A model generated the notes under the pieces. It worked only from the letters and a program-made list of their open reading frames with translations, was not told the DNA's origin and made no database searches. 64,000 nt of DNA, from the NCBI GenBank assembly GCA_017934185.1, contig JAGBJY010000025.1:33040-97039 (forward strand). The letters are read 5' to 3'. The position numbers were made by a program, and so were the translations under genes. The stretch is from Bacteroidales bacterium. Its GTDB lineage: Bacteria; Bacteroidota; Bacteroidia; Bacteroidales; UBA932. This document shows, piece after piece, positions 1 through 64,000 of the stretch; position 1 is the stretch's first letter; every line of letters starts with the position of its first letter.

Positions 1-528
1 GTGGGACTGGGAGAGGAGGGAGCCCTCATTGACTGGTGGCGCCATGACCGTCCCGATAAGCTCAAACGGGCCATGGCCCAGGGATATACCACCATCCTGT
101 GCCCCCGGAAACCCCTGTATTTTGACTTTGTGCAGCACGATGACCACAAGGTGGGCCGCAAATGGGACGGTTTCTGCCCCATGGAAGACGTTTATGCTTT
201 CCCCGATGCCTGGTATGAGGGCTGGGGCCTTACGGAAAAAGACATGGCCCCGGTTCTTGGCATCCAGGCCAATCTTTGGAGCGAACTTACCCATAACACC
301 CATCGGGTAGACTTTATGGTCTTCCCCCGCCTCTACGCCCTTGCAGAATCGGCCTGGACGCTGCCCCAGAACAAAGATTACGGCAGTTTCCGGCGGCGGC
401 TGGAAGATGCCTATCGGCTCTTGGACGCCATGGGCATCTACTATTACGACTGCCGCGCCCCTCAGCACCACCCGGAGCCGGAGGGTCCCTCCATTATAGA
501 ACGCAAACCCCAAGACTGGAAAGACTGA
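1..528 (+). CDS. Glycoside hydrolase family 20 beta-N-acetylhexosaminidase, C-terminal part
   Basis: This is the last 175 residues of a gene that begins left of the window. The stretch VLGIQANLWSE, followed by aromatic and FPR/ALAE-type residues, matches the end of the GH20 catalytic barrel, where a Trp and a Glu line the GlcNAc site. The acid/base Asp-Glu pair would lie upstream and cannot be seen. The family removes terminal beta-linked GlcNAc or GalNAc from glycans, usually in the periplasm or at the cell surface in Bacteroidota. Its stop overlaps the next start by one base (TGATG), so it belongs to the downstream operon. The GlcNAc genes nagA and nagB further along support this activity. 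Confidence 0.85.
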   Translation: MGLGEEGALIDWWRHDRPDKLKRAMAQGYTTILCPRKPLYFDFVQHDDHKVGRKWDGFCPMEDVYAFPDAWYEGWGLTEKDMAPVLGIQANLWSELTHNTHRVDFMVFPRLYALAESAWTLPQNKDYGSFRRRLEDAYRLLDAMGIYYYDCRAPQHHPEPEGPSIIERKPQDWKD

Positions 529-2675
529 TGCGCCGGAGCCTTCTCATAGGAGCCCTCGCGGGATTGTGCACCACCCTTTCAGGAATGGCGCAGGAGCCCA
601 TTGTGCTTGAGAATCAGGCTTTTCGCCTGGAGCTCAGTGCCGATGGCAGGGCTACCAGCCTCACCATTGAAGGCCGGGAGTGCCTGCAGGGGGAAAGCAT
701 CCCCTTCTGCACCCTCACCCAGAACCGCCCCTACGACAACGAGAACTTCCTCATCTTCCCCGCAAAGCCCAAAGTCTTCCCCGCCAACCGCATTGAGAAG
801 GATGGCGACACCCTTCGCGTGAGTTTTCAGGACACCTACGACACCGCCGTCATCGCCCTCAAAATGGCCGGCCGATACATCGGTTTTTCGCTGGAGAGGG
901 TGGATTACCGGATAGAAAGCCTGGGCATCAAACGGAAAACGGAAATTGACGCCTTTACCCTTTTGCAGCTTCCCGTAGCCCGCAAAGAGCACTTCGGCGA
1001 ATGGCTCAACGTGACCTGGGATGCCCAGGATGCCGTTTGCGTGCTGGGAACAGACCCCAAAACCCGGATTGACGCCTCGGAGGAGCCTTCCCGCCTAACC
1101 CTTTGGGCCGGCCTGGAAGAGGGCGTCGGGCTCCTGGGAGGGCAGGGCGCCGCGCTTATAGCCTGCCCCACGCCGGACTTTCTGGACAGCGTAAAGGAGG
1201 TGGAGGAAGATTACCGCCTGCCAAGGGGCGTAGACAGCCGCCGCCGGGCCGATTACCGCGATTCCTATTATGAACTCCGGGACTTTGACCTTTCCAATAT
1301 CGACCGGCACCTGGCCTATGCCAAGGCAGGAGGCTTCAAGGCAGTGGTGGTGTATTACCGCGATTTCGCCTACACCTGCGGCCATTTCCTTTGGAACGAA
1401 CACTTCCCCGACGGCGTAAACACCCTGAAAGCCATTTGTGACCGCATCCGCGCAGCCGGAATGGTTCCGGGCTTCCACATCCACTATTCCAAGGTGTCTA
1501 CCGACGATCCCTACATTGCCGGCGGCAAGCCTGAAAGGCGTCTTAACTATGTGGCCAATCTGCTGCTTACCGCCCCGCTGCTCCCGGATGACACCCAAAT
1601 GGAAGTAAGCGCCGTTCCCGCCAATCTGCGCTGGGAAGAAGGGCGGAGGCTGCTACAGATAGACAGTGAGCTGCTCTCTTATGAAGCCGTGGACGGGAAC
1701 CGGCTCATCGGCCTGAAAAGGGGCCTTTTTGGGTCTACAGTGGCCGCTTATCCGGCCGGGAGCCTCCTTCGCCAGCCCGACGCCGACGACTGGCCCCGCT
1801 TTATCCGCATCTCCCAGGAGGGCGGCCTGCAGGAAGAGATAGCCGCCCGCCTGGCCGACATTTACTCCACCTGCGGCTTTCAGTTCCTCTACTTTGACGG
1901 GGCCGAAGATGTGCCGGCGCCCTACTGGTACAATGTTTCGCGTGCCCAGATGGCCGTTTATGGCGCCCTCGGCGACAAACCGTACTACAGTGAAGGGGCC
2001 CTGAAATCCCATTTCGGCTGGCACATCCTTACGCGCGGCAACGCCTTCGACCTCTTTCCCGCCGCAGAAATCAGGACGGCCATGCGCCGCTATACCCTCC
2101 GCGGGGCCGCCCGCAATGCCGATGACTTTACGGCCGTAGACTTTGGCTGGACCGGGTATTTCCTCCCGGACTCTGTACAGGCCGGATCCCAGCCGGACAC
2201 CTATGCGTACATTTGCAGCAAGGCAGCCGCATGGGACTCCCCTATCTCGCAGGTGGCCGACCTGGCCGCTTTTGACGCCCATCCCCGCACCGCCGACAAC
2301 CTGGAAGTGATACGCCGCTGGGAATGCGCCAAGGCCGGCCTTTCCCAAGAGGAAAAGGAGCGGATGAAAGACCCCGACAAGGAGTTTATCCTTCTGGACA
2401 AGGTCTATGAAGCCCGGCTTCTTCCCGACAGGGGCAGCGTCCGCGCCTACCTTTTTGAGCGCGAGGGAAAAGCCTGCCTGCTGTACTGGGACACCCGTGG
2501 AGAAGGGAGTGTGACCCTCAACCTCCCCGGCAAAACCGTACTGCGGGACCTTCAGGGCCGGCGGCTCGCTTACCGGAGGAAAGGAGCACTCGTCACGCTT
2601 CAGGCGGGCGCCCTTAAAGTGCTGGAAACCAGCCTTACCCAAGATAATTTAACCCAGGAATTCTGTAACTTATGA
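528..2675 (+). CDS. Secreted TIM-barrel glycosidase-like protein, family not identified
   Basis: The 715-residue product starts with a signal peptide (MRRSLLIGALAGLCTTLSGMAQ). The N-terminal third looks like a beta-sandwich. From about residue 240 there are alternating strands and helices such as GGFKAVVVYYRDF and AAGMVPGFHIHYS, then FQFLYFDGAED, which resemble the barrel strands of clan GH-D and related alpha-glycosidases, with Asp/Glu at strand ends. The last ~70 residues look like a small C-terminal beta domain. I cannot assign a CAZy family. The position between a GH20 and another barrel protein, with start and stop overlaps on both sides, points to a role in cutting the same glycan. Catalytic residues are not established. 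Confidence 0.6.
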   Translation: MRRSLLIGALAGLCTTLSGMAQEPIVLENQAFRLELSADGRATSLTIEGRECLQGESIPFCTLTQNRPYDNENFLIFPAKPKVFPANRIEKDGDTLRVSFQDTYDTAVIALKMAGRYIGFSLERVDYRIESLGIKRKTEIDAFTLLQLPVARKEHFGEWLNVTWDAQDAVCVLGTDPKTRIDASEEPSRLTLWAGLEEGVGLLGGQGAALIACPTPDFLDSVKEVEEDYRLPRGVDSRRRADYRDSYYELRDFDLSNIDRHLAYAKAGGFKAVVVYYRDFAYTCGHFLWNEHFPDGVNTLKAICDRIRAAGMVPGFHIHYSKVSTDDPYIAGGKPERRLNYVANLLLTAPLLPDDTQMEVSAVPANLRWEEGRRLLQIDSELLSYEAVDGNRLIGLKRGLFGSTVAAYPAGSLLRQPDADDWPRFIRISQEGGLQEEIAARLADIYSTCGFQFLYFDGAEDVPAPYWYNVSRAQMAVYGALGDKPYYSEGALKSHFGWHILTRGNAFDLFPAAEIRTAMRRYTLRGAARNADDFTAVDFGWTGYFLPDSVQAGSQPDTYAYICSKAAAWDSPISQVADLAAFDAHPRTADNLEVIRRWECAKAGLSQEEKERMKDPDKEFILLDKVYEARLLPDRGSVRAYLFEREGKACLLYWDTRGEGSVTLNLPGKTVLRDLQGRRLAYRRKGALVTLQAGALKVLETSLTQDNLTQEFCNL

Positions 2676-4651
2676 GAAATATCGTCACTACGCTTCTTTT
2701 AGCCCTTGCCGCTTTGCTTCCGCTGAGCGCAGAACCGCTGGTTCTGGAGAACGCCCATGTGCGCCTTGCTTTTGGTACAGGCCCCGAATTCCGCCTGCTT
2801 TCTTTTCAGGAAGAAGGCGTGGAGATTCTTCCGGAAGGAGGCTCGGCCACCCATCCCTGGGTAATCACCCTCCTGGGGCCCGGAGGAGAAAATCCGTCCC
2901 TGCAACCCCGTTTTTCGTGGTACGATGGCGGCAAAGCCATTGCGGAAGACACCCTGGAGTTTACCTGGCGCCTCTTTCTTGACGGGAAAGACAACTGGCC
3001 TGTAGTGATGCGCGTAAGCCTGAAGGAAGGGGCTCCCCTTCCCGTGTTTTCCCTTGAAGCTTCCCTTCCTGAGGGTTGGGTCATTACCCAGACGGAGTTC
3101 CCCCGCATCGGCATTCGCCGCACGCAGGGGATGAAAGCCGTCCTCCCCATCGGCTTCGGGGCAGAGTACCCGGTAGAGCCGTCCGGTCAGTTGCAGTGCT
3201 CCTATCCTTCCTGCACGGGAGGCATGCAACTGGTGCTCCTGCACGATGAGAGCGGTACCGTCTTTTTCAGCGCGCTGGACAAAAAAGCCGCTTTCAAGAA
3301 GTTCACGGTCAAAAGCGAAGGCCGTCAGGCTGTTCTTATCCAGGAGACCACCGCCTCCTATGCCTGGAGCGAAGGCGGCCATTTTTCCCTGCCCTGGGAC
3401 ACGGTGCTGGGCTTCACCCGGAAAGGCTGGGAAGAGACGGCGCTTGCATGGTACAGGCCATTCACCTTTGAAACTGAGTGGGGCGCCAAAACGCTGAAGG
3501 AACGTAAAATAACCCCCTGGATTGAGCACGCCGACCTATGGCTGCGTCCGGCCGATGCCACGCCCGAGATGATGGAAGCGGTGCGGGAGGCCCTGGCCTT
3601 CTATGGGAAAGGCACCGGACTGCACTGGTATTATTGGCACAAACACCCGTTTGACACCAATTATCCGGACTACTTCCCCGCCCAGGAGGGTTTCGCCCAG
3701 ATGGTGAAGGAAAGCCGGAAACTGGGAGGCTATGTCACGCCCTACATCAACGGACGCCTGTGGGACCCGGCCAACGCCACCTATGAGGCCCTGGGCGGGA
3801 AAGAAGCCTCCTGCCGAAAGCCCGACGGAAGCCTTTACACCGAGGTTTACAGCTCAAAAGCGGTCAATACCGTAACCTGCCCGGCCTCGCCTGTCTGGCA
3901 GAACGTCCTGAAAGAGCTTAATAAACGCATTCTCAAGGAATTGGGAACCAATGGCGTGTATATGGACCAGATTGGCGCCGCCATCTGCGAGCCTTGTTAT
4001 GCCCCCGGTCATGCCCATGCGCCGGGCGGAGGCTCCTGGTGGCCGGAAGCCTACAGGGACCTGCTCACCAGCATGAGAAACACTTTCTACCGCAGCTGTG
4101 AAGCCATGACTACGGAAGAAAACGCAGAGTGCTACATAGACCTCTTTGACATGATGCTGGTGGTAAACTCTCCGCACGCATCCTACATGAAGATGGTTCC
4201 CCTTTTCCCGCTAATCTATTCCGACCGCTGCGTGATAAGCGGCTACACTTATATCCCCTGGCGCCTCAACGACGGGTCCATGGATTTCATCAGCATGCAA
4301 AGCCTCCTTTGGGGCTCGCAGCTGGGATGGGTGAACCCGCAGATATTGATGAAGGAAGAGAACCGCCCCCAGGCCGAGTTCCTGCGCACGCTCACCGCCT
4401 TCCGGAAAGCCAACCACGACCTCTTCTTTGGCGGCCGTTTCCTGGGAAGCCTCACGCCCGAAGGGGATAACCCCGTAAAAAACATTCCCGGCTATCAGGA
4501 GTCGCCCGTTGTGATGGCTGCCCGCTGGAGCAGCGTCAAGGGCGCCCCTGCGCTGGTGCTTGTCAATATGGATACCGTAGAACACCGTGTAAGCATTGAA
4601 GGCAGGGAGTTCACCGTCCAGGCCCGCAGTGCTGTACGCATAAGCCTGTAA
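2672..4651 (+). CDS. Secreted DUF6259-like TIM-barrel protein, putative glycoside hydrolase
   Basis: The 659-residue protein has a signal peptide ending near ALLPLSAE. Its middle part has the pattern HPFDTNYPDYFPAQEGF, then GGYVTPYINGRLWD, then NGVYMDQIGA. This is the layout I associate with the DUF6259 family of putative barrel hydrolases, with an Asp at the end of the YMDQ strand as a candidate nucleophile or acid. The start overlaps the previous stop as ATGA, and the preceding secreted protein has a similar overall plan (N-terminal sandwich, barrel, small C-terminal sheet), so the two may be distant paralogues. Substrate unknown. The family assignment is from memory of motifs and is moderately sure. 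Confidence 0.6.
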   Translation: MRNIVTTLLLALAALLPLSAEPLVLENAHVRLAFGTGPEFRLLSFQEEGVEILPEGGSATHPWVITLLGPGGENPSLQPRFSWYDGGKAIAEDTLEFTWRLFLDGKDNWPVVMRVSLKEGAPLPVFSLEASLPEGWVITQTEFPRIGIRRTQGMKAVLPIGFGAEYPVEPSGQLQCSYPSCTGGMQLVLLHDESGTVFFSALDKKAAFKKFTVKSEGRQAVLIQETTASYAWSEGGHFSLPWDTVLGFTRKGWEETALAWYRPFTFETEWGAKTLKERKITPWIEHADLWLRPADATPEMMEAVREALAFYGKGTGLHWYYWHKHPFDTNYPDYFPAQEGFAQMVKESRKLGGYVTPYINGRLWDPANATYEALGGKEASCRKPDGSLYTEVYSSKAVNTVTCPASPVWQNVLKELNKRILKELGTNGVYMDQIGAAICEPCYAPGHAHAPGGGSWWPEAYRDLLTSMRNTFYRSCEAMTTEENAECYIDLFDMMLVVNSPHASYMKMVPLFPLIYSDRCVISGYTYIPWRLNDGSMDFISMQSLLWGSQLGWVNPQILMKEENRPQAEFLRTLTAFRKANHDLFFGGRFLGSLTPEGDNPVKNIPGYQESPVVMAARWSSVKGAPALVLVNMDTVEHRVSIEGREFTVQARSAVRISL

Positions 4652-4658
4652 AAAAAGT

Positions 4659-6248
4659 ATGGACAAAAAGGTACTGATTCTCCTCGCCCTCGCCGCCGTA
4701 GTGAGTTGCGGCGCCAAGAACAATCCCACGGACAGTGTCCCGGCCGCCCCTTCCGGCGTGAGCATCGAACGCACCGGACGTACCGCCGTACGCCTGCAGT
4801 GGAAAGACAACAGTTCCAATGAGCGCGGTTTTGCCATCTGGCTCAAGAGCACCGACAACCTGCTCTCCGAGAAAAAAATCGGCGAGACGCCCGCCGATGT
4901 CACCACTTTCGAGGTTACGGACGGCCTCACCGAGGACCATTCCTATTATTTCGGCGTCCAGGCTACCGGCTCTTCCGGCGACTCAAAAACTGTCTATGAG
5001 CTCTTCAACCTGGTATCCCTGGCCAACGTTCCGGAGCTTATCATTGACAAAAGTGAAGCCTCCGACTGCAGCTTCCTTGTCAAGTATCATTTTGCCAATG
5101 ACAGCAAACTCTCCGGCGTCCATTACGGCCTTTGCTGGAGCAAGGAGGGAACGCCCTCCCTTCAAAGCGGAGACCATCAGGAGGGCCCGCAGATGAGCGC
5201 AAGCGGACAAAGCGTTTTACAGGTGATTCCGGATGCCGTACTGGAAAGTGGCGTCGCGTATCAGGTAGCCGTTTACCTGAGCGCCACCACCGGCACCTGG
5301 TACAGTGACCCGGTGACGCTCAAGCTCAAAGAAGCCCCAAAGCCCATTTCGCTGGAGTGGAAAAGCATTCAGGCCCCTGATGGGGTTCAGGTTTATGAGA
5401 CCACTTCCCCCGTCAACGGCCGTGCCTTCCGTGCCTGGTATGCGGTAGCCGACCCTGCCGTAGCGGAATTCAAGGTGAACGTTCCCTCATCGGCCGCCAC
5501 CATCGACCAGCAGAAGGCGTCCCTGGGAGAGAAATGCCTGATTCTCACCAACGGCGGTTATTTCTACAACGGCCGCCATACCGGCCTGGCCGTCCATGAG
5601 GGACAGCCCACCGGAAGTATTGGCGCCGTAAGAGGCTCCCTGCGCACGCAAGATGAAGAATACAACATGATGTATTATGTAACCCGCGGGCTCTTCGGCA
5701 CCGACAAGGAGGGAAAACCGGCCGTCTGGTGGGCCGGTACCGAAAGCAGCGGCACGCCCCTTTATTTCTCCCGGCCCCTTCCTTCGGTAAGGGGGGAAGC
5801 CCGCTATGGGGAAGTCTCCTCCTCCAACCCCACGAAACCCGCCCAATGGCAGGCCCGCGAAGCCCTGAGTGCCGGCCCTGTCTTACTCTACGAAGGACGC
5901 ATCCCCTTCAACTTTGAGGAGAGTGAAAAGGGAACGGAGTACTACCTGAACAACTTTGAAATCATGCCTTACGATATCTTCGGGGCCGATGTCATCTGCG
6001 ACCGCACAGCCGCCGGATACACCGCCGACGGAAAAATGATTCTCTTTATCTGCGACGGCCGCATTACGGAAAGTCCCGGCGTGAACCTGCTGGAACTCTC
6101 CCGCATCCTCCTGGGCCTGGGCTGCACGCATGCCGTGAATTTTGACGGCGGCGGTTCCACCGGCATGATGGTGGGAGGCACCCACATCAACGATGTCTCC
6201 CCCAACAACCGCCCCGTTGTGTCCACCATGGGATTTTTCAAGAAATAA
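4659..6248 (+). CDS. Phosphodiester glycosidase (NAGPA domain) lipoprotein with FN3 domain
   Basis: The lipobox VVSC (Cys about residue 17) predicts a surface or periplasmic lipoprotein of 529 residues. An FN3 domain spans roughly residues 30-115 (RTAVRLQWKDNSSNERGFAI), followed by a second beta-sandwich. From about residue 245 comes a phosphodiester glycosidase domain (PF09992), recognised by TNGGYFYNG, ALSAGPVLL, RTAAGY and VNFDGGGSTGMMV. The mammalian member removes GlcNAc from GlcNAc-1-phospho-6-mannose. Bacterial members act on sugar-phosphodiester bonds in glycans or wall polymers. With GH20, NagA and NagB in the same operon, a substrate carrying GlcNAc-1-phosphodiesters is a reasonable inference. 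Confidence 0.85.
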   Translation: MDKKVLILLALAAVVSCGAKNNPTDSVPAAPSGVSIERTGRTAVRLQWKDNSSNERGFAIWLKSTDNLLSEKKIGETPADVTTFEVTDGLTEDHSYYFGVQATGSSGDSKTVYELFNLVSLANVPELIIDKSEASDCSFLVKYHFANDSKLSGVHYGLCWSKEGTPSLQSGDHQEGPQMSASGQSVLQVIPDAVLESGVAYQVAVYLSATTGTWYSDPVTLKLKEAPKPISLEWKSIQAPDGVQVYETTSPVNGRAFRAWYAVADPAVAEFKVNVPSSAATIDQQKASLGEKCLILTNGGYFYNGRHTGLAVHEGQPTGSIGAVRGSLRTQDEEYNMMYYVTRGLFGTDKEGKPAVWWAGTESSGTPLYFSRPLPSVRGEARYGEVSSSNPTKPAQWQAREALSAGPVLLYEGRIPFNFEESEKGTEYYLNNFEIMPYDIFGADVICDRTAAGYTADGKMILFICDGRITESPGVNLLELSRILLGLGCTHAVNFDGGGSTGMMVGGTHINDVSPNNRPVVSTMGFFKK

Positions 6249-6254
6249 GTGACT

Positions 6255-7454
6255 ATGAAAAAGATACTTGCCTTCACCACCGCCCTGGCCCTTCTGATGA
6301 GCTGCCAGGATAAGCCCAAAGAGGTTCCCACCTGGACCTTCGGAGACGATGATACGGAAGAGCCCGCCGATCCTTCCACGCCCGACCCCTCCATCAACGA
6401 CCCGGGCCGAGAAGCCCTCATGGAGTACACCGACATGGTGCTGCTCTACGGCGGCGGACACCACCGCAATCCCTACCACTGGAACAAGGAGATTGCCGCC
6501 GACTACGTGGCCTGGAACAAGGCCGACGGCACAGCCCAGTGGCTGTTTGACAGTTTCCTCCTGCTGGAGTTCATGGACCCTGCCACCGCAGGCGGGGCCG
6601 GACATACCTTCATTACCGGCTATCAGTACAACGGCTCCTATATGCCCTCGGCCACCAAAGAAGACTGGCAGATGCTCATTGACTACTATTTCACGGAGAA
6701 TGCCGCGATTGACGCCATTGAGCAGGCGGTGGCCCAGGCCGCCAAAACCATGGGAGAACCGCCCTCCAAGCGGAAAATCATCATCGGCATTCCCGAACCC
6801 ATTGTGTACCAGTACTCCGCCACCAATACCGGAAGCACGGCCTACTGGGGGGAAGTGGACGGGAAAGCCCTGGATTTTGCTGCCGTGAACGACCGCATCA
6901 AGGCCATCAAGTGGTACATTGACGCCCTGAGGGCAAAGTTCTATGCCAAAGAGTGGAAGTATGTTGATTTGGCCGGTTTTTACTGGGTGGCCGAGAAATC
7001 CACCCACACTTCGGACATCATCGGCTCCATTGCCTCATACCTGAGCGGCATGAACTACACCTTTAACTGGATACCGTATTTTAAAGCGGAGGGCTACAAC
7101 CGCTGGAGCCAGTTCGGTTTCACCAGGGCCTACCTGCAGCCCAACTATTTCTTCAGCACGGATGTCCCCTACGCCCGTCTCACCGAAGCCTGTGACCTGG
7201 CGCTTCAGTATAACATGGGCATGGAAGTGGAGTTTGACGGAAATGCCCAGGCCGCTTACGGCAGGGGGTACCGACTGCGGGACTACATGACCGTTTTCAA
7301 AGCCAAGGGAATCTGGGAAAAGTGCCGCCTGGCCTACTACCAGGGCGCCTGGGCCGTCCGCTGGCTCAAAAACTCCTCCAACGCCGAGGACCGGCAGCTT
7401 TTTGAAGAATTCGCCGACTTTGTGACAAGCCGTCCCATCCGTAATCAAGAGTAA
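6255..7454 (+). CDS. DUF4855 domain lipoprotein
   Basis: I start the gene at ATG 6255 (MKKILAFTTALALLMSC), which gives a clean lipoprotein signal with the lipid-modified Cys at about residue 18. A GTG two codons earlier is also open. After an acidic linker of about 35 residues, the rest (YTDMVLLYGGG, LFDSFLLLEF, GFYWVAEKS, FNWIPYF) matches DUF4855, a family of secreted Bacteroidota proteins common in glycan-use loci. It probably folds as a barrel, and its activity is unknown to me. It lies 6 bp after the NAGPA-domain gene and 5 bp before the transporter gene. Surface glycan binding or hydrolysis is the likely role. Confidence 0.75.
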   Translation: MKKILAFTTALALLMSCQDKPKEVPTWTFGDDDTEEPADPSTPDPSINDPGREALMEYTDMVLLYGGGHHRNPYHWNKEIAADYVAWNKADGTAQWLFDSFLLLEFMDPATAGGAGHTFITGYQYNGSYMPSATKEDWQMLIDYYFTENAAIDAIEQAVAQAAKTMGEPPSKRKIIIGIPEPIVYQYSATNTGSTAYWGEVDGKALDFAAVNDRIKAIKWYIDALRAKFYAKEWKYVDLAGFYWVAEKSTHTSDIIGSIASYLSGMNYTFNWIPYFKAEGYNRWSQFGFTRAYLQPNYFFSTDVPYARLTEACDLALQYNMGMEVEFDGNAQAAYGRGYRLRDYMTVFKAKGIWEKCRLAYYQGAWAVRWLKNSSNAEDRQLFEEFADFVTSRPIRNQE

Positions 7455-7459
7455 TTCCC

Positions 7460-8758
7460 ATGGAGAGCAGCCCGCGCAAAACCGACATACGCTCGCTGGT
7501 TATTCTGGCGGCCATGTTTTTCATCTTCGGCTTCGTGTCGTGGGTGAATTCCATCCTGATCCCCTACTTCCGCATTGCCTGCGAACTTAGCCATTTCCAG
7601 TCTTATTTTGTCACTTTCGCCTTCTACATCGCCTACTTTGTCATGGCCATTCCCTCCGGAAAGCTCCTGCAGGCGGCCGGCTTCAAAAAAGGCATTATGG
7701 TGGGCTTCATGTTCATGGCGCTGGGGATGTTCCTCTTTGTTCCTGCGGCGCTCCTGCGCACTTTTCCGCTGTTCCTCACCGGACTGTTCCTCATCGGGAC
7801 CGGGCTGGCCATCCTGCAGACGGCCGCCAACCCCTATGTCACCATCATCGGCCCCATTGACAGCGCCGCCCGCCGGATCAGTATCGTGGGCGTTTGCAAC
7901 AAACTGGCGGGCATCCTGGCCCCCCTGGTCTTTGCCGCCGTTATCCTCAAAGCCTCCGACAGCGAAACCTTCGCCCTCATTGAATCCGGCGCCCTGGCCG
8001 GCGAGGCGAAAGCCCAGGTGCTGGACGAACTGGTGCGCCGGGTAATCTGGCCTTACACCATCCTGGGCACCGGACTGCTGGCCTTTGGCATCTGGATCCG
8101 CTACAGTTTCCTCCCGGAGATAGACCCCGCCACGGAAAATGCCACCCCAGAAGGGGTTCAGGACCGCAAAAGCGTCTTCAGCTACCCGTATCTGGTGCTG
8201 GGCGCCCTGGCCATCTTCTTCCATGTGGGCAGCCAGGTCATTGCCATCGACACGCTCATCCAATACGCCGGCACCATGGGGCTGGACATGCTGGAAGCCA
8301 AAGTGTTTCCCTCCTACACCCTCAGCTGCACCATGCTGGGGTACCTGATTGGCATTGCACTCATCCCCAAATACTTATCGCAAAAAAATGCGCTGGTTGT
8401 ATGCACTTTGCTGGGTCTGGTGCTTTCCCTTTGCGCCGTACTCATAGATGCTCCGCTTACGTTCATGGGTCATAGAATCAATGCCTCGCTGCTCTTCCTC
8501 AACGCCCTGGGACTGCCCAACGCCCTTATTTATGCGGGCATCTGGCCCCTGGCCATCCGGGGACTGGGCCGCCACACCAAACTGGGCTCCTCCCTACTGA
8601 TCATGGGATTGTGCGGAAATGCCATCATGCCGCAAATTTATGGCCTCATAGCCGATAACTACAGCCTGAGGGCCGGATATTGGATTCTGATTCCCTGCTT
8701 TGTTTACCTTATTTGGTATGCACTGCACGGACACAAAATAGAATACTGGAAAAAATGA
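7460..8758 (+). CDS. FHS-family sugar:H+ symporter (MFS), probably for GlcNAc
   Basis: A 432-residue major facilitator protein with about 12 hydrophobic segments. The start (LVILAAMFFIFGFVSWVNSILIP) and GLAILQTAANPYVTIIG are hallmarks of the fucose/glucose/GlcNAc:H+ symporter (FHS) branch, which includes FucP and NagP. The inner-membrane protein would bring in the monosaccharide freed by the secreted enzymes. The nagA gene overlaps its stop as ATGA, so GlcNAc is the best guess for the substrate, but the sequence alone does not rule out another sugar from the same glycan. Confidence 0.85.
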   Translation: MESSPRKTDIRSLVILAAMFFIFGFVSWVNSILIPYFRIACELSHFQSYFVTFAFYIAYFVMAIPSGKLLQAAGFKKGIMVGFMFMALGMFLFVPAALLRTFPLFLTGLFLIGTGLAILQTAANPYVTIIGPIDSAARRISIVGVCNKLAGILAPLVFAAVILKASDSETFALIESGALAGEAKAQVLDELVRRVIWPYTILGTGLLAFGIWIRYSFLPEIDPATENATPEGVQDRKSVFSYPYLVLGALAIFFHVGSQVIAIDTLIQYAGTMGLDMLEAKVFPSYTLSCTMLGYLIGIALIPKYLSQKNALVVCTLLGLVLSLCAVLIDAPLTFMGHRINASLLFLNALGLPNALIYAGIWPLAIRGLGRHTKLGSSLLIMGLCGNAIMPQIYGLIADNYSLRAGYWILIPCFVYLIWYALHGHKIEYWKK

Positions 8759-9963
8759 GTAAAACAGTGATTCGCGGCGGCACTCTTCTGCTGCCGGAAG
8801 GAATAGCCCAAGGACTGGCCCTCCTGCTGGAGGGAGGAGTCATTGAGGCCATCGTACCCCAGGAAGAACTTGAGGGGGCCGATGCCCTTTTCATCGATGC
8901 CGGGGGCCTCTACGTGAGTCCCGGCTTCATTGACCTGCATGTCCATGGCGGGGGCGGCTTTGACTTCCTGGACGGCACGGTGGAAGCCTTCCACAGCATT
9001 GCCCGCCTTCACGGCATGCATGGCACCACGGCCCTGCTGCCCACCAGCACCACCTGCCCCAGGGAAGAGCTGAAGCGGTTTTTCCAAACCTACAAGGAAG
9101 CCGTCTCCCTCCCCTACAAAGGCGCAGCCATGCCGGGCATCCATGCCGAAGGGCCTTTCTTTTCACCGGCCCAGGCAGGTGCACAGGACCCTTCTTTCCT
9201 CCAGATTCCCACCCGGGAGAATGTCCGGGAACTGCTGGATGGCTCCGACGCCATCTTGCGGGTAAGCGCCGCCCCGGAACTGGATGGGGCCCTGGAACTG
9301 GGCCAGGAACTTTCCCGCCGCGGTATCCTGGCCTCCATCGGCCATACCAGTGCCAGCAGCGAGGAGTGTGAGGCCGCCGCCAAGGCCGGCTATTCGCTCA
9401 TGACCCATTTCTACTGCGCCATGTCTTCCGTTGTGCGCAAAAATGCCTTCCGCATAGCCGGGGCCGTAGAGGCCGGCTACCTGATGGACGACATGGACGT
9501 GGAAATTATTGCCGACGGCTGCCATCTGCCCACTTCCCTTCTCAGGCTCATCTATAAAATCAAGGGGCCCGCACACATTGCCCTTTGCACAGATGCCATC
9601 CGTGCAGCCGGCATGCCGGAAGGAGAATACCTGCTGGGAAGCCGCTCCAGCGGGCAGCGCATCATCGTGGAGGACGGCGTTGCCAAACTCCCCGACCGCA
9701 GCGCCTTTGCCGGCAGCGTAGCCACAACAGACCGCCTGGTGCGCACCATGGCCGCCGTTCCCGGCGTGGGACTGGAAAATGCGGTGCGCATGATGACGGC
9801 AACCCCGGCGCGGATACTGGGCCTGCAAGGGAAAAAGGGGGTACTGGCAAAGGGGGCCGACGCCGACATTGTCCTGTTTGACTCCGGGGTGAACGTTCGC
9901 CGCACCCTTGTCGCCGGAGAAACCATATACCAGAGTGAGGATACTAAAACTGTCAAGCCATGA
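8755..9963 (+). CDS. nagA: N-acetylglucosamine-6-phosphate deacetylase
   Basis: Removes acetate from GlcNAc-6-phosphate in the cytosol. The 402-residue protein has the amidohydrolase signatures in order: HVHGGGGFDF, HAEGPFF, GHTSASSEE, THFYCAMS (the usual THLFNAM motif), ADGCHLP and LCTDAIRAAG with the catalytic Asp. I chose ATG 8755, which overlaps the transporter stop (ATGA). An ATG 25 codons upstream lies in the transporter frame overlap and adds no conserved residues. The stop overlaps nagB by four bases. A GlcNAc kinase, which would be needed upstream of this step if the transporter is a symporter, is not in the window. Confidence 0.95.
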   Translation: MSKTVIRGGTLLLPEGIAQGLALLLEGGVIEAIVPQEELEGADALFIDAGGLYVSPGFIDLHVHGGGGFDFLDGTVEAFHSIARLHGMHGTTALLPTSTTCPREELKRFFQTYKEAVSLPYKGAAMPGIHAEGPFFSPAQAGAQDPSFLQIPTRENVRELLDGSDAILRVSAAPELDGALELGQELSRRGILASIGHTSASSEECEAAAKAGYSLMTHFYCAMSSVVRKNAFRIAGAVEAGYLMDDMDVEIIADGCHLPTSLLRLIYKIKGPAHIALCTDAIRAAGMPEGEYLLGSRSSGQRIIVEDGVAKLPDRSAFAGSVATTDRLVRTMAAVPGVGLENAVRMMTATPARILGLQGKKGVLAKGADADIVLFDSGVNVRRTLVAGETIYQSEDTKTVKP

Positions 9964-10724
9964 ACTTAACCGATTTCAACGTGGGGGAACTGCACGTACG
10001 GGTGTACCCAGACGAAGCCGCCATGGGAGCGGCCGCCGCAAAAGACACGGCCCAGAGGATTATCCGGCTCCTGGAGTCCCAGGACCAGGTGAATATGATC
10101 TTTGCGGCCGCCCCTTCGCAAATTGCCTTCCTGCATGCCCTGAGAGCTACGCCGGGGATTGACTGGACACGGATCAATGCCTTCCACATGGACGAATACA
10201 TCGGCCTGGAGCCGGATTCGCCCCAACGGTTCGGGCATTTCCTGTGGGAGCATCTTTTCTCCAAGGTTCCCCTGGGATCAGTGCATTATCTCAGGGGGGA
10301 AGCCCCGGACATCAAAGCCGAATGCGAACGCTACTGTGCCCTGCTTACCCGCTATCCCGTAGACATCGTTTGCCTGGGCATCGGCGAGAACGGACACCTG
10401 GCCTTCAACGACCCCGGGGTGGCCGATTTCCAGGACCCTTATTCCGTGAAGGTGGTCCCGCTGGACAGCGTGTGCCGCCAGCAGCAGGTGAATGAGGGAT
10501 GCTTTGAATCCCTGGAAAAAGTACCCACGCATGCGGTTACGCTCACCATTCCCGCCCTTATCAAAGCCAAGTGGATGTTCTGCATTGTGCCTTTTTCGGG
10601 AAAGGCGGCGGCCGTGAAACAGGCCCTTACCGGAGACATCTCCGAGCGCTGCCCTGCCAGCATCTTGCGTAAAAAAGAAAAATCTTGCTTATATTTGAAC
10701 AGAGAAAGCGCCAGTCTACTATGA
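9960..10724 (+). CDS. nagB: Glucosamine-6-phosphate deaminase
   Basis: Converts glucosamine-6-phosphate to fructose-6-phosphate and ammonia, the last step of GlcNAc catabolism. The 254-residue protein shows FAAAPSQIAFL in the phosphate-binding region, HMDEYIGL with the catalytic Asp, GIGENGHLAFNDPG, and the C-terminal CPASILRKKEKSCLYLN typical of NagB. The AAAPS form of the N-terminal loop is usual for a NagB-like branch found in Bacteroidota. It has ATGA overlaps on both sides (nagA and the Gfo/Idh gene). The family also includes 6-phosphogluconolactonases, but the motifs and the neighbour nagA favour NagB. Confidence 0.93.
   Translation: MNLTDFNVGELHVRVYPDEAAMGAAAAKDTAQRIIRLLESQDQVNMIFAAAPSQIAFLHALRATPGIDWTRINAFHMDEYIGLEPDSPQRFGHFLWEHLFSKVPLGSVHYLRGEAPDIKAECERYCALLTRYPVDIVCLGIGENGHLAFNDPGVADFQDPYSVKVVPLDSVCRQQQVNEGCFESLEKVPTHAVTLTIPALIKAKWMFCIVPFSGKAAAVKQALTGDISERCPASILRKKEKSCLYLNRESASLL
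10665..10697 (+). promoter_or_regulatory. Possible internal promoter at the end of nagB
   Basis: TTG at 10665-10667 and a perfect TATATTTG at 10690-10697 are 22 nt apart, in an A-rich stretch unlike the surrounding GC-rich code. It would transcribe the Gfo/Idh gene starting at 10721 separately from nagB. The bases also encode the conserved NagB tail, so chance is possible. Confidence 0.35.
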
Positions 10725-11728
10725 AGAAAGTCTTAACCCTTCTCACGGTTTCCCTCCTGTTCACCGGTATGGCTACGGCCCAGAAAGTGCACAGGATTGG
10801 CATTATCGGCCTGGATACCTCCCATTCCACCGCTTTTACCGAACTGCTCAACGGCGACAACATGGAAGACCCTTATGTCCGGGATTTTGAGGTGGTGGCC
10901 GCTTATCCTTACGGGTCAAAGACCATCGCCTCCAGTTATGAGCGGATTCCCGGCTACATCCGCGAAGTCCAAAAGTTCGGGGTGCAGGTGGTAGATTCCA
11001 TCGACGCATTGCTGGAGCTGTGCGACTATGTGCTGCTGGAAACCAATGACGGGCATCCGCATCTGGAGCAGGCGGCACAGGTATTCCGCTCCGGAAAGAC
11101 CTGCTACATTGACAAGCCGCTGGGGGCCACACTGGCCCAGGTGCTGGCCATCCGGGAACTGGCCCGGCAATACGGCGCTCCGGTTTTCTCTTCATCGGCC
11201 CTGCGCTTTTCCCCGCAGAATGTCAAGCTGCACGAAGGAGCCTACGGACCGGTCCTGGGGGCCGACTGCTATTCCCCCCACAAAACGGAGCCCACACATC
11301 CGGACTTTGGCTTCTATGGCATTCATGGCGTTGAAACGCTCTATACGCTCATGGGCCCGGGCTGCGAGAAAGTAAGCCGCATGCACACCCCGCAGGGTGA
11401 CATTGTTACCGGAGTGTGGGCCGACGGCCGCCTGGGCACCTTCCGCGCCCTGGTGGAGGGCCCGGCCCTGTATGGCGGCACCGCTTTCACAGCCGACGGC
11501 GCTGTGGAAGCCGGCGGATATGCCGGTTACAAGGTCCTGCTGGACAGGATTTTAGATTATCTGGTGTCCGGAGAGGCCCCCGTATCCCTGGACGAGACCG
11601 TAGAGATATTTGCTTTTATGGAAGCCTCCAACCTGAGCCTTGAACGCGGCGGAAAGAGCGTTTCCCTCCAGGAAGTCATGAAAAAGGCGCAGAAAGAGGC
11701 CCGCCGACTATTGAAGAAAGTGCAATGA
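10721..11728 (+). CDS. Gfo/Idh/MocA oxidoreductase, exported
   Basis: The 335-residue protein starts with a Sec signal peptide (MKKVLTLLTVSLLFTGMATAQ) and continues with a nucleotide-binding start (VHRIGIIGLDTSHS) and CYIDKPLGATLAQ, a variant of the EKP motif around the substrate-binding Lys. NAD(P)-dependent Gfo/Idh enzymes oxidise or epimerise sugars, and some act as glycosidases through a transient 3-keto step. Export of a nicotinamide enzyme implies a tightly bound cofactor. I chose ATG 10721, which overlaps the nagB stop. It is the first of four Gfo/Idh genes in this operon. Substrate unknown. Confidence 0.8.
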   Translation: MKKVLTLLTVSLLFTGMATAQKVHRIGIIGLDTSHSTAFTELLNGDNMEDPYVRDFEVVAAYPYGSKTIASSYERIPGYIREVQKFGVQVVDSIDALLELCDYVLLETNDGHPHLEQAAQVFRSGKTCYIDKPLGATLAQVLAIRELARQYGAPVFSSSALRFSPQNVKLHEGAYGPVLGADCYSPHKTEPTHPDFGFYGIHGVETLYTLMGPGCEKVSRMHTPQGDIVTGVWADGRLGTFRALVEGPALYGGTAFTADGAVEAGGYAGYKVLLDRILDYLVSGEAPVSLDETVEIFAFMEASNLSLERGGKSVSLQEVMKKAQKEARRLLKKVQ

Positions 11729-12927
11729 GAGCATCCCTCCCCGTCATATCGGCCTTAGTTTTAGCCGCGTGCACAAGCGCCCCCTCCCCCAAGGTGCAGC
11801 TTTCGGTGGTGGACCCCGGTCATTTCCATGCCGCCCTGGTACAGAAAAACCCGCTTGAGGGCGTCTGCGACACCGTTAAGGTGTATGCCCCGGAAGGACC
11901 GGAAGTGAGGCAGTACCTCGCCACCGTGGCCTCCTACGGGCTCCCCTGGGTAGAGGAAACCCATCTGAGCGAGGATTTTCTGGAGCAGCTGCCGCCGGTC
12001 TCAGGCCCAACGGAGGCCGTTGTCCTTGCCGGCAACAACGCCAGGAAATCCCGCTATATCCTGGAAGCGGTTAAAAAGGGATACAACGTCCTCAGTGACA
12101 AGCCCATGGCACTTGACACCACCGACTTCTCCCTCCTTCGGGAGGCCTATTCCCTGGCTGCAGAAAAAGGGACGGTCATCCTGGAACTCATGACCGAGCG
12201 GCAAGACCCCGTGAACATCCTAACCAGAAATACCATTCCCCGGCTGGGAGGCATGCTTGAAGGGGATGCCCAGAATCCGGCCATTGAAATGGAGAGCATC
12301 CACCACTTTTACAAGGAAGTTTCCGGCGCTCCCCTGGTGCGTCCTGTCTGGTATTACGACACTTCGTGCCAAGGGGAAGGGATTGCCGATGTCACCACCC
12401 ACCTCATAGACCTGGTCTTCTGGCAATGTTTCCCGGACAGGGCGGTTTCCCCAGCAGACGTCCAGGTGGTGGAAGCATCGCACTACCCCACCTTCATTTC
12501 CCCGGAACAGTTCTTCCGTTCCACCCGGGGGCAGGCGTTTCCTCCCGGCCTCAGGGTATCGGAAGACGGGCTGTTGCCCGTTTATTCCAACGGAAGCATC
12601 ACCTTTAAGGTGAACGGCATTTTCGTGAAAATGGCGGTACGCTGGGACTTCGAGGGCGAACCCGACCGCTTCTCAGCCGTATATCATTGCCAGGACGGGG
12701 ACATCCGTATCCTCCAGGAGGCCTCTACCGGCTATGCCCGGAAACTCTTCATCCGGGACGCCGACAGCACGCCGGCGCCAGGGCCCGGCCATGAGGACCA
12801 TTTTTCCCTGGTCACCGGCACTTTCCTGAAAGCAGTCACCTCTGAGGCCACTCTTCCTGCATGGGAAGCCGAAAACACCCTCGCGAAATATAAAGTAACC
12901 ACTACTGCCGTGATGATGGCCCAATGA
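11725..12927 (+). CDS. Gfo/Idh-like putative oxidoreductase lipoprotein
   Basis: The 400-residue product has lipobox LAAC near residue 15, so it should be a lipoprotein outside the cytosol. The start SVVDPGHFHAALVQKN replaces the usual GxGxxG loop with a His-rich one, and YNVLSDKPMALDT holds the Lys of the EKP motif. The second half (IHHFYKEVSG, WYYDTSCQGEGIADVTTHLIDLVFW) matches the Bacteroidota putative-oxidoreductase C-terminal domain that I recall as PF16490. Whether it still binds NAD is unclear because the glycine-rich loop is altered. ATGA overlaps link it to both neighbours. Confidence 0.75.
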   Translation: MRASLPVISALVLAACTSAPSPKVQLSVVDPGHFHAALVQKNPLEGVCDTVKVYAPEGPEVRQYLATVASYGLPWVEETHLSEDFLEQLPPVSGPTEAVVLAGNNARKSRYILEAVKKGYNVLSDKPMALDTTDFSLLREAYSLAAEKGTVILELMTERQDPVNILTRNTIPRLGGMLEGDAQNPAIEMESIHHFYKEVSGAPLVRPVWYYDTSCQGEGIADVTTHLIDLVFWQCFPDRAVSPADVQVVEASHYPTFISPEQFFRSTRGQAFPPGLRVSEDGLLPVYSNGSITFKVNGIFVKMAVRWDFEGEPDRFSAVYHCQDGDIRILQEASTGYARKLFIRDADSTPAPGPGHEDHFSLVTGTFLKAVTSEATLPAWEAENTLAKYKVTTTAVMMAQ

Positions 12928-13655
12928 CAGACGAAGGCTCATACTCCCCGGCGCAGCAGCTGTTCCATGCCGTGATTCCCAAAGTGATGGGTACCCGCCT
13001 GGAATGGATTACCTGCGGCATGAAGGAAAAACCCGCCAGAATGCTCTGGGAACGTTTTTCCTCCTGGGTGAGCGATGCCTCCGCCAGGCTCAACCGCTTT
13101 GACCCCTCCAGCGAAGTTTCCCGCCTGAACAGCGGGGAATGCCTGGAGCCGTCGGCCGATGTTGCCGCGCTGATGGACTTGGGGCACCGCTACAAAGCGC
13201 TTACCGACGGCCTTTTTGACGTACAATCCGGCGGCAGCCTGGATTTTGGCGGGATGGCCAAAGGCTGGGCCCTGGAAAAGGCCAAAGACCTGCTGGAGCG
13301 CGCGGGATGCAGCTGCGCCTTCCTGAACTTTGGCGGCAGTTCCATTCTGGCACTGGGGACTCACCCCAATGGCCCGGCATGGCAGGTAGCGCTTCCGGAC
13401 CCGTTTTCCGGCATTACGCTGGATCTCTGGAATCTCAAGGATGCGGCCATGAGCGTGTCGGGCAACGTGCCCGGCTATACCGGACACATTGAGAATCCGC
13501 TCACCGGTGAAAGGATTACGGCAAGAAGGCTGACTGTAGCGGTGGACAGCTCTCCCCTGCGGGCCGAAGTGCTGAGCACCGCCCTGATGATCAGCCCAGA
13601 AAGACACTGGGAGCAACGATTCCCCTCCGCAAGCATGAAATGTTATAATGTATGA
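12924..13655 (+). CDS. ApbE-like FAD:protein FMN transferase, cytosolic form
   Basis: The 243-residue protein has LDFGGMAKGWALEKA (the DxGGxAKG motif), CAFLNFGGSSILALG and HIENPLTGE (the metal and flavin site), which define the ApbE family. These enzymes attach FMN to a Thr or Ser of target proteins. Unlike most ApbE proteins, and unlike the lipoprotein paralogue at 50774-51817, it has no signal peptide or lipobox and is short. It sits between Gfo/Idh genes with 4-bp overlaps on both sides. No target with the usual D-x-x-S-G-A-T signal was noticed in this operon, so its partner is unknown. Confidence 0.8.
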   Translation: MTDEGSYSPAQQLFHAVIPKVMGTRLEWITCGMKEKPARMLWERFSSWVSDASARLNRFDPSSEVSRLNSGECLEPSADVAALMDLGHRYKALTDGLFDVQSGGSLDFGGMAKGWALEKAKDLLERAGCSCAFLNFGGSSILALGTHPNGPAWQVALPDPFSGITLDLWNLKDAAMSVSGNVPGYTGHIENPLTGERITARRLTVAVDSSPLRAEVLSTALMISPERHWEQRFPSASMKCYNV

Positions 13656-14938
13656 CCGATAGACGAACTTTTATTAAGGAGATGGGAGCCATGGCAGGCC
13701 TCCTCACCCTGGCTCCCTGGCTCAAAAGCTGCAGCTCCCCCGAGGCGGCTTATGCCGGCGAGAAAGCCAGAGTGGCCCTTATTGGCTGCGGTTCCCGCGG
13801 ACAGTACCATCTGGTGCTCCTCCAGGGCATGGCCGAAGCGGAAGTGGTGGCCCTCTGCGACGACTACCAGCCCAACCTGCAGGCGGCATCGGCCTTCTTC
13901 CCCAAAGCCCGGCTGTACAGCGATTACCGAAAACTCCTGGAAGACCCTCAGGTTGACGGGGTTATCATTGCCACCCCGCTGGGCCTGCACGCCCGCATGA
14001 CCCTGGACGCCCTGGATGCAGGCAAGCATGTTTTCTGCGAAAAAGCCATGGCCCTCACCCTGGAGCAGTGCCGTGAGGTATATGAAGCCAGCAGAAACAC
14101 TTCCAAGTCCCTGTACTACTGCATGCAGCGCATGTTCGACGAGAAGTACATCCGGGGTGTACAGCTTATCAGGGAAGGACTCATCGGCGATGTGGTGGGG
14201 ATGCGCTGCCACTGGTTCCGGAACGCCGACTGGCGCCGCGAAGTGCCTTCCCCGGAACTGGAGCGGCGCATCAACTGGCGCCTTTACAAGGAATATTCCG
14301 CCGGCCTCATGACCGAACTGGCCTGCCACCAGCTGGAAGTGTGCAACTGGACGCTGGACCGCATGCCCACGGAAATCATCGGCCTGGGGGATATTGTTTA
14401 CTGGAAAGATGCGCGGGAAGTCTATGACAGCGTGAATGTTACCTACCGCTATTCCAACGGGTGCAAGATTACCTACGAATCCCTGATTTCCAACAAATTC
14501 AACGGCATGGAAGACCAAATCCTTGGGAAAAAGGGGACGATGGACCTTACACGGGGCGTTTATTATCTGGAAGAAGACCACCTGGTTTCCGGCATGAGGC
14601 AGCTTCTGGACCAGATTCGGGACGGCGTCTTTGCCGCAGTGCCGGCGGCCGGCCCCAGCTGGAGGCCGGAATTAAGGGCGGCTTATGTCCCCCATCCCGT
14701 CATTGAAGGCAGTGTGAGCGTCAATGCCGGCCAAAGCATGGTAGCGGCCGACAATGACGGCTCCGACCTGGTGCTGAAAGCTTTCTGCCGCTCCTGCATC
14801 AGCGGTGAAAAACCGCAGAATATCGTGGAGGAAGCCTACTGCGCCACACTGCTGTGCCTGCTTGGCAATCAGGCCATGGAAGAGCAGCGGCTCATCCGTT
14901 TCCCCGAAGAGTACAAAATCCCCTATATGAAGTTCTAG
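13652..14938 (+). CDS. Gfo/Idh/MocA oxidoreductase with twin-arginine signal
   Basis: The 428-residue protein begins MTDRRTFIKEMGAMAGLLTL, a twin-arginine signal followed by a possible lipobox (LKSC). This means export of a folded enzyme with its cofactor already bound. VALIGCGSRGQYH is the NAD-binding loop and VFCEKAMALTLEQC carries the EKP-type Lys. The plan is that of GH109-like and related Tat-exported oxidoreductases of Bacteroidota, some of which cut glycosidic bonds in an NAD-dependent way. The exact substrate cannot be read from the sequence. Its start overlaps apbE, and its stop is 2 bp before the small membrane protein gene. Confidence 0.82.
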   Translation: MTDRRTFIKEMGAMAGLLTLAPWLKSCSSPEAAYAGEKARVALIGCGSRGQYHLVLLQGMAEAEVVALCDDYQPNLQAASAFFPKARLYSDYRKLLEDPQVDGVIIATPLGLHARMTLDALDAGKHVFCEKAMALTLEQCREVYEASRNTSKSLYYCMQRMFDEKYIRGVQLIREGLIGDVVGMRCHWFRNADWRREVPSPELERRINWRLYKEYSAGLMTELACHQLEVCNWTLDRMPTEIIGLGDIVYWKDAREVYDSVNVTYRYSNGCKITYESLISNKFNGMEDQILGKKGTMDLTRGVYYLEEDHLVSGMRQLLDQIRDGVFAAVPAAGPSWRPELRAAYVPHPVIEGSVSVNAGQSMVAADNDGSDLVLKAFCRSCISGEKPQNIVEEAYCATLLCLLGNQAMEEQRLIRFPEEYKIPYMKF

Positions 14939-14940
14939 CC

Positions 14941-15186
14941 ATGAAAGACCTCGTTATCAGCGGAAAAACGCTCCGGCGTGAGTTGTGGGTGGTCTCCGGA
15001 TGCCTCGTGGCCGGCGCCCTTGTGAACGTGGTGGCTGTCATCGGCTACCATCGGCCCTGGACGGAACTGTTTACCCAACTGGGGTACGTGGTCGTCCTCA
15101 GCATAGGCGTGTATTTTGTGCTGGCGCTTGTCCGCCTCCTTATTTTCCTTATCCTTCTGATTATCCGTAAATTCCATAAACTATGA
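14941..15186 (+). CDS. Small membrane protein, function unknown
   Basis: The 81-residue product (start ATG 14941, MKDLVISGKTLRRELW) has two long hydrophobic stretches: about residues 16-37 (VVSGCLVAGALVNVVAVIGY) and 47-75 (a Val/Leu/Ile-rich segment), then a basic tail RKFHKL. The likely topology is two transmembrane helices with a short polar turn. I recognise no family. Overlap with the next Tat-exported oxidoreductase gene (4 bp) suggests a helper or anchor role for the exported redox enzymes, which is only an inference. Confidence 0.65.
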   Translation: MKDLVISGKTLRRELWVVSGCLVAGALVNVVAVIGYHRPWTELFTQLGYVVVLSIGVYFVLALVRLLIFLILLIIRKFHKL

Positions 15187-16523
15187 CCAGCCGCAGAGAT
15201 TTCCTCCGCAAGGCCGCTATGGCCACCGCAGCCCTTTCCGTGGGGCAGTTTATTCCCGCCGTATCCGGCGGACGTAACAGAATCATCGGGGCTTCCGACC
15301 TCATCCGCGTAGGAGTGATTGGCGTGAACTCCAGAGGCCTGGCCCTGGCCTCCAGCTTTGCCAAAATGCCGCTGTGCGAGGTTACCTGCCTGTGCGACTG
15401 CGACGCTAAGGCACTTGAACGCTGCCAGGCCCAGATAGTCAAACAGACCGGGAAGGCGCCCAGGTGTTTTGCCGATATTCGCAAGATGCTGGAATACAAA
15501 GACTTTGACGTGGCCGTAATTGCCATGCCGGACCATTGGCATGCCGCTGCGGCCATCATGGCCCTGCAAGCGGGAAAACACGTTTATCTGGAAAAGCCCA
15601 CCAGCTATTGCCCCGCCGAGAACGAACTGCTCATCAAGGCGGCCTCCATGTCCGGAAAAGTAATCACCGCCGGCAACCAGCGCCGCTCCTGGCCCAATGT
15701 CATCGCCGCCATCGAGGCGGTCAAAGACGGCACCATCGGCGAGGTCCGCTATGCCAAATCCTGGTACTCCATCAACCGGCCTTCCATTGGACGGGGAAAA
15801 GAAGTGCCTGTCCCTGAGCATCTTGACTGGAATTTATGGCAGGGGCCGGCTCCCCGGCGTCCTTTCCACGGCAACTACGTCCATTACAACTGGCACTGGT
15901 TCTATCATTGGGGAACGGGCGAAGCGCTGAACAACGGTACCCACTTTGTAGATATCCTCCGCTGGGGACTGGGGGTGGACTACCCTACCCTGGTCACCTC
16001 GGTCGGTGGCCGATTCCGCTATCAGGACGACTGGGAATTCCCTGATACGCAGATGATTACCTTCCAGTTCGGGAACAAGGCCGCGGGCTCATGGGAAGGC
16101 CGTAGCTGCAACAGCACCCCGCTGGACGGCTTTGGCGTAGGGGTAGCCTTCTATGGTGAAAACGGAACCATCCTCCTGGGAGGCGGAAACGAATACAAAC
16201 TGGTCGATATGAAGGGCACGGTGGTCAAGCACAAATTCAGCACCGAACTCACTTTTGAGCCGGGCAATCTGGTGAACCCCTCCGAGAAACTGGACCAGAT
16301 TCACTTCAAGAACTTCTTTGACGCCATCCGGCTGGGCACCAAGCTCAACTCCGACATCGTGAACGCCTGCATCAGCACTCAGCTGGTACAGCTGGGCAAC
16401 ATAGCGCAGCGAACCGGTACGGCGCTGCACATTGACCCTGCTACAGGACGCATTATCGGAAATCCTGAGGCCCAGAAACTCTTCTCCCGCGAATATGAGC
16501 CCGGTTGGGAAATCAAACTGTAA
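15183..16523 (+). CDS. Gfo/Idh/MocA oxidoreductase with twin-arginine signal, GH109-like plan
   Basis: The 446-residue protein has a Tat signal (MTSRRDFLRKAAMATAAL), an NAD-binding stretch GVIGVNSRGLALA, VAVIAMPDHWHAAAAIMAL, and VYLEKPTSYCPAEN with the EKP motif. The stretch WHWFYHWGTGEALNNGTHFVD supplies the His-rich catalytic region found in periplasmic oxidoreductases of this group. GH109 enzymes (NAD-dependent alpha-N-acetylgalactosaminidases) share this layout, but so do many non-glycosidases. It is the fourth Gfo/Idh gene of the operon. The following SDR gene starts 4 bp after its stop. Confidence 0.82.
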   Translation: MTSRRDFLRKAAMATAALSVGQFIPAVSGGRNRIIGASDLIRVGVIGVNSRGLALASSFAKMPLCEVTCLCDCDAKALERCQAQIVKQTGKAPRCFADIRKMLEYKDFDVAVIAMPDHWHAAAAIMALQAGKHVYLEKPTSYCPAENELLIKAASMSGKVITAGNQRRSWPNVIAAIEAVKDGTIGEVRYAKSWYSINRPSIGRGKEVPVPEHLDWNLWQGPAPRRPFHGNYVHYNWHWFYHWGTGEALNNGTHFVDILRWGLGVDYPTLVTSVGGRFRYQDDWEFPDTQMITFQFGNKAAGSWEGRSCNSTPLDGFGVGVAFYGENGTILLGGGNEYKLVDMKGTVVKHKFSTELTFEPGNLVNPSEKLDQIHFKNFFDAIRLGTKLNSDIVNACISTQLVQLGNIAQRTGTALHIDPATGRIIGNPEAQKLFSREYEPGWEIKL

Positions 16524-16527
16524 TACC

Positions 16528-17346
16528 ATGACAGAGAAATTCAACATCAGCGGCCGCGTGGTGGTCATGACCGGCGCATGCGGCGTACTGGGAAGCACCA
16601 TCGTCAAATACTTTGCCGGGGAAGGCGCCAAAGTGGTCTTGCTGGATCTGGAGCGCACCCGCGAAACTGGCGAAAGACTTGTGGCGGAAATCAAGACTGC
16701 CGGAGCAGAGGCCCTGTTTCTGCCCACCAACGTCCTGGAACAGGAGGTACTGGAGCAAAACCTGCAAGACATCCTGGCAGCGTACGGCGGCATCGATGTG
16801 CTGCTCAACGCAGCCGGCGGCAATATGGGACCGGCCAACGTAGGGCCCGAGCAAACCATCTTCGACATGGACATCGATGCCATGAAAAAGGTCTGCGAAC
16901 TGAATATCTTCGGCTCCGTGATTCCCACAAAGGTATTTGTAAAGCCGATGGTGGAGAAAAAGAAAGGGTCCATCATCAATTTCTGCTCCATGTCCAGTTT
17001 CCGCCCGCTCACCCGCGTGGCCGGATACGGCATCGCCAAGGCGGGGATGGCCAGTTGGACCGAATGGCTGTCCGCTGAACTTGCCCTCAAGTTCGGAGAA
17101 GGCATCCGCGTCAACGCCATAGCGCCCGGCTTCCTCCTTACCAACCAGAACCGCAGCCTGCTAACCCACCCGGACGGGTCCCTGACCGACCGTTCTCACA
17201 AGATTCTCGCCCACACCCCCTTCGGCCGTTTCCTGGAGCCCGATGAACTGCTGGGTGCCCTTCACTATCTTGCCTCCGATGCCTCATCGGCCGTCACCGG
17301 AACCATCAGTGTCGTGGACGGAGGCTTTAACGTCTTTTCCATATGA
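16528..17346 (+). CDS. Short-chain dehydrogenase, probable D-mannonate oxidoreductase
   Basis: A 272-residue SDR with cofactor loop [20 protein letters not shown] (the NNAG equivalent) and catalytic YGIAK. It keeps the long [10 protein letters not shown] loop and the end [13 protein letters not shown]. Immediately after it is uxuA (4-bp overlap). SDR enzymes in this position in Bacteroidota interconvert fructuronate and mannonate, taking the place of the unrelated enterobacterial UxuB. I start at ATG 16528, 4 bp after the preceding stop. An upstream in-frame ATG would run back into the previous gene. Confidence 0.8.
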
Positions 17347-18509
17347 TACTAATGCGCGAAAGTTGGCGCTGGTACGGCCCCAACGACCCTGTCTCCCTTG
17401 ATTTCATCCGTCAAACCGGTGTTACAGACATTGTACATGCCCTGCACCACATCCCCAACGGCGAAGTCTGGCCTGTAGAGGAAATTCAGGCCAGGAAGGA
17501 CCTCATTGCCAGCTATGGACTGGTTTGGAGCGTAGTGGAAAGTGTTCCGGTGCACGAACATATCAAAACGCAGACCGGCGACTATCTGCGGTACATAGAG
17601 AATTATAAGCAGACCCTTCGGAACTTGGCCGCCTGTGACATTCACTGCATCACCTACAATTTCATGCCGGTGCTGGACTGGACCCGCACCAACCTGAAAC
17701 ACCGCCTCCCGGACGGCTCCCTGTGCCTGAGTTTTGAAAAGGCGGCCCTGAATGCCTTCGACCTGTTTATCCTGAAAAGGGAAGCGGCTTTCCGGGAGCT
17801 CCCGGAAGAGGAGGTAGCCCGTGCCAAAGCTTATTTTGACCGGCTCTCGCCCGAGGAGATTCATACGCTCACCCGCACCATGATTGCCGGCCTTCCCGGC
17901 AGTGAAGAAAGTTTCACGCTGGACCAGTTCCGGAAAGAACTGGAGCGCTACAAAGGCATTGACTCCGAGAAACTACGCAGCCATCTGGTCTTCTTCCTCC
18001 AGCAGATTTGCCCCGTGGCGGATGAGGTGGGGTCCCGTATGGTCATCCATCCCGACGACCCTCCGTTCCCCATTCTGGGCCTTCCCCGCATCCTGTCCAC
18101 CGCCGAAGATTTCCGGAAGCTCGTAAAAGCCGTTCCCAACCCTTCCAACGGCCTGTGCCTGTGCACCGGGTCCTTCGGCATCCGCCCCGACAACGATCTT
18201 CCCGCCATGCTCCGCGAATTTGGCGACCGCACCGATTTTGTCCATTTCCGCAGCACGCGCCGCGACAGTGAAGGAAACTACTTCGAGGACAACCACCTGG
18301 AGGGTGATGTCCCTATGTACCAGATGATGAAAACGCTGCTGGAAGTGATGCAGGAGCGCAATTTCCGCATTTTCTGCCGTCCTGACCACGGGCATCAGAT
18401 GTGCGATGACCTCCAAAAGCGCACCAATCCGGGCTACTCCTGCTACGGCCGCATGCGCGGCATCGCCGAGCTTCGCGGACTTCAGATGGGAATTGCCCTC
18501 TCGCTGTAA
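17343..18509 (+). CDS. uxuA: Mannonate dehydratase
   Basis: Dehydrates D-mannonate to 2-keto-3-deoxygluconate in hexuronate catabolism. The 388-residue product has the family start [21 protein letters not shown]-like region, [36 protein letters not shown], and metal-ligand stretches [14 protein letters not shown] and [13 protein letters not shown] 17343 overlaps the SDR stop. A second ATG three codons in (MRES) is an equally good start. This is the last gene of the long operon. Uronate isomerase, KDG kinase and aldolase are not in the window, so those steps must be encoded elsewhere. Confidence 0.93.
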
Positions 18510-18524
18510 TTGGGAAATTATTCC

Positions 18525-18532
18525 TATCTTTG
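18525..18532 (+). promoter_or_regulatory. -7 box of upp promoter
   Basis: TATCTTTG fits the Bacteroidota TAnnTTTG element and lies 24 nt before the upp start. No good TTTG is seen 19-21 nt upstream. Confidence 0.55.
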
Positions 18533-18556
18533 CAGCGTGTCAAATAATTCGCTGCC

Positions 18557-19210
18557 ATGAAAGTTATCAATCTCGGGGAAAAGAGCTCCGTGCTCAACAA
18601 TTTCATCGCGGAAATCCGTGATGTCCGCATCCAGAAAGACAGTCTCCGTTTCCGGACCAATCTGGAAAGGGTGGGAACCTTTTTTGGCATAGAGATTTCC
18701 AGGACACTGGAATATTCAGAGAAAGACGTGACCACGCCGCTGGGCGTAGCCAGTGTGCCCACCCTGGACTCCCCGCTGGTGATTGCCGCCATCCTCCGGG
18801 CCGGCCTGCCGCTCCAAAACGGCCTCCTCTACGTGTTTGACCACGCGGAAAGCGCCTTCCTGTCCACCTTCCGCAAGCACGGGAAAGGCGACTATTTCAA
18901 GGTGCATGCCGACTATTGCACCTGCCCTTCCCTGGACGGGAAAACCCTCATCGTAGCCGATCCCATGCTGGCCACCGGCGCATCCATGGAATCGGCCCTC
19001 CAGAAGCTGGAGGAAGAGGGCGGCGAGGCCCGGCACATCCACATGGTGTGCCCTGTAGCCAGCCGATACGCCGTGGACCAGTTGTGCCAGAAACTGGACA
19101 GCCGCTACACGCTTTGGGTAGCGGCCATTGACGAAGAACTTACCAGCCACAATTACATTATCCCCGGTCTGGGAGATGCCGGCGACCTGGCCTACGGCGG
19201 CAAAAGATAA
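18557..19210 (+). CDS. upp: Uracil phosphoribosyltransferase
   Basis: Makes UMP from uracil and PRPP in pyrimidine salvage. The 217-residue protein has AAILRAGLPLQNG, the PRPP loop LIVADPMLATGASM, and the diagnostic C-terminal uracil-binding stretch YIIPGLGDAGDLAYG. Its own promoter box precedes it, and miaB follows 3 bp after the stop, so the two are likely cotranscribed. Length and motifs are normal for the family. Confidence 0.95.
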   Translation: MKVINLGEKSSVLNNFIAEIRDVRIQKDSLRFRTNLERVGTFFGIEISRTLEYSEKDVTTPLGVASVPTLDSPLVIAAILRAGLPLQNGLLYVFDHAESAFLSTFRKHGKGDYFKVHADYCTCPSLDGKTLIVADPMLATGASMESALQKLEEEGGEARHIHMVCPVASRYAVDQLCQKLDSRYTLWVAAIDEELTSHNYIIPGLGDAGDLAYGGKR

Positions 19211-19213
19211 AAC

Positions 19214-20524
19214 ATGAAGAAAGCATACATTGAAACCTACGGGTGTCAGATGAACGTCAATGACACCGAAGTCATCTTTTCTATCCTGGCCGATGCCGGC
19301 TACGCGCGAACGGAGGAAATGGACCAGGCCGACCTGGTGATGGCCAACACCTGCTCTATCCGCGACAATGCCGAGCAGCGCATCTGGGGACGCCTGGAAG
19401 TATTCAACCAACTCAGAAAGAAAAATCCCGCCCTCCTGGTGGGCATTGTGGGCTGCATGGCCGAGCGCCTTAAAGACAAGCTCCTGGACACCCATAAGGT
19501 AGATTTGGTGGCCGGTCCGGACGCTTACCGCAGCCTCCCCCGCATGCTGGAAGCCATCGGCCCCGACAGTCCGCAAATTGACGTCCTCCTTTCCCGCGAA
19601 GAAACATATGCCGATATTACCCCCGTACGCACAGACAAGAACGGGATATCTGCCTTCATCTCCATCATGCGCGGGTGCAACAATGTGTGCTCCTACTGCG
19701 TGGTTCCCTATACAAGGGGCGCCGAGCGTTCCCGGGATGCGCACTCCATCGTACGCGAGGCATGCGATGTGTATCAGCGTGGTTATAAAGAGGTTACGCT
19801 ACTTGGTCAGAATGTGGACAGCTACCTCTGGAAGAGCGGGACCGAGACCGTGGATTTTGCCGGTCTGCTGGAGAGAGTGGCGGAAATCGCCCCGGACCTC
19901 CGTGTCCGTTTTGCCACTTCCCACCCCAAGGACATCTCCGACGAGGTCATTTTCACTATGGCTGCACACCCCAATATCTGCAAGCATATCCACCTGCCGG
20001 TACAAAGCGGCAGCTCCCGCATGCTGGAAAAGATGCGCCGAAAATATGACCGCGCGTGGTATCTGGAGCGTGTAGCCAAAATCCGCAGCGTAATGCCGGA
20101 GTGCGGCCTCACCACCGATGTCATTGCCGGTTTCTGCTCGGAAACCCTTGAAGATCATACCGATACCCTGAGCCTCATGGAAGAGGTGGGCTTTGACTGG
20201 GCCTTCATGTTCGCCTATTCCGAACGTCCCGGAACCCTGGCCCAGCGCAATTACCCGGACGATGTTCCCTCTGCAGAGAAAAACCGCCGCCTGAACGAGA
20301 TTATCACCCTCCAAAACCGCAAGTCCCTGGAGCGCTACCGCGCGCAGATTGGCAAAACGCTGGAAGTCCTGGTGGAGGGCCCCTCCAAACGCAATCCGGA
20401 GCAGTTGTGCGGCCGTGCCTCCAACAATATGATGTGCGTATTCCCCGCCCTGGACCGCAAGGCAGGAAGCTACGTCTGTGTAAAAGTGGTGGATGCCACA
20501 TCGGCCACACTTATCTGCGAGTAA
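19214..20524 (+). CDS. miaB: tRNA-2-methylthio-N6-dimethylallyladenosine synthase
   Basis: A radical-SAM methylthiotransferase that adds the 2-methylthio group to i6A37 of tRNAs reading UNN codons. The 436-residue protein has the three domains in order: an N-terminal UPF0004 domain with ETYGCQMN and NTCSIR cysteines, the radical-SAM cluster motif RGCNNVCSYCVVP (CxxxCxxC), and a C-terminal TRAM domain (about residues 370-436). Length is normal. It follows upp closely. Confidence 0.96.
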   Translation: MKKAYIETYGCQMNVNDTEVIFSILADAGYARTEEMDQADLVMANTCSIRDNAEQRIWGRLEVFNQLRKKNPALLVGIVGCMAERLKDKLLDTHKVDLVAGPDAYRSLPRMLEAIGPDSPQIDVLLSREETYADITPVRTDKNGISAFISIMRGCNNVCSYCVVPYTRGAERSRDAHSIVREACDVYQRGYKEVTLLGQNVDSYLWKSGTETVDFAGLLERVAEIAPDLRVRFATSHPKDISDEVIFTMAAHPNICKHIHLPVQSGSSRMLEKMRRKYDRAWYLERVAKIRSVMPECGLTTDVIAGFCSETLEDHTDTLSLMEEVGFDWAFMFAYSERPGTLAQRNYPDDVPSAEKNRRLNEIITLQNRKSLERYRAQIGKTLEVLVEGPSKRNPEQLCGRASNNMMCVFPALDRKAGSYVCVKVVDATSATLICE

Positions 20525-20568
20525 AGGGCCTCTGGCACAAAAACTGCTATAGTTCCGGAAAAAATCAG

Positions 20569-20576
20569 TATCTTTG
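20569..20576 (+). promoter_or_regulatory. -7 box directly before the LEA-like lipoprotein gene
   Basis: TATCTTTG ends 5 nt before ATG 20582. Counting from the usual distance of this box to the start of transcription, the mRNA would begin at or within a base or two of the start codon. Confidence 0.55.
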
Positions 20577-20581
20577 TGCTG

Positions 20582-21052
20582 ATGAAAACTTTTCGCCATA
20601 TCCTTCTGGCGCTGGCCGTTGTGCTCACGGCGGCTTCCTGCGGCGTCTCCAAGGTCAAAGACATTTCCATAACTTCCATGGGAATCAGCTACATCGTTCC
20701 CACGTCCACCCGCAGTATGGACGCCAAACTGGTCATCGGCATAGACAATCCGGCCCGTTCCTTCGCCGTGCAGGAAATTACCGGCACCGTCAAGTACAAT
20801 GACAAACCGCTGGCCCATTTTGTAACCGGAACCCTGGAACTGGAAGGCAAGAGCACGCAGGAATATGAACTTCCCTGCACGGTAACCCTGGACGACGGAG
20901 CCTCCCTCCTGGATGTACTCATCATTGCCGCCAAACGTTCCCTGGAAGGGCTTACGGCCGATATTGACGTCCAGGCCGCCCTGAAAAAGAACGGCGTCAT
21001 CCGGGCTCCCTACAAGTTCAGGGACCTGAATCTTTCACAATTTGCCCAATAA
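20582..21052 (+). CDS. LEA14-like (water-stress domain) lipoprotein
   Basis: The 156-residue protein has a lipoprotein signal (MKTFRHILLALAVVLTAASC) with the Cys at residue 20, followed by a single beta-sandwich of about 120 residues: SMDAKLVIGIDNPARSFAVQEITGTVKYNDKPLAHFV, here quoted as SMDAKLVIGIDNP and FAVQEITGTV. This is the pattern of LEA2/WHy domains, which in bacteria occur as envelope lipoproteins of unclear role. The next gene, a SPOR protein, follows after 6 bp. ATG 20582 is chosen because it alone begins the lipoprotein signal. The promoter box lies unusually close. Confidence 0.7.
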   Translation: MKTFRHILLALAVVLTAASCGVSKVKDISITSMGISYIVPTSTRSMDAKLVIGIDNPARSFAVQEITGTVKYNDKPLAHFVTGTLELEGKSTQEYELPCTVTLDDGASLLDVLIIAAKRSLEGLTADIDVQAALKKNGVIRAPYKFRDLNLSQFAQ

Positions 21053-21058
21053 AAGCTT

Positions 21059-21517
21059 ATGAAACGCTTCTTAATTATACCCACCTTGCTGCTTTGCGGA
21101 TACTGTGCCTCCTATGCGCAGGATACCACCCGCAGGGCACCGGTAGACTCAACGCTCATCGGAAGGGACATTATTTCCGTACTGGGTCCCGGCGTTTCGC
21201 TCAGTCAGAGCGATGCTATCCGGCAAGGCCTTCAGAAATACATCAAGGCCAATGCCGAGAAAAAAATCGTCGGCTACCGCATCCGTGTTTTCTACGACAA
21301 CGCCCCCTCGGCCCGCGCCCGCTCGGAATCCATTGTGCGCACACTTCGGGGCCAGTATCCTTCCCTGGGCGTATACCTGAGTTTTGAGAGCCCCAATTAC
21401 AAGGTGGCGCTGGGCGATTTTCGTACCAAGGATGAGGCTTTGCCCGTATACAATGCCCTCAAGAACACCTACCCTACGGCCTATATTATCAAGGAATCCA
21501 TCAATTATCCCAGATAA
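21059..21517 (+). CDS. Secreted SPOR-domain protein
   Basis: The 152-residue product has a signal peptide (MKRFLIIPTLLLCGYCASYAQ) and a C-terminal SPOR domain of about 75 residues (KIVGYRIRVFYDNAPSA, SPNYKVALGDFRTKDEA). SPOR domains bind denuded glycan strands of peptidoglycan, often at division sites. There is no second domain, so this is a minimal SPOR protein. It lies between the LEA-like lipoprotein gene and rpoN (3 bp). Confidence 0.85.
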   Translation: MKRFLIIPTLLLCGYCASYAQDTTRRAPVDSTLIGRDIISVLGPGVSLSQSDAIRQGLQKYIKANAEKKIVGYRIRVFYDNAPSARARSESIVRTLRGQYPSLGVYLSFESPNYKVALGDFRTKDEALPVYNALKNTYPTAYIIKESINYPR

Positions 21518-21520
21518 GTC

Positions 21521-22978
21521 ATGGCCGCCATTGAACAGGGACTCCAGCAAAAGCTGCAGCAGAAGCTGTCACCGCTCCAGATTCAGACCATCAAGCTCAT
21601 CGAGATGCCTGTGCAGGCCCTGGAGCAGCATGTCCGTGAAGTCCTCAATGACAATCCCGTGATTGACGACACCCCGCAGGGAGGCGGCGGTGACGACGAG
21701 CCCCGCGACGTCTCCATCTCCGAGGTGGAGCAGCAGGAGCAGAGCGGCGGTTCCCTGGAAGAGAATTACGGCCCGCAGGAGGACGACATCCCCTCCTACA
21801 ACCTCCACGTGAACAACTGGGGCAAGGACGAGCGCCCGGAATACAATACTTTTTCCGTCAAACAGAGTTTCACCCAGAGCCTGCTGGAACAGTTGGGTTA
21901 CAGGAACTTAACGGAGCATCAGCGCACCGTGGCCAGTTTTATCATCGGCTCGCTGGACGACGACGGCTACCTGCGCCGTGACATTGAGTCGCTGGTAGAC
22001 GACCTTGCCTTCCGCGCGGGGGTGGAATCATCGGCCCAGGAAGTGGAGAAGATGCTCAAGGTTGTTCAGGAATTCGAACCTTCCGGTGTAGGGGCCCGGG
22101 ACCTCAGGGAATGCCTCCTTATCCAGCTGGAAGACAAAAAACGCACGCATTCCGTGGAGAATGCCATCCGCGTGCTGGAAGAGCAGTTTGATGCCTTCAA
22201 GAACCGGCATTTCCAGAAAATCATGGCCCGGCTGCACCTGAGCGAGGAGCAGATGAAGGCCGTGCTGGACGAAATCCGCCGACTGAACCCTTCTCCCGGC
22301 GGCCAGATTGACGACTCTTACAACGACCAGGCCCAGCAGGTGGTGCCGGACTTCCGCCTGGACTACGAAAACGGCCAGCTCATCCTCTCTATGCCGCGCT
22401 TTTCCATCCCGGAGCTTCGCATCAACCGCAAGTACTCGGAAATTATGGAAACCGGCCGCCAGTCCTCTTCCAAGGCCGATAAAGATGCCGCCACTTTCGT
22501 CAAGCAGAAAATTGACTCGGCAAAATGGTTCATCGAGGCCCTGCGCCAGCGCCAGAACACGCTCCAGAGCACCATGCAGGCCATTGTGGACTACCAGCAC
22601 GACTACTTTGTGGACGGGGACGAAACCAACCTCAGGCCCATGGTGCTCAAGGATATCGCAGAGCGCACGGGCTTTGACATCTCCACCATCTCGCGCGTGG
22701 TGAACAGCAAGTGGATTGAGACGCACTTCGGGATTTTCCCCCTCAAGTACTTCTTCTCCGAAGGCCTGGAGAACAGCGACGGCGAGGAAGTGAGCACCCG
22801 CGAAATCAAGAAAGCCCTCCGCGAAATGGTGGACGGCGAAGACAAGCACAATCCCCTCACCGACGACGAACTGGTGGACCGCCTCTCCGCCAAGGGCTAC
22901 AAGGTGGCCCGCCGCACCATCGCCAAATACCGCGCCCAGCTGGACATCCCCAAGGCACGGCTGCGGAGGGAGTTGTAA
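21521..22978 (+). CDS. rpoN: RNA polymerase sigma-54 factor
   Basis: The 485-residue protein has the three sigma-54 regions: a Gln/Leu-rich region I at the start (LQQKLQQKLSPLQIQTIKLIEMP), an acidic linker at about residues 45-100, a core-binding domain, and the C-terminal RpoN box ARRTIAKYR within the DNA-binding domain. It should direct RNA polymerase to -24/-12 promoters with an enhancer-binding activator. It is probably cotranscribed with the SPOR gene and is followed by a strong terminator. No sigma-54 activator gene is in the window. Confidence 0.95.
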   Translation: MAAIEQGLQQKLQQKLSPLQIQTIKLIEMPVQALEQHVREVLNDNPVIDDTPQGGGGDDEPRDVSISEVEQQEQSGGSLEENYGPQEDDIPSYNLHVNNWGKDERPEYNTFSVKQSFTQSLLEQLGYRNLTEHQRTVASFIIGSLDDDGYLRRDIESLVDDLAFRAGVESSAQEVEKMLKVVQEFEPSGVGARDLRECLLIQLEDKKRTHSVENAIRVLEEQFDAFKNRHFQKIMARLHLSEEQMKAVLDEIRRLNPSPGGQIDDSYNDQAQQVVPDFRLDYENGQLILSMPRFSIPELRINRKYSEIMETGRQSSSKADKDAATFVKQKIDSAKWFIEALRQRQNTLQSTMQAIVDYQHDYFVDGDETNLRPMVLKDIAERTGFDISTISRVVNSKWIETHFGIFPLKYFFSEGLENSDGEEVSTREIKKALREMVDGEDKHNPLTDDELVDRLSAKGYKVARRTIAKYRAQLDIPKARLRREL

Positions 22979-22998
22979 CACCTCCTGCACACTCACGG

Positions 22999-23023
22999 AA
23001 CCGCCTCTCGGGGCGGTTTTTTT
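22999..23023 (+). terminator. Rho-independent terminator after rpoN
   Basis: A 7-bp stem AACCGCC/GGCGGTT with a 6-nt loop is followed by seven Ts. It separates rpoN from the dcw cluster. Confidence 0.9.
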
Positions 23024-23040
23024 GTGTGTTTAAAACTTTG

Positions 23041-23080
23041 TGGAAAATTTTGGAAGAAAGTGTAAGAAAATGGAAAATTA
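23041..23080 (+). promoter_or_regulatory. Four 10-bp direct repeats, probable MraZ operator
   Basis: The decamers TGGAAAATTT, TGGAAGAAAG, TGTAAGAAAA and TGGAAAATTA follow each other exactly at 10-bp spacing, ending 4 bp before the -7 box of mraZ. MraZ proteins of other bacteria bind TGGGN-type direct repeats with the same 10-bp period upstream of mraZ and repress the cluster. The period and position are seen. The binding is inferred. Confidence 0.75.
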
Positions 23081-23084
23081 TTCT

Positions 23085-23092
23085 TACCTTTG
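23085..23092 (+). promoter_or_regulatory. -7 box of the mraZ (dcw) promoter
   Basis: TACCTTTG matches TAnnTTTG. The region where a -33 box should be lies inside the four direct repeats, so repression by steric block is likely. The mRNA leader to ATG 23131 is about 35 nt. Confidence 0.7.
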
Positions 23093-23130
23093 TATCCAAG
23101 CGTGAAAGTATAAAGTTTAACACAGGGTTT

Positions 23131-23592
23131 ATGGTCAGATTTTTCGGCAAAGCCAACGGCAAGGTAGATGACAAGGGGCGCATCGTGCTCCCTGCCATTT
23201 TCCGTGATGCCCTGGTGCGTGGCGGCGCCGAGGAAATGACCCTCATCGTGAAGAAGAACGTGCAGCAGCGCTGCCTGGACATCTTCGCGTATGAGGAGTG
23301 GGTTCGCCGCAGCGACCTTGTCCTGGAAGGCCTGGACCCTGAACTCAATACTGAAGACGCTGACTTTTGGACCAAGTACAATGACGGTGTCTTCACCACC
23401 ACCCCGGATGGAAAGCTGGGCCGGCTGAATATCCCGTCAGAGCTACTGGAAAGCGCAGGTATCACCAAAGAGGTAGTATTCGGCGGAGTCGGCTATAAGC
23501 TTCAGGTCTGGGCAGCGGAGGCCAGGGAGGCCGATCTTCTCTCAGACGAGAAGTTTAAAGAGACAGCAGCGAGACTATCTTCCAAGAAATAA
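23131..23592 (+). CDS. mraZ: MraZ, transcriptional regulator of the dcw cluster
   Basis: The 153-residue protein has two SpoVT/AbrB-like MraZ domains: FFGKANGKVDDKGRIVLPAIFR at the start (key residues D-KGR--LP) and TPDGKLGRLNIPSELL in the second half. MraZ forms ring-shaped oligomers and represses its own promoter. I start at ATG 23131, because the conserved domain begins with the next residues; an in-frame ATG 105 bp upstream would cover the promoter and repeats. The gene opens the cluster and is followed by rsmH after 17 bp. Confidence 0.93.
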   Translation: MVRFFGKANGKVDDKGRIVLPAIFRDALVRGGAEEMTLIVKKNVQQRCLDIFAYEEWVRRSDLVLEGLDPELNTEDADFWTKYNDGVFTTTPDGKLGRLNIPSELLESAGITKEVVFGGVGYKLQVWAAEAREADLLSDEKFKETAARLSSKK

Positions 23593-23609
23593 GCTGGGAG
23601 GGTCCCGAA

Positions 23610-24641
23610 ATGTCTGAATATCATATCCCTGTGCTGCTGACGGAAAGTATTTCCGCCCTCATCACAAATCCCGATGGAACATACGCAGATGCCACTTTCG
23701 GAGGCGGTGGGCACACCGCTGCCATACTTTCACGCTTACACGATGGCGGGAGCGTCATCGCCTTCGATCGTGACTCTGATGCCCTGGCCAATGCGCCCAA
23801 AGACCCGCGGCTGACGCTCATCCACAACAACTTCCGCTTCATTGAAAACTACGCCTGGCAGCTGAAGAGATCCTTTGCTGACGCTCAGAATGACAGGGGC
23901 ACAGCAGGTCCGGAGGGCAGGCTTTCCGGAGCATTTGCCCGGACAGGGTCGCGAAGCGACGCGGAGGAAAGCCTGTCCTCCGGACCTGCCGTGTTCGACG
24001 GCATTCTGGCCGATTTGGGGGTGTCCAGCCACCAGTTTGACACGGCGGAGCGGGGTTTCAGCTTCCGCTTTGAGGAGGCGCCGCTGGATATGCGCATGAA
24101 CCGGGAGGCCACCCTCACGGCCGCGGCCGTGGTAAACAGCTACGAAGAAGCCGACCTGGAGCGCATCCTGAGGCTGTACGGTGAAGTGGACGGGGCCCGG
24201 AACATGGCCCGGCTCATTGTGAAAGCCCGCACGGAAAAGGCCCTGGAGACCACCGGAGACCTGGACTGCGCCGTAGCCAAGATGCTCCCCAAGGGCGCCG
24301 AGCACAAAGTGCTTGCAAAACTCTACCAGGCCCTCCGCATAGAAGTGAACCAGGAGATGCGCTCCCTGGAGAAATTCCTGGAAGGCGCCACCGCCAGCCT
24401 CCGTCCCGGCGGACGCCTGGTGGTCATTACCTACCACAGCCTGGAAGACCGCATGGTGAAAAACTTCATCAAGACGGGAAACATAGAGGGCGTGGAGCAA
24501 AAAGATGCCTTCGGCCGCACACAGACTCCCCTGGAGGCCGTGAACCGCAAGCCCATCGTCCCTCAGGAAAGTGAAATTGCCGGAAACACCCGCGCCCGCA
24601 GCGCGAAGCTCCGCATTGCGCAAAGGAGGGCCGCCCTATGA
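23610..24641 (+). CDS. rsmH: 16S rRNA (cytosine-1402-N4)-methyltransferase with in-frame palindromic insert
   Basis: Methylates N4 of C1402 in 16S rRNA using SAM. Motifs are HIPVLLTESI, FGGGGHT, FDGILADLGVSSHQFD and ERGFSFRF, and the C-terminal VITYHSLEDR. At 343 residues it is about 40 longer than usual family members. The excess equals an insert at about residues 87-127, directly before the conserved FDGILADLGVSS strand. The insert is encoded by a short repeat (23869-23899) and a palindromic element (23904-23989) that recurs in truB. The frame is kept and all known motifs are intact, so the enzyme is probably active. The stop overlaps the next start as ATGA. Confidence 0.95.
   Translation: MSEYHIPVLLTESISALITNPDGTYADATFGGGGHTAAILSRLHDGGSVIAFDRDSDALANAPKDPRLTLIHNNFRFIENYAWQLKRSFADAQNDRGTAGPEGRLSGAFARTGSRSDAEESLSSGPAVFDGILADLGVSSHQFDTAERGFSFRFEEAPLDMRMNREATLTAAAVVNSYEEADLERILRLYGEVDGARNMARLIVKARTEKALETTGDLDCAVAKMLPKGAEHKVLAKLYQALRIEVNQEMRSLEKFLEGATASLRPGGRLVVITYHSLEDRMVKNFIKTGNIEGVEQKDAFGRTQTPLEAVNRKPIVPQESEIAGNTRARSAKLRIAQRRAAL
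23869..23899 (+). repeat. Short dispersed-repeat-like fragment inside rsmH
   Basis: This 31-nt stretch (GATCCTTTGCTGACG followed by CTCAGAATGACAGGGG) encodes RSFADAQNDRG. It contains the small hairpin CTGA-CGC-TCAG and resembles the GATCC...GAATGAC repeats scattered in many bacterial genomes. It directly precedes the larger palindromic element, so the whole insert seems built from two repeat types. Confidence 0.6.
23904..23989 (+). repeat. Palindromic coding element, copy 1 (in rsmH)
   Basis: The 86-nt element has 24-nt inverted arms (23904-23927 and 23966-23989) that pair with one G:T mismatch. Between them is a core whose 40 nt at 23927-23966 are identical to the truB copy. Inside the core GTCGC-GAA-GCGAC forms a hairpin, and CCGG(a)GC-ATTT-GCCCGG can form a second. 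It is read in frame as SGAFARTGSRSDAE plus the arms. Confidence 0.9.
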
Positions 24642-24979
24642 GTGCCAAGTCCTTCTTCCTGAGCCTCCGAAACGGCCTCAGGGCCTTGCGCAACGGAGAA
24701 TTCCTGCTTCGAATCAGGGCCGACAAATACTACATGCACATCATGTACCTCTTCCTCCTCATGTGGGTGACCATCCTCCTGAGCCTCCAGGTGGACAAAA
24801 CCCTCACCCAGGCCGGAGACAACAAAGCCGCCATCGAGGAGCTTCGCATCCACCATGCCGAGAAAGAGGCCGCGCTGGTGAAGCTCAAGAGTGCATCGGC
24901 CACCGAGATACGTTTACAGAAAATGGGCTCCAAGGCAGCCATGCCCACAGAGCCGCCCACAGTGATTAAAAGGAAATGA
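24638..24979 (+). CDS. ftsL: FtsL-like bitopic division protein
   Basis: The 113-residue protein has a basic cytosolic start of about 35 residues, one transmembrane helix near residues 37-55 (MHIMYLFLLMWVTILLSLQV), and a helical, heptad-like tail (AGDNKAAIEELRIHHAEKEAALVKLKS). Position between rsmH and ftsI and this layout identify it as FtsL-like. Sequence similarity in the family is weak, so the call rests on context. FtsL links FtsQ and the FtsW-FtsI synthase. It overlaps both neighbours by 4 bp. Confidence 0.8.
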   Translation: MSAKSFFLSLRNGLRALRNGEFLLRIRADKYYMHIMYLFLLMWVTILLSLQVDKTLTQAGDNKAAIEELRIHHAEKEAALVKLKSASATEIRLQKMGSKAAMPTEPPTVIKRK

Positions 24980-26922
24980 CAAAGAAAGACAGTGAAATAA
25001 AGGATACCATCGTCGGGCGTGACCGCATTCACGTGGTGATGTTCTTCCTGTCCTTTGCGTTCATGGTGCTGGGCATCGTGATTCTGGTCTGGATTGTCAA
25101 AATCCAGGCCACTTACACTGTGGACGAACGGGTAATCAACCTCTTCCGCCCGGCGGTAGAGAAACACGTGGACACGCCGGTGCGCGGCCGCATCCTGGCC
25201 ACCGACGGCCGTCCGCTGGCCATATCGGCCCCGCTGTACGACATTTACATGGACTGCACCGTGCTCAAGCAGAAATATCAGGAAGAAGGGAAAGACTCGC
25301 TGGAGCGCGTATGGCAGGGCAAGGCACGGGAACTGGCCACCTACCTGAGCAACGAGTTCCGCGACAAAAGCGCCGAGCAGTATGCCAAAGCCATCCTGGA
25401 AGGCCGGCAGAAAGGCTCCAAGTACCTGCGCATCCAGCGCAATGTGGACCTGAGTACCCTCAATCGAGTAAAGACCTTCCCCCTCTTCAAGGACGGCCGA
25501 TACACCAGCGGCTTCATTTCCGTGGAACACGCCGAGCGCATCTACCCCTACGACTCCCTGGCCCGCCGGGTAATCGGTTATGTGAAAGACCAGGGCCGCA
25601 TTGGCCTGGAAGCCAGTTTTGACAGCGAACTGCACGGCACCGAAGGCTACGAATGGCGCCGGGTAACCGACAACAAGCGCTGGATCAGGGACCTGGATTC
25701 CGCCAGCGTGAAAGTGAAGGACGGCAACGACATCCGGACCACCCTGAACATTGACTTTCAGGATATTGCCGACAAAGCCCTCCGCAAGCAAATCAATGAG
25801 AACGAGGACATCCGTGCCGGCATCTGCATTATCATGGAGGCCAAGACGGGGGCCATCCGAGCCATGGTGAACCTTTCCCGCGGCGACACCCCGCAGACCA
25901 CCCTCTGGGAGCGCGACAACCTGGTGCTCACCCAAACCGGCGAACAGGGCTCGGTGATGAAAACCGTCACCCTGCTTTCCGTAGTGGAAGACGGCTACGT
26001 GACCTCCCTGGAACAGACCCTGCCCACCAACCACGGCTTTGTTCCCAAGCTGGGCATCAAGGGTCGTCCGTCGGCCTACCCGCACGATGCCCACATCAGC
26101 GACTACGAGCGCGAGGCCGGACGCAAGGAAATCACCGTCATGCACGGCTTTGAGATTTCTTCCAACTACGTTTTCGCCACCCTGGCCGAGACTTATTACG
26201 GCCGGCAGCCGCAGGAATTCCTGGACCACGTGTATTCCTACCGCCTGGGCGAAGCCTTTGACTTTGACATCAACGGCCTGCGGCCCCCCTATATCCCCCG
26301 CCCCGAGCTGGAAGGCAGCTGGTCGGCCACCACCCTGGGCACCATGGCCTACGGCTACGCCATGAGCGTGACGCCCCTGCATGTGGCTACCTTCTACAAC
26401 GGCATAGCCAACAAGGGCAAAATGATGAAACCCTATCTGGTGGAAAGCGTGGAAAAGGACGGCAAGGTGCTCAAGAAGTTCGAGCCCAGCGCCCTGAACG
26501 CCAGCATCTGCTCCCCCGCCACGGCCGATACCGTGACCAGGGCCCTTCGCGCCGTAGTGAACAGCGGTACGGGCACCCGCCTGAAAAGCGCCAAACTGCC
26601 GGTGGTGGGCAAGACAGGTACCGCCCAGGTGGTCCTGAGCGCCCAGGAGCGCAAAGGCAGCATAGACCCCTACCACGACCCCATGGGCCGGAAGAAAAAC
26701 CAGGGTACCTTCGTGGGATTTTTCCCCGCCGATGACCCCAAATATACCATCCTTGTAACGGTGTACTCCTACCTTTCGGGAAGGAGTTTCTACGGCGGCA
26801 CCATGCCGGCCCTGGCCGTCAAGGACATTGTAGACAGAATATACGCATTGGACCCGCAGTGGCGCCCGGAACTCCGCCCCACTGCGGCAGTCCCCGACAT
26901 GAAGAGCCATGAAACTGAATAA
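24976..26922 (+). CDS. ftsI: Division-specific penicillin-binding protein 3 (class B transpeptidase)
   Basis: Cross-links septal peptidoglycan as partner of FtsW. The 648-residue protein has one N-terminal transmembrane helix (about residues 14-37), a dimerisation domain from residue ~65 (RGRILATDGRPLA), and the transpeptidase domain with SxxK in GEQGSVMKTV, SxN in ISSNYVF and VVGKTGTAQ. It ends shortly after the catalytic domain with no C-terminal PASTA domain. The active-site context GEQGSVMK differs from the more common EPGSxxK. The gene overlaps murE by 14 bp. Confidence 0.95.
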   Translation: MTKKDSEIKDTIVGRDRIHVVMFFLSFAFMVLGIVILVWIVKIQATYTVDERVINLFRPAVEKHVDTPVRGRILATDGRPLAISAPLYDIYMDCTVLKQKYQEEGKDSLERVWQGKARELATYLSNEFRDKSAEQYAKAILEGRQKGSKYLRIQRNVDLSTLNRVKTFPLFKDGRYTSGFISVEHAERIYPYDSLARRVIGYVKDQGRIGLEASFDSELHGTEGYEWRRVTDNKRWIRDLDSASVKVKDGNDIRTTLNIDFQDIADKALRKQINENEDIRAGICIIMEAKTGAIRAMVNLSRGDTPQTTLWERDNLVLTQTGEQGSVMKTVTLLSVVEDGYVTSLEQTLPTNHGFVPKLGIKGRPSAYPHDAHISDYEREAGRKEITVMHGFEISSNYVFATLAETYYGRQPQEFLDHVYSYRLGEAFDFDINGLRPPYIPRPELEGSWSATTLGTMAYGYAMSVTPLHVATFYNGIANKGKMMKPYLVESVEKDGKVLKKFEPSALNASICSPATADTVTRALRAVVNSGTGTRLKSAKLPVVGKTGTAQVVLSAQERKGSIDPYHDPMGRKKNQGTFVGFFPADDPKYTILVTVYSYLSGRSFYGGTMPALAVKDIVDRIYALDPQWRPELRPTAAVPDMKSHETE

Positions 26923-28312
26923 ACTCCTAGCGAATCTGGAGGCAAAAATCCTCCACGGAAGCCCCGAAACGGAAGTATCGGCCATTGCCAGCGATTCCCG
27001 CAAGGTAACGCCGGGCGCCCTTTTCATTGCCGTCAGCGGCACCGAAAGGGATGGTCGCGACTATATCCCGCAGGCCCTGGAAAAGGGCGCTGCGGCTGTG
27101 GTGGAAGCCTCCAGGAAGGATTTGGCCCTCATGGCCGATGCCTTCTACGGCCACCCGTCCGGCAAAATCACCCTGGTGGGCATCACCGGCACCAACGGCA
27201 AAACCACCACGGTAACCCTGCTGTACCGCCTGTTCACAGGCATGGGCTACTCCTGCGGCCTGCTGTCCACCATTGCCAACTATGTGGGCAGTGAGCGCTT
27301 TGAGACCGAGAACACCACCGTAGACCCCATCACGCTGAACAGCCTCATGGCCCGCATGGTGGAGAAAGGCTGCCAGTACTGCTTCATGGAGGTAAGTTCC
27401 ATCGGCATGGAACAGGACCGCGTAACCGGGCTGGACTTTGCCATGGGCATTTTCTCCAACCTCACGCACGACCACCTGGACTACCACAAGACCTTTGCCG
27501 AGTACCTGCGCTGCAAAAAACTTTTCTTCGACCGCCTTCCCGCAAAGGCCGTTGCCCTTATCAACACCGACGACAAGAACGGTCCGGTGATGGTGCAGAA
27601 CACCAAGGCACAGGTGGTTACCTGCTCGGTGAAAGGCCTGGCCGACCATACCGCCCGCATCCTGGAACAGGACGTGGAAGGGATGCTCCTGAAAATTGAC
27701 GGGGTTGAGACCTGGACCCGCCTCATCGGCGAGCACAACGCCTACAACCTCCTGGCCATCTACAGCGCCGCCGTCTGCCTGGGCTTCGGGGCCGAAGAAG
27801 TGCTGGTGGCCCTTTCCAAGCTTTCATCGGCCCCCGGAAGACTGGAGAGCCTGCGGGGCCCGCGCGACCTTACCGCAGTGATTGACTATGCCCACACGCC
27901 CGATGCCCTGGAAAATGTGCTGAAGACCCTGCGGGCCGTGGCCCCCAAGCGCACCCTGGTGTGCCTGTTCGGCTGCGGAGGAGACCGCGACCGCAGCAAG
28001 CGCCCGGAAATGGCGAAGATTGCCGAAAAACTGGCCGACCGCCTGGTCATCACCTCCGACAATCCGCGCACGGAAAACCCGGATGCCATCATTGCCGAGA
28101 TAAAAGCCGGCCTCCAGAGCGCTTCTTTGGCCAAAACACTCCTCATCACCGACCGCATTGAAGCCATACGAACGGCCATCCTGACCGCTCCGGAAGGCGC
28201 CATTATCCTGCTGGCCGGCAAGGGACATGAAGATTATCAGGTGGTGGGCCACGAAAAGCGCCCCCTGAATGAAAAAGAAATCGTGAACGATACCTTCAAA
28301 CTCATCCGATAA
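26909..28312 (+). CDS. murE: UDP-MurNAc-tripeptide synthetase, meso-diaminopimelate type
   Basis: Adds the third amino acid to UDP-MurNAc-L-Ala-D-Glu. The 467-residue protein has the ATP loop GITGTNGKTTT, the carbamylated-Lys region and DHLDYHKT, and the C-terminal DNPRTENP. The DNPR box marks enzymes that use meso-diaminopimelate rather than lysine. Together with the NlpC/P60 peptidase and dipeptide epimerase at 44186-46262, this indicates DAP-type peptidoglycan. TAATG overlap with mraY. No murF follows, as is usual in the Bacteroidales cluster. Confidence 0.96.
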   Translation: MKLNKLLANLEAKILHGSPETEVSAIASDSRKVTPGALFIAVSGTERDGRDYIPQALEKGAAAVVEASRKDLALMADAFYGHPSGKITLVGITGTNGKTTTVTLLYRLFTGMGYSCGLLSTIANYVGSERFETENTTVDPITLNSLMARMVEKGCQYCFMEVSSIGMEQDRVTGLDFAMGIFSNLTHDHLDYHKTFAEYLRCKKLFFDRLPAKAVALINTDDKNGPVMVQNTKAQVVTCSVKGLADHTARILEQDVEGMLLKIDGVETWTRLIGEHNAYNLLAIYSAAVCLGFGAEEVLVALSKLSSAPGRLESLRGPRDLTAVIDYAHTPDALENVLKTLRAVAPKRTLVCLFGCGGDRDRSKRPEMAKIAEKLADRLVITSDNPRTENPDAIIAEIKAGLQSASLAKTLLITDRIEAIRTAILTAPEGAIILLAGKGHEDYQVVGHEKRPLNEKEIVNDTFKLIR

Positions 28313-29604
28313 TGCTGTACCATCTCTTCCAATATCTTGAATCGGCCGGAGTGGACTTCCCCGGCATAGGCCTCATGAATTACCTGAGCTTCAGGGCCAT
28401 GCTCGCTGCTGTGACGGCCGTGCTGGTGTCCATGCTGGCCGGAAAACACATCATCCGCTGGCTGCAGAAGCAGCAGATTGGAGAGACCGTGCGGGACCTG
28501 GGACTGGAAGGACAGCTCCAGAAAAAAGGCACTCCCACCATGGGCGGCATCATTATCATTGTGTCCATCCTCTCGGGCGTGCTGCTTTTCTGCGACCTCA
28601 CCAACATCTACGTTATCCTGCTGCTGGTAAGCACCCTCTGGTGCGGCGCCCTGGGTTTCACCGATGACTATATCAAGGTGTTCAAACACCGCAAGGAAGG
28701 CATGTCCGAGAAAGGCAAACTGGCGGGCCAGGTGGTCCTGGGTTTTGTCATCGGCCTTACCGTATGGATGAGTCCGGACATTGTGGTGCGCGAAAAAGTG
28801 CAGGTGGAAGAAAGCATTGAGCGCACCCTGGAAACCGAAACCACCGTTACCAGTGGCCGATATGTGCAGGAAGATGTGGTAAAGAGTACCAAAACCACCA
28901 TCCCCTTTGTAAAGAACCATGAGTTTGACTATCGCTGGCTCTCCCCTGTGAAAGGCAAATGGGGCTGGTATGCCAAATGGGCCATCTATGTGCTCATGAT
29001 TGTGGTAGTGATTACCGCCTGCTCCAACGGCACCAACCTCACCGACGGCCTGGACGGCCTGGCGGCGGGAACATCGGCGGTAGTGGGCGTGGTCCTGGGC
29101 ATCATCGCCTGGCTGGGAGGCAACCTCATAGACTCCAACTTCCTGAATATCATGTATATACCAGGGTCCGGAGAGATAGCCATCTTCATGAGTGCCTTTG
29201 TGGGTGCGCTCATCGGCTTCCTGTGGTACAATTCCTTCCCGGCGCAGGTATTCATGGGCGACACCGGCAGCCTCACCATTGGCGGCATCATCGGCGTAAG
29301 TGCCGTGCTCATGCGCAAAGAGCTCCTGATTCCCCTGCTTTGCGGGGTGTTCTTTGCCGAAAGCCTCTCCGTGCTGCTGCAGCGCGCCTATTTCAAATAC
29401 ACCCGCAAGCGCACCGGCACCGGGCACCGCATCTGGAGCATGACCCCGCTCCATCACCATTATCAGGACAAGAAAGCCCCGGAGGGGCCCGTGCTGTTCC
29501 CCAAACCCGCTCCGCCCCAGCATGAAGCGAAGATTACCGTAAGGTTCTGGATTGTGGGAATTATATTGGCAGTAAGTACGTTAGCATTATTGAAGATTAG
29601 ATAA
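28312..29604 (+). CDS. mraY: Phospho-MurNAc-pentapeptide transferase
   Basis: Transfers phospho-MurNAc-pentapeptide to undecaprenyl phosphate, forming lipid I at the inner membrane. The 430-residue protein has about ten transmembrane helices, with GTPTMGG, the Asp pair in GFTDDYIKV, NLTDGLDGLAAG, FMGDTGSL and TPLHHHY. The region around residues 155-215 (after VWMSPDIVVREKV) is an extra soluble loop that makes Bacteroidota MraY longer than the E. coli enzyme. Confidence 0.96.
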   Translation: MLYHLFQYLESAGVDFPGIGLMNYLSFRAMLAAVTAVLVSMLAGKHIIRWLQKQQIGETVRDLGLEGQLQKKGTPTMGGIIIIVSILSGVLLFCDLTNIYVILLLVSTLWCGALGFTDDYIKVFKHRKEGMSEKGKLAGQVVLGFVIGLTVWMSPDIVVREKVQVEESIERTLETETTVTSGRYVQEDVVKSTKTTIPFVKNHEFDYRWLSPVKGKWGWYAKWAIYVLMIVVVITACSNGTNLTDGLDGLAAGTSAVVGVVLGIIAWLGGNLIDSNFLNIMYIPGSGEIAIFMSAFVGALIGFLWYNSFPAQVFMGDTGSLTIGGIIGVSAVLMRKELLIPLLCGVFFAESLSVLLQRAYFKYTRKRTGTGHRIWSMTPLHHHYQDKKAPEGPVLFPKPAPPQHEAKITVRFWIVGIILAVSTLALLKIR

Positions 29605-29605
29605 T

Positions 29606-30943
29606 ATGGCAAGAGTAGTAGTATTAGGTGGCGCCGAAAGTGGCGTAGGCGCAGCAGTTCTGGCAAAAGTAAAGGGTTTTGATGTGTTCCTCTCCGACAA
29701 GGGGCAGATCAAGGACAGCTATGTGGAGACCCTGAAAAAGTGGGACATTCCCTTCGAGCAGGGGCAGCATACGGAGGAGCTTATCCTCAGTGCCGATGAA
29801 GTGGTGAAGAGCCCCGGCATCCCCGGCACGGTTCCCATGGTGCAGAAAATCCGAGATAAAGGCATCCGCGTGGTGTCCGAAATAGAATTCGCCAGCCGCT
29901 ACGACAGCGCCAAGAAGATTTGCATCACCGGGTCCAACGGCAAAACCACCACCACTTCGCTCATTTATTACCTGCTGCAGAACGCCGGCCTCAACGTAGG
30001 GCTGGGCGGGAACATCGGCAAGAGCTACGCCTACCAGGTGGCTACCGAGCATTTTGACTACTATGTACTGGAAATCAGCAGTTTCCAGCTGGATGACATT
30101 TACGATTTCCGTCCGGACATTGCCATTATCACCAACATTACGCCCGACCACCTGGACCGCTACGACCACAAGATGGAAAACTACGTGGCCGCCAAATTCA
30201 ACATCACCCGCAACCTCACGGAACAGGATTGCTTTATCTTTGACTCCGACGACGACATCACCGTGGGACACCTCTCCAAGATTGTCCTGCGCTGCAAGAT
30301 GCTCCCCTTCTCCCAGGAGAAGGAGGTGGCCGAGGGCGCTTTCCTCAAAGGCGACAAGATTGTGCTCCGCTACGACAAGGAGCCCGAAACCGACCTCTTC
30401 CTGGAACAGCTGGCCCTGGGCGGCAAGCACAACATCTATAACTCCATGGCCGCTGCCCTGGCCGCCAAAGCTACGGGCATTGAGAACAGCGTCATCCGCG
30501 AATCCCTGGCCACTTTCCAGCCCATCGAACACCGGCTGGAACCGGTGCTGAGCATCAAAGACGTGCTGTATATCAACGACTCCAAAGCCACCAACGTGGA
30601 CAGCGCCTGGTACGCCCTGGAATGCCAGAAACGCCCCGTGGTATGGATTGTGGGCGGCACCGACAAAGGCAACGACTACAGCGTCCTGAACGAGCTGGTG
30701 AAGGAAAAAGTGAAAGCCATCGTGTGCCTTGGCGTAGACAACAGCAAGATTCACGCAGCCTTTGAAGGTATGGTGCCCGTAATTACCGACGCCCTGAGCG
30801 CCGAAGAGGCGGTACGGAAATCCTCAGAACTGGCCCAGGGAGGAGACGTGGTGCTCCTGAGCCCCTGCTGCGCCAGTTTTGACCTGTTCAAGAATTACGA
30901 AGACCGCGGCGAGCAGTTCAAGGCTGCCGTCCGCAAACTCTAA
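29606..30943 (+). CDS. murD: UDP-MurNAc-L-alanine:D-glutamate ligase
   Basis: Adds D-Glu to UDP-MurNAc-L-Ala in the cytosol. The 445-residue protein has an N-terminal UDP-binding domain (VVVLGGAESGVGAA), the ATP loop ITGSNGKTTTTS, the ligase motif EISSFQLDD, ITPDHLDRY, and the C-terminal domain with NDSKATNVDSAWYAL and SPCCASFDLF. Spacing to mraY is 1 bp and to ftsW 6 bp. Confidence 0.96.
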   Translation: MARVVVLGGAESGVGAAVLAKVKGFDVFLSDKGQIKDSYVETLKKWDIPFEQGQHTEELILSADEVVKSPGIPGTVPMVQKIRDKGIRVVSEIEFASRYDSAKKICITGSNGKTTTTSLIYYLLQNAGLNVGLGGNIGKSYAYQVATEHFDYYVLEISSFQLDDIYDFRPDIAIITNITPDHLDRYDHKMENYVAAKFNITRNLTEQDCFIFDSDDDITVGHLSKIVLRCKMLPFSQEKEVAEGAFLKGDKIVLRYDKEPETDLFLEQLALGGKHNIYNSMAAALAAKATGIENSVIRESLATFQPIEHRLEPVLSIKDVLYINDSKATNVDSAWYALECQKRPVVWIVGGTDKGNDYSVLNELVKEKVKAIVCLGVDNSKIHAAFEGMVPVITDALSAEEAVRKSSELAQGGDVVLLSPCCASFDLFKNYEDRGEQFKAAVRKL

Positions 30944-30949
30944 CCCCCT

Positions 30950-32311
30950 ATGGCCGAAGAGAAGAAAGAAGGCAATTTCCTGGGGCATCTGGTCCACCTG
31001 ATGGACCGCTTCAGCGGTGACAAGGTAATCTTCCTGATTGCCCTGTTCCTGATGCTTATCTCCGTGATTTCCGTGTTTTCCAGCACGCCCAGGCTTGCCA
31101 ATGACACGGGAAGCGACCGTGTGAGCATCATGGTAGACCAGCTCAAGATTGTGGCGCTGGGCTTCGTGCTCATCTTCAGCCTGTATTATTTCGGCCGTTC
31201 AGAGTGGTACAGGGCCCTTTCCAAGCTGGGATTCGGCATAAGCTTCCTCATGCTGGCGGTCCTGGTACTGAACCTGAACCTGGGCTTTGTCAGGGCTGCC
31301 GAAATCAACGGTGCCCGCCGCATCATGGTCATTGCCGGCCAGCAGATTCATGTCTATGAGTTTGTGAAGCTGTTCATGATTATGTACCTGGGCTGGGCCC
31401 TGGATACGTTCAAGAACCACCGCTTCAAGCTGGCGCCGCGCCTGGCGGCCGCCTTCCCCCGCCTGAGCTTCCTGGAAAAGGACATCTGGCAGAAAGTGGT
31501 CTATATCTACATCCCCATCCTGGTCACCACCCTCATGGTGATGATGGGGTCCAACTCCAGCGCCCTGTTCATCGGCGCCATCATGGTACTGATGGTGCTG
31601 GTGGGCGGTATTGACGTCAGGGACGTTGCCTACGTCATGGTGGTGGGCATCCTGGGCGTGGGGCTCATGTTCGGCGCTTACAAGGCCGGCATCCTCAAGG
31701 AGAGCCGCATCGGCACCGCCATCGGCCGTATTACCCAGGACGACGATGCCACCATGCAGCAGCTCATCCATTCCAAACGGGAATCGCTGGAATGGCGGCA
31801 GGCCCGCGCCAAGCTGGACCAGCCGGTGGGCGCGCTGCTGGCCATCAAGGAAGGCGGGCCGCTGGGGAAAGGCATTGGCAACAGCACCCAGAAATACCAG
31901 GTTCCGGTTATCTTCGGCGACTATATGTTCAGCTTCATCGTGGAAGAAACCGGCCTCTGGGGCGCTGCCATCCTCATTATCCTGTATTTCAGCCTGCTGG
32001 CACGCGGCACCATGGTGGCCAAGGAATGCAACAACTATTATGACAAGATTATCGTCACCGGCCTCATTATCCTGGTCACCGGACAAGCCTTCATGCACAT
32101 GGCGGTGAACGTGCACCTGCCCCTGGTACCGCAAACCGGTCAGACGCTGCCGCTGGTGAGCCACGGCACCAATTCTTTCCTGGTATTTGCCCTGGTCTTC
32201 GGCATTTTGCTGTCCATTTCCAAGGATGCCCGGGAGAATATGGCCCGCAGGGAAGCCGAGGCGGCCCCTATCATAGAACACGACAACTGGACACAAAGCA
32301 CAACTGAGTAA
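30950..32311 (+). CDS. ftsW: Septal peptidoglycan glycosyltransferase FtsW (SEDS)
   Basis: Polymerises glycan strands at the septum together with FtsI. The 453-residue SEDS protein has about ten transmembrane helices. It begins with a ~25-residue polar N-terminus, then VIFLIALFLMLISVISVFSS. GKGIGNSTQKYQVPVIFGDYMFSFIVEETG holds the conserved loop with the catalytic Asp region (key residues GKG, P--F-DYMFS), and LPLVPQTGQTLPLVSHG matches the SEDS signature near the C-terminus. It overlaps murG by 1 bp (TAATG). Confidence 0.95.
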   Translation: MAEEKKEGNFLGHLVHLMDRFSGDKVIFLIALFLMLISVISVFSSTPRLANDTGSDRVSIMVDQLKIVALGFVLIFSLYYFGRSEWYRALSKLGFGISFLMLAVLVLNLNLGFVRAAEINGARRIMVIAGQQIHVYEFVKLFMIMYLGWALDTFKNHRFKLAPRLAAAFPRLSFLEKDIWQKVVYIYIPILVTTLMVMMGSNSSALFIGAIMVLMVLVGGIDVRDVAYVMVVGILGVGLMFGAYKAGILKESRIGTAIGRITQDDDATMQQLIHSKRESLEWRQARAKLDQPVGALLAIKEGGPLGKGIGNSTQKYQVPVIFGDYMFSFIVEETGLWGAAILIILYFSLLARGTMVAKECNNYYDKIIVTGLIILVTGQAFMHMAVNVHLPLVPQTGQTLPLVSHGTNSFLVFALVFGILLSISKDARENMARREAEAAPIIEHDNWTQSTTE

Positions 32312-33441
32312 TGGAATACAAGCGCATCAGAGTCATCATCAGCGGCGGAGGCACCGGGGGACACATTTTCCCGGCGGTTTCCATCGGCCATAAATTGAAG
32401 GAACTGAATCCTGAGACGGAAATCCTCTTTGTGGGGGCCGAGGGCAAGATGGAAATGGAAAAAGTTCCCGCCGAGGGCTTTGAGATTGTGGGACTTCCCA
32501 TAGCCGGGGTACAGCGCCGCCTGAGCCTGAAAAACCTCATCAGCAACCTCACGGTGCCCTTCCGCGTACTGGACAGCGTCCGCCGCGCGCGCCGCATTGT
32601 GAAGGCGTTCAAGCCCGATGTGGTGGTGGGTGTTGGCGGATATGCCAGCGCTCCCCTGCTCTGGGCCGCTACCGGCCTAAAAATTCCCGCCCTCATCCAG
32701 GAGCAGAACGGTTTTGCCGGGCTCACCAACAAAATGCTGGGTGGGCGAGTCCAGAAAGTGTGCGTAGCCTATGAAGGCATGGAAAAATTCTTCCCCGCCC
32801 ACAAGATTGTGCTCTCCGGAAACCCCATCCGCCCGTCGGTATCGGCCCCGGCAACGCCTGAGCTGAAAGCCGAAGCCCTGCGCTACTACGGCCTGGATCC
32901 GGCCAAGAAACACCTTTTCATTGTGGGCGGCAGTCTGGGAAGCGGCACACTGAACAGCGCCATGAAGCATTGGATTCAAGACGGCTGCCCGGGCGGCGAC
33001 AACCTTGAAATTATCTGGCAGTGCGGCAAATACTACAAGAGCTCAACGGACGCCTTCATGGCTTCCCACCCGGAGGTGAAGGGCATCCGTCACTATGACT
33101 TCATTGCCCGCATGGACCTGGCCTACGCCGCCTCTGACGTGGTGGTTTCCCGCAGCGGCGCCTCCACGGTATCGGAGCTCTGCGCCATGGGCAAACCCAC
33201 CATCTTCGTTCCCTCCCCCAATGTGGCCGAAGACCACCAGACGCACAACGCCATGGCCCTGGTACGCCGGGAGGCCGCCCTCCTGGTAAAAGACAGCGAA
33301 GCGGTGGATGAACTGCTGCCCACCGCCGTGGGCCTGCTGGAGAGTCCGGAAAAAATGGCCGCCCTGGCCCGGAATGCGGAGAAAATGGCCCTTCGCAACG
33401 CCGCGCAGGTAATTTGTGACGAAATTTATAAACTCGTATGA
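32311..33441 (+). CDS. murG: Lipid II synthase (GlcNAc transferase MurG)
   Basis: Adds GlcNAc to lipid I on the inner face of the membrane. The 376-residue GT28 protein has ISGGGTGGHIFPA at the start, VVVGVGGYASAP, QEQNGFAGLTNK, and in the C-terminal domain VVVSRSGASTVSEL and PSPNVAEDHQTHNA. Length is normal. ATGA overlap with murC. Confidence 0.96.
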   Translation: MEYKRIRVIISGGGTGGHIFPAVSIGHKLKELNPETEILFVGAEGKMEMEKVPAEGFEIVGLPIAGVQRRLSLKNLISNLTVPFRVLDSVRRARRIVKAFKPDVVVGVGGYASAPLLWAATGLKIPALIQEQNGFAGLTNKMLGGRVQKVCVAYEGMEKFFPAHKIVLSGNPIRPSVSAPATPELKAEALRYYGLDPAKKHLFIVGGSLGSGTLNSAMKHWIQDGCPGGDNLEIIWQCGKYYKSSTDAFMASHPEVKGIRHYDFIARMDLAYAASDVVVSRSGASTVSELCAMGKPTIFVPSPNVAEDHQTHNAMALVRREAALLVKDSEAVDELLPTAVGLLESPEKMAALARNAEKMALRNAAQVICDEIYKLV

Positions 33442-34787
33442 AAAACGTTTACTTTATAGGGATTGGGGGCATCGGCATGAGTGCCCTGGCACGCTATTAC
33501 AAGTTCAAAGGGTACGATGTGGCCGGCTATGACCGCACGCCGTCTGAACTTACGGCCGCGCTGGAGAAGGAAGGCATTTCCGTGCACTACGAAGACCGCC
33601 CCGACCTTGTACCGCTGGACAAAGACCAGACACTGGTGGTATACACGCCCGCCATTCCGCAGGACCTGAAAGAACTGCGCAAGGTGATGGACGAGGGGTA
33701 CCTGGTGCTCAAGCGTTCCCGCACGCTGGGCGAAATTACCCGCTCCCAGCGTTGCATGGCCGTTGCCGGGACACACGGAAAAACCACCACATCCACCCTT
33801 ACCGCCCACATCTTCACCCAGAGCGGAGAAGGCTGCAGCGCCTTCCTGGGGGGCATTTCCCGCAATTACGGCACCAACCTCCTCATGTCCCGGAACGAGA
33901 CCGTGGTGGTGGAGGCCGATGAATTTGACCGTTCCTTCTTGCAGCTGAATCCCGAGATTGCTGTGATCACCGCTGTAGACCCCGACCATTTGGACATTTA
34001 CGGCGACTACGCCCACGTGGTGGAGGCTTTCAAAGCCTTCGCTTCCCAGGTGACGGGCACGGTAATCGCCAAAAAGGGCACGCCCATCAGCGAGGCCGAC
34101 ACCAAGGCCCGCGTACTCACCTATCACTACACAGACCCTGAGGCCGATTTCTACGCAGAGAATCCCCGCCCCGACGAGCTGGGCTGCTTCCACTACAACC
34201 TCCACTATCCCGGAGGAGTCCTGGAAAACGTCCGCGTAGGAGCCCCGGGCTGGGTGAATGCAGAAAACAGCGTGGCCGCAGCCGCCATCGCCCTTACCTA
34301 CGGGCTGGAGGGGAGCACCGTAAAATCGGCCATCGGCTCCTTCGAGGGCGTCAAACGCCGCCTGGAAGTGCACGTGAACAGCCCCAGGCTGTCTTACATT
34401 GATGACTATGCCCATCATCCGGCCGAACTCGCATCGGCCATCTCCTCCATGCGGGACATCTTCCCCTCCCGCAAACTCACGGCCATTTTCCAGCCGCACC
34501 TTTATACCCGCACGCGGGACTTTGCCCCGGAATTTGCCCGGGCGCTGAGCCAGGTGGACAAACTCATCCTCCTGGACATTTATCCCGCCCGCGAAGAACC
34601 CATTCCCGGCGTCACCTCCGAGATGATTTTCAAAGAGGTCACCGCCCCGGAAAAGGTGCTCCTCAAAAAGGAAGCGCTCATGGATTATCTGGCCGATGAA
34701 CCGCTGGACGTGCTGGTTACCTTCGGCGCCGGCAACATCGACCGCTTTATTGAACCCATTACCCAGCTTTTGAAAAGTCGCCTATGA
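33438..34787 (+). CDS. murC: UDP-MurNAc:L-alanine ligase
   Basis: Adds L-Ala to UDP-MurNAc, the first amino acid of the stem peptide. The 449-residue protein has GIGGIGMSALARYY at the start, the ATP loop VAGTHGKTTTSTL, EADEFDRSFL, DPDHLDIYG and the C-terminal IDDYAHHPAEL and FQPHLYTRT. Length and motifs are normal. It overlaps murG and ftsQ by four bases each. Confidence 0.96.
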   Translation: MKNVYFIGIGGIGMSALARYYKFKGYDVAGYDRTPSELTAALEKEGISVHYEDRPDLVPLDKDQTLVVYTPAIPQDLKELRKVMDEGYLVLKRSRTLGEITRSQRCMAVAGTHGKTTTSTLTAHIFTQSGEGCSAFLGGISRNYGTNLLMSRNETVVVEADEFDRSFLQLNPEIAVITAVDPDHLDIYGDYAHVVEAFKAFASQVTGTVIAKKGTPISEADTKARVLTYHYTDPEADFYAENPRPDELGCFHYNLHYPGGVLENVRVGAPGWVNAENSVAAAAIALTYGLEGSTVKSAIGSFEGVKRRLEVHVNSPRLSYIDDYAHHPAELASAISSMRDIFPSRKLTAIFQPHLYTRTRDFAPEFARALSQVDKLILLDIYPAREEPIPGVTSEMIFKEVTAPEKVLLKKEALMDYLADEPLDVLVTFGAGNIDRFIEPITQLLKSRL

Positions 34788-35572
34788 AACCCATCCTGCG
34801 CCGGGGCCTGGGGCTCCTTACCGTCATAGCCTTCACCGGCATCTGGATGCTCTCTTCCAGCATGGGAGAGAAGGTCCGGCGTGAGCGCACCTGCCAGGGC
34901 AAGGGCAGCCTGGAGGTCATTGTCACCGACTCCCTGGAAAGGACGTTTGTAGCCAGGCAGGACATAGAAAACTGGCTGGAGAAAGAGTACCGCGCCTATG
35001 CCGGGCTGCCGCTGGACAGCGTAGACCTGGACCGCATTGAGCATATCATCCTGAGCCACAGCGCCGTGCGTGACTGCGAGGCCTGGCTCACCGACGACGG
35101 CATCCTGCATGTGGAGATTGGCCAGCGCCAGCCCGCCGTGCGCTTTGACGATGGGAGCAACGGCTATTACGCCGACGCCGAAGGCTTCATCTTCCCGCTC
35201 CAGTCCCGCGGAGGGGCCGATGTCCCGGTAATCAGCGGCAAACTTCCGCTGAAGGTGGAGCGGGGATTCAAGGGCTTCCCGGAAGACCCTGCCCAGCATG
35301 AGTGGCTCATGCAGATGGTAAACTTGGTGAACTATATGAAAGGGACGGTGTGGGAGCACAACCTGTCGGCCATTACGGTGGACGCCGCCGGAAACCTGGT
35401 TCTGCTGCCGCGGGAAGGAAAGGAAAAGTTCCTGTTTGGGGCGCCTACAGAGATTCCCGGGAAGTTTGCCTTGCTGGAGGCTTATTACCAGAGCGTGGCC
35501 CCCGCAAAAGCGCCGGGCTACTACAAGCACGTGGACCTGCGCTATGCCGGACAATTAGTATGTAAAAAGTAA
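34784..35572 (+). CDS. ftsQ: Cell division protein FtsQ
   Basis: The 262-residue bitopic protein has a transmembrane helix at about residues 8-27 (GLGLLTVIAFTGIWMLSSSM), a POTRA-like domain (SLEVIVTDSLERTFVARQDIENWL) and a beta domain (ILHVEIGQRQPAVRFDDGSNGYYADAEGFIFP, key residues W-L-I-V-QR-P-A). FtsQ joins the early and late divisome proteins. Position between murC and ftsA confirms the call, since the sequence is weakly conserved. Confidence 0.9.
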   Translation: MKPILRRGLGLLTVIAFTGIWMLSSSMGEKVRRERTCQGKGSLEVIVTDSLERTFVARQDIENWLEKEYRAYAGLPLDSVDLDRIEHIILSHSAVRDCEAWLTDDGILHVEIGQRQPAVRFDDGSNGYYADAEGFIFPLQSRGGADVPVISGKLPLKVERGFKGFPEDPAQHEWLMQMVNLVNYMKGTVWEHNLSAITVDAAGNLVLLPREGKEKFLFGAPTEIPGKFALLEAYYQSVAPAKAPGYYKHVDLRYAGQLVCKK

Positions 35573-35583
35573 CACTATAACGT

Positions 35584-37032
35584 ATGGAAGAAAAATATAT
35601 TGCCTCTATTGATCTGGGGAGTTCCAAATTCGGGCTCTGCGTTGCCAGGGTGAATGGCGACGACGTGCAGATTGTCTATTACAAGGAGACACCCTCCGAC
35701 GGCATCCGCGCCAGCCTCATCACCAATCCCATGAAGGCATCGGCCAAATTGAAGGAAGTCATTGCCCAGGCCGAGAAAGAGCTCATGATCCAGATTCTGC
35801 AGGTGGTGGTGGGCATGCCCCGCAGCGAGGTGGCACAGGTGACGGCATCGGCCCGCATTGCCCGTACCAACCCGGACGAATACATTTCCATGGAAGAAGT
35901 GGAAAGCCTCAAATCCATTGCGCTGGACACCTATCCCCTGCCCTACCCCGACAAACAGATTATGTACGGGGCCGTGGCGCAGTCTTTCTCCATTGACGAC
36001 GAGATTCAACTGGTGGAAGACGAGGTGGTGGGCACCCTGAGCTCTTCCCTGGAAGGCAATTTCAAAGTGTTCATCGGCAGCCGCAATGCCACCACGGCAC
36101 TGGATAAGATTTTCAACAGCCTGAACATTGCCGTGGCCAAGAAATACTTCCTGCCCGACGTAGTGGCCCGGACGGTGCTCACCGACGAGGAGAGGGCCGG
36201 CGGCGTGGCCATGGTGGATGTGGGCGCAGGCGTAACCTCGCTGGCCGTGTATCACGGCGGCATCATGCGCTACTATGCTTCCATCCCCTTCGGCGGCAAG
36301 GCCATCACCAACGACATCCGTACGGAGTGTTCCATTTCGGAAGAACTGGCCGAAAAGATTAAGAAACGCTTCGGTGCCTGTCAGCCCGGAAAACTGGCCT
36401 CCCTCAGTGAGAAAGTGCTCCAGATCCGCCTCACGGAGCCTTATAAAGAAGTTCCCGTACGTTATATCTCCGAGGTCATTGACTGCCGATGCCGCGAGAT
36501 TGTTGAGGCGGTGCTGTATTATATCCAGGAAAGCGGCTTGCAGAACAGCCTCCGCAGCGGTATCGTGGTCACCGGCGGCGGGGCCGAACTGGCCAATTTC
36601 ATTCCGCTCATCAAGGAGATGTCCGGTTACGACGTGCGCAAGGGCTATCCCCGCTTCATGTTCTCCGCTTCGGTGGGCAGTGGCGTTTATTCAACGGCTG
36701 CCACCGCCGCCATCGGCATGGTGCTGTCGGCCAAAGATGACAACCTGCCGGATTGCGTGAGCATGCCGGAGAAGAAGGAAAGCGTTGAAACCGAAATGGT
36801 TGAGGTGGAAGTAACGGAGGACATTCCGGAAGGCAGCCTCTTCAGTGAAAGCGAGATGGGCGAGATTGTGCAGGAGGAAACAAAGCCTCAGGAGAAGAAG
36901 CCCAAGACCAAGAAGGTGAAAGTGCCCAAGCCCAAGAAAGAGGGCACCGGAATCTTTTCCATTTTCTGGAGCACCGTCAAGACTGAGGCGCTCAAAGCCT
37001 ACGATAAAGCCAACGAAGAATACAATCAATAA
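35584..37032 (+). CDS. ftsA: Cell division protein FtsA
   Basis: The actin-like protein that tethers FtsZ to the membrane. The 482-residue product has the phosphate 1 motif ASIDLGSSKFGLCVA, a 1C subdomain, MVDVGAGVTSLAVYHGG (phosphate 2), and GIVVTGGGAEL (adenosine). The last ~80 residues form an acidic then Lys/Pro-rich linker and end in an amphipathic helix (FSIFWSTVKTEALKAYDKA) for membrane binding. It lies 11 bp after ftsQ and 6 bp before ftsZ. Confidence 0.95.
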   Translation: MEEKYIASIDLGSSKFGLCVARVNGDDVQIVYYKETPSDGIRASLITNPMKASAKLKEVIAQAEKELMIQILQVVVGMPRSEVAQVTASARIARTNPDEYISMEEVESLKSIALDTYPLPYPDKQIMYGAVAQSFSIDDEIQLVEDEVVGTLSSSLEGNFKVFIGSRNATTALDKIFNSLNIAVAKKYFLPDVVARTVLTDEERAGGVAMVDVGAGVTSLAVYHGGIMRYYASIPFGGKAITNDIRTECSISEELAEKIKKRFGACQPGKLASLSEKVLQIRLTEPYKEVPVRYISEVIDCRCREIVEAVLYYIQESGLQNSLRSGIVVTGGGAELANFIPLIKEMSGYDVRKGYPRFMFSASVGSGVYSTAATAAIGMVLSAKDDNLPDCVSMPEKKESVETEMVEVEVTEDIPEGSLFSESEMGEIVQEETKPQEKKPKTKKVKVPKPKKEGTGIFSIFWSTVKTEALKAYDKANEEYNQ

Positions 37033-37038
37033 ACTGCC

Positions 37039-38280
37039 ATGGATACCTCTTTCAATATTACTCCCAACGACTGGACACCGGAGAACGCCATCATCAAAGT
37101 AGTGGGCGTTGGCGGTGGCGGCTGCAATGCCGTGAACTATATGTACAAGCAGAACATCCAGGGCTGCAGCTTCATTGTTTGCAATACGGATGCGCAGGCG
37201 CTCCAGTCCAGCGAAGTGCCGGTGAAAATCCAGATGGGCCAGAACGGTCTGGGCGCCGGAACAGACCCCACCGCCGGCCGCAACGCCGCCCTGGAGGCCC
37301 AGGACGAGATTGCCCGCAAGGTGCTGGACTGCAATACCAAGATGCTCTTCATCACAGCCGGCATGGGGGGCGGTACCGGAACCGGTGCCTCCCCGGTGAT
37401 TGCCAAAATGGCCAAGGAGCGGGGCATCCTCACCGTGGCCGTGGTAACCATCCCCTTCAAGAACGAGGGCAACGAAAGCCAGTCCAAGGCCGTTGACGGC
37501 ATCCATGAGCTGGAGAAAAACGTGGACAGCCTCCTCATCATCAACAACGAGAAGCTGTACCGTTTCTTTGGCGACACCCTCATCCAGGAAGCCTTCCCCA
37601 AGGCCGATGAAGTGCTGGCAACGGCCGTAAAAGGCATCATCGAGGTCATCACCAAACCGGGCTACATCAATGTGGACTTCCAGGATGTGTGCAAGATGAT
37701 GCGGAACTCCGGCATGGCCCTCATGGGCAGCGGAGAAGGCACGGGCAACGACCGCCTGGAAGAGGCTGTGAAGGGCGCTTTTGAAAGTCCGCTGCTGAAC
37801 GACTTCGACCTCAAGACCGCCAAGAATGTGCTCATCAACATTACCACCGGCAACAACGAACGGGGGGCCAAGATGAGCGACCTGGAGAAGATTGACGACA
37901 TGATTTCCCAGTACACCGGCGATGCCAACCACTTCAAGAAAGGCATCATCTGGGACGATGACCCCGAGTTTGGCGACAAGGTGCGCATCACCGCCATCGT
38001 CACGGGTTTCCATATGGACCTGGGCGGCCTGGGCCTGAACAAAGACTTGGGGAACCTGGTAATCATCGACGAAGGCTTCCAGTGGGAAACTTCAGCACAC
38101 GGCGACGAGGTTGTCATCCCCGCCGGAGGATCCGAAACCATCAAAATCGGCTACAACAACTCCGACAACGCCCGCAGTTTCAATTTTGCCACCGAGCAAA
38201 AGCCCATTCTCTGCGTAGAGCCCGGCGAGCGCAAGGCTGACCTGGAGAACATCCCCGCCATTCGCCGCACGCACAAATAA
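37039..38280 (+). CDS. ftsZ: Cell division GTPase FtsZ
   Basis: The tubulin-like ring protein. The 413-residue product has KVVGVGGGGCNAVNYM, the tubulin signature GMGGGTGTGASPVIA, NNEKLYRFFGD and the T7 region NVDFQDVCKMM. A linker of only about 50 residues ends in a C-terminal peptide (LENIPAIRRTHK) that likely binds FtsA. Bacteroidota FtsZ proteins are often somewhat longer. The stop codon abuts the stop of the convergent truB with no base between them, so there is no room for a terminator. Confidence 0.96.
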   Translation: MDTSFNITPNDWTPENAIIKVVGVGGGGCNAVNYMYKQNIQGCSFIVCNTDAQALQSSEVPVKIQMGQNGLGAGTDPTAGRNAALEAQDEIARKVLDCNTKMLFITAGMGGGTGTGASPVIAKMAKERGILTVAVVTIPFKNEGNESQSKAVDGIHELEKNVDSLLIINNEKLYRFFGDTLIQEAFPKADEVLATAVKGIIEVITKPGYINVDFQDVCKMMRNSGMALMGSGEGTGNDRLEEAVKGAFESPLLNDFDLKTAKNVLINITTGNNERGAKMSDLEKIDDMISQYTGDANHFKKGIIWDDDPEFGDKVRITAIVTGFHMDLGGLGLNKDLGNLVIIDEGFQWETSAHGDEVVIPAGGSETIKIGYNNSDNARSFNFATEQKPILCVEPGERKADLENIPAIRRTHK

Positions 38281-39147
38281 TCAGAAGAGGGAAAGGGCCT
38301 GGCCCAGGGTGAGGGCCGATGAGAGGGGGTAGTCGCCGCTGCGGGAACGGATGAGGCCGGAAAGGTGGGCGCCGGAGCCCAGGGCCTCCCCCAGGTCACG
38401 GGCAAACGCGCGGATGTATGTGCCCTTGCTGCAGGCAATGCGAATCACGGCCTCCGGCAGCCCCAGGGCCGATGTGTCCGCCACGTGGATACGGCTTGAA
38501 GCGGACGGTTCGGAGGAAGGGACCTTTCCCTCCGCGTCGCTTCGCGACCCTGTCCGGGCAAATGCTCCGGGAAAGGTCCCTTCCTCCGAGCCGTCCTTCC
38601 AGTCCAATAGTTCCAGCTCGGAGATAACAATCCGGCTGCGGTGGAGGGATTCCAGGGCGGTGGCATCCAGGGCCTCGGTGTGGCCGGAGCGGTAGAGTTT
38701 CCGGGCCAGTTCGTAGGCACGGACACCGTCCACGCTTTTGGCACTGAAAAGCGGGGCTACTTGCTCCTGCTCTCCCAAAAACGCAGGCAGGGCTGCCTCC
38801 ACGGCCTCCCGGGTGATGTGCTCATAAGGGAAAAAACGGTCGGGCTCTTTCTCCAAATCATAAGAAGGCGTAGTAGCACCGAAACGGATGGTGGCGATGT
38901 ATTCCTTATCGTGGTCCTGAAGCTGTTGCGCCCGCTTGCAGGCATTGCCGATGCACACCAGCAACACCCCCGTCGCCAGCGGATCCAGCGTCCCGGCATG
39001 GCCCACCTTCAGGTTCTTCTTCCCGAAGTGCCGGATGGCGGCATACTTGAGTTTCCGGATTACATCGGCCGACGTCCAGCGGTACGGCTTGTCCACCGGA
39101 AGCACAATGCCCTCCGGATAATCGGCAATGTCATGGGAAAAACTCAT
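38281..39147 (-). CDS. truB: tRNA pseudouridine-55 synthase with in-frame palindromic insert
   Basis: Makes the T-loop pseudouridine of tRNAs. The catalytic Asp is in GHAGTLDPLATGVLLV; PLFSAKSVDGVRAYELAR and CSKGTYIRAFARDLGE are family motifs. The protein is 288 residues, about 45 more than usual for the phylum. The extra part, residues ~184-215 and flanks, sits between LELLDW and LPEAVIRIACSKGTYIR, a loop between two strands. It is encoded by the palindromic element at 38503-38596, shared with rsmH. The frame is open and the catalytic motifs are intact. The start overlaps the rpiB stop by 4 bp. Confidence 0.95.
   Translation of the reverse strand: MSFSHDIADYPEGIVLPVDKPYRWTSADVIRKLKYAAIRHFGKKNLKVGHAGTLDPLATGVLLVCIGNACKRAQQLQDHDKEYIATIRFGATTPSYDLEKEPDRFFPYEHITREAVEAALPAFLGEQEQVAPLFSAKSVDGVRAYELARKLYRSGHTEALDATALESLHRSRIVISELELLDWKDGSEEGTFPGAFARTGSRSDAEGKVPSSEPSASSRIHVADTSALGLPEAVIRIACSKGTYIRAFARDLGEALGSGAHLSGLIRSRSGDYPLSSALTLGQALSLF
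38503..38596 (-). repeat. Palindromic coding element, copy 2 (in truB)
   Basis: The 94-nt element has 27-nt arms (38503-38529 and 38570-38596) that pair with one mismatch. The 40-nt core (38530-38569, read on the minus strand) is identical to 23927-23966 in rsmH. Arm sequence differs from the rsmH copy in the middle, yet each pair stays complementary. It is read in the same frame, giving GAFARTGSRSDAE. Confidence 0.9.
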
Positions 39148-39575
39148 CGGCAGGGCATTTTGTCAATGCGTTTCTGGTGACGGCCGCCTTCAAAGGGCGT
39201 GTCCAGCCATTCCCGCACGATGGCCGATGCCAGGCGGTAGCTGATGAAACGGGCGGGCAATACCAGCACGTTGGCATTGTTGTGCTGCGCCACCAGATGG
39301 CCGATGGCCGTGCCCCAGGCCAGGCCGGCGCGGATGCCCTGGTGCTTGTTCAGGGTGATGGCCATGCCGTTACCGGTGCCGCAGAGGGCGATGCCCAGGT
39401 CCACCTCCCCGCCTTCCACAGCCTGGGCCAGAGGGTGGGCATAGTCCGGATAATCCACGCTGTCCGTAGTGTCCGTACCGTAATTCACCACCTCGATGCC
39501 CCGCTTTTGGAGCATCTTCACCAACTTAAATTTATACTCCACGCCTGCGTGGTCGTTGCAAATGCCGATTTTCAT
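39144..39575 (-). CDS. rpiB: Ribose-5-phosphate isomerase B
   Basis: Interconverts ribose-5-phosphate and ribulose-5-phosphate. The 143-residue protein has GICNDHAGVEYK at the start, the active-site Cys in LCGTGNGMAITLNK, and GIRAGLAWG with NNANVLVLPAR. RpiB also includes galactose-6-phosphate and allose-6-phosphate isomerases, but length and context suit housekeeping RpiB. It shares a promoter region with rpsO (divergent) and overlaps truB. Confidence 0.94.
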   Translation of the reverse strand: MKIGICNDHAGVEYKFKLVKMLQKRGIEVVNYGTDTTDSVDYPDYAHPLAQAVEGGEVDLGIALCGTGNGMAITLNKHQGIRAGLAWGTAIGHLVAQHNNANVLVLPARFISYRLASAIVREWLDTPFEGGRHQKRIDKMPCR

Positions 39576-39596
39576 AAGACTTGTGATTTGGATTTA

Positions 39597-39627
39597 CAAA
39601 GATACTGAAAAAGAGATTCCCGGTCAA
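39597..39627 (-). promoter_or_regulatory. Promoter of rpiB-truB
   Basis: On the minus strand, TTG (39625-39627) and TATCTTTG (39597-39604) are 20 nt apart. The leader is about 20 nt. The -33 box falls in the loop of the small palindrome at 39617-39635. Confidence 0.75.
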
Positions 39628-39635
39628 GCCGGGAA
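39617..39635. repeat. Intergenic palindrome TTCCCGG-TCAAG-CCGGGAA
   Basis: A perfect 7-bp stem with a 5-nt loop, followed by TGACGG. The form GATTCCCGG...GGGAATGAC is like short dispersed repeats found in many genomes and like the fragment at 23869-23899. Confidence 0.6.
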
Positions 39636-39647
39636 TGACGGAAAAGA

Positions 39648-39679
39648 TTTGGTTGAAAGAAAAATAATGCCTATATTTG
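39648..39679 (+). promoter_or_regulatory. Promoter of rpsO
   Basis: TTTG (39648-39651) and TATATTTG (39672-39679) are 20 nt apart, a full match to the phylum consensus. Confidence 0.85.
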
Positions 39680-39688
39680 CAGGCTTTT

Positions 39689-39707
39689 TTGCGGGAGGGT
39701 CCCGCAA
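39689..39707 (+). promoter_or_regulatory. Leader hairpin before rpsO
   Basis: TTGCGGGA-GGG-TCCCGCAA forms an 8-bp stem with a 3-nt loop in the transcribed leader, about 30 nt before the rpsO start. S15 often controls its own translation through leader structures, so an autoregulatory site is possible. There is no T-run after it. Confidence 0.5.
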
Positions 39708-39739
39708 GTTAACAAACTTTAACCAAAACTCATTGCAGA

Positions 39740-40015
39740 ATGGCAGAATATTTAGAGCCTTCAAAAAAGCAAGAGATTTTCGCGAAGTACGGGAAGTCCA
39801 ATAAGGACACCGGCTCTCCTGAGAGTCAGGTTGCTTTATTTTCCTACCGTATCGCTCACCTTACGGAACACGTGAAGAAGAACAAGAAAGACGTGGTAAC
39901 GCGCCGCAGCCTTCTTCGCCTGGTTTCTAAGCGCCGCCACCTTCTGAACTATCTTCAGAAGATTGACATTGAGAGATACCGCGCTATCGTGAAGGAGCTG
40001 GGTCTCCGCCGATAA
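39740..40015 (+). CDS. rpsO: 30S ribosomal protein S15
   Basis: The 91-residue protein shows the S15 signature [29 protein letters not shown] (key residues D-GS-E-Q-A, H---H-K) and [18 protein letters not shown]. It binds the central domain of 16S rRNA. Its own strong promoter and a terminator flank it. The order rpsO then pnp is conserved widely. Length is normal. Confidence 0.97.
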
Positions 40016-40037
40016 GCACAAGGATAGGAAAACAAAC

Positions 40038-40074
40038 GGGGGCAGGGATGCAAGGTCATCCTACCCCCTTTTTT
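40038..40074 (+). terminator. Terminator between rpsO and pnp
   Basis: GGGGG-C-AGGGATG pairs with CATCCT-A-CCCCC around a 6-nt loop (one mismatch, one bulge), then six Ts. It may let some transcription pass into pnp, since no clear pnp promoter is seen. Confidence 0.8.
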
Positions 40075-40086
40075 CTTGAAAAACAG

Positions 40087-40103
40087 TCCGGGATTGGCCC
40101 GGA
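40087..40103 (+). promoter_or_regulatory. Hairpin in the pnp leader
   Basis: TCCGGG-ATTGG-CCCGGA forms a 6-bp stem about 30 nt before the pnp start. In E. coli a leader stem-loop mediates pnp autoregulation. Here the role is only suggested by position. Confidence 0.4.
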
Positions 40104-40133
40104 AGACGCAATAAAGACGTAATAGAAGAACTA

Positions 40134-42425
40134 ATGAACATTATCAAAAAGACCATCGAGCTGCCCGACGGACGGGTAATCGAGATTGAGACCGGAAAAC
40201 TGGCCAAGCAGGCCGCCGGATCCGCTGTTGTTAAAATGGGTGGCACCATGCTGCTCGCTACTGTCACCTGCGCTACCGAGGTGAAAGAGGGAACCGATTT
40301 CATGCCCCTCACTGTAGACTATCGTGAAAAGTATTATTCCGCCGGCCGTTTCCCCGGAGGTTTCTTAAAGCGCGAAAGCCGCCCCAGTGACTATGAGGTG
40401 CTCATCGCCCGCCTGGTAGACCGCCCCATCCGTCCCCTGTGGCCCTCCGACTTCCACCTGGAGGTATTTGTAAACATCATGCTCATCTCCGCCGAGAAAG
40501 ACATCCAGCCGGATGCCCTCGCCGGTCTGGCAGCATCGGCCGCCCTGGCCTCCAGCGACCTCCCCTTCGGCGGTCCCGTGAGCGAAGTGCGCGTAGCCCG
40601 CATCGATGGTCAGTTTGTGATTAACCCCGGCTTCGAGGCTGGCAAGAAGGCCGATTTGGACCTGATGGTAGCCGCCACCGAGGAGAACATCATGATGGTG
40701 GAAGGCGAAATGAACGAGGTTTCCGAGCACGACATGCTGGAGGCCATCAAGTTCGCCCACGAAGAAATCAAGAAGCACTGCCGCGTCCAGAAAGAACTCA
40801 TGCATGAACTGGGGACCGACGTGAACAAGCGTGATTACCCGCACGATGAGGAAGACGAGGCCCTGAAGACCGCCGTCCACGAATTCTGCTATTCCAAATG
40901 CTACGAACTGGCCGGCAGCGCCAAGCCCAAGCACGAGCGCGAAGACGGCTTTGCCGCCATCAAGGAAGAGTTCCTCGCCACCCTCACCGAGGAAGAGCAG
41001 GAAGCCAAGGGCGCTATGGTAGCCCGCTATTATCACGACGTGGAGAAAGAAGCCATGCGCAACCTCATCCTGGATGAAGGCAAACGCCTGGACGGCCGCA
41101 AGACCAACGAAGTGCGCCCCATCTGGTGCGAGGTGGATTATCTGCCCTGCGCCCACGGCAGCGCCATCTTCACCCGCGGTGAAACCCAGTCCCTGGCCAC
41201 GGTGACCCTGGGCACCAAACTGGACATGAAGGAAATGGACGAAGTGCTGATCCAGGACGACCAGCAGTTTGTCCTCCACTACAACTTCCCTCCGTTCGCT
41301 ACCGGTGAGGCCAAACCTCAGCGCAGCGTCGGCCGTCGCGAAATCGGCCACGGCAACCTGGCCATGCGCGCCCTCAAGCCCGTAATTCCCACGGCTCCCG
41401 AATTCCCTTACGCCGTGCGTGTAGTATCCGATATCCTGGAAAGCAACGGTTCCTCTTCCATGGCTTCCGTCTGCGGCGGCTGCCTGGCCCTCATGGATGC
41501 CGGTGTGAAGATCAAGAAGCCCGTCGCCGGTGTGGCCATGGGCCTGATCACCGACGAGGTGAACCCCAACGACCGCTACGCCATCCTCACCGATATCCTG
41601 GGTGACGAAGACCACCTGGGCGACATGGACTTCAAGGTAACCGGTACCAAGGACGGTATCACCGCCACCCAGATGGACATCAAGGTGGACGGCCTGTCCT
41701 ACGAAGTGCTGGAGAAAGCCCTGGAGCAGGCCCGTCAGGGACGTCTGCACATCATGGGCGAAATGCTCAAGACCCTCCCCGAGCCGCGCGAAGACTTCAA
41801 ACCCTTTGTTCCCCGCATGGTCCAGATTGAGGTGGCCAGCGAGTTCATCGGCGCCATCATCGGCAAGGGCGGCGAGACCATCCAGGGTATGCAGAAGGAA
41901 TTCGGCACCACCATCACCATCGAGGAAGTGGATGCCGGAAACGGAACCACCAAGGGTGTTGTGGACATCTTCGGCACTTCCAAAGAGGCCATGGATGCCA
42001 CACTGGAGCGCATCAAGGGTATCTGCGCGGTGCCTGAGGCCGGACAGGTGTACCACGGCAAGGTGGTGAGCATCCTGGAATTCGGCGCTTTCATTGAGAT
42101 TCTGCCCGGTAAGGAAGGCCTCCTCCACGTGAGCGAGATTGCCTGGACCAAGACCGACAAGGTGGAAGACGTCCTGAAAGTGGGCGACGAGGTAGATGTG
42201 AAACTCCTTGAGATTGATGCCAAGACCGGCAAGATGCGCCTTTCCATGCGCGCCCTCACCGAAAAGCCCGAAGGTTATGTAGAGCCGAGGCGTGAAGCCC
42301 GTGGCCCTCGCCGCGACCGTGGTCCCCGCCGCGAAGGCGAGCGCAAAGGCGGCAACAACAACGGCCCCCGCAAGCCCCGCTTCGAATCCGAAGAGCCCAA
42401 GGGCAGCGAACCCGATGTGTTCTAA
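40134..42425 (+). CDS. pnp: Polynucleotide phosphorylase
   Basis: A 3'-5' exoribonuclease that uses phosphate, central to mRNA decay. The 763-residue protein has two RNase PH domains ([32 protein letters not shown] in the first, key residues [16 protein letters not shown] and [18 protein letters not shown] in the second), a KH domain ([13 protein letters not shown]), an S1 domain ([18 protein letters not shown]) and a basic, Arg/Gly-rich tail of about 50 residues. Such a tail may add RNA binding. Confidence 0.97.
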
Positions 42426-42430
42426 ACAAT

Positions 42431-42460
42431 AAAAAAGCGGCCTTGCGGGGCCGCTTTTTT
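42431..42460. terminator. Bidirectional terminator between pnp and gltX
   Basis: AAAAAAGCGGCC and GGCCGCTTTTTT form a perfect 12-bp stem with a 6-nt loop. It has a T-run on both strands and serves the convergent pnp and gltX. Confidence 0.92.
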
Positions 42461-42467
42461 ATTACGC

Positions 42468-44087
42468 TTAGCGCTGCATCCGTCGGGCAAACTCGGCCCG
42501 GCCGATGAGCGAAAGGATGGCGGCAATGCCAAGGCCCGAGGCGGCGCCGGTAAGGGAGAGGCGCAGGCTGTTCATCACCTTGCCCATGGGATACTCGTGC
42601 CCTTTGATGTAGTCTACCAGCGCTTCCTCCAGTACGGGGGCATCCATGGAGCCCTTGTACTCCTGGGTGACAAAGCGGCAGACATCCTGGGCCAGCGGCA
42701 GGTTTTCGGCGGTCCAGAACTTGTCCGCGTCTTTCTGGATATACTCCGTGGGAGCCACAAAAAGGGCCTTCGCAATGTCCCACATATCGGCCACAAAGGT
42801 GGCGCGCTCTTTCACCAGCTCCACGACGGACTCAACATATTCACGGGTGAAGATGTGATTCTGGAAATCGGCCCCGAAGCCTTCGAAATGCGCTCCGGCA
42901 GTGAGGGCGTTGCAGGGGCAGTCCACTACTTTGATGTCGTGGCTTTCCAATACGGGGATGAACAGATCCGTGAGCTGGGCCGTGGTTTTCTGCCGCAAGT
43001 ACTCTTTGTTGTACCACTTGGCCTTGTCGGGGTTGAATTTGGCGCCGGCTTTCTGTACTTTGTCCAGGGAGAAGGCCTGCACCAGTTCTTCGAGGGTGAA
43101 CATTTCGCGGTCGTCGCCGGGATTCCAGCCCAGCATGGCCAGAAGGTTCACGAAGGCCTCCGGGAAATAGCCGTCTTCGCGGTAACCGTGGGACACTTCT
43201 CCGGTTTCGGGGTTCTTCCAGGCCAGCGGGAACACCGGGAATCCCATTTTGTCACCGTCCCGCTTGGACAGTTTTCCGTTGCCGACGGGTTTTAGCAGCA
43301 GCGACAGGTGTGCAAAGCGGGGCATGGTGTCCTGCCAGCCAAAGGCCTCATACAGAAGATAATGCAGGGGCAGGGAAGGCAGCCACTCCTCGCCGCGGAT
43401 GACCTCGGTGATTTCCATCAGATGGTCGTCCACAATGTTGGCCAGGTGGTAGGTGGGCAGTTCATCGGCCCGTTTCCAGAGCACTTTGTCGTCCAGGGTG
43501 TCGGAATTCACTTCCACGTGGCCGCGGATGAGGTCGTCCATTTTCACTACACGGCCTACGGGCATCTTGAAGCGGATGGTCCAGTCCGTGGTGGTTTCCA
43601 GAAGGCGCTTCACCTCGTCCTCCGGCAGGGTAAGGGAATTGCGGAGGCCGCCGCGGGATGCGGCGTTGTACATGAAGGTCTCCCCGGCCGATTCTGCCGC
43701 TGCGCGTTTGGCCGACAACTCATCGGCACTGTCAAAGGCATAATAGGCCCAGCCGGCGGCTACCAGCTGCTCTGCGTACTGCCTGTAAATGGGACGGCGC
43801 TGGCTTTGACGGTAAGGGGCATGGGGATGCCGCTGGGAAGCCGTTTCCACTACCTTTCCGTTTTCCACGCCCTCGTCCGGGATAATGCCGCACCAGGCCA
43901 GAGCCTCTATGATGTACTGTTCGGCCCCCGGGACAAAACGGTGGGAGTCAGTATCTTCGATACGGATAATGAAATCGCCGCCTTTCTGCTTGGCATACAG
44001 GTAATTATACAAAGCAGTACGCACACCGCCCATGTGCAGCGGGCCGGTGGGTGAAGGGGCAAATCTGACGCGGGTTCTTCTTTCCAT
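42468..44087 (-). CDS. gltX: Glutamyl-tRNA synthetase
   Basis: Charges tRNA-Glu. I start at 44087 (MERRTRVRFAPSPTGPLHMGG), because the catalytic HIGH box (here HMGG) lies 17 residues in and a promoter sits right upstream; further upstream ATGs would lie beyond the promoter. The 539-residue protein also has KLSKRDG (the KMSKS motif) and the class I anticodon-binding C-terminal domain. Length is slightly above the usual ~500. Confidence 0.95.
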   Translation of the reverse strand: MERRTRVRFAPSPTGPLHMGGVRTALYNYLYAKQKGGDFIIRIEDTDSHRFVPGAEQYIIEALAWCGIIPDEGVENGKVVETASQRHPHAPYRQSQRRPIYRQYAEQLVAAGWAYYAFDSADELSAKRAAAESAGETFMYNAASRGGLRNSLTLPEDEVKRLLETTTDWTIRFKMPVGRVVKMDDLIRGHVEVNSDTLDDKVLWKRADELPTYHLANIVDDHLMEITEVIRGEEWLPSLPLHYLLYEAFGWQDTMPRFAHLSLLLKPVGNGKLSKRDGDKMGFPVFPLAWKNPETGEVSHGYREDGYFPEAFVNLLAMLGWNPGDDREMFTLEELVQAFSLDKVQKAGAKFNPDKAKWYNKEYLRQKTTAQLTDLFIPVLESHDIKVVDCPCNALTAGAHFEGFGADFQNHIFTREYVESVVELVKERATFVADMWDIAKALFVAPTEYIQKDADKFWTAENLPLAQDVCRFVTQEYKGSMDAPVLEEALVDYIKGHEYPMGKVMNSLRLSLTGAASGLGIAAILSLIGRAEFARRMQR

Positions 44088-44105
44088 AATTCTACAAATG
44101 AATTG

Positions 44106-44136
44106 CAAATTTACAGTTTTACGGGCAATAATGCAA
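44106..44136 (-). promoter_or_regulatory. Promoter of gltX
   Basis: On the minus strand, TTG (44134-44136) and TAAATTTG (44106-44113) are 20 nt apart. The leader is about 15 nt. Confidence 0.8.
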
Positions 44137-44150
44137 CGGAAAGCCCCTAC

Positions 44151-44181
44151 TTGTATTATTGCTTTTTTCTGACTAATTTTG
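44151..44181 (+). promoter_or_regulatory. Promoter abutting the NlpC/P60 gene
   Basis: TTG (44151-44153) and TAATTTTG (44174-44181) are 20 nt apart. The -7 box ends 4 nt before ATG 44186, so transcription should start at the A of the start codon. Confidence 0.75.
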
Positions 44182-44185
44182 GGAT

Positions 44186-45139
44186 ATGAAAAAAAGACTT
44201 CTTTCTCTTGTCCTTCTGCTGGGAGCATTGCTTCCGGCCATTGCGCAGGAATATGGCGTAGTGAATATCTCCGTGTGCAATCTTCGCCGCACGGCCGATT
44301 TTGACGCGGAAATGGTGTCCCAGGCCCTTCTGGGCACGCCTGTGCATGTACTTTCCATCAGCAACAACGGCAATCCCTGGCCCCAGGTACAAACCCCGGA
44401 CAACTATACCGGCTGGGTGCACTACGCCGCCATTACCCGCATGAGCAAGAAGGAATACCACGCCTGGAACAAGGCCGCCAAAGTAGTGGTGACCGCCCTC
44501 ACAGGCGTAGTGTATCAGAAGGCTTCCAAAAAGAGCGCCACCCTCTCCGATGTGGTGGCCGGAGACCGGCTCAAACTGCTGAGTACCCGTATCGGCTGGT
44601 ACAAAGTGGCGTTCCCGGACGGAAGGGTAGGCTATCTGGACAAAAAGACCGCCACCTCAGAGAAAAACTGGCGCAAGCAGCTGGACCAGAGCCCCGAGGC
44701 CATCCTGGCAACGGCCCGGACCATGCTGGGCTTCCCCTATCTGTGGGCCGGCATGTCGCCCAAGGGCATGGACTGCAGCGGCTTTGTACGCACCACCCTT
44801 TTCATGCACGACATCATCATCCCGCGGGACTGCAGCCAGATGTATCTCAAAGGGGAGCGCATCACGGAGAAGGAGCTGCTGCAGCCCGGAGACCTCGTTT
44901 TCTTCGGCCGATACCGGGAAGACGGCAGCCCCCGCCCTTCGCATGTGGGCTTCTACATCGGCGACGGGCGTTTCATTCATTCCCTGGGCCTGGTGCAGAT
45001 AGCCAGCTTTGACCCCTCGGACCCCCTCTACGATGCGTACAATACCGGCCGATACCTCTTCGGCGGCCGCGTTCTCCCGTACATCAACCAGGAAGAAGGC
45101 CTTAACACGACACTAACCAACCCTTACTATGCAGAATAG
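44186..45139 (+). CDS. Secreted NlpC/P60 endopeptidase with SH3 domains
   Basis: Cuts peptidoglycan stem peptides, most likely between D-Glu and the diamino acid. The 317-residue protein has a signal peptide (MKKRLLSLVLLLGALLPAIAQ), two SH3b-like domains (about residues 25-155), and the NlpC/P60 domain with Cys in MDCSGFVRTTL, His in PRPSHVGFYIG and RFIHSLG. The layout is that of DAP-specific gamma-D-Glu endopeptidases. The following dipeptide epimerase gene, which overlaps by 11 bp, supports muropeptide recycling. Confidence 0.9.
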   Translation: MKKRLLSLVLLLGALLPAIAQEYGVVNISVCNLRRTADFDAEMVSQALLGTPVHVLSISNNGNPWPQVQTPDNYTGWVHYAAITRMSKKEYHAWNKAAKVVVTALTGVVYQKASKKSATLSDVVAGDRLKLLSTRIGWYKVAFPDGRVGYLDKKTATSEKNWRKQLDQSPEAILATARTMLGFPYLWAGMSPKGMDCSGFVRTTLFMHDIIIPRDCSQMYLKGERITEKELLQPGDLVFFGRYREDGSPRPSHVGFYIGDGRFIHSLGLVQIASFDPSDPLYDAYNTGRYLFGGRVLPYINQEEGLNTTLTNPYYAE

Positions 45140-46262
45140 ACGTGAATTCCTGAAGACCGCTTCTCTGGCGGCCGTGGGCGTTGGACTTGTGGGCTGCACC
45201 ACCGGCGGCCCCCAGAAGTTCAACATTGTAAAAGGAGACGGAAAGCTTCACATGAAGTTCTTCCCCTATGAACTCAAGCTGGCGCACGTTTTCACCGTGG
45301 CCTCATACAGCCGCACCACCACGCCCGACGTGCAGGTGGAACTCACCTGGGAGGGCGTAACCGGCTATGGCGAAGCCTCCATGCCGCCCTATCTTGGCCA
45401 GAGCGTGGAAAGCGTTACCAATTTCCTGAACAAGGTGGACCTTTCCCAATTCACGGACCCCTTCAAGATGGAAGACATCCTTGGCTACGTGGACAGCCTC
45501 TCCGAAGGGGACGGCGCCGCCAAATGTGCCATCGACATTGCCCTGCACGACCTGGTGGGCAAACTCATGGGCCAGCCCTGGTACCGCATCTGGGGCCTGG
45601 ATCCCGACAAAGCACCTTCCACTACCTTCACCATCGGCATTGACACGCCGGAAGTGGTGAAGGAAAAGACGCTGGAAGCCGCCGGCAAGTTCAATATTCT
45701 GAAGGTAAAAGTGGGCCTGGACACCGATGTGGAGATGATAGAAACCATCCGCACCGTAACGGACGTGCCCCTTGCCGTAGATGCCAACCAGGGCTGGAAA
45801 GACCGCTCCAAGGCCCTGGACGAGATATTCTGGCTCAAAGAGCACGGGATTGTGATGGTAGAGCAGCCCATGCCCAAGGAGCGTCTGGACGACATTGCCT
45901 GGCTCACAGAGCGCAGCCCCCTCCCCATCTTTGCCGATGAGAGCATCCAGCGCATGAAAGACATTCCTTCGCTGGTAGGAGCCTATAACGGCATCAACAT
46001 CAAGCTCATGAAGTGCACCGGCATGCGGGAAGGCTGGAAGATGGCTAATATGGCCCGCTCGCTTGGCATGAAGGTGATGGTGGGCTGCATGACGGAAACC
46101 TCCTGCGCCGTTTCGGCCGCCGCCCAGTTCTCTCCCTTCGTGGATTTTGCCGACCTTGACGGCAACCTCCTCATCGCCAACGACCGCTTCGACGGCGTGA
46201 AGGTAGTTAACGGAAAACTAACCCTGCCGGACCGCCCCGGTATCGGCGTGGAACTATTATAG
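45129..46262 (+). CDS. Dipeptide epimerase (L-Ala-D/L-Glu epimerase type), with Tat signal
   Basis: The 377-residue enolase-superfamily protein begins with a twin-arginine signal and lipobox-like end (MQNRREFLKTASLAAVGVGL then VGCTT). The catalytic KxK is in LKVKVGLD, metal ligands in AVDANQGW and VMVEQPM, FADESIQ, and the second Lys is in IKLMKCTG. Enzymes of this group epimerise L-Ala-D-Glu from murein turnover. Export to the periplasm is unusual, as the E. coli counterpart is cytosolic. It shares a transcript with the NlpC/P60 endopeptidase that would supply the dipeptide. Confidence 0.87.
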   Translation: MQNRREFLKTASLAAVGVGLVGCTTGGPQKFNIVKGDGKLHMKFFPYELKLAHVFTVASYSRTTTPDVQVELTWEGVTGYGEASMPPYLGQSVESVTNFLNKVDLSQFTDPFKMEDILGYVDSLSEGDGAAKCAIDIALHDLVGKLMGQPWYRIWGLDPDKAPSTTFTIGIDTPEVVKEKTLEAAGKFNILKVKVGLDTDVEMIETIRTVTDVPLAVDANQGWKDRSKALDEIFWLKEHGIVMVEQPMPKERLDDIAWLTERSPLPIFADESIQRMKDIPSLVGAYNGINIKLMKCTGMREGWKMANMARSLGMKVMVGCMTETSCAVSAAAQFSPFVDFADLDGNLLIANDRFDGVKVVNGKLTLPDRPGIGVELL

Positions 46263-46297
46263 CCAACAATCAATCATTCATATAAAAAGGACAAAAA

Positions 46298-46483
46298 ATG
46301 GGAAGCATTATCTACATTGCCGGCGTCGTTCTCTCCATCCTCGCCGTGCTGGACATCCTCAAGAAGCCCATCTCCCTGGTGGGTAAGATTATCACCGCCG
46401 TTTTGGTACTCGCCACCAGCTGGATAGGCCTGGCTGTTTACTACCTCTACGCCAAAGACCATCTCACCGAGTGGTTCAAGTAG
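46298..46483 (+). CDS. Small two-helix membrane protein
   Basis: The 61-residue product has two hydrophobic segments, about residues 3-20 and 30-50, and ends YYLYAKDHLTEWFK. The WIGLAVYYLYAKDHL part is like the short PLDc_N-type membrane proteins. GGA-rich bases (aaaggac) before ATG 46298 give a plausible ribosome site. Function unknown. It lies 35 bp after the epimerase gene. Confidence 0.6.
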   Translation: MGSIIYIAGVVLSILAVLDILKKPISLVGKIITAVLVLATSWIGLAVYYLYAKDHLTEWFK

Positions 46484-46496
46484 TATCCGTACAGGG

Positions 46497-46526
46497 TTGC
46501 ACTGTCAAAAATATTTTGTAACTTTG
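46497..46526 (+). promoter_or_regulatory. Promoter of tRNA-Ser
   Basis: TTG (46497-46499), 19 nt, then TAACTTTG (46519-46526), 13 nt before the tRNA. A full match to the phylum consensus. Confidence 0.85.
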
Positions 46527-46539
46527 CAACCCAGGTTCC

Positions 46540-46626
46540 GGTGGGGTGTCCGAGTGGTTGAAGGAGCCTGCCTCGAAAACAGGTTTGCGTGTGAGCGCAA
46601 CGGGGGTTCGAATCCCTTCCCCACCG
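46540..46626 (+). tRNA. tRNA-Ser (anticodon CGA)
   Basis: The 87-nt class II tRNA has acceptor arms GGTGGGG and CCCCACC, discriminator G, D-arm TCCGAGTGGTTGAAGGA, anticodon loop CTCGAAA (anticodon CGA, reads UCG), a long variable arm TTGCG-TGTGAG-CGCAA and T-loop TTCGAAT. The last pair of the anticodon stem is a C:A mismatch. CCA is not encoded. Confidence 0.95.
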
Positions 46627-46688
46627 CAAAGCATTAAGAAAAAACTGCGCCAAGCATGCTTGAACGCAGTTTTTTTTTAATGCTTTGC
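46626..46688. terminator. 24-bp-stem palindrome and terminator after tRNA-Ser
   Basis: The left arm 46626-46649 and right arm 46665-46688 pair over 24 bp, with one G:T. The central stem ACTGCG/CGCAGT followed by nine Ts acts as a terminator. The loop itself holds the 12-nt palindrome CAAGCATGCTTG. The left arm begins at the tRNA discriminator base. Confidence 0.8.
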
Positions 46689-46693
46689 ATAAG

Positions 46694-46730
46694 CCCGCCG
46701 CAGGCGGCGGGGATGCCGCGAAGCGGAATC
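46694..46730. repeat. Two further palindromes between tRNA-Ser and tpiA
   Basis: CCCGCCGC-AG-GCGGCGGG (46694-46711) is a perfect 8-bp inverted repeat. It is followed by GGAT-G-CCGC-GAA-GCGG-A-ATCC (46710-46730). The GAA loop flanked by CGC/GCG recalls the inner hairpin of the rsmH/truB element. They lie just beyond the tpiA stop and could act as REP-like sequences. Confidence 0.6.
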
Positions 46731-46753
46731 CCGGTGGGGAAGGGATACCTTTC

Positions 46754-47509
46754 TCAGAAGCTGGTAGCAATTCCCAGGAAGTCATCGGCCTTGAGAGCAG
46801 CGCCGCCGATGAGGCCGCCGTCGATATCCTTCTCGGCGAAGAGTTCCTTGGCGTTGGAGGGCTTGCAGGAGCCGCCATAGAGGATGGTCATGTCATCGGC
46901 CACCTGGGCGCCGAACTTGGCCTCAATGACACTGCGGATGCAGGCGTGGATTTCCTCGGCCTGGGCGGCAGTGGCGGTTTTGCCGGTGCCGATGGCCCAG
47001 ACGGGCTCGTAAGCAATGACCACGCTTTTCATATCCTCGGCGGTGAAGTTGTAGAGGACATTCTTGGTTTGGGCGGTAACCACCTCAAAGTGCTTGCCGG
47101 CTTCGCGCTCCTGAAGGTTTTCACCTACGCAGAGAATCACCTTCAGACCCGCCTCCAGGGCCAGTTTGGTCTTCACAACCAGTTTCTCATCGGTCTCGCC
47201 ATAGTACTGCCGGCGCTCGCTGTGGCCCAGGATGGTATATTCACAGCCGATGGAAGTGAGCATGTTCACCGCTACTTCGCCGGTGTAGGCGCCCTTCTCA
47301 TGGTCGGCGCAGTTCTGGGCGGAGAGTTTCACCTTGGAGCCCTTCAGGACATCGGCAACACAGGAGAGATGGGTGAACGGAGGGGCCACCACCAGCTCTA
47401 CGTTGGCGGGAAGGTCCTTGGATTTTTCAACAACGGCTTTGGCGAGTTCTACGCCTTCGGGAACGGTGGTGTTCATTTTCCAGTTCCCGGCTACAATGTA
47501 TTTTCTCAT
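46754..47509 (-). CDS. tpiA: Triosephosphate isomerase
   Basis: Interconverts glyceraldehyde-3-phosphate and dihydroxyacetone phosphate. The 251-residue protein has AGNWKMNTT with the catalytic Lys, LGHSERRQYYGE with the catalytic His, and AYEPVWAIGTGKTA with the catalytic Glu, then YGGSCKPSNAKELF. It follows ptb by 2 bp and is likely part of the ackA-ptb-tpiA transcript. Confidence 0.97.
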   Translation of the reverse strand: MRKYIVAGNWKMNTTVPEGVELAKAVVEKSKDLPANVELVVAPPFTHLSCVADVLKGSKVKLSAQNCADHEKGAYTGEVAVNMLTSIGCEYTILGHSERRQYYGETDEKLVVKTKLALEAGLKVILCVGENLQEREAGKHFEVVTAQTKNVLYNFTAEDMKSVVIAYEPVWAIGTGKTATAAQAEEIHACIRSVIEAKFGAQVADDMTILYGGSCKPSNAKELFAEKDIDGGLIGGAALKADDFLGIATSF

Positions 47510-47511
47510 AA

Positions 47512-48417
47512 TTATTTAACTGACATGACTGCCGAAGCAATCGAATTTAATTTCACATCCACTGAATCGGCCCTGGAGGCCAGGATGCAAGGCACCTTGG
47601 TACCTACCAGGAAACCGGCCTGACGCACGCCCACGGCCAGTTTGGAATTGGTTTTCCAGAACACGTTGGCGCTCTCGATGTTGGGGAAGAGGAGGCAGTC
47701 GGCGTCTCCGGCAACGGGGCTCTGGAGCTTCTTGATCTGCACGGATTCCTCGTCGATGGCCACATCCAGGGCCAGCGGGCCGTCGCCGATGGCCTTGATC
47801 TGACCGCGGTCGCACATCTTGGCGAGCATGGCGCCCTCAATGCAGGCGGGCATGGAGTCCAGCATCTGCTCGGAGGCGGCAATGAAGGCAATCTTGGGCA
47901 TGGCAATGCCGAAGCTGCGGGCAACGCCTGTCACAAAACCGGCCATCTTCACCTTCTGGCGGAAGTCCGGAGCGGGAATCACGGCCATGTCGGTGATGAA
48001 GATGAGCTTGTGGTAATTGGGGTTCTCAATGACGCCCACGTGGCTCAGGAGGCCCTTCGGGGGCAGCAGACCCACTTCCTTATTCAGGATGGCGCGCAGG
48101 AACTTGTCCGTGGAGCAGAGGCCCTTCATCAGGACGTCACCCTCACCGTCGTGGACCATGCGCACAGCCTCGGCCACAGCCTTGAGTTCGTCCTTGATGT
48201 CCACCACCTGGAACTTGCCCATGTCAATCTTGCACTCCTCGCACACTTTGGCGATAAGGTCACAGTCACCCACCAGGGTCACTTTCACAAAGCCCATGTC
48301 GGAGGCCAGCGAGGCAGCTTCGATGGTATGGGAGTCCACGCCCCAAGCCGCAATCATGCGTTTGCAGATGCCTTTGGCTTTGAGTTCTTCAAAAAGCTGG
48401 TTAAAATTGGTAATCAT
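47512..48417 (-). CDS. ptb: Phosphate butyryl/acetyltransferase (Ptb family)
   Basis: Swaps the CoA of an acyl-CoA for phosphate. The 301-residue protein aligns in its motifs to Ptb rather than the larger Pta: DVLMKGLCSTDKFLRAILNKE, LSHVGVIENPNYHKLIFITD, RGQIKAIGDGPLALDVA and ADCLLFPNIES, here cited by short key parts. It lies 5 bp after a gene whose product looks like acetate kinase, so the pair may make acetate or butyrate with ATP gain. Chain-length preference cannot be told from sequence by eye. Confidence 0.85.
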   Translation of the reverse strand: MITNFNQLFEELKAKGICKRMIAAWGVDSHTIEAASLASDMGFVKVTLVGDCDLIAKVCEECKIDMGKFQVVDIKDELKAVAEAVRMVHDGEGDVLMKGLCSTDKFLRAILNKEVGLLPPKGLLSHVGVIENPNYHKLIFITDMAVIPAPDFRQKVKMAGFVTGVARSFGIAMPKIAFIAASEQMLDSMPACIEGAMLAKMCDRGQIKAIGDGPLALDVAIDEESVQIKKLQSPVAGDADCLLFPNIESANVFWKTNSKLAVGVRQAGFLVGTKVPCILASRADSVDVKLNSIASAVMSVK

Positions 48418-48422
48418 AGGGT

Positions 48423-49637
48423 TTATTCTTGATTTTCAAGTACTAAATGCATGGTATCACGGGCAATCACCAGTTCTTCATTGGTGCAGATGAGGGCGGC
48501 CTTCACCTTGGAATCTTCCGTGGAGATGATGGCATCCTCGCCGAAAGCCACATTGGCTTCGTAATCCACCTTGAGGCCCAGGTAGGAGAAGTTTTCCAGC
48601 ACGCGGCGGCGAAGGCGTGAGTTGTGCTCGCCGATACCGCCGGTGAAGACGATGAGGTCTACGCCATTCATGGCAGCCACATAGGAGCCGATGTTCTTGA
48701 TGATGTCGTAGGTGAACTTCTTGAAAACGAGCTTGGCCTTGGGGTCTCCTCCATTGGCCAGTTCATCCAGTTCACGGGCGTCGGAAGTCTTGGTGGAAAC
48801 GCCCAGGAAGCCGGATTTGCGGTTAAGGATGGTGGACATTTCGTCGGGGGTGACGCCCAGTTTATTCTCCAGGTAAATGACGGCGTTGGCGTCGATGTTA
48901 CCGACGCGGGTGCCCATAATCATGCCCTCCAGCGGAGAGAAGCCCATGGAAGTATCTACGCACTTGCCGTTCTGGATGGCGCAGATGGAGCTGCCGGCCC
49001 CCAGGTGGCAGGTGATAATCTTGGAATTATTGATGTCCAGTCCGGCGAGCTTGGCTCCCACCCCGGCCACAAACTGATGAGAAGTGCCATGGGCGCCGTA
49101 ACGGCGGACGCGGTACTTCTCATAATACTCGTACGGAAGGCCGTACATATAGGCGTAGGCGGGCATGGTCTGGTGGAAGGCGGTGTCGAAGGTAACCACC
49201 TGAGGCACGCTGGGAAGCACTTCCTGCATGGCGTGGATGCCCAGCAGGTGGGCCGGATTGTGGAGCGGGGCAAAATCGGCACAAAAGGCAATTTTGTCCA
49301 GCACGTCCTGGTTCACGATGGCGCTGCCGCTGAAGAAGTCGCCGCCCTGCACGATGCGGTGGCCCACCGCCTCAATGTCTTCCAGGGACTTCAGGACACC
49401 CGTTTTGGGATTGGTAAGTGCCTTGAGGATGAGCTGCATGCCCACTTTGTGATCCGGGATGGCGATGTCCGTCACTTCCTTCTCCTTTCCGGTAGGCGCA
49501 TACTGCAGGATGCCGGCCGGCAGACCAATCTTTTCGCAGATACCTTTGGCAATGATGTCGAACACATCGTCGCTCTTCATGTCCAGAAGCTGGTACTTGA
49601 TGGAAGAGCTGCCACAGTTGATAACAAGAATAATCAT
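48423..49637 (-). CDS. ackA: Acetate kinase
   Basis: Makes ATP from acetyl phosphate. I start at 49637 (MIILVINCGSSSIKYQLL), as the ASKHA fold begins at once; the reading frame stays open far upstream but overlaps the divergent comEC. The 404-residue length, RYGAHGTSHQFV, HLGAGSSICAIQ, SPLEGMIMGTRVGNID and IVFTGGIGEHN fit AckA better than butyrate kinase (about 355 residues). Its partner gene is Ptb-like, an uncommon pairing. Confidence 0.92.
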   Translation of the reverse strand: MIILVINCGSSSIKYQLLDMKSDDVFDIIAKGICEKIGLPAGILQYAPTGKEKEVTDIAIPDHKVGMQLILKALTNPKTGVLKSLEDIEAVGHRIVQGGDFFSGSAIVNQDVLDKIAFCADFAPLHNPAHLLGIHAMQEVLPSVPQVVTFDTAFHQTMPAYAYMYGLPYEYYEKYRVRRYGAHGTSHQFVAGVGAKLAGLDINNSKIITCHLGAGSSICAIQNGKCVDTSMGFSPLEGMIMGTRVGNIDANAVIYLENKLGVTPDEMSTILNRKSGFLGVSTKTSDARELDELANGGDPKAKLVFKKFTYDIIKNIGSYVAAMNGVDLIVFTGGIGEHNSRLRRRVLENFSYLGLKVDYEANVAFGEDAIISTEDSKVKAALICTNEELVIARDTMHLVLENQE

Positions 49638-49643
49638 ATAGGT

Positions 49644-49657
49644 TGAAATTAATTTCA
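49644..49657. promoter_or_regulatory. Perfect palindrome in the ackA leader
   Basis: TGAAATTAATTTCA is a 14-bp perfect palindrome between the -7 box and the ackA start. Its place and symmetry suit an operator for a dimeric regulator. Confidence 0.4.
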
Positions 49658-49668
49658 GTATATCCGTA

Positions 49669-49676
49669 CAAAGATA
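49669..49676 (-). promoter_or_regulatory. -7 box of ackA-ptb-tpiA
   Basis: On the minus strand TATCTTTG, with a leader of about 28 nt to the ackA start. No good -33 box is seen. Confidence 0.6.
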
Positions 49677-49701
49677 CGAAATTATTACTAATTTCGCACG
49701 T

Positions 49702-50784
49702 ATGGCCGAGGCGAAAAGCATAGAGCGTTTGTCACTGGTTTTTACCGTGGGGGTGATTGCGGGAACTGTAGTGCCTGCAGGGGCAGTAGCGGACCTTCCA
49801 GGCCTCATTTTGCCGATAATAGCCCTCCCCTGCCTTTTCCGGCAAAGCCTCAGAACGCTGCCCGGGCGAAGGGCCGTGGCGCTTCTGATGGCCACCTTTC
49901 TCCTCCTGGGCCTTTTCTGCGCCCTCAACGCCCGCCTTCCCGGCCCGTCGGTCCGTATTTCCCTCCAGGAGTTCGCGGAGGAGACGGCCGATGGGCTCCG
50001 TGCCTTCATTGGCCGCCTCCCCTTCCCCTCCGAAGGCACCGCGCCCCTCCTGAAAGCCCTCCTTACCGGAGACAGGAGCGGCCTTTCACGCGAGACAGTG
50101 GCCGTTTTCCGCAGCAGCGGCGCCTCCCATCTCCTGGCGCTTTCCGGCCTTCACATCGGCATTATTTACCTTATTTTTGACAAGCTGAGCTGGGCGCTGG
50201 GGCGCTCTCCCCTTGCGCGGCAGCTGCGCTACCTCCTCATTGTGGGCGGGGCCGCATTTTTTACCCTCATGACCGGCGCCGGCCCCTCCATTGTACGGGC
50301 CTTCCTCTTTATCACCCTTAATGAAACGCTGCGGCTCGCGGGCCGCCCCCGAAAGGCCGTGCGGGTGCTGTGCCTGGCCCTCCTGATCCAGCTGGTACTG
50401 GACCCGTCGGCCATCCGGCAAGTGGGCTTCCAGCTAAGCTACCTGGCCATGGCGGGCATTTTCCTGCTGTATCCCGCGCTGGAGCGCTGGTATCCCCAAG
50501 GCAGCCGATGGAATCCCCTCCGTCGCATCTGGCAGGCCGCCGCCCTCAGCATCTCCTGCCAGCTGTTCACCGGGCCGCTGGCCTGGTACCGCTTCCACAG
50601 CTTCCCGCGCTATTTTCTCCTGACCAACCTCCTGGCCATTCCCCTCACCACGGCCGTGATGGCATCGGCCATCGGCACCCTTGCATTAAGCGCCATCGGC
50701 TGCTGCCCAACGGTCCTATATACAATAACAGACGGCCTCAGCCGCCTGCTCATTGCCGTATTGGAAATCATCGCTACTCTTTGA
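49702..50784 (+). CDS. ComEC-like membrane protein, competence domain only
   Basis: The 360-residue protein has several transmembrane helices and the ComEC/Rec2 core: LLKALLTGDRSGLSRETVAVFRSSGASHLLALSGLHIGIIY (key residues TGDR, GxxHLLALSGLH), GAGPSIVRAFLF and RQVGFQLSYLAMAGI. Full ComEC proteins (600-750 residues) also have an N-terminal OB domain and a C-terminal metallo-beta-lactamase domain. Both are absent here, leaving only the DNA-channel part. It overlaps the convergent apbE-like gene by 11 bp. It may be a normal short form in this lineage or a reduced gene. Confidence 0.85.
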   Translation: MAEAKSIERLSLVFTVGVIAGTVVPAGAVADLPGLILPIIALPCLFRQSLRTLPGRRAVALLMATFLLLGLFCALNARLPGPSVRISLQEFAEETADGLRAFIGRLPFPSEGTAPLLKALLTGDRSGLSRETVAVFRSSGASHLLALSGLHIGIIYLIFDKLSWALGRSPLARQLRYLLIVGGAAFFTLMTGAGPSIVRAFLFITLNETLRLAGRPRKAVRVLCLALLIQLVLDPSAIRQVGFQLSYLAMAGIFLLYPALERWYPQGSRWNPLRRIWQAAALSISCQLFTGPLAWYRFHSFPRYFLLTNLLAIPLTTAVMASAIGTLALSAIGCCPTVLYTITDGLSRLLIAVLEIIATL

Positions 50785-51817
50785 TGACCTTGAAGCCGGG
50801 AGAAGCCCATTCCTGGAGGCTGCCGTCCGGTGAGGTGTAGATGAGATAGCCTTCCAGCGAAGGGTCCCCTAATATGAGGACCTGGGCAGCCTGGAGACCC
50901 AGCACCATGCACCAGGTGGCCACAGCGTCTGATTCCGCCGCATTCTTGGACGACACCACCGTGGCACTGAGCAGATTATGCTCTACCGGATAACCGGTTC
51001 TGGGGTTAATGGTGTGGGCATATTTGCGCCCGTTCTTGATGTAGAATTTGCGATAATTACCGGAGGTGACAATGCCGGCGGGCTTGCCTTCCGAAGACCA
51101 GACGCCATCCAGCTGAGGGTCGGCCACCTCTGCCCCGGGCACGCGGTCGATGGGCCGGTCTATGCCCACCGTCCAGGGCTGGCCGGAAGGATTGAGGCCG
51201 TCGCACCAGATTTCCCCAATGTCCACCAGCATGTCCTTGGCGCCGATGCTGTAAAGGTAATGGGCGATGATGTCGCAGCTGTAGCCTTGGGCAATGGCGT
51301 TGAAGTTGAGGCTGGGATAGCCCATTGGGGCGGGATCAATATAGCCGTCCACCACCGGAAGTTCTGCGGGAAGATGCCCCATGCCGCTCTTGGCCAGGAG
51401 TTCCTGAATCTCTTCATCCGTGGGGAAGGTACTGTTCTTGAAGCCGAAGCCCCACGCATTGTACAGGGGTGCGGCGCCAAAATCCAGGGCTCCGCCGGAG
51501 CGCTCCCACAGCCGGTAGGCAATGCGGTACATGTCCTGGAACATGGGATTGGCCGGAATCTTTTCCCCGGCATTGAAGCGGGAGATGAGCGATTTCTTGT
51601 TATAGCCGGAAAGCGTACTGTCAATTTGCACCACCAGGGCATCAATGCTGTCCCGCACAGTTTCTACGGGCACATTGATTCCTTTCATATTGAGCTTGAC
51701 GGTATAATTGCCACCCTGCGCATAGCCCGTAATTTGCACATATTCACCGGGCTGCTCATTGCAGGCAGCCAGCAAAACAAGGCCCATCAGGGACAGAATG
51801 GCAAGACACTTTCTCAT
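50774..51817 (-). CDS. apbE: FAD:protein FMN transferase lipoprotein (ApbE)
   Basis: The 347-residue protein starts at 51817 with a lipoprotein signal (MRKCLAILSLMGLVLLAAC). ALDFGAAPLYNAWGFG, NFNAIAQGYSCDIIAHYL, MLVDIGEIWCDG and HTINPRTGYPVEHN (metal and flavin site) are the ApbE motifs. It would attach FMN to extracytosolic subunits such as those of Nqr or Rnf. This is the usual form of the family, in contrast to the cytosolic paralogue at 12924-13655. The C-terminal end overlaps the end of the comEC-like gene. Confidence 0.92.
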   Translation of the reverse strand: MRKCLAILSLMGLVLLAACNEQPGEYVQITGYAQGGNYTVKLNMKGINVPVETVRDSIDALVVQIDSTLSGYNKKSLISRFNAGEKIPANPMFQDMYRIAYRLWERSGGALDFGAAPLYNAWGFGFKNSTFPTDEEIQELLAKSGMGHLPAELPVVDGYIDPAPMGYPSLNFNAIAQGYSCDIIAHYLYSIGAKDMLVDIGEIWCDGLNPSGQPWTVGIDRPIDRVPGAEVADPQLDGVWSSEGKPAGIVTSGNYRKFYIKNGRKYAHTINPRTGYPVEHNLLSATVVSSKNAAESDAVATWCMVLGLQAAQVLILGDPSLEGYLIYTSPDGSLQEWASPGFKVIKE

Positions 51818-51829
51818 ATTGGCAAGAAA

Positions 51830-51863
51830 TTTGTGCAAATTTACCAAATTTTTCCGATATTTG
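51830..51863. promoter_or_regulatory. Overlapping divergent promoters of apbE (-) and the FISUMP gene (+)
   Basis: On the plus strand TTTG (51830-51833), 22 nt, then GATATTTG (51856-51863), one base off consensus. On the minus strand TAAATTTG (51836-51843) lies 18 nt before the apbE start. The two overlap, so their use may be mutually exclusive. Confidence 0.55.
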
Positions 51864-51884
51864 CGGGTCATGATGACAAAATGT

Positions 51885-52820
51885 ATGAAATTCAAATCGA
51901 TTCTTGCGCTGGCACTTCTTGCCGGCATCGCCATAACTTCCTGTAAGAAGACAGAAGAAAGCACCGGCCTTCCCAGCCTCACCGGACTCAGCGTTACCAA
52001 CAACGCCACCACCTACGTGCGGGTGGGGGCCAAACTCACGTTCACGGCCAATGTTTCCGGCATTACCCCCTCCGATAATTCCACGCCCGGGACCATCGGC
52101 CTATACTGGCAGGTAAACACCGCCGACAGGGACACCCTCACCCGGGATATCAGCGTCTCCGTGCCCCAGTTCCACTACACCGTGGACACGCTGGGAAGCT
52201 ACACGGTCTACTGCTACGCCTACGCCAGCAACTATTACAATGCTTCGGCCAGCACCGCTTTCAAGGCCATCGACCCCGAAACCGCCCTTACCGGACTGGC
52301 CGGGGAACGCACGGAAACCCTGGACGGGAAACGTTTCCGCACGGTGGAAGTGGACGGAAAAACCTGGCTGGCCGAAAATTACTATGGCGGCGGCCACCAG
52401 TACCGGTCCTGCGAGGTACTGGACTCGGTCCTTGGCAATTACTACACCTGGGAAGAAGCCCAAAGCGTGTGCCCCGGCGGCTGGCACCTCCCCACCGGCG
52501 AGGAGTTTGACGCCCTTGGCAGCAGCGCAGGCAGCCTTATGGCCGATGCCGTTTTCCTCTCCGATGCCATGTGGGAGTATTGGCCCGGCATGGTCATCAC
52601 CAACGAGAAAGGCTTCAATGCCATTCCCGCCGGCTATCTGGACCTGGGCAACACTACCCAGGAGCAGGGCTTCTGCGAGTATGCCCTTTGGTGGACCGCA
52701 GACCCGGTGGACGACCAGCTGGCCGCTTTCCGCTTCATCTACGAAGACAAGCCCCTGGTACAAAAAGGCCAGGGCAGCAAAACCTCCCTGGCCCTGAATG
52801 TGCGCTGCGTAAAAGATTAA
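51885..52820 (+). CDS. FISUMP-domain lipoprotein
   Basis: I start at ATG 51885 (MKFKSILALALLAGIAITSC), a clear lipoprotein signal. Two adjacent in-frame ATGs at 51870 and 51873 are also possible, the first being 7 nt after the -7 box. The 311-residue product has an Ig-like domain (about residues 30-130), then a Fibrobacter succinogenes major paralogous domain: DGKTWLAENYYGGG, YTWEEAQSVCPGGWHLPTGEEFDAL and ending LNVRCVKD. FISUMP domains are C-type-lectin-like modules on surface proteins. Ligand unknown. Confidence 0.87.
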   Translation: MKFKSILALALLAGIAITSCKKTEESTGLPSLTGLSVTNNATTYVRVGAKLTFTANVSGITPSDNSTPGTIGLYWQVNTADRDTLTRDISVSVPQFHYTVDTLGSYTVYCYAYASNYYNASASTAFKAIDPETALTGLAGERTETLDGKRFRTVEVDGKTWLAENYYGGGHQYRSCEVLDSVLGNYYTWEEAQSVCPGGWHLPTGEEFDALGSSAGSLMADAVFLSDAMWEYWPGMVITNEKGFNAIPAGYLDLGNTTQEQGFCEYALWWTADPVDDQLAAFRFIYEDKPLVQKGQGSKTSLALNVRCVKD

Positions 52821-53350
52821 CGCAAATCTGTGATTACATAGCCTTCCGGAAGCGATTTCTCCGACAAAGAGAAGTCGCTTTTTCCTTGCGGAGCGTCAAA
52901 GGCAATCCGGCTCAGGACAAAACGCGCCCGGGTGTCTTCGTCCAGCGTGAGGGTAACGTCCAGGGCATCGGCCTTCTGGCTGTTCACCTTGATGCGGTCC
53001 ATATACTGCTTATAGGAAGCAATGAAGAGGGCGGGGTTGGTAAAAAGGTCTTCTTGGGTGACCGTTTCCACCACCAGTTCCCGGGCCTCCGGGTCCAGCG
53101 TCCAGCGCGTCTGTCCGTCACTGTACACTTTCAGGCCCAGTCCTTCCAGGGTATAGGCATTCCCCTCCAGGGTAACCTCCCCGTCCGTGATGTCGCGGAA
53201 GGCCGCCCCGTCCTGGGACAGGCTGTAGGTATAGTGGAAACGGACACGCCGGCCTTCCACCTTGTCCAAAAGCGCGATACCGCCCTTCCCTTGCGCAAAG
53301 GCCGGGAGAAACAGCAACATGCCCCAAAGGGCCGATAAAAACTTACGCAT
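52817..53350 (-). CDS. lolA: LolA-like periplasmic lipoprotein carrier
   Basis: The 177-residue protein has a signal peptide (MRKFLSALWGMLLFLPAFAQ) and a single open-barrel domain (VRFHYTYSLSQDG, GLKVYSDGQTRWTLDPEARELVVE). It is shorter and more divergent than proteobacterial LolA. Its place after ftsK (TGATG overlap at ATG 53350) is the conserved order in Bacteroidota. LolA ferries lipoproteins to the outer membrane, which fits the many lipoproteins in this window. A GTG one codon upstream is also open. Confidence 0.8.
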   Translation of the reverse strand: MRKFLSALWGMLLFLPAFAQGKGGIALLDKVEGRRVRFHYTYSLSQDGAAFRDITDGEVTLEGNAYTLEGLGLKVYSDGQTRWTLDPEARELVVETVTQEDLFTNPALFIASYKQYMDRIKVNSQKADALDVTLTLDEDTRARFVLSRIAFDAPQGKSDFSLSEKSLPEGYVITDLR

Positions 53351-55752
53351 CACTTGTTCATAAAATGCTCCAGGATTCCTTCCAGTTCGGCGATGTCCTT
53401 CACCAGAACTTCACGCGGCTTGGCTCCGTTCTGCGGGCCCACGATGCCGGCGGCTTCCAGCTGGTCCATCACTCGTCCTGCTTTTGCATATCCCATGCCA
53501 AGTTTGCGCTGGAGGTCAGAGGTGGACCCCCGCTGATTCAGGACCACCGTACGGGCCGCCTCCTCGAAGCGGTCGTCCAGGCGGTTCATGTCCACCATGC
53601 CGCCACCGCTGTCCTCCCCTTCCGGAGCCGGCGGTTCGGGCAGATAATAAGGCGTATTATAGCTCTTCTGGTAGCCGGTCTGGTCTTCAACGGCCTTGGT
53701 GAGGGCCACAATTTCATCGTTGCCGATAAAGGCGCACTGCACACGCTCCATCTCTACGCCGCTGTACAGCAGCATGTCGCCGCGGCCGATGAGCTTATCG
53801 GCCCCAGGCTGGTCCAGGATGGTGGCAGAGTCTATGCGGGAAGTGACGCGGAAGGCAATGCGCATGGGGAAATTGGCCTTGATAAGGCCGGTAATCACAT
53901 CCACAGTAGGACGCTGGGTGGCCAGAATCACGTGCAGGCCGGCGGCACGGCCCTTCTGGGCCAGACGAATCACCGAGGTGGTGATGCTGCGGGCAATGGC
54001 CTTGGACTCCGGACCGGCGCCCACCGACATGGTAAGGTCTGCGTATTCATCAATCACCGTTACAATGTACGGCATAAAGTGATGGCCTTCGTCGGAGCGC
54101 AGATGATGCTCCTTCCACTTGCTGTTGTACAGCTTGATGTTGTTTACATAGGCCTTGGAAAGCAGCTCGTAGCGGGCATCCATCTCCACGCAGAGGCTCT
54201 GCAGGATGGCAGCGGCATCCTTGGCATTCTTCACAATGGCACGGTCGCGCTCTTCCTGCTCGCTCACGGCATTGGGCAGTACGGCCAGATAATGGTGCAG
54301 CAGCGAAGCATAGGAGGAGAATTCCACCATCTTAGGGTCCACAAACACAAACTTGAGCTCTGACGGATGCTTGGAATACAGGAGCGACGCCACTATCACA
54401 TTCAGGCCCACGGACTTACCCTGCTTGGTAGCACCGGCCACCAAAAGGTGCGGGGCATCGGCCAGGTCAAACACCTTCACCTGCTGGGAAATGGTATAGC
54501 CGATGGCCACGGGCAGTTCGGCCTTGCTCTCGCGGAAGGCAGGGTCGTTCAGGAGGGATTTGAGCGGCACGATGGAGGCTTTGTCGTTGGCCACCTCAAT
54601 GCCCACTGAATCGGCCAGGGTGGTAATGCGCACGCCCTTGGCCTGCAGGGAAATGCCGATATCCTCCTGCAACGTCTTGATCTGGGCTATTTTCACGCCG
54701 GGCGCAGGATACACCTTGTAAAGGGTGACCGTAGGGCCCACCACAGCCGTAACATCCTGTACCTGAATCTTGTAGCTGGCCAGGGTGTTGCGGATTTTGG
54801 TATTGTTGCGCACCAGCTCGTCCTGGGAAACCTCATGGCGGGCATTGGTGTAATCGCCCAGGATGGACAGGGCCGGGGTCTTGTATTTGGGAAGGCCGTC
54901 CGGCGGGTCCAGCCGGTTGTCAATGGGCCTGAGGGGTTCTTTCACCTCCTGCTCCAGGGTATCGTCCGTCACCACCGTGATGTCCGTGGAAGCATCAGCC
55001 ACAGGCTCCTCCTCTTCGGCGGGGGCTTTTTTCTCCCGCCGGGGGAAAAGCTTCTTGGCGGGTTTTTCCGGCACGGCAGGGCTTTCCTCCGGCGCGGCAT
55101 CTTCCTCCGGTTCAAAGGTATCCGAGGTTTCGAAGGGGGCTTCATCGGCCGGGTCCGGGCCCTCGGGGATGGCCGGGGCTGCGCTGCGGCCCATCAGGAA
55201 ATCGGAGAAGCGGCGGCTCATTGAGTAGAACCAGCCCGCCAGAAGCAGCAGCAGGAACGCTCCGGTAATGATTTCTCCGGTTTTGGCCAGGAGCCAGCTC
55301 ACCCAGGCTGCTCCGGCACGTCCCCCCAGACCGCCGCCAAAAGCATACTCCAATCCGGTAAAAATGCCCAGATAGGACAGAAGCCAGGAAAGGAGGAAGG
55401 CCAGGGTAAGGCAGCCCAGGAACCATTTTCCCAGGCGGATACGGCTGCCACTCCAGCAGCGTTTGATGCTCCAGGCAATCAGGAAGGCCAGTACCGCGTA
55501 AGCTGCCAGGCCGAAGGAATCGGTGACCAGGAAATGCCCCAGGGAAAGGCCGGAGGAAGCAGCGGCATTCTGGATTTCCGGAGAACTGCCGACGCTGAGC
55601 TCGCTCTGGTCCTGGCGCCAGGTAAAGAGATAGGACGTGACGGCCACGGCCACCCACACGGTGACCAGCAGCACCACGGCCGTTCCGGCAAAGTGAAAGC
55701 CAGCCTTCTTTCTTTCACTCAGGCCCTGCCAGTATTGGGTAACGGGATTCAT
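53350..55752 (-). CDS. ftsK: DNA translocase FtsK
   Basis: Pumps DNA at the septum and activates XerCD recombination. The 800-residue protein has four N-terminal transmembrane helices (residues ~20-185), an acidic and Lys/Pro-rich linker (about 190-280), the alpha-beta motor with the Walker A GATKQGKSVGLN near residue 437, FVDPKMVEF and IDEYADLTM (Walker B), and the winged-helix gamma domain at the end (LNQRGSTSDLQRKLGMGYAKAGRVMDQLE region) that reads orienting sequences. It overlaps both neighbours by 1-4 bp. Confidence 0.96.
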   Translation of the reverse strand: MNPVTQYWQGLSERKKAGFHFAGTAVVLLVTVWVAVAVTSYLFTWRQDQSELSVGSSPEIQNAAASSGLSLGHFLVTDSFGLAAYAVLAFLIAWSIKRCWSGSRIRLGKWFLGCLTLAFLLSWLLSYLGIFTGLEYAFGGGLGGRAGAAWVSWLLAKTGEIITGAFLLLLLAGWFYSMSRRFSDFLMGRSAAPAIPEGPDPADEAPFETSDTFEPEEDAAPEESPAVPEKPAKKLFPRREKKAPAEEEEPVADASTDITVVTDDTLEQEVKEPLRPIDNRLDPPDGLPKYKTPALSILGDYTNARHEVSQDELVRNNTKIRNTLASYKIQVQDVTAVVGPTVTLYKVYPAPGVKIAQIKTLQEDIGISLQAKGVRITTLADSVGIEVANDKASIVPLKSLLNDPAFRESKAELPVAIGYTISQQVKVFDLADAPHLLVAGATKQGKSVGLNVIVASLLYSKHPSELKFVFVDPKMVEFSSYASLLHHYLAVLPNAVSEQEERDRAIVKNAKDAAAILQSLCVEMDARYELLSKAYVNNIKLYNSKWKEHHLRSDEGHHFMPYIVTVIDEYADLTMSVGAGPESKAIARSITTSVIRLAQKGRAAGLHVILATQRPTVDVITGLIKANFPMRIAFRVTSRIDSATILDQPGADKLIGRGDMLLYSGVEMERVQCAFIGNDEIVALTKAVEDQTGYQKSYNTPYYLPEPPAPEGEDSGGGMVDMNRLDDRFEEAARTVVLNQRGSTSDLQRKLGMGYAKAGRVMDQLEAAGIVGPQNGAKPREVLVKDIAELEGILEHFMNK

Positions 55753-56423
55753 TTCTTGCCTTTTTTACCGCGGAAATTCCGGTTGAACTTGCCTTTGTTG
55801 CCCATTCCGTGTCCCAGGTTCAGGCCGGGACGGGAGAAGGAGACATCGGCAGAGAGTTTGGAGAGCTCTATGCCCTGCGGCACTTTTACCCGGCCGCCGG
55901 AAAGGCGCTCGATGTCCTGGAAGATAGTGGCATCGGCCACCGTATCCTTGTTCCAGATAAGATACTGCTGGCGCATGTAAATGGCCAGGGAGCGGATCAT
56001 GGCGGTTTTCATCTCCCCGTCCGGCTCCTTGGAAATGAGGTCCAGGATGCTTTCAATGTTGCGTCCGTAATGACGGGCGCGAATGGGCTTGGTATTGAGG
56101 GGGATAGGGTCCGGACGGCTGCCGATCACCTCCGGCAGGGGCTTGGGATAGGGAGCGTCTACGTCCAGGTCGTAGCCGGCTATCATGAAAAGATGGTCCC
56201 AGAGTTTCTGGGCAAAATTCTCCTGCTGGTGCACCTGGGGATTCAGGCTTTCCATGACCTTGACCACGGCATAGGCCTGCTCCGTGCGCTTGGCCTTGTC
56301 CGGGATGTTCTTCAGCTGCTCCACCATTTTGAGCACATTGCGGCCGTATTCCGGCATCTGAAGTTTCTCCACCTCTGTGTTATAATAGAGTTTGATGGTA
56401 TTTTCACTTGCTTCCATACGCAT
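55749..56423 (-). CDS. DUF4290 family protein
   Basis: The 224-residue soluble protein (start 56423, or MEAS at 56417) matches DUF4290, a conserved Bacteroidota family: LYYNTEVEKLQMPEYGRN, QENFAQKLWDHLFMIAGYDLD, and KPIRARHYGRNIESIL. The last 30 residues are Gly/Lys/Asn/Arg-rich (NKGKFNRNFRGKKGKK) and could bind nucleic acid. Function unknown. It shares a transcript with ftsK and lolA, so a role near chromosome or envelope maintenance is possible. Confidence 0.85.
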   Translation of the reverse strand: MRMEASENTIKLYYNTEVEKLQMPEYGRNVLKMVEQLKNIPDKAKRTEQAYAVVKVMESLNPQVHQQENFAQKLWDHLFMIAGYDLDVDAPYPKPLPEVIGSRPDPIPLNTKPIRARHYGRNIESILDLISKEPDGEMKTAMIRSLAIYMRQQYLIWNKDTVADATIFQDIERLSGGRVKVPQGIELSKLSADVSFSRPGLNLGHGMGNKGKFNRNFRGKKGKK

Positions 56424-56473
56424 TCACTGTTTAGAAAATAGAGCTCAAAAGAATACTGGAATGAGCTATCGTA

Positions 56474-56481
56474 CAAAGATA
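56474..56481 (-). promoter_or_regulatory. -7 box of DUF4290-ftsK-lolA
   Basis: On the minus strand TATCTTTG, about 50 nt before the DUF4290 start. No clear -33 box. Confidence 0.55.
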
Positions 56482-56500
56482 AGGAAAAAATTTTATCGGG

Positions 56501-56534
56501 CACGAAAAAAGGTGGCCTTTCGACCACCTTTTCG

Positions 56535-56536
<2 letters not shown>
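56501..56536 (-). terminator. Terminator of the tRNA-Lys genes
   Basis: On the minus strand AAAAGGTGG and CCACCTTTT form the inner stem, extended outward by CACG/CGTG. A T-run follows. The outer bases overlap the 3' end of tRNA-Lys(CTT). Confidence 0.75.
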
Positions 56537-56607
<71 letters not shown>

Positions 56608-56620
56608 TGGTATCTCTTTG

Positions 56621-56693
56621 TGACCCGTTCGGGGCTCGAACCCGAGACCCCAACATTAAAAGTGTTGTGCTCTACCAACTGAGCTAACGAGTC
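56621..56693 (-). tRNA. tRNA-Lys (anticodon TTT)
   Basis: The 73-nt cloverleaf has acceptor arms GACTCGT and ACGGGTC (one T:G pair), discriminator A, anticodon stem CAACA/TGTTG with loop CTTTTAA, and T-loop TTCGAGC. CCA is not encoded. The two lysine tRNAs of the window form a tandem pair from one promoter. Confidence 0.95.
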
Positions 56694-56713
56694 CTCCTCC
56701 CCAAATGGGATTG

Positions 56714-56743
56714 CAAAGGTAGTAACTTTTTCGGAATGTGCAA
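56714..56743 (-). promoter_or_regulatory. Promoter of the tRNA-Lys pair
   Basis: On the minus strand TTG (56741-56743), 19 nt, then TACCTTTG (56714-56721), about 20 nt before the first tRNA. Confidence 0.8.
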
Positions 56744-56762
56744 TAAAAAAATTAAAAAATTT

Positions 56763-57803
56763 TTATTCGCTGTATTCCTTGATGTGCTGTTCTTTGGAAA
56801 GGCGGCATACCAGGAGGCGGTCCTTGGACTCTGCAACAATGTATCCGTCAAGGCCTTCCACCACAACGGTCTTCTCCCCTGCCGCATGGACAAAGCAGTC
56901 GCGGCAACCGAACAGGCGCACATCGCCTCCCACTACGGTATTGCCTTTTTCATCGGCCCGGATATGGGTCATGACCGAGCCCCAGCTGCCCAGGTCGCTC
57001 CAGGCAAGGTCTTCGGCAATGACGTAGATGCAGGACGATTTTTCCATGACGGCGTAGTCGATGGAAATTTTTTCGCACTCCGGGAAAAGGCGGGCAAGTT
57101 CCGACGCCTCCTTATCGGTGAAGAGCGCAGGCTGCAGCCGGTCCATGATGGCGGCAATCTGCGGGGCATAGGCACGGAGCTCCCGCACGATGGTGGCCAC
57201 ATTCCACACAAAAATACCGGCGTTCCAGAAATAATGTCCGTCTTCCAGATAGCCGATGGCGGTATCCAGGTCCGGTTTTTCCTTAAACTCCGTCACTTTC
57301 ACCAGCTGGCCTCGGAGCGACTCGGCCGCATGGATGTAGCCGTAGCCGGTCTCCGGGCGCGAGGGGGCGATGCCCACCGTGACGATGGCATCCCGTTCGG
57401 CAGTAAAGGCCAGGGCCTTGGCAATGGTCTCGGCAAACTCGGCGGTTTTGAGCACCAGGGCATCGGCCGGGGTTACCACAATATTGGCCTGAGGGTCCTT
57501 CTGCTGGATTTTCCACGAAGCGTAGGCAATGCAGGGAGCGGTATTCCGGCCTTCCGGTTCCAGCAGAATCTGGTCATCGGGAATCTGGGGCAGCTGTTCT
57601 TTCACAAGGGCGGCGTAGCGCTGGCCCGTCACCACCCAAAAATGGTGCGGCGCACAGACGGGGGCAAAACGGTCGGCCGTCAGCTGGATGAGGCTGCGGC
57701 CCACGCCCAGCACATCAATGAACTGCTTGGGGACCTCCGGGGTGGAGAGGGGCCAGAGACGGCTTCCAATGCCGCCGGCCATAATTACTACGTGTGTATT
57801 CAT
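56763..57803 (-). CDS. manC: Mannose-1-phosphate guanylyltransferase
   Basis: Makes GDP-mannose from mannose-1-phosphate and GTP. The 346-residue protein has the pyrophosphorylase signature MAGGIGSRLWPLSTPEVPKQF, LLEPEGRNTAP, VTPADALV (usually TPSDH), FKEKPDLDTA and WNAGIFVW. It lacks the C-terminal isomerase domain of bifunctional enzymes. GDP-mannose feeds capsule, LPS or GDP-fucose synthesis. The start overlaps the stop of the AddA-like gene by 4 bp, a linkage with no obvious functional reason. Confidence 0.92.
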   Translation of the reverse strand: MNTHVVIMAGGIGSRLWPLSTPEVPKQFIDVLGVGRSLIQLTADRFAPVCAPHHFWVVTGQRYAALVKEQLPQIPDDQILLEPEGRNTAPCIAYASWKIQQKDPQANIVVTPADALVLKTAEFAETIAKALAFTAERDAIVTVGIAPSRPETGYGYIHAAESLRGQLVKVTEFKEKPDLDTAIGYLEDGHYFWNAGIFVWNVATIVRELRAYAPQIAAIMDRLQPALFTDKEASELARLFPECEKISIDYAVMEKSSCIYVIAEDLAWSDLGSWGSVMTHIRADEKGNTVVGGDVRLFGCRDCFVHAAGEKTVVVEGLDGYIVAESKDRLLVCRLSKEQHIKEYSE

Positions 57804-60787
57804 AGGGTAACGTTTGTTATTTCACCGGTAAAAAGATACCAGAGCGCACCGCGCACATTCCGGTATCCCATGGCCTTGTACAGGCGCATATAGCGGTGCA
57901 CCTGGTAGAGGTATCCCTCCTCCGGCTTGCCGAATTTATAGTCAATGATATCTGCGGAGCCGTCCGCGTGCAGCACCACCCTGTCGGGCCTGTACTCCCG
58001 GCCGTCGGAGGCAATGATGGCCGATTCCAGCCGATGCGAGGCCTCCTTGGAGAACCAACCCAGGGGGGCCACGGAGGAGAGGCGCTCCTCAAGGAAAGCG
58101 AGGGTGGAGGCGGCATCGGCCTTGGGAAGTTCCCCTTTTCGGACAGCGGCCTCCACCGCAGCAGGAAGATCCTCCGGATGAACGGTTTGCGCCAGGATGC
58201 CATGCAGCACATTGCCCCGGATGCGGTGGCTGGCCGACGGGCCGAAGCTGCCGTCCTCGCCAAAGTAGTCGGCGGCTTCCGGGCTGAAACGAAGGCGTTC
58301 GCCGGCATCGGCCTGGTAGGAAACATAGCCGGATTCAAGGACGGCGGCCTCCTCCGCTTCCCTTTTCAGCTGCGAGAAATCGTAGGGCTCTCCAAGGAAG
58401 GTGTCGCCGCCGCCCAGATAGCTATAGAGCAACTGGGAAAGGTTTTTCCAGTCTGCAGAGCCTTCGGCCACTTTCTTGGGCGGCGGTGCCGCTATGATTT
58501 TGAGGCCGTATTTGGCCCTTGTGAGGGCTACGTAAAAGACATTCAGGTTGTCAATGGCCTGCATTTTCCGCTCCTGCCTGTAGCTGCCGGCAAAGAAGGT
58601 GTCGGCGCTGCCGCTGTCCAGGCTTATGCGGTACAGGCCATCGGCCAGGGCGGAGCCCTCCGCTTTGGGGGTGCACCAGTAGGAGGAGGCTTTGTACAGG
58701 GTCACTTTTTCTGCAAATGGAACCAGCACAAAGGGGAATTCCAGGCCCTTGGATTTATGGATGGTCATCACCCGCACGCTGTCTCCGGTGGCGGGTGAAG
58801 CTATCTTGGGCTGGGCGTCCTCCCAGGCGCGGAGGAAGGCGCCGAGGTTGTTGCCATTGCTTTGGACCCAATCCTGCAGATAGTCCATAAAGGATTGGAT
58901 GTAAGGAACTTCCGCATCAAAAGTATCCGGGCAGGCTTCCCGGAGATTCCGGAGCATGGCCTCGGCAACGTCTGTAAGGGAATGATAAAACGCCGGACGC
59001 TGCACCTCCAGGGAACGGGCCAGATAACCGGCCACGGAGGAGGCGTTGTCGCCGGTAGCGGGCGCATCGGTGAGCGAGAGCTGCGACACCAGGCGGCGCA
59101 CCGTCACCGAGGCTTTCACGAAGAGGGAATCGTCCGACACCACCGGGATTTTTTCCTGCACCAGGGCCGATGCAATGGCCGCCCCTTCGGCATTGCCCCG
59201 CACCAGGATGGCCACATCGGCCCAGTGCGCGCCGCGCTCACGAAGGTCCCGGAGGGTCTGGATAATTTCTGCGCCCTGGTCTTCGGTGAAGCGCACTTCC
59301 ACAGAGCCCGGGGCCTGGTCTTTGAATTTGACCGCCTGCGATACGCCCTGGTACAGCCGGCCTATTTCTCCATCGGCCTGGATAAGGGCGTCCAGCTTCT
59401 CTGCGGCGAAGGTGAAGAAGTCGTTATTGAAGTGGACGATGGTCCGGCAGGTGCGGTAGTTTTCGCCCAGCACCTCCACCCGGGTCTGGCGGAATTCTTT
59501 TTCCAGCTCCCTGCCCAGCAGCCTCCAGTCACTCCCCCGCCAGCGGTAGATGCTCTGTTTCACGTCGCCCACCACCAGGGAAAGATGGTTCTGCGCGTCG
59601 CTGTTGTGCAGCAAAGGACGGAAATTCTCCCATTGGACCATGGCCGTGTCCTGGAATTCATCCAGGAGGAAATTGTCATAGCGGACGCCCAGTTTTTCGT
59701 AGATGAAAGGGGTGTCGGTGCCTGCAATGATTTGCTTCAGGATTTCATTGCTGTCGTCTATGGAAAGGAGATTTTTCTCTTTCTGGATTTGGGTAAGAGC
59801 TTCGCGGAGTTCCCCGGCCACGCCCAGGCCATAGAGCTGACCTTGGATGGTGCGGGCTGTCTGGTACTCTTTATAGGGCTGGTCCCACAGCATTAGGAAA
59901 GCGCTCAGGGGCTCATCCAGGGCGCCGCCAAGCTGCTGCAGGAGATGGGCTTTGCCCTTGGAAAACCACAACTGGGCATCGGAAGCATTGCGCAGGAAAG
60001 CATCCGTGGGTTTGGGTATGGGATGTTTAAGGTCCTGATACTTGTACAGTTGCACAAGGAACTTCCGGTTGGAGTCGGCCGGGTCCACCGCGCTTTCCTG
60101 CAAGGCTTTCAAGCAGTCTCCGGCAGCCGTTTGCACGCGCTCCAGAAAGTTGCTTTCTATCTGCCTGCAGTGCTTTCGCAGACTGGAAAGCTTCTCCCTG
60201 GAAAAATCCGGCTTTTCCTCCGGCATCTCCTGCAGGCTTCCGGCCACTTCCTTGAGCCGGCCTTCCAGGGAGAACTTACCGGACGACTCCAGGTCTTCCC
60301 GCACGCTGCGGGTGAGCCAGTCCAGCAGGGTTTTGTCCCCCTCTTCCGTGAGGGAATCCAGCAGGCGGTCTACGCTCTCGGTCACCAGTGCCTCCCGGTC
60401 CAGCTGCACCTGATAAGTGGAAAACTGGCCGATTTCCCGCGAGAACGCCCGCAAAGCCTGCTGGAAAAAGCGGTCGATGGTAGAGACGGCAAACGCGGAG
60501 TAATCGTTCAGGATGGCCGACAACTGCTGCTTGGCACGGCGCTGCAAGGTGGGCGCGTCCATGCCCAGCTCCTTGAAGTACGGAGACTGCCCGGGCTCAC
60601 TGGCAAGGGTGTTCAGCTCTTTCAGGATACGGCGTTTCATCTCGTCGGTGGCCTTGTTGGTAAAGGTCACGGCCAGCACATGGCGGTAGGCATCGGCCCT
60701 GTCCTCTGAAAGGATGAGCCTCAGATACTCCCGTGCCAGGGCATATGTCTTGCCGGACCCCGCCGACGCTTTCAGTACGCGTATCAC
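57800..60787 (-). CDS. AddA/RecB-like UvrD helicase with PD-(D/E)XK nuclease domain
   Basis: I start at GTG 60787 (read as M-IRVLKASAGSGKT), because the Walker A GSGKT needs this start and a -7 box lies just upstream. The 995-residue protein has AVTFTNKATDEMKRRI (motif Ia), the Walker B region LLDEFQDT, VVGDVKQSIYRWRGSD, VMTIHKSKGLEFPFVLVPF and VALTRAKYGLKII, then a C-terminal nuclease motif REYRPDRVVL...IIDYKFGKP with Asp and DYK. It should process double-strand breaks for RecA. The usual AddB-type partner gene is not next to it. Confidence 0.9.
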   Translation of the reverse strand: MIRVLKASAGSGKTYALAREYLRLILSEDRADAYRHVLAVTFTNKATDEMKRRILKELNTLASEPGQSPYFKELGMDAPTLQRRAKQQLSAILNDYSAFAVSTIDRFFQQALRAFSREIGQFSTYQVQLDREALVTESVDRLLDSLTEEGDKTLLDWLTRSVREDLESSGKFSLEGRLKEVAGSLQEMPEEKPDFSREKLSSLRKHCRQIESNFLERVQTAAGDCLKALQESAVDPADSNRKFLVQLYKYQDLKHPIPKPTDAFLRNASDAQLWFSKGKAHLLQQLGGALDEPLSAFLMLWDQPYKEYQTARTIQGQLYGLGVAGELREALTQIQKEKNLLSIDDSNEILKQIIAGTDTPFIYEKLGVRYDNFLLDEFQDTAMVQWENFRPLLHNSDAQNHLSLVVGDVKQSIYRWRGSDWRLLGRELEKEFRQTRVEVLGENYRTCRTIVHFNNDFFTFAAEKLDALIQADGEIGRLYQGVSQAVKFKDQAPGSVEVRFTEDQGAEIIQTLRDLRERGAHWADVAILVRGNAEGAAIASALVQEKIPVVSDDSLFVKASVTVRRLVSQLSLTDAPATGDNASSVAGYLARSLEVQRPAFYHSLTDVAEAMLRNLREACPDTFDAEVPYIQSFMDYLQDWVQSNGNNLGAFLRAWEDAQPKIASPATGDSVRVMTIHKSKGLEFPFVLVPFAEKVTLYKASSYWCTPKAEGSALADGLYRISLDSGSADTFFAGSYRQERKMQAIDNLNVFYVALTRAKYGLKIIAAPPPKKVAEGSADWKNLSQLLYSYLGGGDTFLGEPYDFSQLKREAEEAAVLESGYVSYQADAGERLRFSPEAADYFGEDGSFGPSASHRIRGNVLHGILAQTVHPEDLPAAVEAAVRKGELPKADAASTLAFLEERLSSVAPLGWFSKEASHRLESAIIASDGREYRPDRVVLHADGSADIIDYKFGKPEEGYLYQVHRYMRLYKAMGYRNVRGALWYLFTGEITNVTL

Positions 60788-60791
60788 CTTA

Positions 60792-60799
60792 CAAATATA
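60792..60799 (-). promoter_or_regulatory. -7 box abutting the AddA-like gene
   Basis: On the minus strand TATATTTG, ending 4 nt before GTG 60787. This places the likely transcription start at the start codon. Confidence 0.55.
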
Positions 60800-60835
60800 A
60801 GCATTTTCCGTTATCTTTCGGCCCGGCGGATATTT

Positions 60836-60966
60836 CCGTGTTGACCAAGGGAGCGCACAGAAAACCGATTCTGCGTCAACATGGTTCCTAAAAGGCCCGT
60901 ATTTGCCAAAATCATTGCCATGTTGACAAGCAAAAAGCACTGAGAATTATTTTTTTGTCAACACGG
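60836..60966. repeat. Array of four TGTTGAC sites in two inverted pairs
   Basis: CCGTGTTGACCA (60836-60847), GCGTCAACATGG (60873-60884), CCATGTTGACAA (60918-60929) and TTGTCAACACGG (60955-60966) alternate in orientation. The two members of each pair are exactly 25 nt apart, and the whole array is symmetric about 60901, while the spacers show no similarity. The last site overlaps the -33 box of the promoter for the gene at 61008. Confidence 0.75.
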
Positions 60967-60986
60967 CAAAATTTTTTGTATCTTTG
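60954..60986 (+). promoter_or_regulatory. Promoter of the EF-hand protein gene
   Basis: TTTG (60954-60957), 21 nt, then TATCTTTG (60979-60986). The leader to ATG 61008 is about 18 nt. The -33 box overlaps the fourth TGTTGAC site, which suggests control by whatever binds there. Confidence 0.8.
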
Positions 60987-61007
60987 AAGAGCAAAACACT
61001 AATCACT

Positions 61008-61466
61008 ATGGCAAACATCAACGACTACATTCAGCAGATTGTCGGCGCAGCTGCCGGCAAAGTGAACATTCCCTCCGATGTAAAAGACCAGGTACTGGGC
61101 GGCCTTTCCTCCTCCATTCTGGGCTCCCTCACCCAGACGGCTTCCAAGGCCGGCGGTCTGGACGAAATCAAGAACCTCCTCACCGGCAAGGCCGATGCCG
61201 CTTCCAGCAGCATTACCGCCCTGGCCGGCAATCTGTTCAACACCAACGTGCTCAGCAAACTCAATCTGGGCAGCCTGGCCCCTGCGCTGAGCGCCCTCAT
61301 CCCCGGAATCATGAGCAAACTCTCCGGCTTTATCAAAGACCAGGACGGGGACGGCGACGTGGATATCAACGACATCCTGCTCTCCCTCAAGGGCAATTCC
61401 GGAGCGGGCAGCCTTCTGGGTGCTGCCACCAGCATCCTGGGCGGCCTCTTTGGCGGAAAGAAGTAG
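61008..61466 (+). CDS. Small Ala/Gly/Leu/Ser-rich protein with one EF-hand/dockerin-like loop
   Basis: The 152-residue protein (ATG 61008, MANINDYIQQIVGAAAGKVN) is made of amphipathic, small-residue helices (GGLSSSILGSLTQTASKAGG, ALIPGIMSKLSGFIKDQ), resembling DUF937-type proteins. Near residue 115 it has DQDGDGDVDINDILL, a good calcium-binding loop (D-x-D-G-D-x-D-x-x-D) of the EF-hand or dockerin type. It has no signal peptide. The C-terminus is Gly-rich (GAATSILGGLFGGKK). Function unknown. It stands alone with a strong promoter. Confidence 0.75.
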   Translation: MANINDYIQQIVGAAAGKVNIPSDVKDQVLGGLSSSILGSLTQTASKAGGLDEIKNLLTGKADAASSSITALAGNLFNTNVLSKLNLGSLAPALSALIPGIMSKLSGFIKDQDGDGDVDINDILLSLKGNSGAGSLLGAATSILGGLFGGKK

Positions 61467-61505
61467 CGTGGCGGTTAACCCGCTGATTCACAACATGCTA
61501 ACGCG

Positions 61506-61538
61506 ACGGACGGGCACTCAGAAAGTACCCGTCCGTTT
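61506..61538. terminator. Hairpin between the EF-hand gene and the XRE gene
   Basis: ACGGACGGG (61506-61514) and CCCGTCCGT (61528-61536) form a perfect 9-bp stem, with a short inner ACT/AGT pairing. Only three Ts follow, so termination is probable but not certain. Confidence 0.65.
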
Positions 61539-61559
61539 GCTTAAAGTATTGTGTGCGAG

Positions 61560-61772
61560 CTACTTGTCCGCCACAGGGTCATATTCCAGGATGTCTCCGG
61601 GTTGGCAGCCCAGTGCCTTGCAGAGTGCTTCCAGCGTACTCAGGCGGATAGCCTTGGCCTTTCCGGTTTTCAGGATGGACAGGTTGGCCTCCGTGATTCC
61701 CACTTTCTCAGCGAGTTCACGGGAGGTCATCCTTCTCAGAATCAATTTGTCAATATTGATTACTATGGCCAT
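61560..61772 (-). CDS. XRE-family helix-turn-helix regulator (YozG/Cro type)
   Basis: The 70-residue protein is a bare Cro/C1-type HTH domain: RRMTSRELAEKVGITEANLSILKTGKAKAIRLSTLEALCKALGCQPGDILEY, with helix 2-3 at ELAEKVGITEANLSILKTG. Such small regulators often accompany membrane-protein genes. It lies 6 bp after the flotillin gene in the same direction, so the three-gene unit NfeD, flotillin, regulator is likely, and it may control that unit. Confidence 0.9.
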   Translation of the reverse strand: MAIVINIDKLILRRMTSRELAEKVGITEANLSILKTGKAKAIRLSTLEALCKALGCQPGDILEYDPVADK

Positions 61773-61778
61773 AACAGA

Positions 61779-63161
61779 CTACTTTTCATCCTGGGCCGAC
61801 TGCTCGTCCACCTCCTTGCCTTTCAGGTAGGAAGGCAGTTCCATGCCGGCCATCTTGAAGAGGTCCTGAAGCGGGGGAACGCTCTTCATCATTCCGGAAA
61901 TGAAATTGGACGTGGCGGTCTTGCCGTCGGCGCCGCTGCCGGTATCCCATACGGTTACCTTGTCGATGTTGATGCCCTTCACGGCCTCTACCTGGGTCTT
62001 CACCAGCTCCGGCAGTTTGTCGGCAATCATCATGAGGACAGCCTTCTGGGCGTCACCTTCGGCGGCATTCACCAGGCTGTTGAAACCGTCGGCCTGCTTG
62101 GTGAGGATTTCCAGCATACCCTTTGCCTGGGCGTCCATCTTGGCGAAGATGGCATCGGCCTCACCCTTGGCCTTGCGGCGGATTTGCTCGGCTTCGGCCT
62201 CGGCCTCGATGATTTTCTTCTGCTTGTCAATCTCGGCGGCCACCACGATGTTGGCCTTCTGAGTGGCTTCTTCACGGGCGGCACGGGCCAGTTCGGCGTC
62301 ACGCTCGCTCTGGTAGGCCTCTTCCAGGGCCTTGGCGGCCTGCACCTTTTCGGCGGCTACGGCCAGACGGTCGGCCTCGGCGGTCTTCTGACGGCGGAGG
62401 GCGTCGGAGTTGGCAATCTCAATCTTGGCGCTGTTCTCACCCTTCACGGCATCGGCATCGGCCGCAGCCACGTTGATACGGGTGTCCTTGTCGGCCATGG
62501 CCTTGCCGGTTTCACCGTAACGGTTCTGCTCGGCCACGCTCTTCTTGGCGTCGTTGATGGCTTTGGCGGCTGCTTCCTTACCCAGGGCCTCGATGTAGCC
62601 GGATTCGTCGCGGATATCCGTCACGTTCACGTTGATAAGTTTGAGGCCGATTTTACGGAGCTCCGCTTCCACGTTGGTGGACACGTTGGCCAGGAACTTG
62701 TCACGGTCGGCGTTGATTTCCTCAATGTCCATGGTGGCAATCACAAGACGCAACTGCCCGAAGAGGATATCGGTGGCGATGTTCTGGATGCTGTCTACGG
62801 AAAGGCCCAGCAGGCGCTCCGCAGCGTTGGTCATGTTCTCCGGCTCGGTGGAGATACCCACGGTGAAGCGGCAGGGAACGTCCACGCGGATGTTCTGCTT
62901 GGAAAGGGCGTTGGTGAGGTTGCACTCAATGGAGATGGGCTTCAGGTCCAGGAAGGCATAGTCCTGGAACACGGGCCAGATAAAGGCGGCGCCGCCATGG
63001 ATGCAACGGGCCGATGAAATGGAACCGGCGGCGTTCTTACCGGTTTTACCGTAGATGACAAGAATCTTGTCGGAGGGGCAGCGGCGGTAGCGCTTGAGGA
63101 TGGCGGCCAGGGTGACAAACACCACGGCCACCAGGATAAGGATCAGATAAAGCTGAGGCAT
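61779..63161 (-). CDS. Flotillin-like SPFH-domain protein
   Basis: The 460-residue protein has an N-terminal membrane anchor (residues 4-22), an SPFH/band-7 domain (about 30-200), and a long Ala/Glu/Lys-rich coiled coil (about 215-350, ERDAELARAAREEATQKANI) as in flotillins. The C-terminal ~100 residues are globular. Flotillins form membrane microdomain scaffolds. The pairing with an NfeD-like gene upstream (2 bp) mirrors the floT-yuaF operon of Bacillus subtilis. Confidence 0.9.
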   Translation of the reverse strand: MPQLYLILILVAVVFVTLAAILKRYRRCPSDKILVIYGKTGKNAAGSISSARCIHGGAAFIWPVFQDYAFLDLKPISIECNLTNALSKQNIRVDVPCRFTVGISTEPENMTNAAERLLGLSVDSIQNIATDILFGQLRLVIATMDIEEINADRDKFLANVSTNVEAELRKIGLKLINVNVTDIRDESGYIEALGKEAAAKAINDAKKSVAEQNRYGETGKAMADKDTRINVAAADADAVKGENSAKIEIANSDALRRQKTAEADRLAVAAEKVQAAKALEEAYQSERDAELARAAREEATQKANIVVAAEIDKQKKIIEAEAEAEQIRRKAKGEADAIFAKMDAQAKGMLEILTKQADGFNSLVNAAEGDAQKAVLMMIADKLPELVKTQVEAVKGINIDKVTVWDTGSGADGKTATSNFISGMMKSVPPLQDLFKMAGMELPSYLKGKEVDEQSAQDEK

Positions 63162-63163
63162 AA

Positions 63164-63772
63164 TTATATGGTATAAGTTGTTGTTTCTTCCACTAAGAGG
63201 GTGGTGTTGTCCAGGGCATCCACCACACGGATGGGTGTGCCGGTTTTGAGCGCTTCATCGCTTTCGGTAACGGCATCGTACTCCCGGACGGCACCGGCAA
63301 TGGTGATTTGCACTTTGCCTGACCCGCTGCGGGCGGCCGGAATGGTCAGATACACTTTCCCTTCGCAGCCGGCAGCCGCTTTCTGCACATGGATGTTGCC
63401 GCTCTGCTGCATGCCGGAGAGCCATTTGAAAAGGTACATCACCGCAGCCACCAGGGCCACGCCGATAAGGGCCGATACGAAGATGAGCAGTGCCACGTTC
63501 GGGATGTTGTCCTGCAGCAGGATGGCGCTCCAGCCGAAGCCCAGGATGAAGTTCACGAAGTTTCGCAGCGTGTACAGGTTGGAGCCTCCATCAATGTTGG
63601 AGAGGTCGCTTCCGTCCATGCTTACGTCCACATCGGTGTCAAAGTCGGTGTCGGCATCGGCCCCCACGAAAGTGAGGATGCTCTGCACCAGGAAGATAAG
63701 CGAGGCCGTGAGGGTGACACCCCACAGGATTTTCATAACAAGGCTGAGACCAGCCCACCAGGTTGCAATCAT
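63164..63772 (-). CDS. NfeD/YuaF-like membrane protein
   Basis: The 202-residue protein has a first transmembrane helix (residues ~10-35), an acidic Asp-rich periplasmic loop (DADTDFDTDVDVSMDGSD), two further helices (NFVNFILGFGWSAILL and VALLIFVSALIGVALVAAVMYLF region) and a C-terminal OB-fold domain (GCEGKVYLTIPAARSGSGKVQI). This is the NfeD short form that partners flotillin. It has its own promoter and heads the unit. Confidence 0.85.
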   Translation of the reverse strand: MIATWWAGLSLVMKILWGVTLTASLIFLVQSILTFVGADADTDFDTDVDVSMDGSDLSNIDGGSNLYTLRNFVNFILGFGWSAILLQDNIPNVALLIFVSALIGVALVAAVMYLFKWLSGMQQSGNIHVQKAAAGCEGKVYLTIPAARSGSGKVQITIAGAVREYDAVTESDEALKTGTPIRVVDALDNTTLLVEETTTYTI

Positions 63773-63793
63773 AGTATTTCAGTGTTTGTTTTG

Positions 63794-63823
63794 CAAAGAT
63801 AGTAAAAATTTATTGAATTGCAA
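63794..63823 (-). promoter_or_regulatory. Promoter of the NfeD-flotillin-XRE unit
   Basis: On the minus strand TTG (63821-63823), 19 nt, then TATCTTTG (63794-63801). The leader is about 18 nt. Confidence 0.85.
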
Positions 63824-63901
63824 TAATTTTTTACCAAAACTTAAAATTGTAGAGCAAATACCCGGTAGTTTAACAGTTTGATTTTGCGATTTTTTTGATA
63901 G

Positions 63902-63925
63902 AAGGCCCTCCAGGGTCTTTTTTTT
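63902..63925 (+). terminator. Terminator-like hairpin before the right-edge gene
   Basis: AAGGCCC and GGGTCTT form a 7-bp stem (one G:T) with loop TCCA, then Ts to 63925. No + gene ends nearby, so it would block read-through into the gene at 63975. Insertion sequences often have such hairpins near their ends. Confidence 0.6.
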
Positions 63926-63940
63926 GTCAATTATATTTCT

Positions 63941-63948
63941 TATATTTG
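63941..63948 (+). promoter_or_regulatory. -7 box before the right-edge gene
   Basis: TATATTTG, 26 nt before ATG 63975. The nearest TTTG (63923-63926) is only 14 nt upstream, a short spacing. Confidence 0.5.
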
Positions 63949-63974
63949 TAGCATTATATAGCATTGTTACAAAT

Positions 63975-64000
63975 ATGAAGCTTAATATCGTCAAGTCTAA
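63975..64000 (+). CDS. Start of a gene cut by the window edge
   Basis: After the -7 box, ATG 63975 opens MKLNIVKS and runs off the window without a stop. The AT-rich surroundings differ from the rest. MKLNIVKS resembles the first residues of some transposases of the IS1634 type that I recall from Bacteroidota, but eight residues cannot prove it. Confidence 0.4.

Follow-up and report, generated by a model that had tools for sequence, protein, structure and literature searches.

Protein-coding palindromic elements with an invertible, apparently exchangeable core in conserved genes of a rumen Bacteroidales genus

Palindromic inserts in rsmH and truB

The window (i.e., the whole stretch of Bacteroidales DNA that was analysed, 64,000 nucleotides) contains two host genes that each carry a palindromic insert, with the following features:

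23610..24641, plus strand: rsmH, host gene, 343 aa (Pfam PF01795, E 2.8e-89; match to 3tka)
23868..23899, plus strand: a different repeat adjoining the rsmH element, translated RSFADAQNDRG (recognised by eye)
23900..23993, plus strand: rsmH copy of the palindromic element (94 nt), with one arm at 23900-23927 and the other at 23966-23993, read in frame
23932..23962, plus strand: core A (conserved, 31 nt) of the rsmH copy, within the 42-nt stretch in common with truB
38281..39147, minus strand: truB (tRNA pseudouridine synthase B), host gene, 288 aa (Pfam PF01509, E 7.8e-40; match to 1sgv)
38503..38596, minus strand: truB copy of the palindromic element (94 nt), with one arm at 38503-38530 and the other at 38569-38596, read in frame
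38534..38564, minus strand: core A (conserved, 31 nt) of the truB copy, from sequence comparison

The product of rsmH is presumably, as for its family, the 16S rRNA m4C1402 methyltransferase. Both inserts lie where the first-pass annotation had placed them and have complementary arms, although some of its measures had to be adjusted. The arms, given there as 24 and 27 nt, are 28 nt long in each gene according to an inverted-repeat search of the window (93% complementary in rsmH and 96% in truB, around 38 nt in both cases), and these two are longer than any other of the 12 inverted repeats that the search listed. The identity between the two cores is real, but extends over 42 nt instead of 40 (CCGGAG...GGAGG, 23926-23967), and the in-frame translation of the coding strand in both inserts is GAFARTGSRSDAE. 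A 23-nt part of that stretch, with up to three mismatches allowed, has two matches in the window versus none in 100 shuffles. Likewise, the common orientation with respect to the coding strand applies to these two copies but not to the element family, in which both orientations are used.

RNA folding of the two inserts yields z = -8.5 and -7.6 versus shuffles. The three-way junction initially proposed is a possible shape: there are indeed two small inner hairpins in the minimum-energy fold, but the first differs from the CCC/GGG hairpin of the tested structure; the inner pairs show almost no variation across copies. The excess length that had been attributed to both proteins was seen in RsmH, in which 46 residues separate aligned positions 82 and 129, versus 8 in E. 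coli RsmH (3tka). A stretch resembling RSFADAQNDRG was also observed, again by eye, beside the element in atpB (L005) of the same genome.

A multi-copy family in protein-coding genes

The two inserts belong, as anticipated, to an element that is present in many copies and resides in protein-coding genes. There are 20 copies in the genome of origin, 17 of them with the exact 32-nt core and one on a possibly mis-binned contig, and the core or a near variant was found in 47 of the 400 sampled genomes of this uncultured rumen Bacteroidales genus (16 of 151 in a smaller draw contained in the larger one, both counts taking in genomes with only a variant core). G000, G019, G147, G148 and G572 are rich in cores, and in the relatives G038, G122 and G051 none was detected by either the pattern or the model. 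The named records that contain the core are Bacteroidales MAGs, with no exact match to the element in viral contigs and no match in plasmids. A universal insert without further copies had been considered beforehand as the sign of an old shared feature, and a core not reproduced in other assemblies as the sign of an artefact; neither is the case. Further copies exist, and the rsmH insert is not universal among close relatives, as this core is present in 3 of the 27 readable orthologues (own genome counted; three further loci gave no reading), the site being occupied in the rest by a short native linker or by different inserts.

In total, 145 copies from 32 genomes and 57 loci were analysed, the host genes including rsmH, truB, truA, fmt, folP, ligA, polA and atpB. 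More than one species shares 29 of the 57 loci, and both core orientations occur at 20 of these 29. Half of the loci of the first set (25/50) are present in orthologues of related species, and 34 of the 45 new elements of the second set, from which first-set duplicates, elements near a contig end and those with more than five mismatches were left out, fall on already known loci. A stop-to-stop ORF of at least 200 aa runs through the element in 98 of 102 copies, in one of two registers tried, so that removal of the insert from RNA, which had also been suggested, is not needed; two of the 102 elements were dropped for being too near a contig end. The labels RGIG4871 and G714 correspond to one genome (100% identity over 1490 and 1740 bases). 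Possible mis-binning concerns the contig of G000 that harbours the fabD copy (L016), since over 1.7-2.0 kb it shares 99.8-99.9% identity with that one genome. Merging the two labels and omitting L016 altered no conclusion and left the flip counts as they were; the tests of arm and core identity by locus, genome and flank divergence and those of the second set predate the merging.

Separate behaviour of arms and core

Judging from the sequences compared, arms and core evolve separately. The arms differ between copies while their pairing is kept, as was noticed from the outset: all 20 outer arm pairs have changes on both sides in an alignment of 61 elements sampled from the 94 that pair well (33 thus being set aside, after the exclusion of 6 poorly pairing ones among 100), and double-change cells over the 27-pair structure amount to 402, versus 103 in shuffles. 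At the same time, arms are alike at a given locus, with identities of 0.62 versus 0.49 after permutation in the first set and 0.79 versus 0.57 in the second (0/2000 permutations in each), and this likeness is as strong with a flipped core (0.608, 43 pairs) as with an unflipped one (0.616, 54 pairs). At the rsmH site, the ungapped arm identity of the own genome is 0.30 with G019 and 0.50 with G147, so inherited arms are not demonstrated by that site alone. The search for self-complementarity within a single arm gave nothing convincing over 14 registers (z between -3.3 and 2.5). A constraint towards a hydrophilic peptide could give arm likeness at a site.

The consensus of core A, of about 31 nt, is CATTTGCCCG[G/T]ACAGGGTCGCGAAGCGACG. 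Its identity stays at 0.94-0.97 in each of four flank-divergence bins of 97 same-locus pairs (4 of 101 had no usable flanks and were dropped), a conservation that is partly ascertained because the patterns with which the copies were retrieved tolerated 2-3 mismatches; in the same bins, flanking fourfold sites range from 0.41 to 0.64 and arms from 0.55 to 0.69. Core differences are fewer within a genome (1.66 vs 2.48, 0/2000 permutations), which is not the case at the same locus in the first set (3.02 vs 2.99, P 0.56). Some core changes are found in nearly all copies of a genome (GGACA in G000, GTACA in G019), and the inner stem shows a paired change, TTGC/GCAA, but cores are not uniform everywhere, with several variants each in G140 and G141. 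In the second set, where close species abound, core likeness is tied to the locus as well (0.95 vs 2.04 differences, 0/2000), and the refreshing of the core would thus be slow and visible only over longer distances.

The core is found in opposite orientations in 14 of the 35 pairs (which overlap) with arm identity of at least 0.85, and in 4 of these 14 all 20 scored arm bases are identical, pointing to flips in place. Moreover, 12 of 28 elements with a different core, core B, lie at core-A sites in other species; the arm identity of the 35 resulting A/B pairs is 0.60, versus 0.554 ± 0.016 in permutations (P 0.0036), a modest effect. The flanking tetranucleotide is mostly GGAG for core A and mostly GTAG for core B, and its place is within the arms, away from the foot of the full hairpin. 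No donor-recipient event of core exchange was caught among the copies compared.

Origin and maintenance of the elements

We lean, with somewhat more conviction than doubt, towards reading these copies as one family of palindromic DNA elements, protein-coding and non-autonomous, whose arms are kept and whose cores are flipped or exchanged within tolerated host loops. Each copy consists of a pair of complementary arms (about 20-28 bp each) enclosing the conserved core of about 31 nt. The insertions lie where host proteins tolerate extra residues and use one of two codon registers, in which the arms, and the core in either orientation, are read as an open, hydrophilic-looking peptide. Template switching of the DNA polymerase between the inverted arms, an established mechanism of mutation, may both maintain their complementarity and flip the core, and the unit refreshed and exchanged between copies would be the core instead of the whole element, either by short gene conversion or by entry of the core into existing palindromes. 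Protein tolerance would confine the family to a few permissive loops, the element being selfish or near-neutral to its host. No mobilising enzyme was found for it. More tentatively, and with doubt prevailing, mobility might belong to the core itself: a cassette of about 30-40 nt without any gene would move into and out of pre-existing palindromes, turn round within them or take the place of another core there, docking, for example, at a TCCGGA-type site, while host-resident arms grow by template switching. Were this so, conserved genes would hold inherited docking hairpins with interchangeable contents.

A species master comprising arms and core could instead transpose recurrently into the few tolerant loops, older copies being lost and common sites reflecting tolerance, not descent. 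Several observations fit this scenario, such as the genome-following of the core over longer distances, the several unrelated coding repeats that occupy the same rsmH and truB loops in other species, the scar-like and empty sites at cysS of G126 and G054, the empty fmt of G037 versus the copy in G005 (the Fmt proteins being 94-97% identical in their aligned parts), and a truB core-A copy with arms of about 10 bp in G140 but none in its sister G141. However, one master predicts arms that are alike within a genome, where the excess is very slight (0.502 vs 0.491 expected, P 0.016), and the arms follow the site, equally with a flipped core and to a lesser degree with core B, which makes this alternative rather unlikely. 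A functional core (protein-binding, RNA or replication-related), selected at every copy and merely presented by the arms, would account for its high identity in all four divergence bins and for the paired change in the inner stem, but we regard it as improbable given the patchy presence of the core in the genus, its replacement by core B in other species, its use in both orientations and the genome-wide variants, which are hard to obtain via selection alone.

The view that pairing is kept for RNA structure, put forward in the first-pass annotation, or that the hairpin is processed out of the mRNA, draws on the very stable predicted folds and the strong covariation, and yet it seems highly improbable: the core is found in both orientations, frames are open through nearly all elements, and mismatches in mRNA orientation show no preference for G·U over A·C (55 vs 56; 23 vs 29 in the second set), for which reason arm pairing is best accounted for by template switching at the DNA level and not by RNA selection. 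No Rfam family reached its gathering score at 10 distinct loci, with only sub-threshold microRNA and RNAI matches. A single-strand intermediate was also considered, as hinted by a strand asymmetry in the arm mismatches read on the element's own strand (G·T vs A·C, 43 vs 19 in 88 first-set elements with fewer than five mismatches, 74:37 for all 100, and 13:2 in the 28 core-B elements), but this was not replicated in the second set (17:16 in 41 elements, 28:24 for all 45).

The family separates compensatory change in stems from selection for RNA structure, which are usually confounded, and lets inversions in place and core exchange be counted as they happen in nature. With it, the persistence and likeness of gene-less palindromes inside genes becomes testable and, as a hairpin repeat that resides in conserved genes without breaking them, it constitutes a natural test case for selfish hairpin DNA, with highly conserved host genes and many related species available to compare.

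Comparison with known systems

REPs carry the tetranucleotide GT[A/G]G and are described in the available parts of the source as almost exclusively intergenic (PMC3686654). REP/REPIN and the Bacteroidales element are both short multi-copy hairpins, and the core-flanking GGAG/GTAG, which lies inside the arms, bears some resemblance to GT[A/G]G, with GGAG not found as a REP tag in those parts (PMC3686654); unlike the mainly intergenic REP/REPIN, the element lies in ORFs of at least 200 aa in 98 of 102 copies. The Y1 gene (PF01797) is present in 110 of the 151 genus genomes; of the 16 genomes in that draw that carry the element, 15 have Y1 too, and G140 carries the element with no Y1 match. None of the 19 Y1 stretches read, from a genus with many more Y1 genes, has the element beside the Y1/RAYT gene (the twentieth stretch of the sample, L170, is not a Y1 locus): 17 have hairpins of other sequence and L162 and L166 have none, and in L151 and L153 the element occupies a different gene, some 3-4 kb away from Y1. 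These stretches lend no support to a RAYT/Y1 (TnpA-REP) transposase as mobiliser.

Template switching is described, in the sections available, as homogenising arms and inverting spacers in yeast coding DNA (PMC8604942) and has been put forward as a source of compensatory changes in stems and of inverted loops (PMC8794818), and coding palindromes of nematomorph mitochondria have paired substitutions in their arms (PMC6649704). The Bacteroidales element has both the joint arm change and the spacer inversion of such inverted repeats, but, in contrast to it, the yeast and nematomorph palindromes, as portrayed in those sections, are not a dispersed family with a common core (PMC8604942, PMC6649704, PMC8794818).

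The closest relationship in kind, as the first-pass annotation rightly pointed out, is with the palindromic elements of Rickettsia (RPE), to which those of Wolbachia (WPE) can be added. According to the portions available, these are palindromic repeats in frame inside conserved genes, with same-site insertions in orthologues and possible hot spots where several families have inserted (PMC3767692, PMC2229807). The Bacteroidales element is likewise dispersed, in conserved genes, with an open frame and sites common to orthologues, in a different host lineage, and its 94 nt in the two window copies compare with 96-150 bp for RPE/WPE, the likeness being one of description (PMC3767692, PMC2229807). 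No protein-coding palindromic elements described for Bacteroidales were found in the open-licence papers searched. Unlike RPE as described in those portions, it combines variable arms with a near-invariant core that evolves apart from them, and this core undergoes inversion in place and differs among species at the same site (PMC3767692, PMC2229807). The element works like the Rickettsia palindromic elements, to which it adds an invertible and apparently exchangeable core.

The element and its host genes

Two genes in the window, named from Pfam and PDB matches, carry the element:
23610-24641, + strand, rsmH
38281-39147, - strand, truB
Each insert is a 94-nt inverted repeat whose 28-nt arms flank 38 nt, and the first-pass annotation was right that the two have an identical core (42 identical nucleotides in common) and are translated in the same frame, in the register GAFARTGSRSDAE. 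The insert region of RsmH comprises 46 residues, against 8 in E. coli RsmH (3tka). Other species have several unrelated coding repeats in the same loops of rsmH and truB, so that these loops can be regarded as permissive. A different repeat (CTTTGCTGACGCTCAGAATGACAG, translated as RSFADAQNDRG) adjoins the rsmH element at 23868-23899, and a similar stretch also lies beside the atpB element (locus L005); A/T-rich inverted repeats at 46626-46688 and 60908-60976, perhaps terminators, are unrelated to the element.

The multi-copy nature of the element, proposed by the same annotation, was borne out when the core was searched in its own genome (G000, a 2.13-Mb draft in 62 contigs) and in relatives. 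A 32-nt pattern of the main core type (core A), with at most three mismatches, gave 20 copies in G000 (17 exact, two with one mismatch and one with three), and a covariance model gave 29 matches, copies of a second type (core B) among them. Core A or a near variant is present in 16 of 151 genomes of the genus, which could conceivably be Cryptobacteroides-like; enlarging this draw to 400 genomes gave 47, some of which (e.g., G090) hold only a variant ending in GACA. In an order-level sample of 393 genomes, just three of them from this genus, G000 was the sole match, and exact matching of one core variant to 84,980 species genomes, among which records near the own genome were perhaps absent, returned 10 stretches, all from three 'Bacteroidales bacterium' MAGs of ruminant origin.

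The Pfam scan of G000 hosts, covering 15 distinct proteins (L001, L011 and L020 left out), adds TruA, AtpB, a WbqC-like protein, dihydropteroate synthase, prephenate dehydrogenase, a ferredoxin-like protein, Fmt, an RlmB/TrmH-type methyltransferase, NAD-dependent DNA ligase, DNA polymerase I, a radical-SAM protein, a citrate-lyase-ligase/CitG fusion, MiaA (slightly below the cut-off) and FabD, with no Pfam match for the L015 host; cysS and 'ketosynthase' are presumed names for one host gene each. The fabD copy (L016) lies on a doubtful 3.6-kb contig (C54) that is 99.8-99.9% identical over 1.7-2.0 kb to another species' genome (G714; L030, L372), so that it may be mis-binned or, alternatively, recently shared with that species. 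Among 102 non-redundant elements, 98 lie within an ORF that runs from stop to stop over 200 aa or more in one of the two registers tried, which by itself is no proof of a gene; the core peptide then reads AFARTGSRSDA or, when reversed, ASLRDPVRANA. The longest ORF of a six-frame view falls in one of these registers for 77 of the 102, and for several of the remaining 25 the orthologues at the site place the gene in one of them. In the fmt region of G063 and G074 (L292, L293), the Fmt protein match crosses one TAA codon in both.

Covariation of the arms

In an ungapped alignment of 61 sequences, drawn from 94 well-paired elements, each of the 20 outer pairs has changed on either side. Pairing holds in 97.0% of the cells of the 27-pair structure, against 73.5% in shuffles, with 402 double-change cells against 103, and sliding the partner arm by one base lowers pairing to 50-53%. 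The innermost pair covaries too (G-C 85, A-T 10 and C-G 2, of 100), and the inner hairpins are nearly invariant, so that covariation carries no information on them. Selection for an RNA structure, one of the possibilities raised earlier for the inserts, would be expected to leave more G·U than A·C among the single-step mismatches of the transcribed strand; no such preference exists in the first 100 elements (55 G·U, 56 A·C) or in 45 further ones (23 and 29), which argues that pairing is not kept for the mRNA. A G·T excess on the element's own strand (74:37 in the first set, 13:2 for core B) did not recur in the second set (28:24) and is disregarded.

Arms follow the site and, at longer range, cores follow the genome

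Arms track the gene site, and the core tracks the genome over longer distances. Arm identity in 101 same-locus pairs across genomes is 0.62, against 0.49 when locus labels are shuffled inside genomes (0/2000 as high), and in the second set, where close species abound, it is 0.79 against 0.57 (0/2000). Counting differences over the core and seven flanking bases, cores of the first set are no more alike by locus than shuffled ones (3.02 vs 2.99, P 0.56) and are more alike inside genomes (1.66 vs 2.48, 0/2000); in the second set they are more alike both by locus (0.95 vs 2.04, 0/2000) and by genome (P 0.016). With both sets combined (genome labels merged, L016 omitted, 500 shuffles), arms by locus reach 0.65 vs 0.51, and cores give P 0.25 by locus and 1.67 vs 2.57 differences inside genomes. 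Over short distances cores are thus passed on by descent, and in the longer term they grow to resemble the other copies of their genome. Across bins of flank divergence (97 pairs), fourfold-site identity goes from 0.41 to 0.64 and arm identity from 0.55-0.59 to 0.69, and core identity is 0.94-0.97 throughout, in a sample that the search pattern biases towards conserved copies. Cores are near-uniform in G000, where 16 of the 19 copies scored agree, and in G019, with 11 of 13; those of G140 and G141 are not, and genome-wide uniformity is thus not general.

Core types, inversion and turnover

When 18 genomes were searched with the model, G148, a genome without core A, had 23 matches, which carry core B. 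In most copies core B reads G[T/G]AGCATCGGCTATNTTTTTCGCGGA; its ends are similar to the core-A ends (G[G/T]AGCAT...GCGGA), and its arms keep the same register, with 95.8% Watson-Crick pairs. Core B was read in 28 elements (23 in G148, four in G000, one in G140), and twelve of them occupy sites that have core A in other species, including rsmH, truB, fmt, cysS and the ketosynthase-like gene. Same-site arms across core types are 0.60 identical, against 0.554 +- 0.016 permuted (35 pairs, P 0.0036), most clearly between L197 (B) and L076 (A), where 17 of 20 arm bases agree. Core exchange at rsmH would be a weaker case: a short outer motif, seen by eye, is common to G147 (core A), G140 (no core) and G141 (core B), and the ungapped arm identity of G000 is 0.30 with G019 and 0.50 with G147. 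Among G148 loci (L180, L194, L197, L201, L202, L203), two core-B elements with different arms share one open frame, which suggests local duplication or hopping.

Other species have a larger core family whose GCGAAGC hairpin resembles that of core A; it has the type GGCCACCCTCG...GAGGG, with GAGCGAAGCGA or GTCGCTTCGCGAC, between long arms:
L129, 1768-1895
L091, 1945-2049
L059, 813-947
Core-A-like sequence also occurs in another arm context in L020, L210 and L214 (G000) and L041 (G090), which in L020 and L041 reads ..GACCATTTGCCCGG...GCGACAGGGAG; some of this group lie inside A/T-ended stems resembling transcription terminators.

The core is found in opposite orientation in 14 of 35 (overlapping) same-site pairs with arm identity of at least 0.85, four of them without a difference at the 20 arm bases scored (L348/L308, L065/L362, L349/L308, L037/L050), and both orientations are present at 20 of 29 shared loci. 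A further core, D (TTCGTTCGCTGAAACGAGGGAATATGCTCTCTCG), is inverted between similar arms in rsmH of G063 and G074 (L130, L131). Since the arms share codon phase in both registers, a flip leaves the arm peptides nearly unchanged.

G140 and G141 are sister species (RsmH tree, support 100/99) with a common core-B palindrome in truB, at whose edge G140 additionally has a core A that G141 lacks, with a TCCGGA palindrome on both sides and arms of only about 10 bp by eye. This single case has the appearance of a recent insertion at a short palindrome, loss in G141 being the alternative. Apparent scars mark the cysS site of G126 and G054, and the fmt site is empty in G037, whose counterpart in G005 has the element (aligned parts 94-97% identical); as the empty site still reads GGAAGGGG, it may represent a loss.

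Proposed mechanism

Template switching between the arms would yield both covarying arms and core flips, and is the most likely mechanism for the two. It is reported to equalise inverted arms and invert spacers in coding DNA (PMC8604942) and has been proposed to give rise to compensatory stem changes (PMC8794818); where coding palindromes of nematomorph mitochondria show paired substitutions, it is one of the mechanisms suggested (PMC6649704). Alone, it leaves unexplained the likeness of cores within a genome and the replacement of A by B, for which core sequence would have to pass between copies, either by short gene conversion (two A copies have about 40-50 bp in common) or through an enzyme that acts on the hairpin. 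For the latter, the Y1/RAYT genes, transposases of REP/REPIN elements (PF01797), are the obvious candidate; in the stretches read, the hairpins beside the gene are of other sequence or absent, and G140, which has the element, gave no Y1 match. In a REP-like arrangement, Y1/RAYT genes of the genus (L151, L153, L156, L157, L159, L160, L168) are flanked on one side or on both by hairpins with a sequence of their own.

Comparison with known elements

A family of protein-coding palindromic elements, with cores that would be flipped by template switching and passed between copies, is the best overall explanation, and one that we somewhat favour; the doubtful copy in G000 and the limited uniformity of cores slightly lower confidence in it. 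The literature searched, which covers few subscription papers, gave no report of such elements in Bacteroidales. The palindromic elements of Rickettsia and Wolbachia are described as lying in-frame in conserved genes, at the same sites in orthologues, where several families may have hot spots in common (PMC3767692, PMC2229807). By these descriptions the parallel with Rickettsia that had been drawn for the two inserts stands, and the element is of the same kind as the Rickettsia and Wolbachia palindromic elements.
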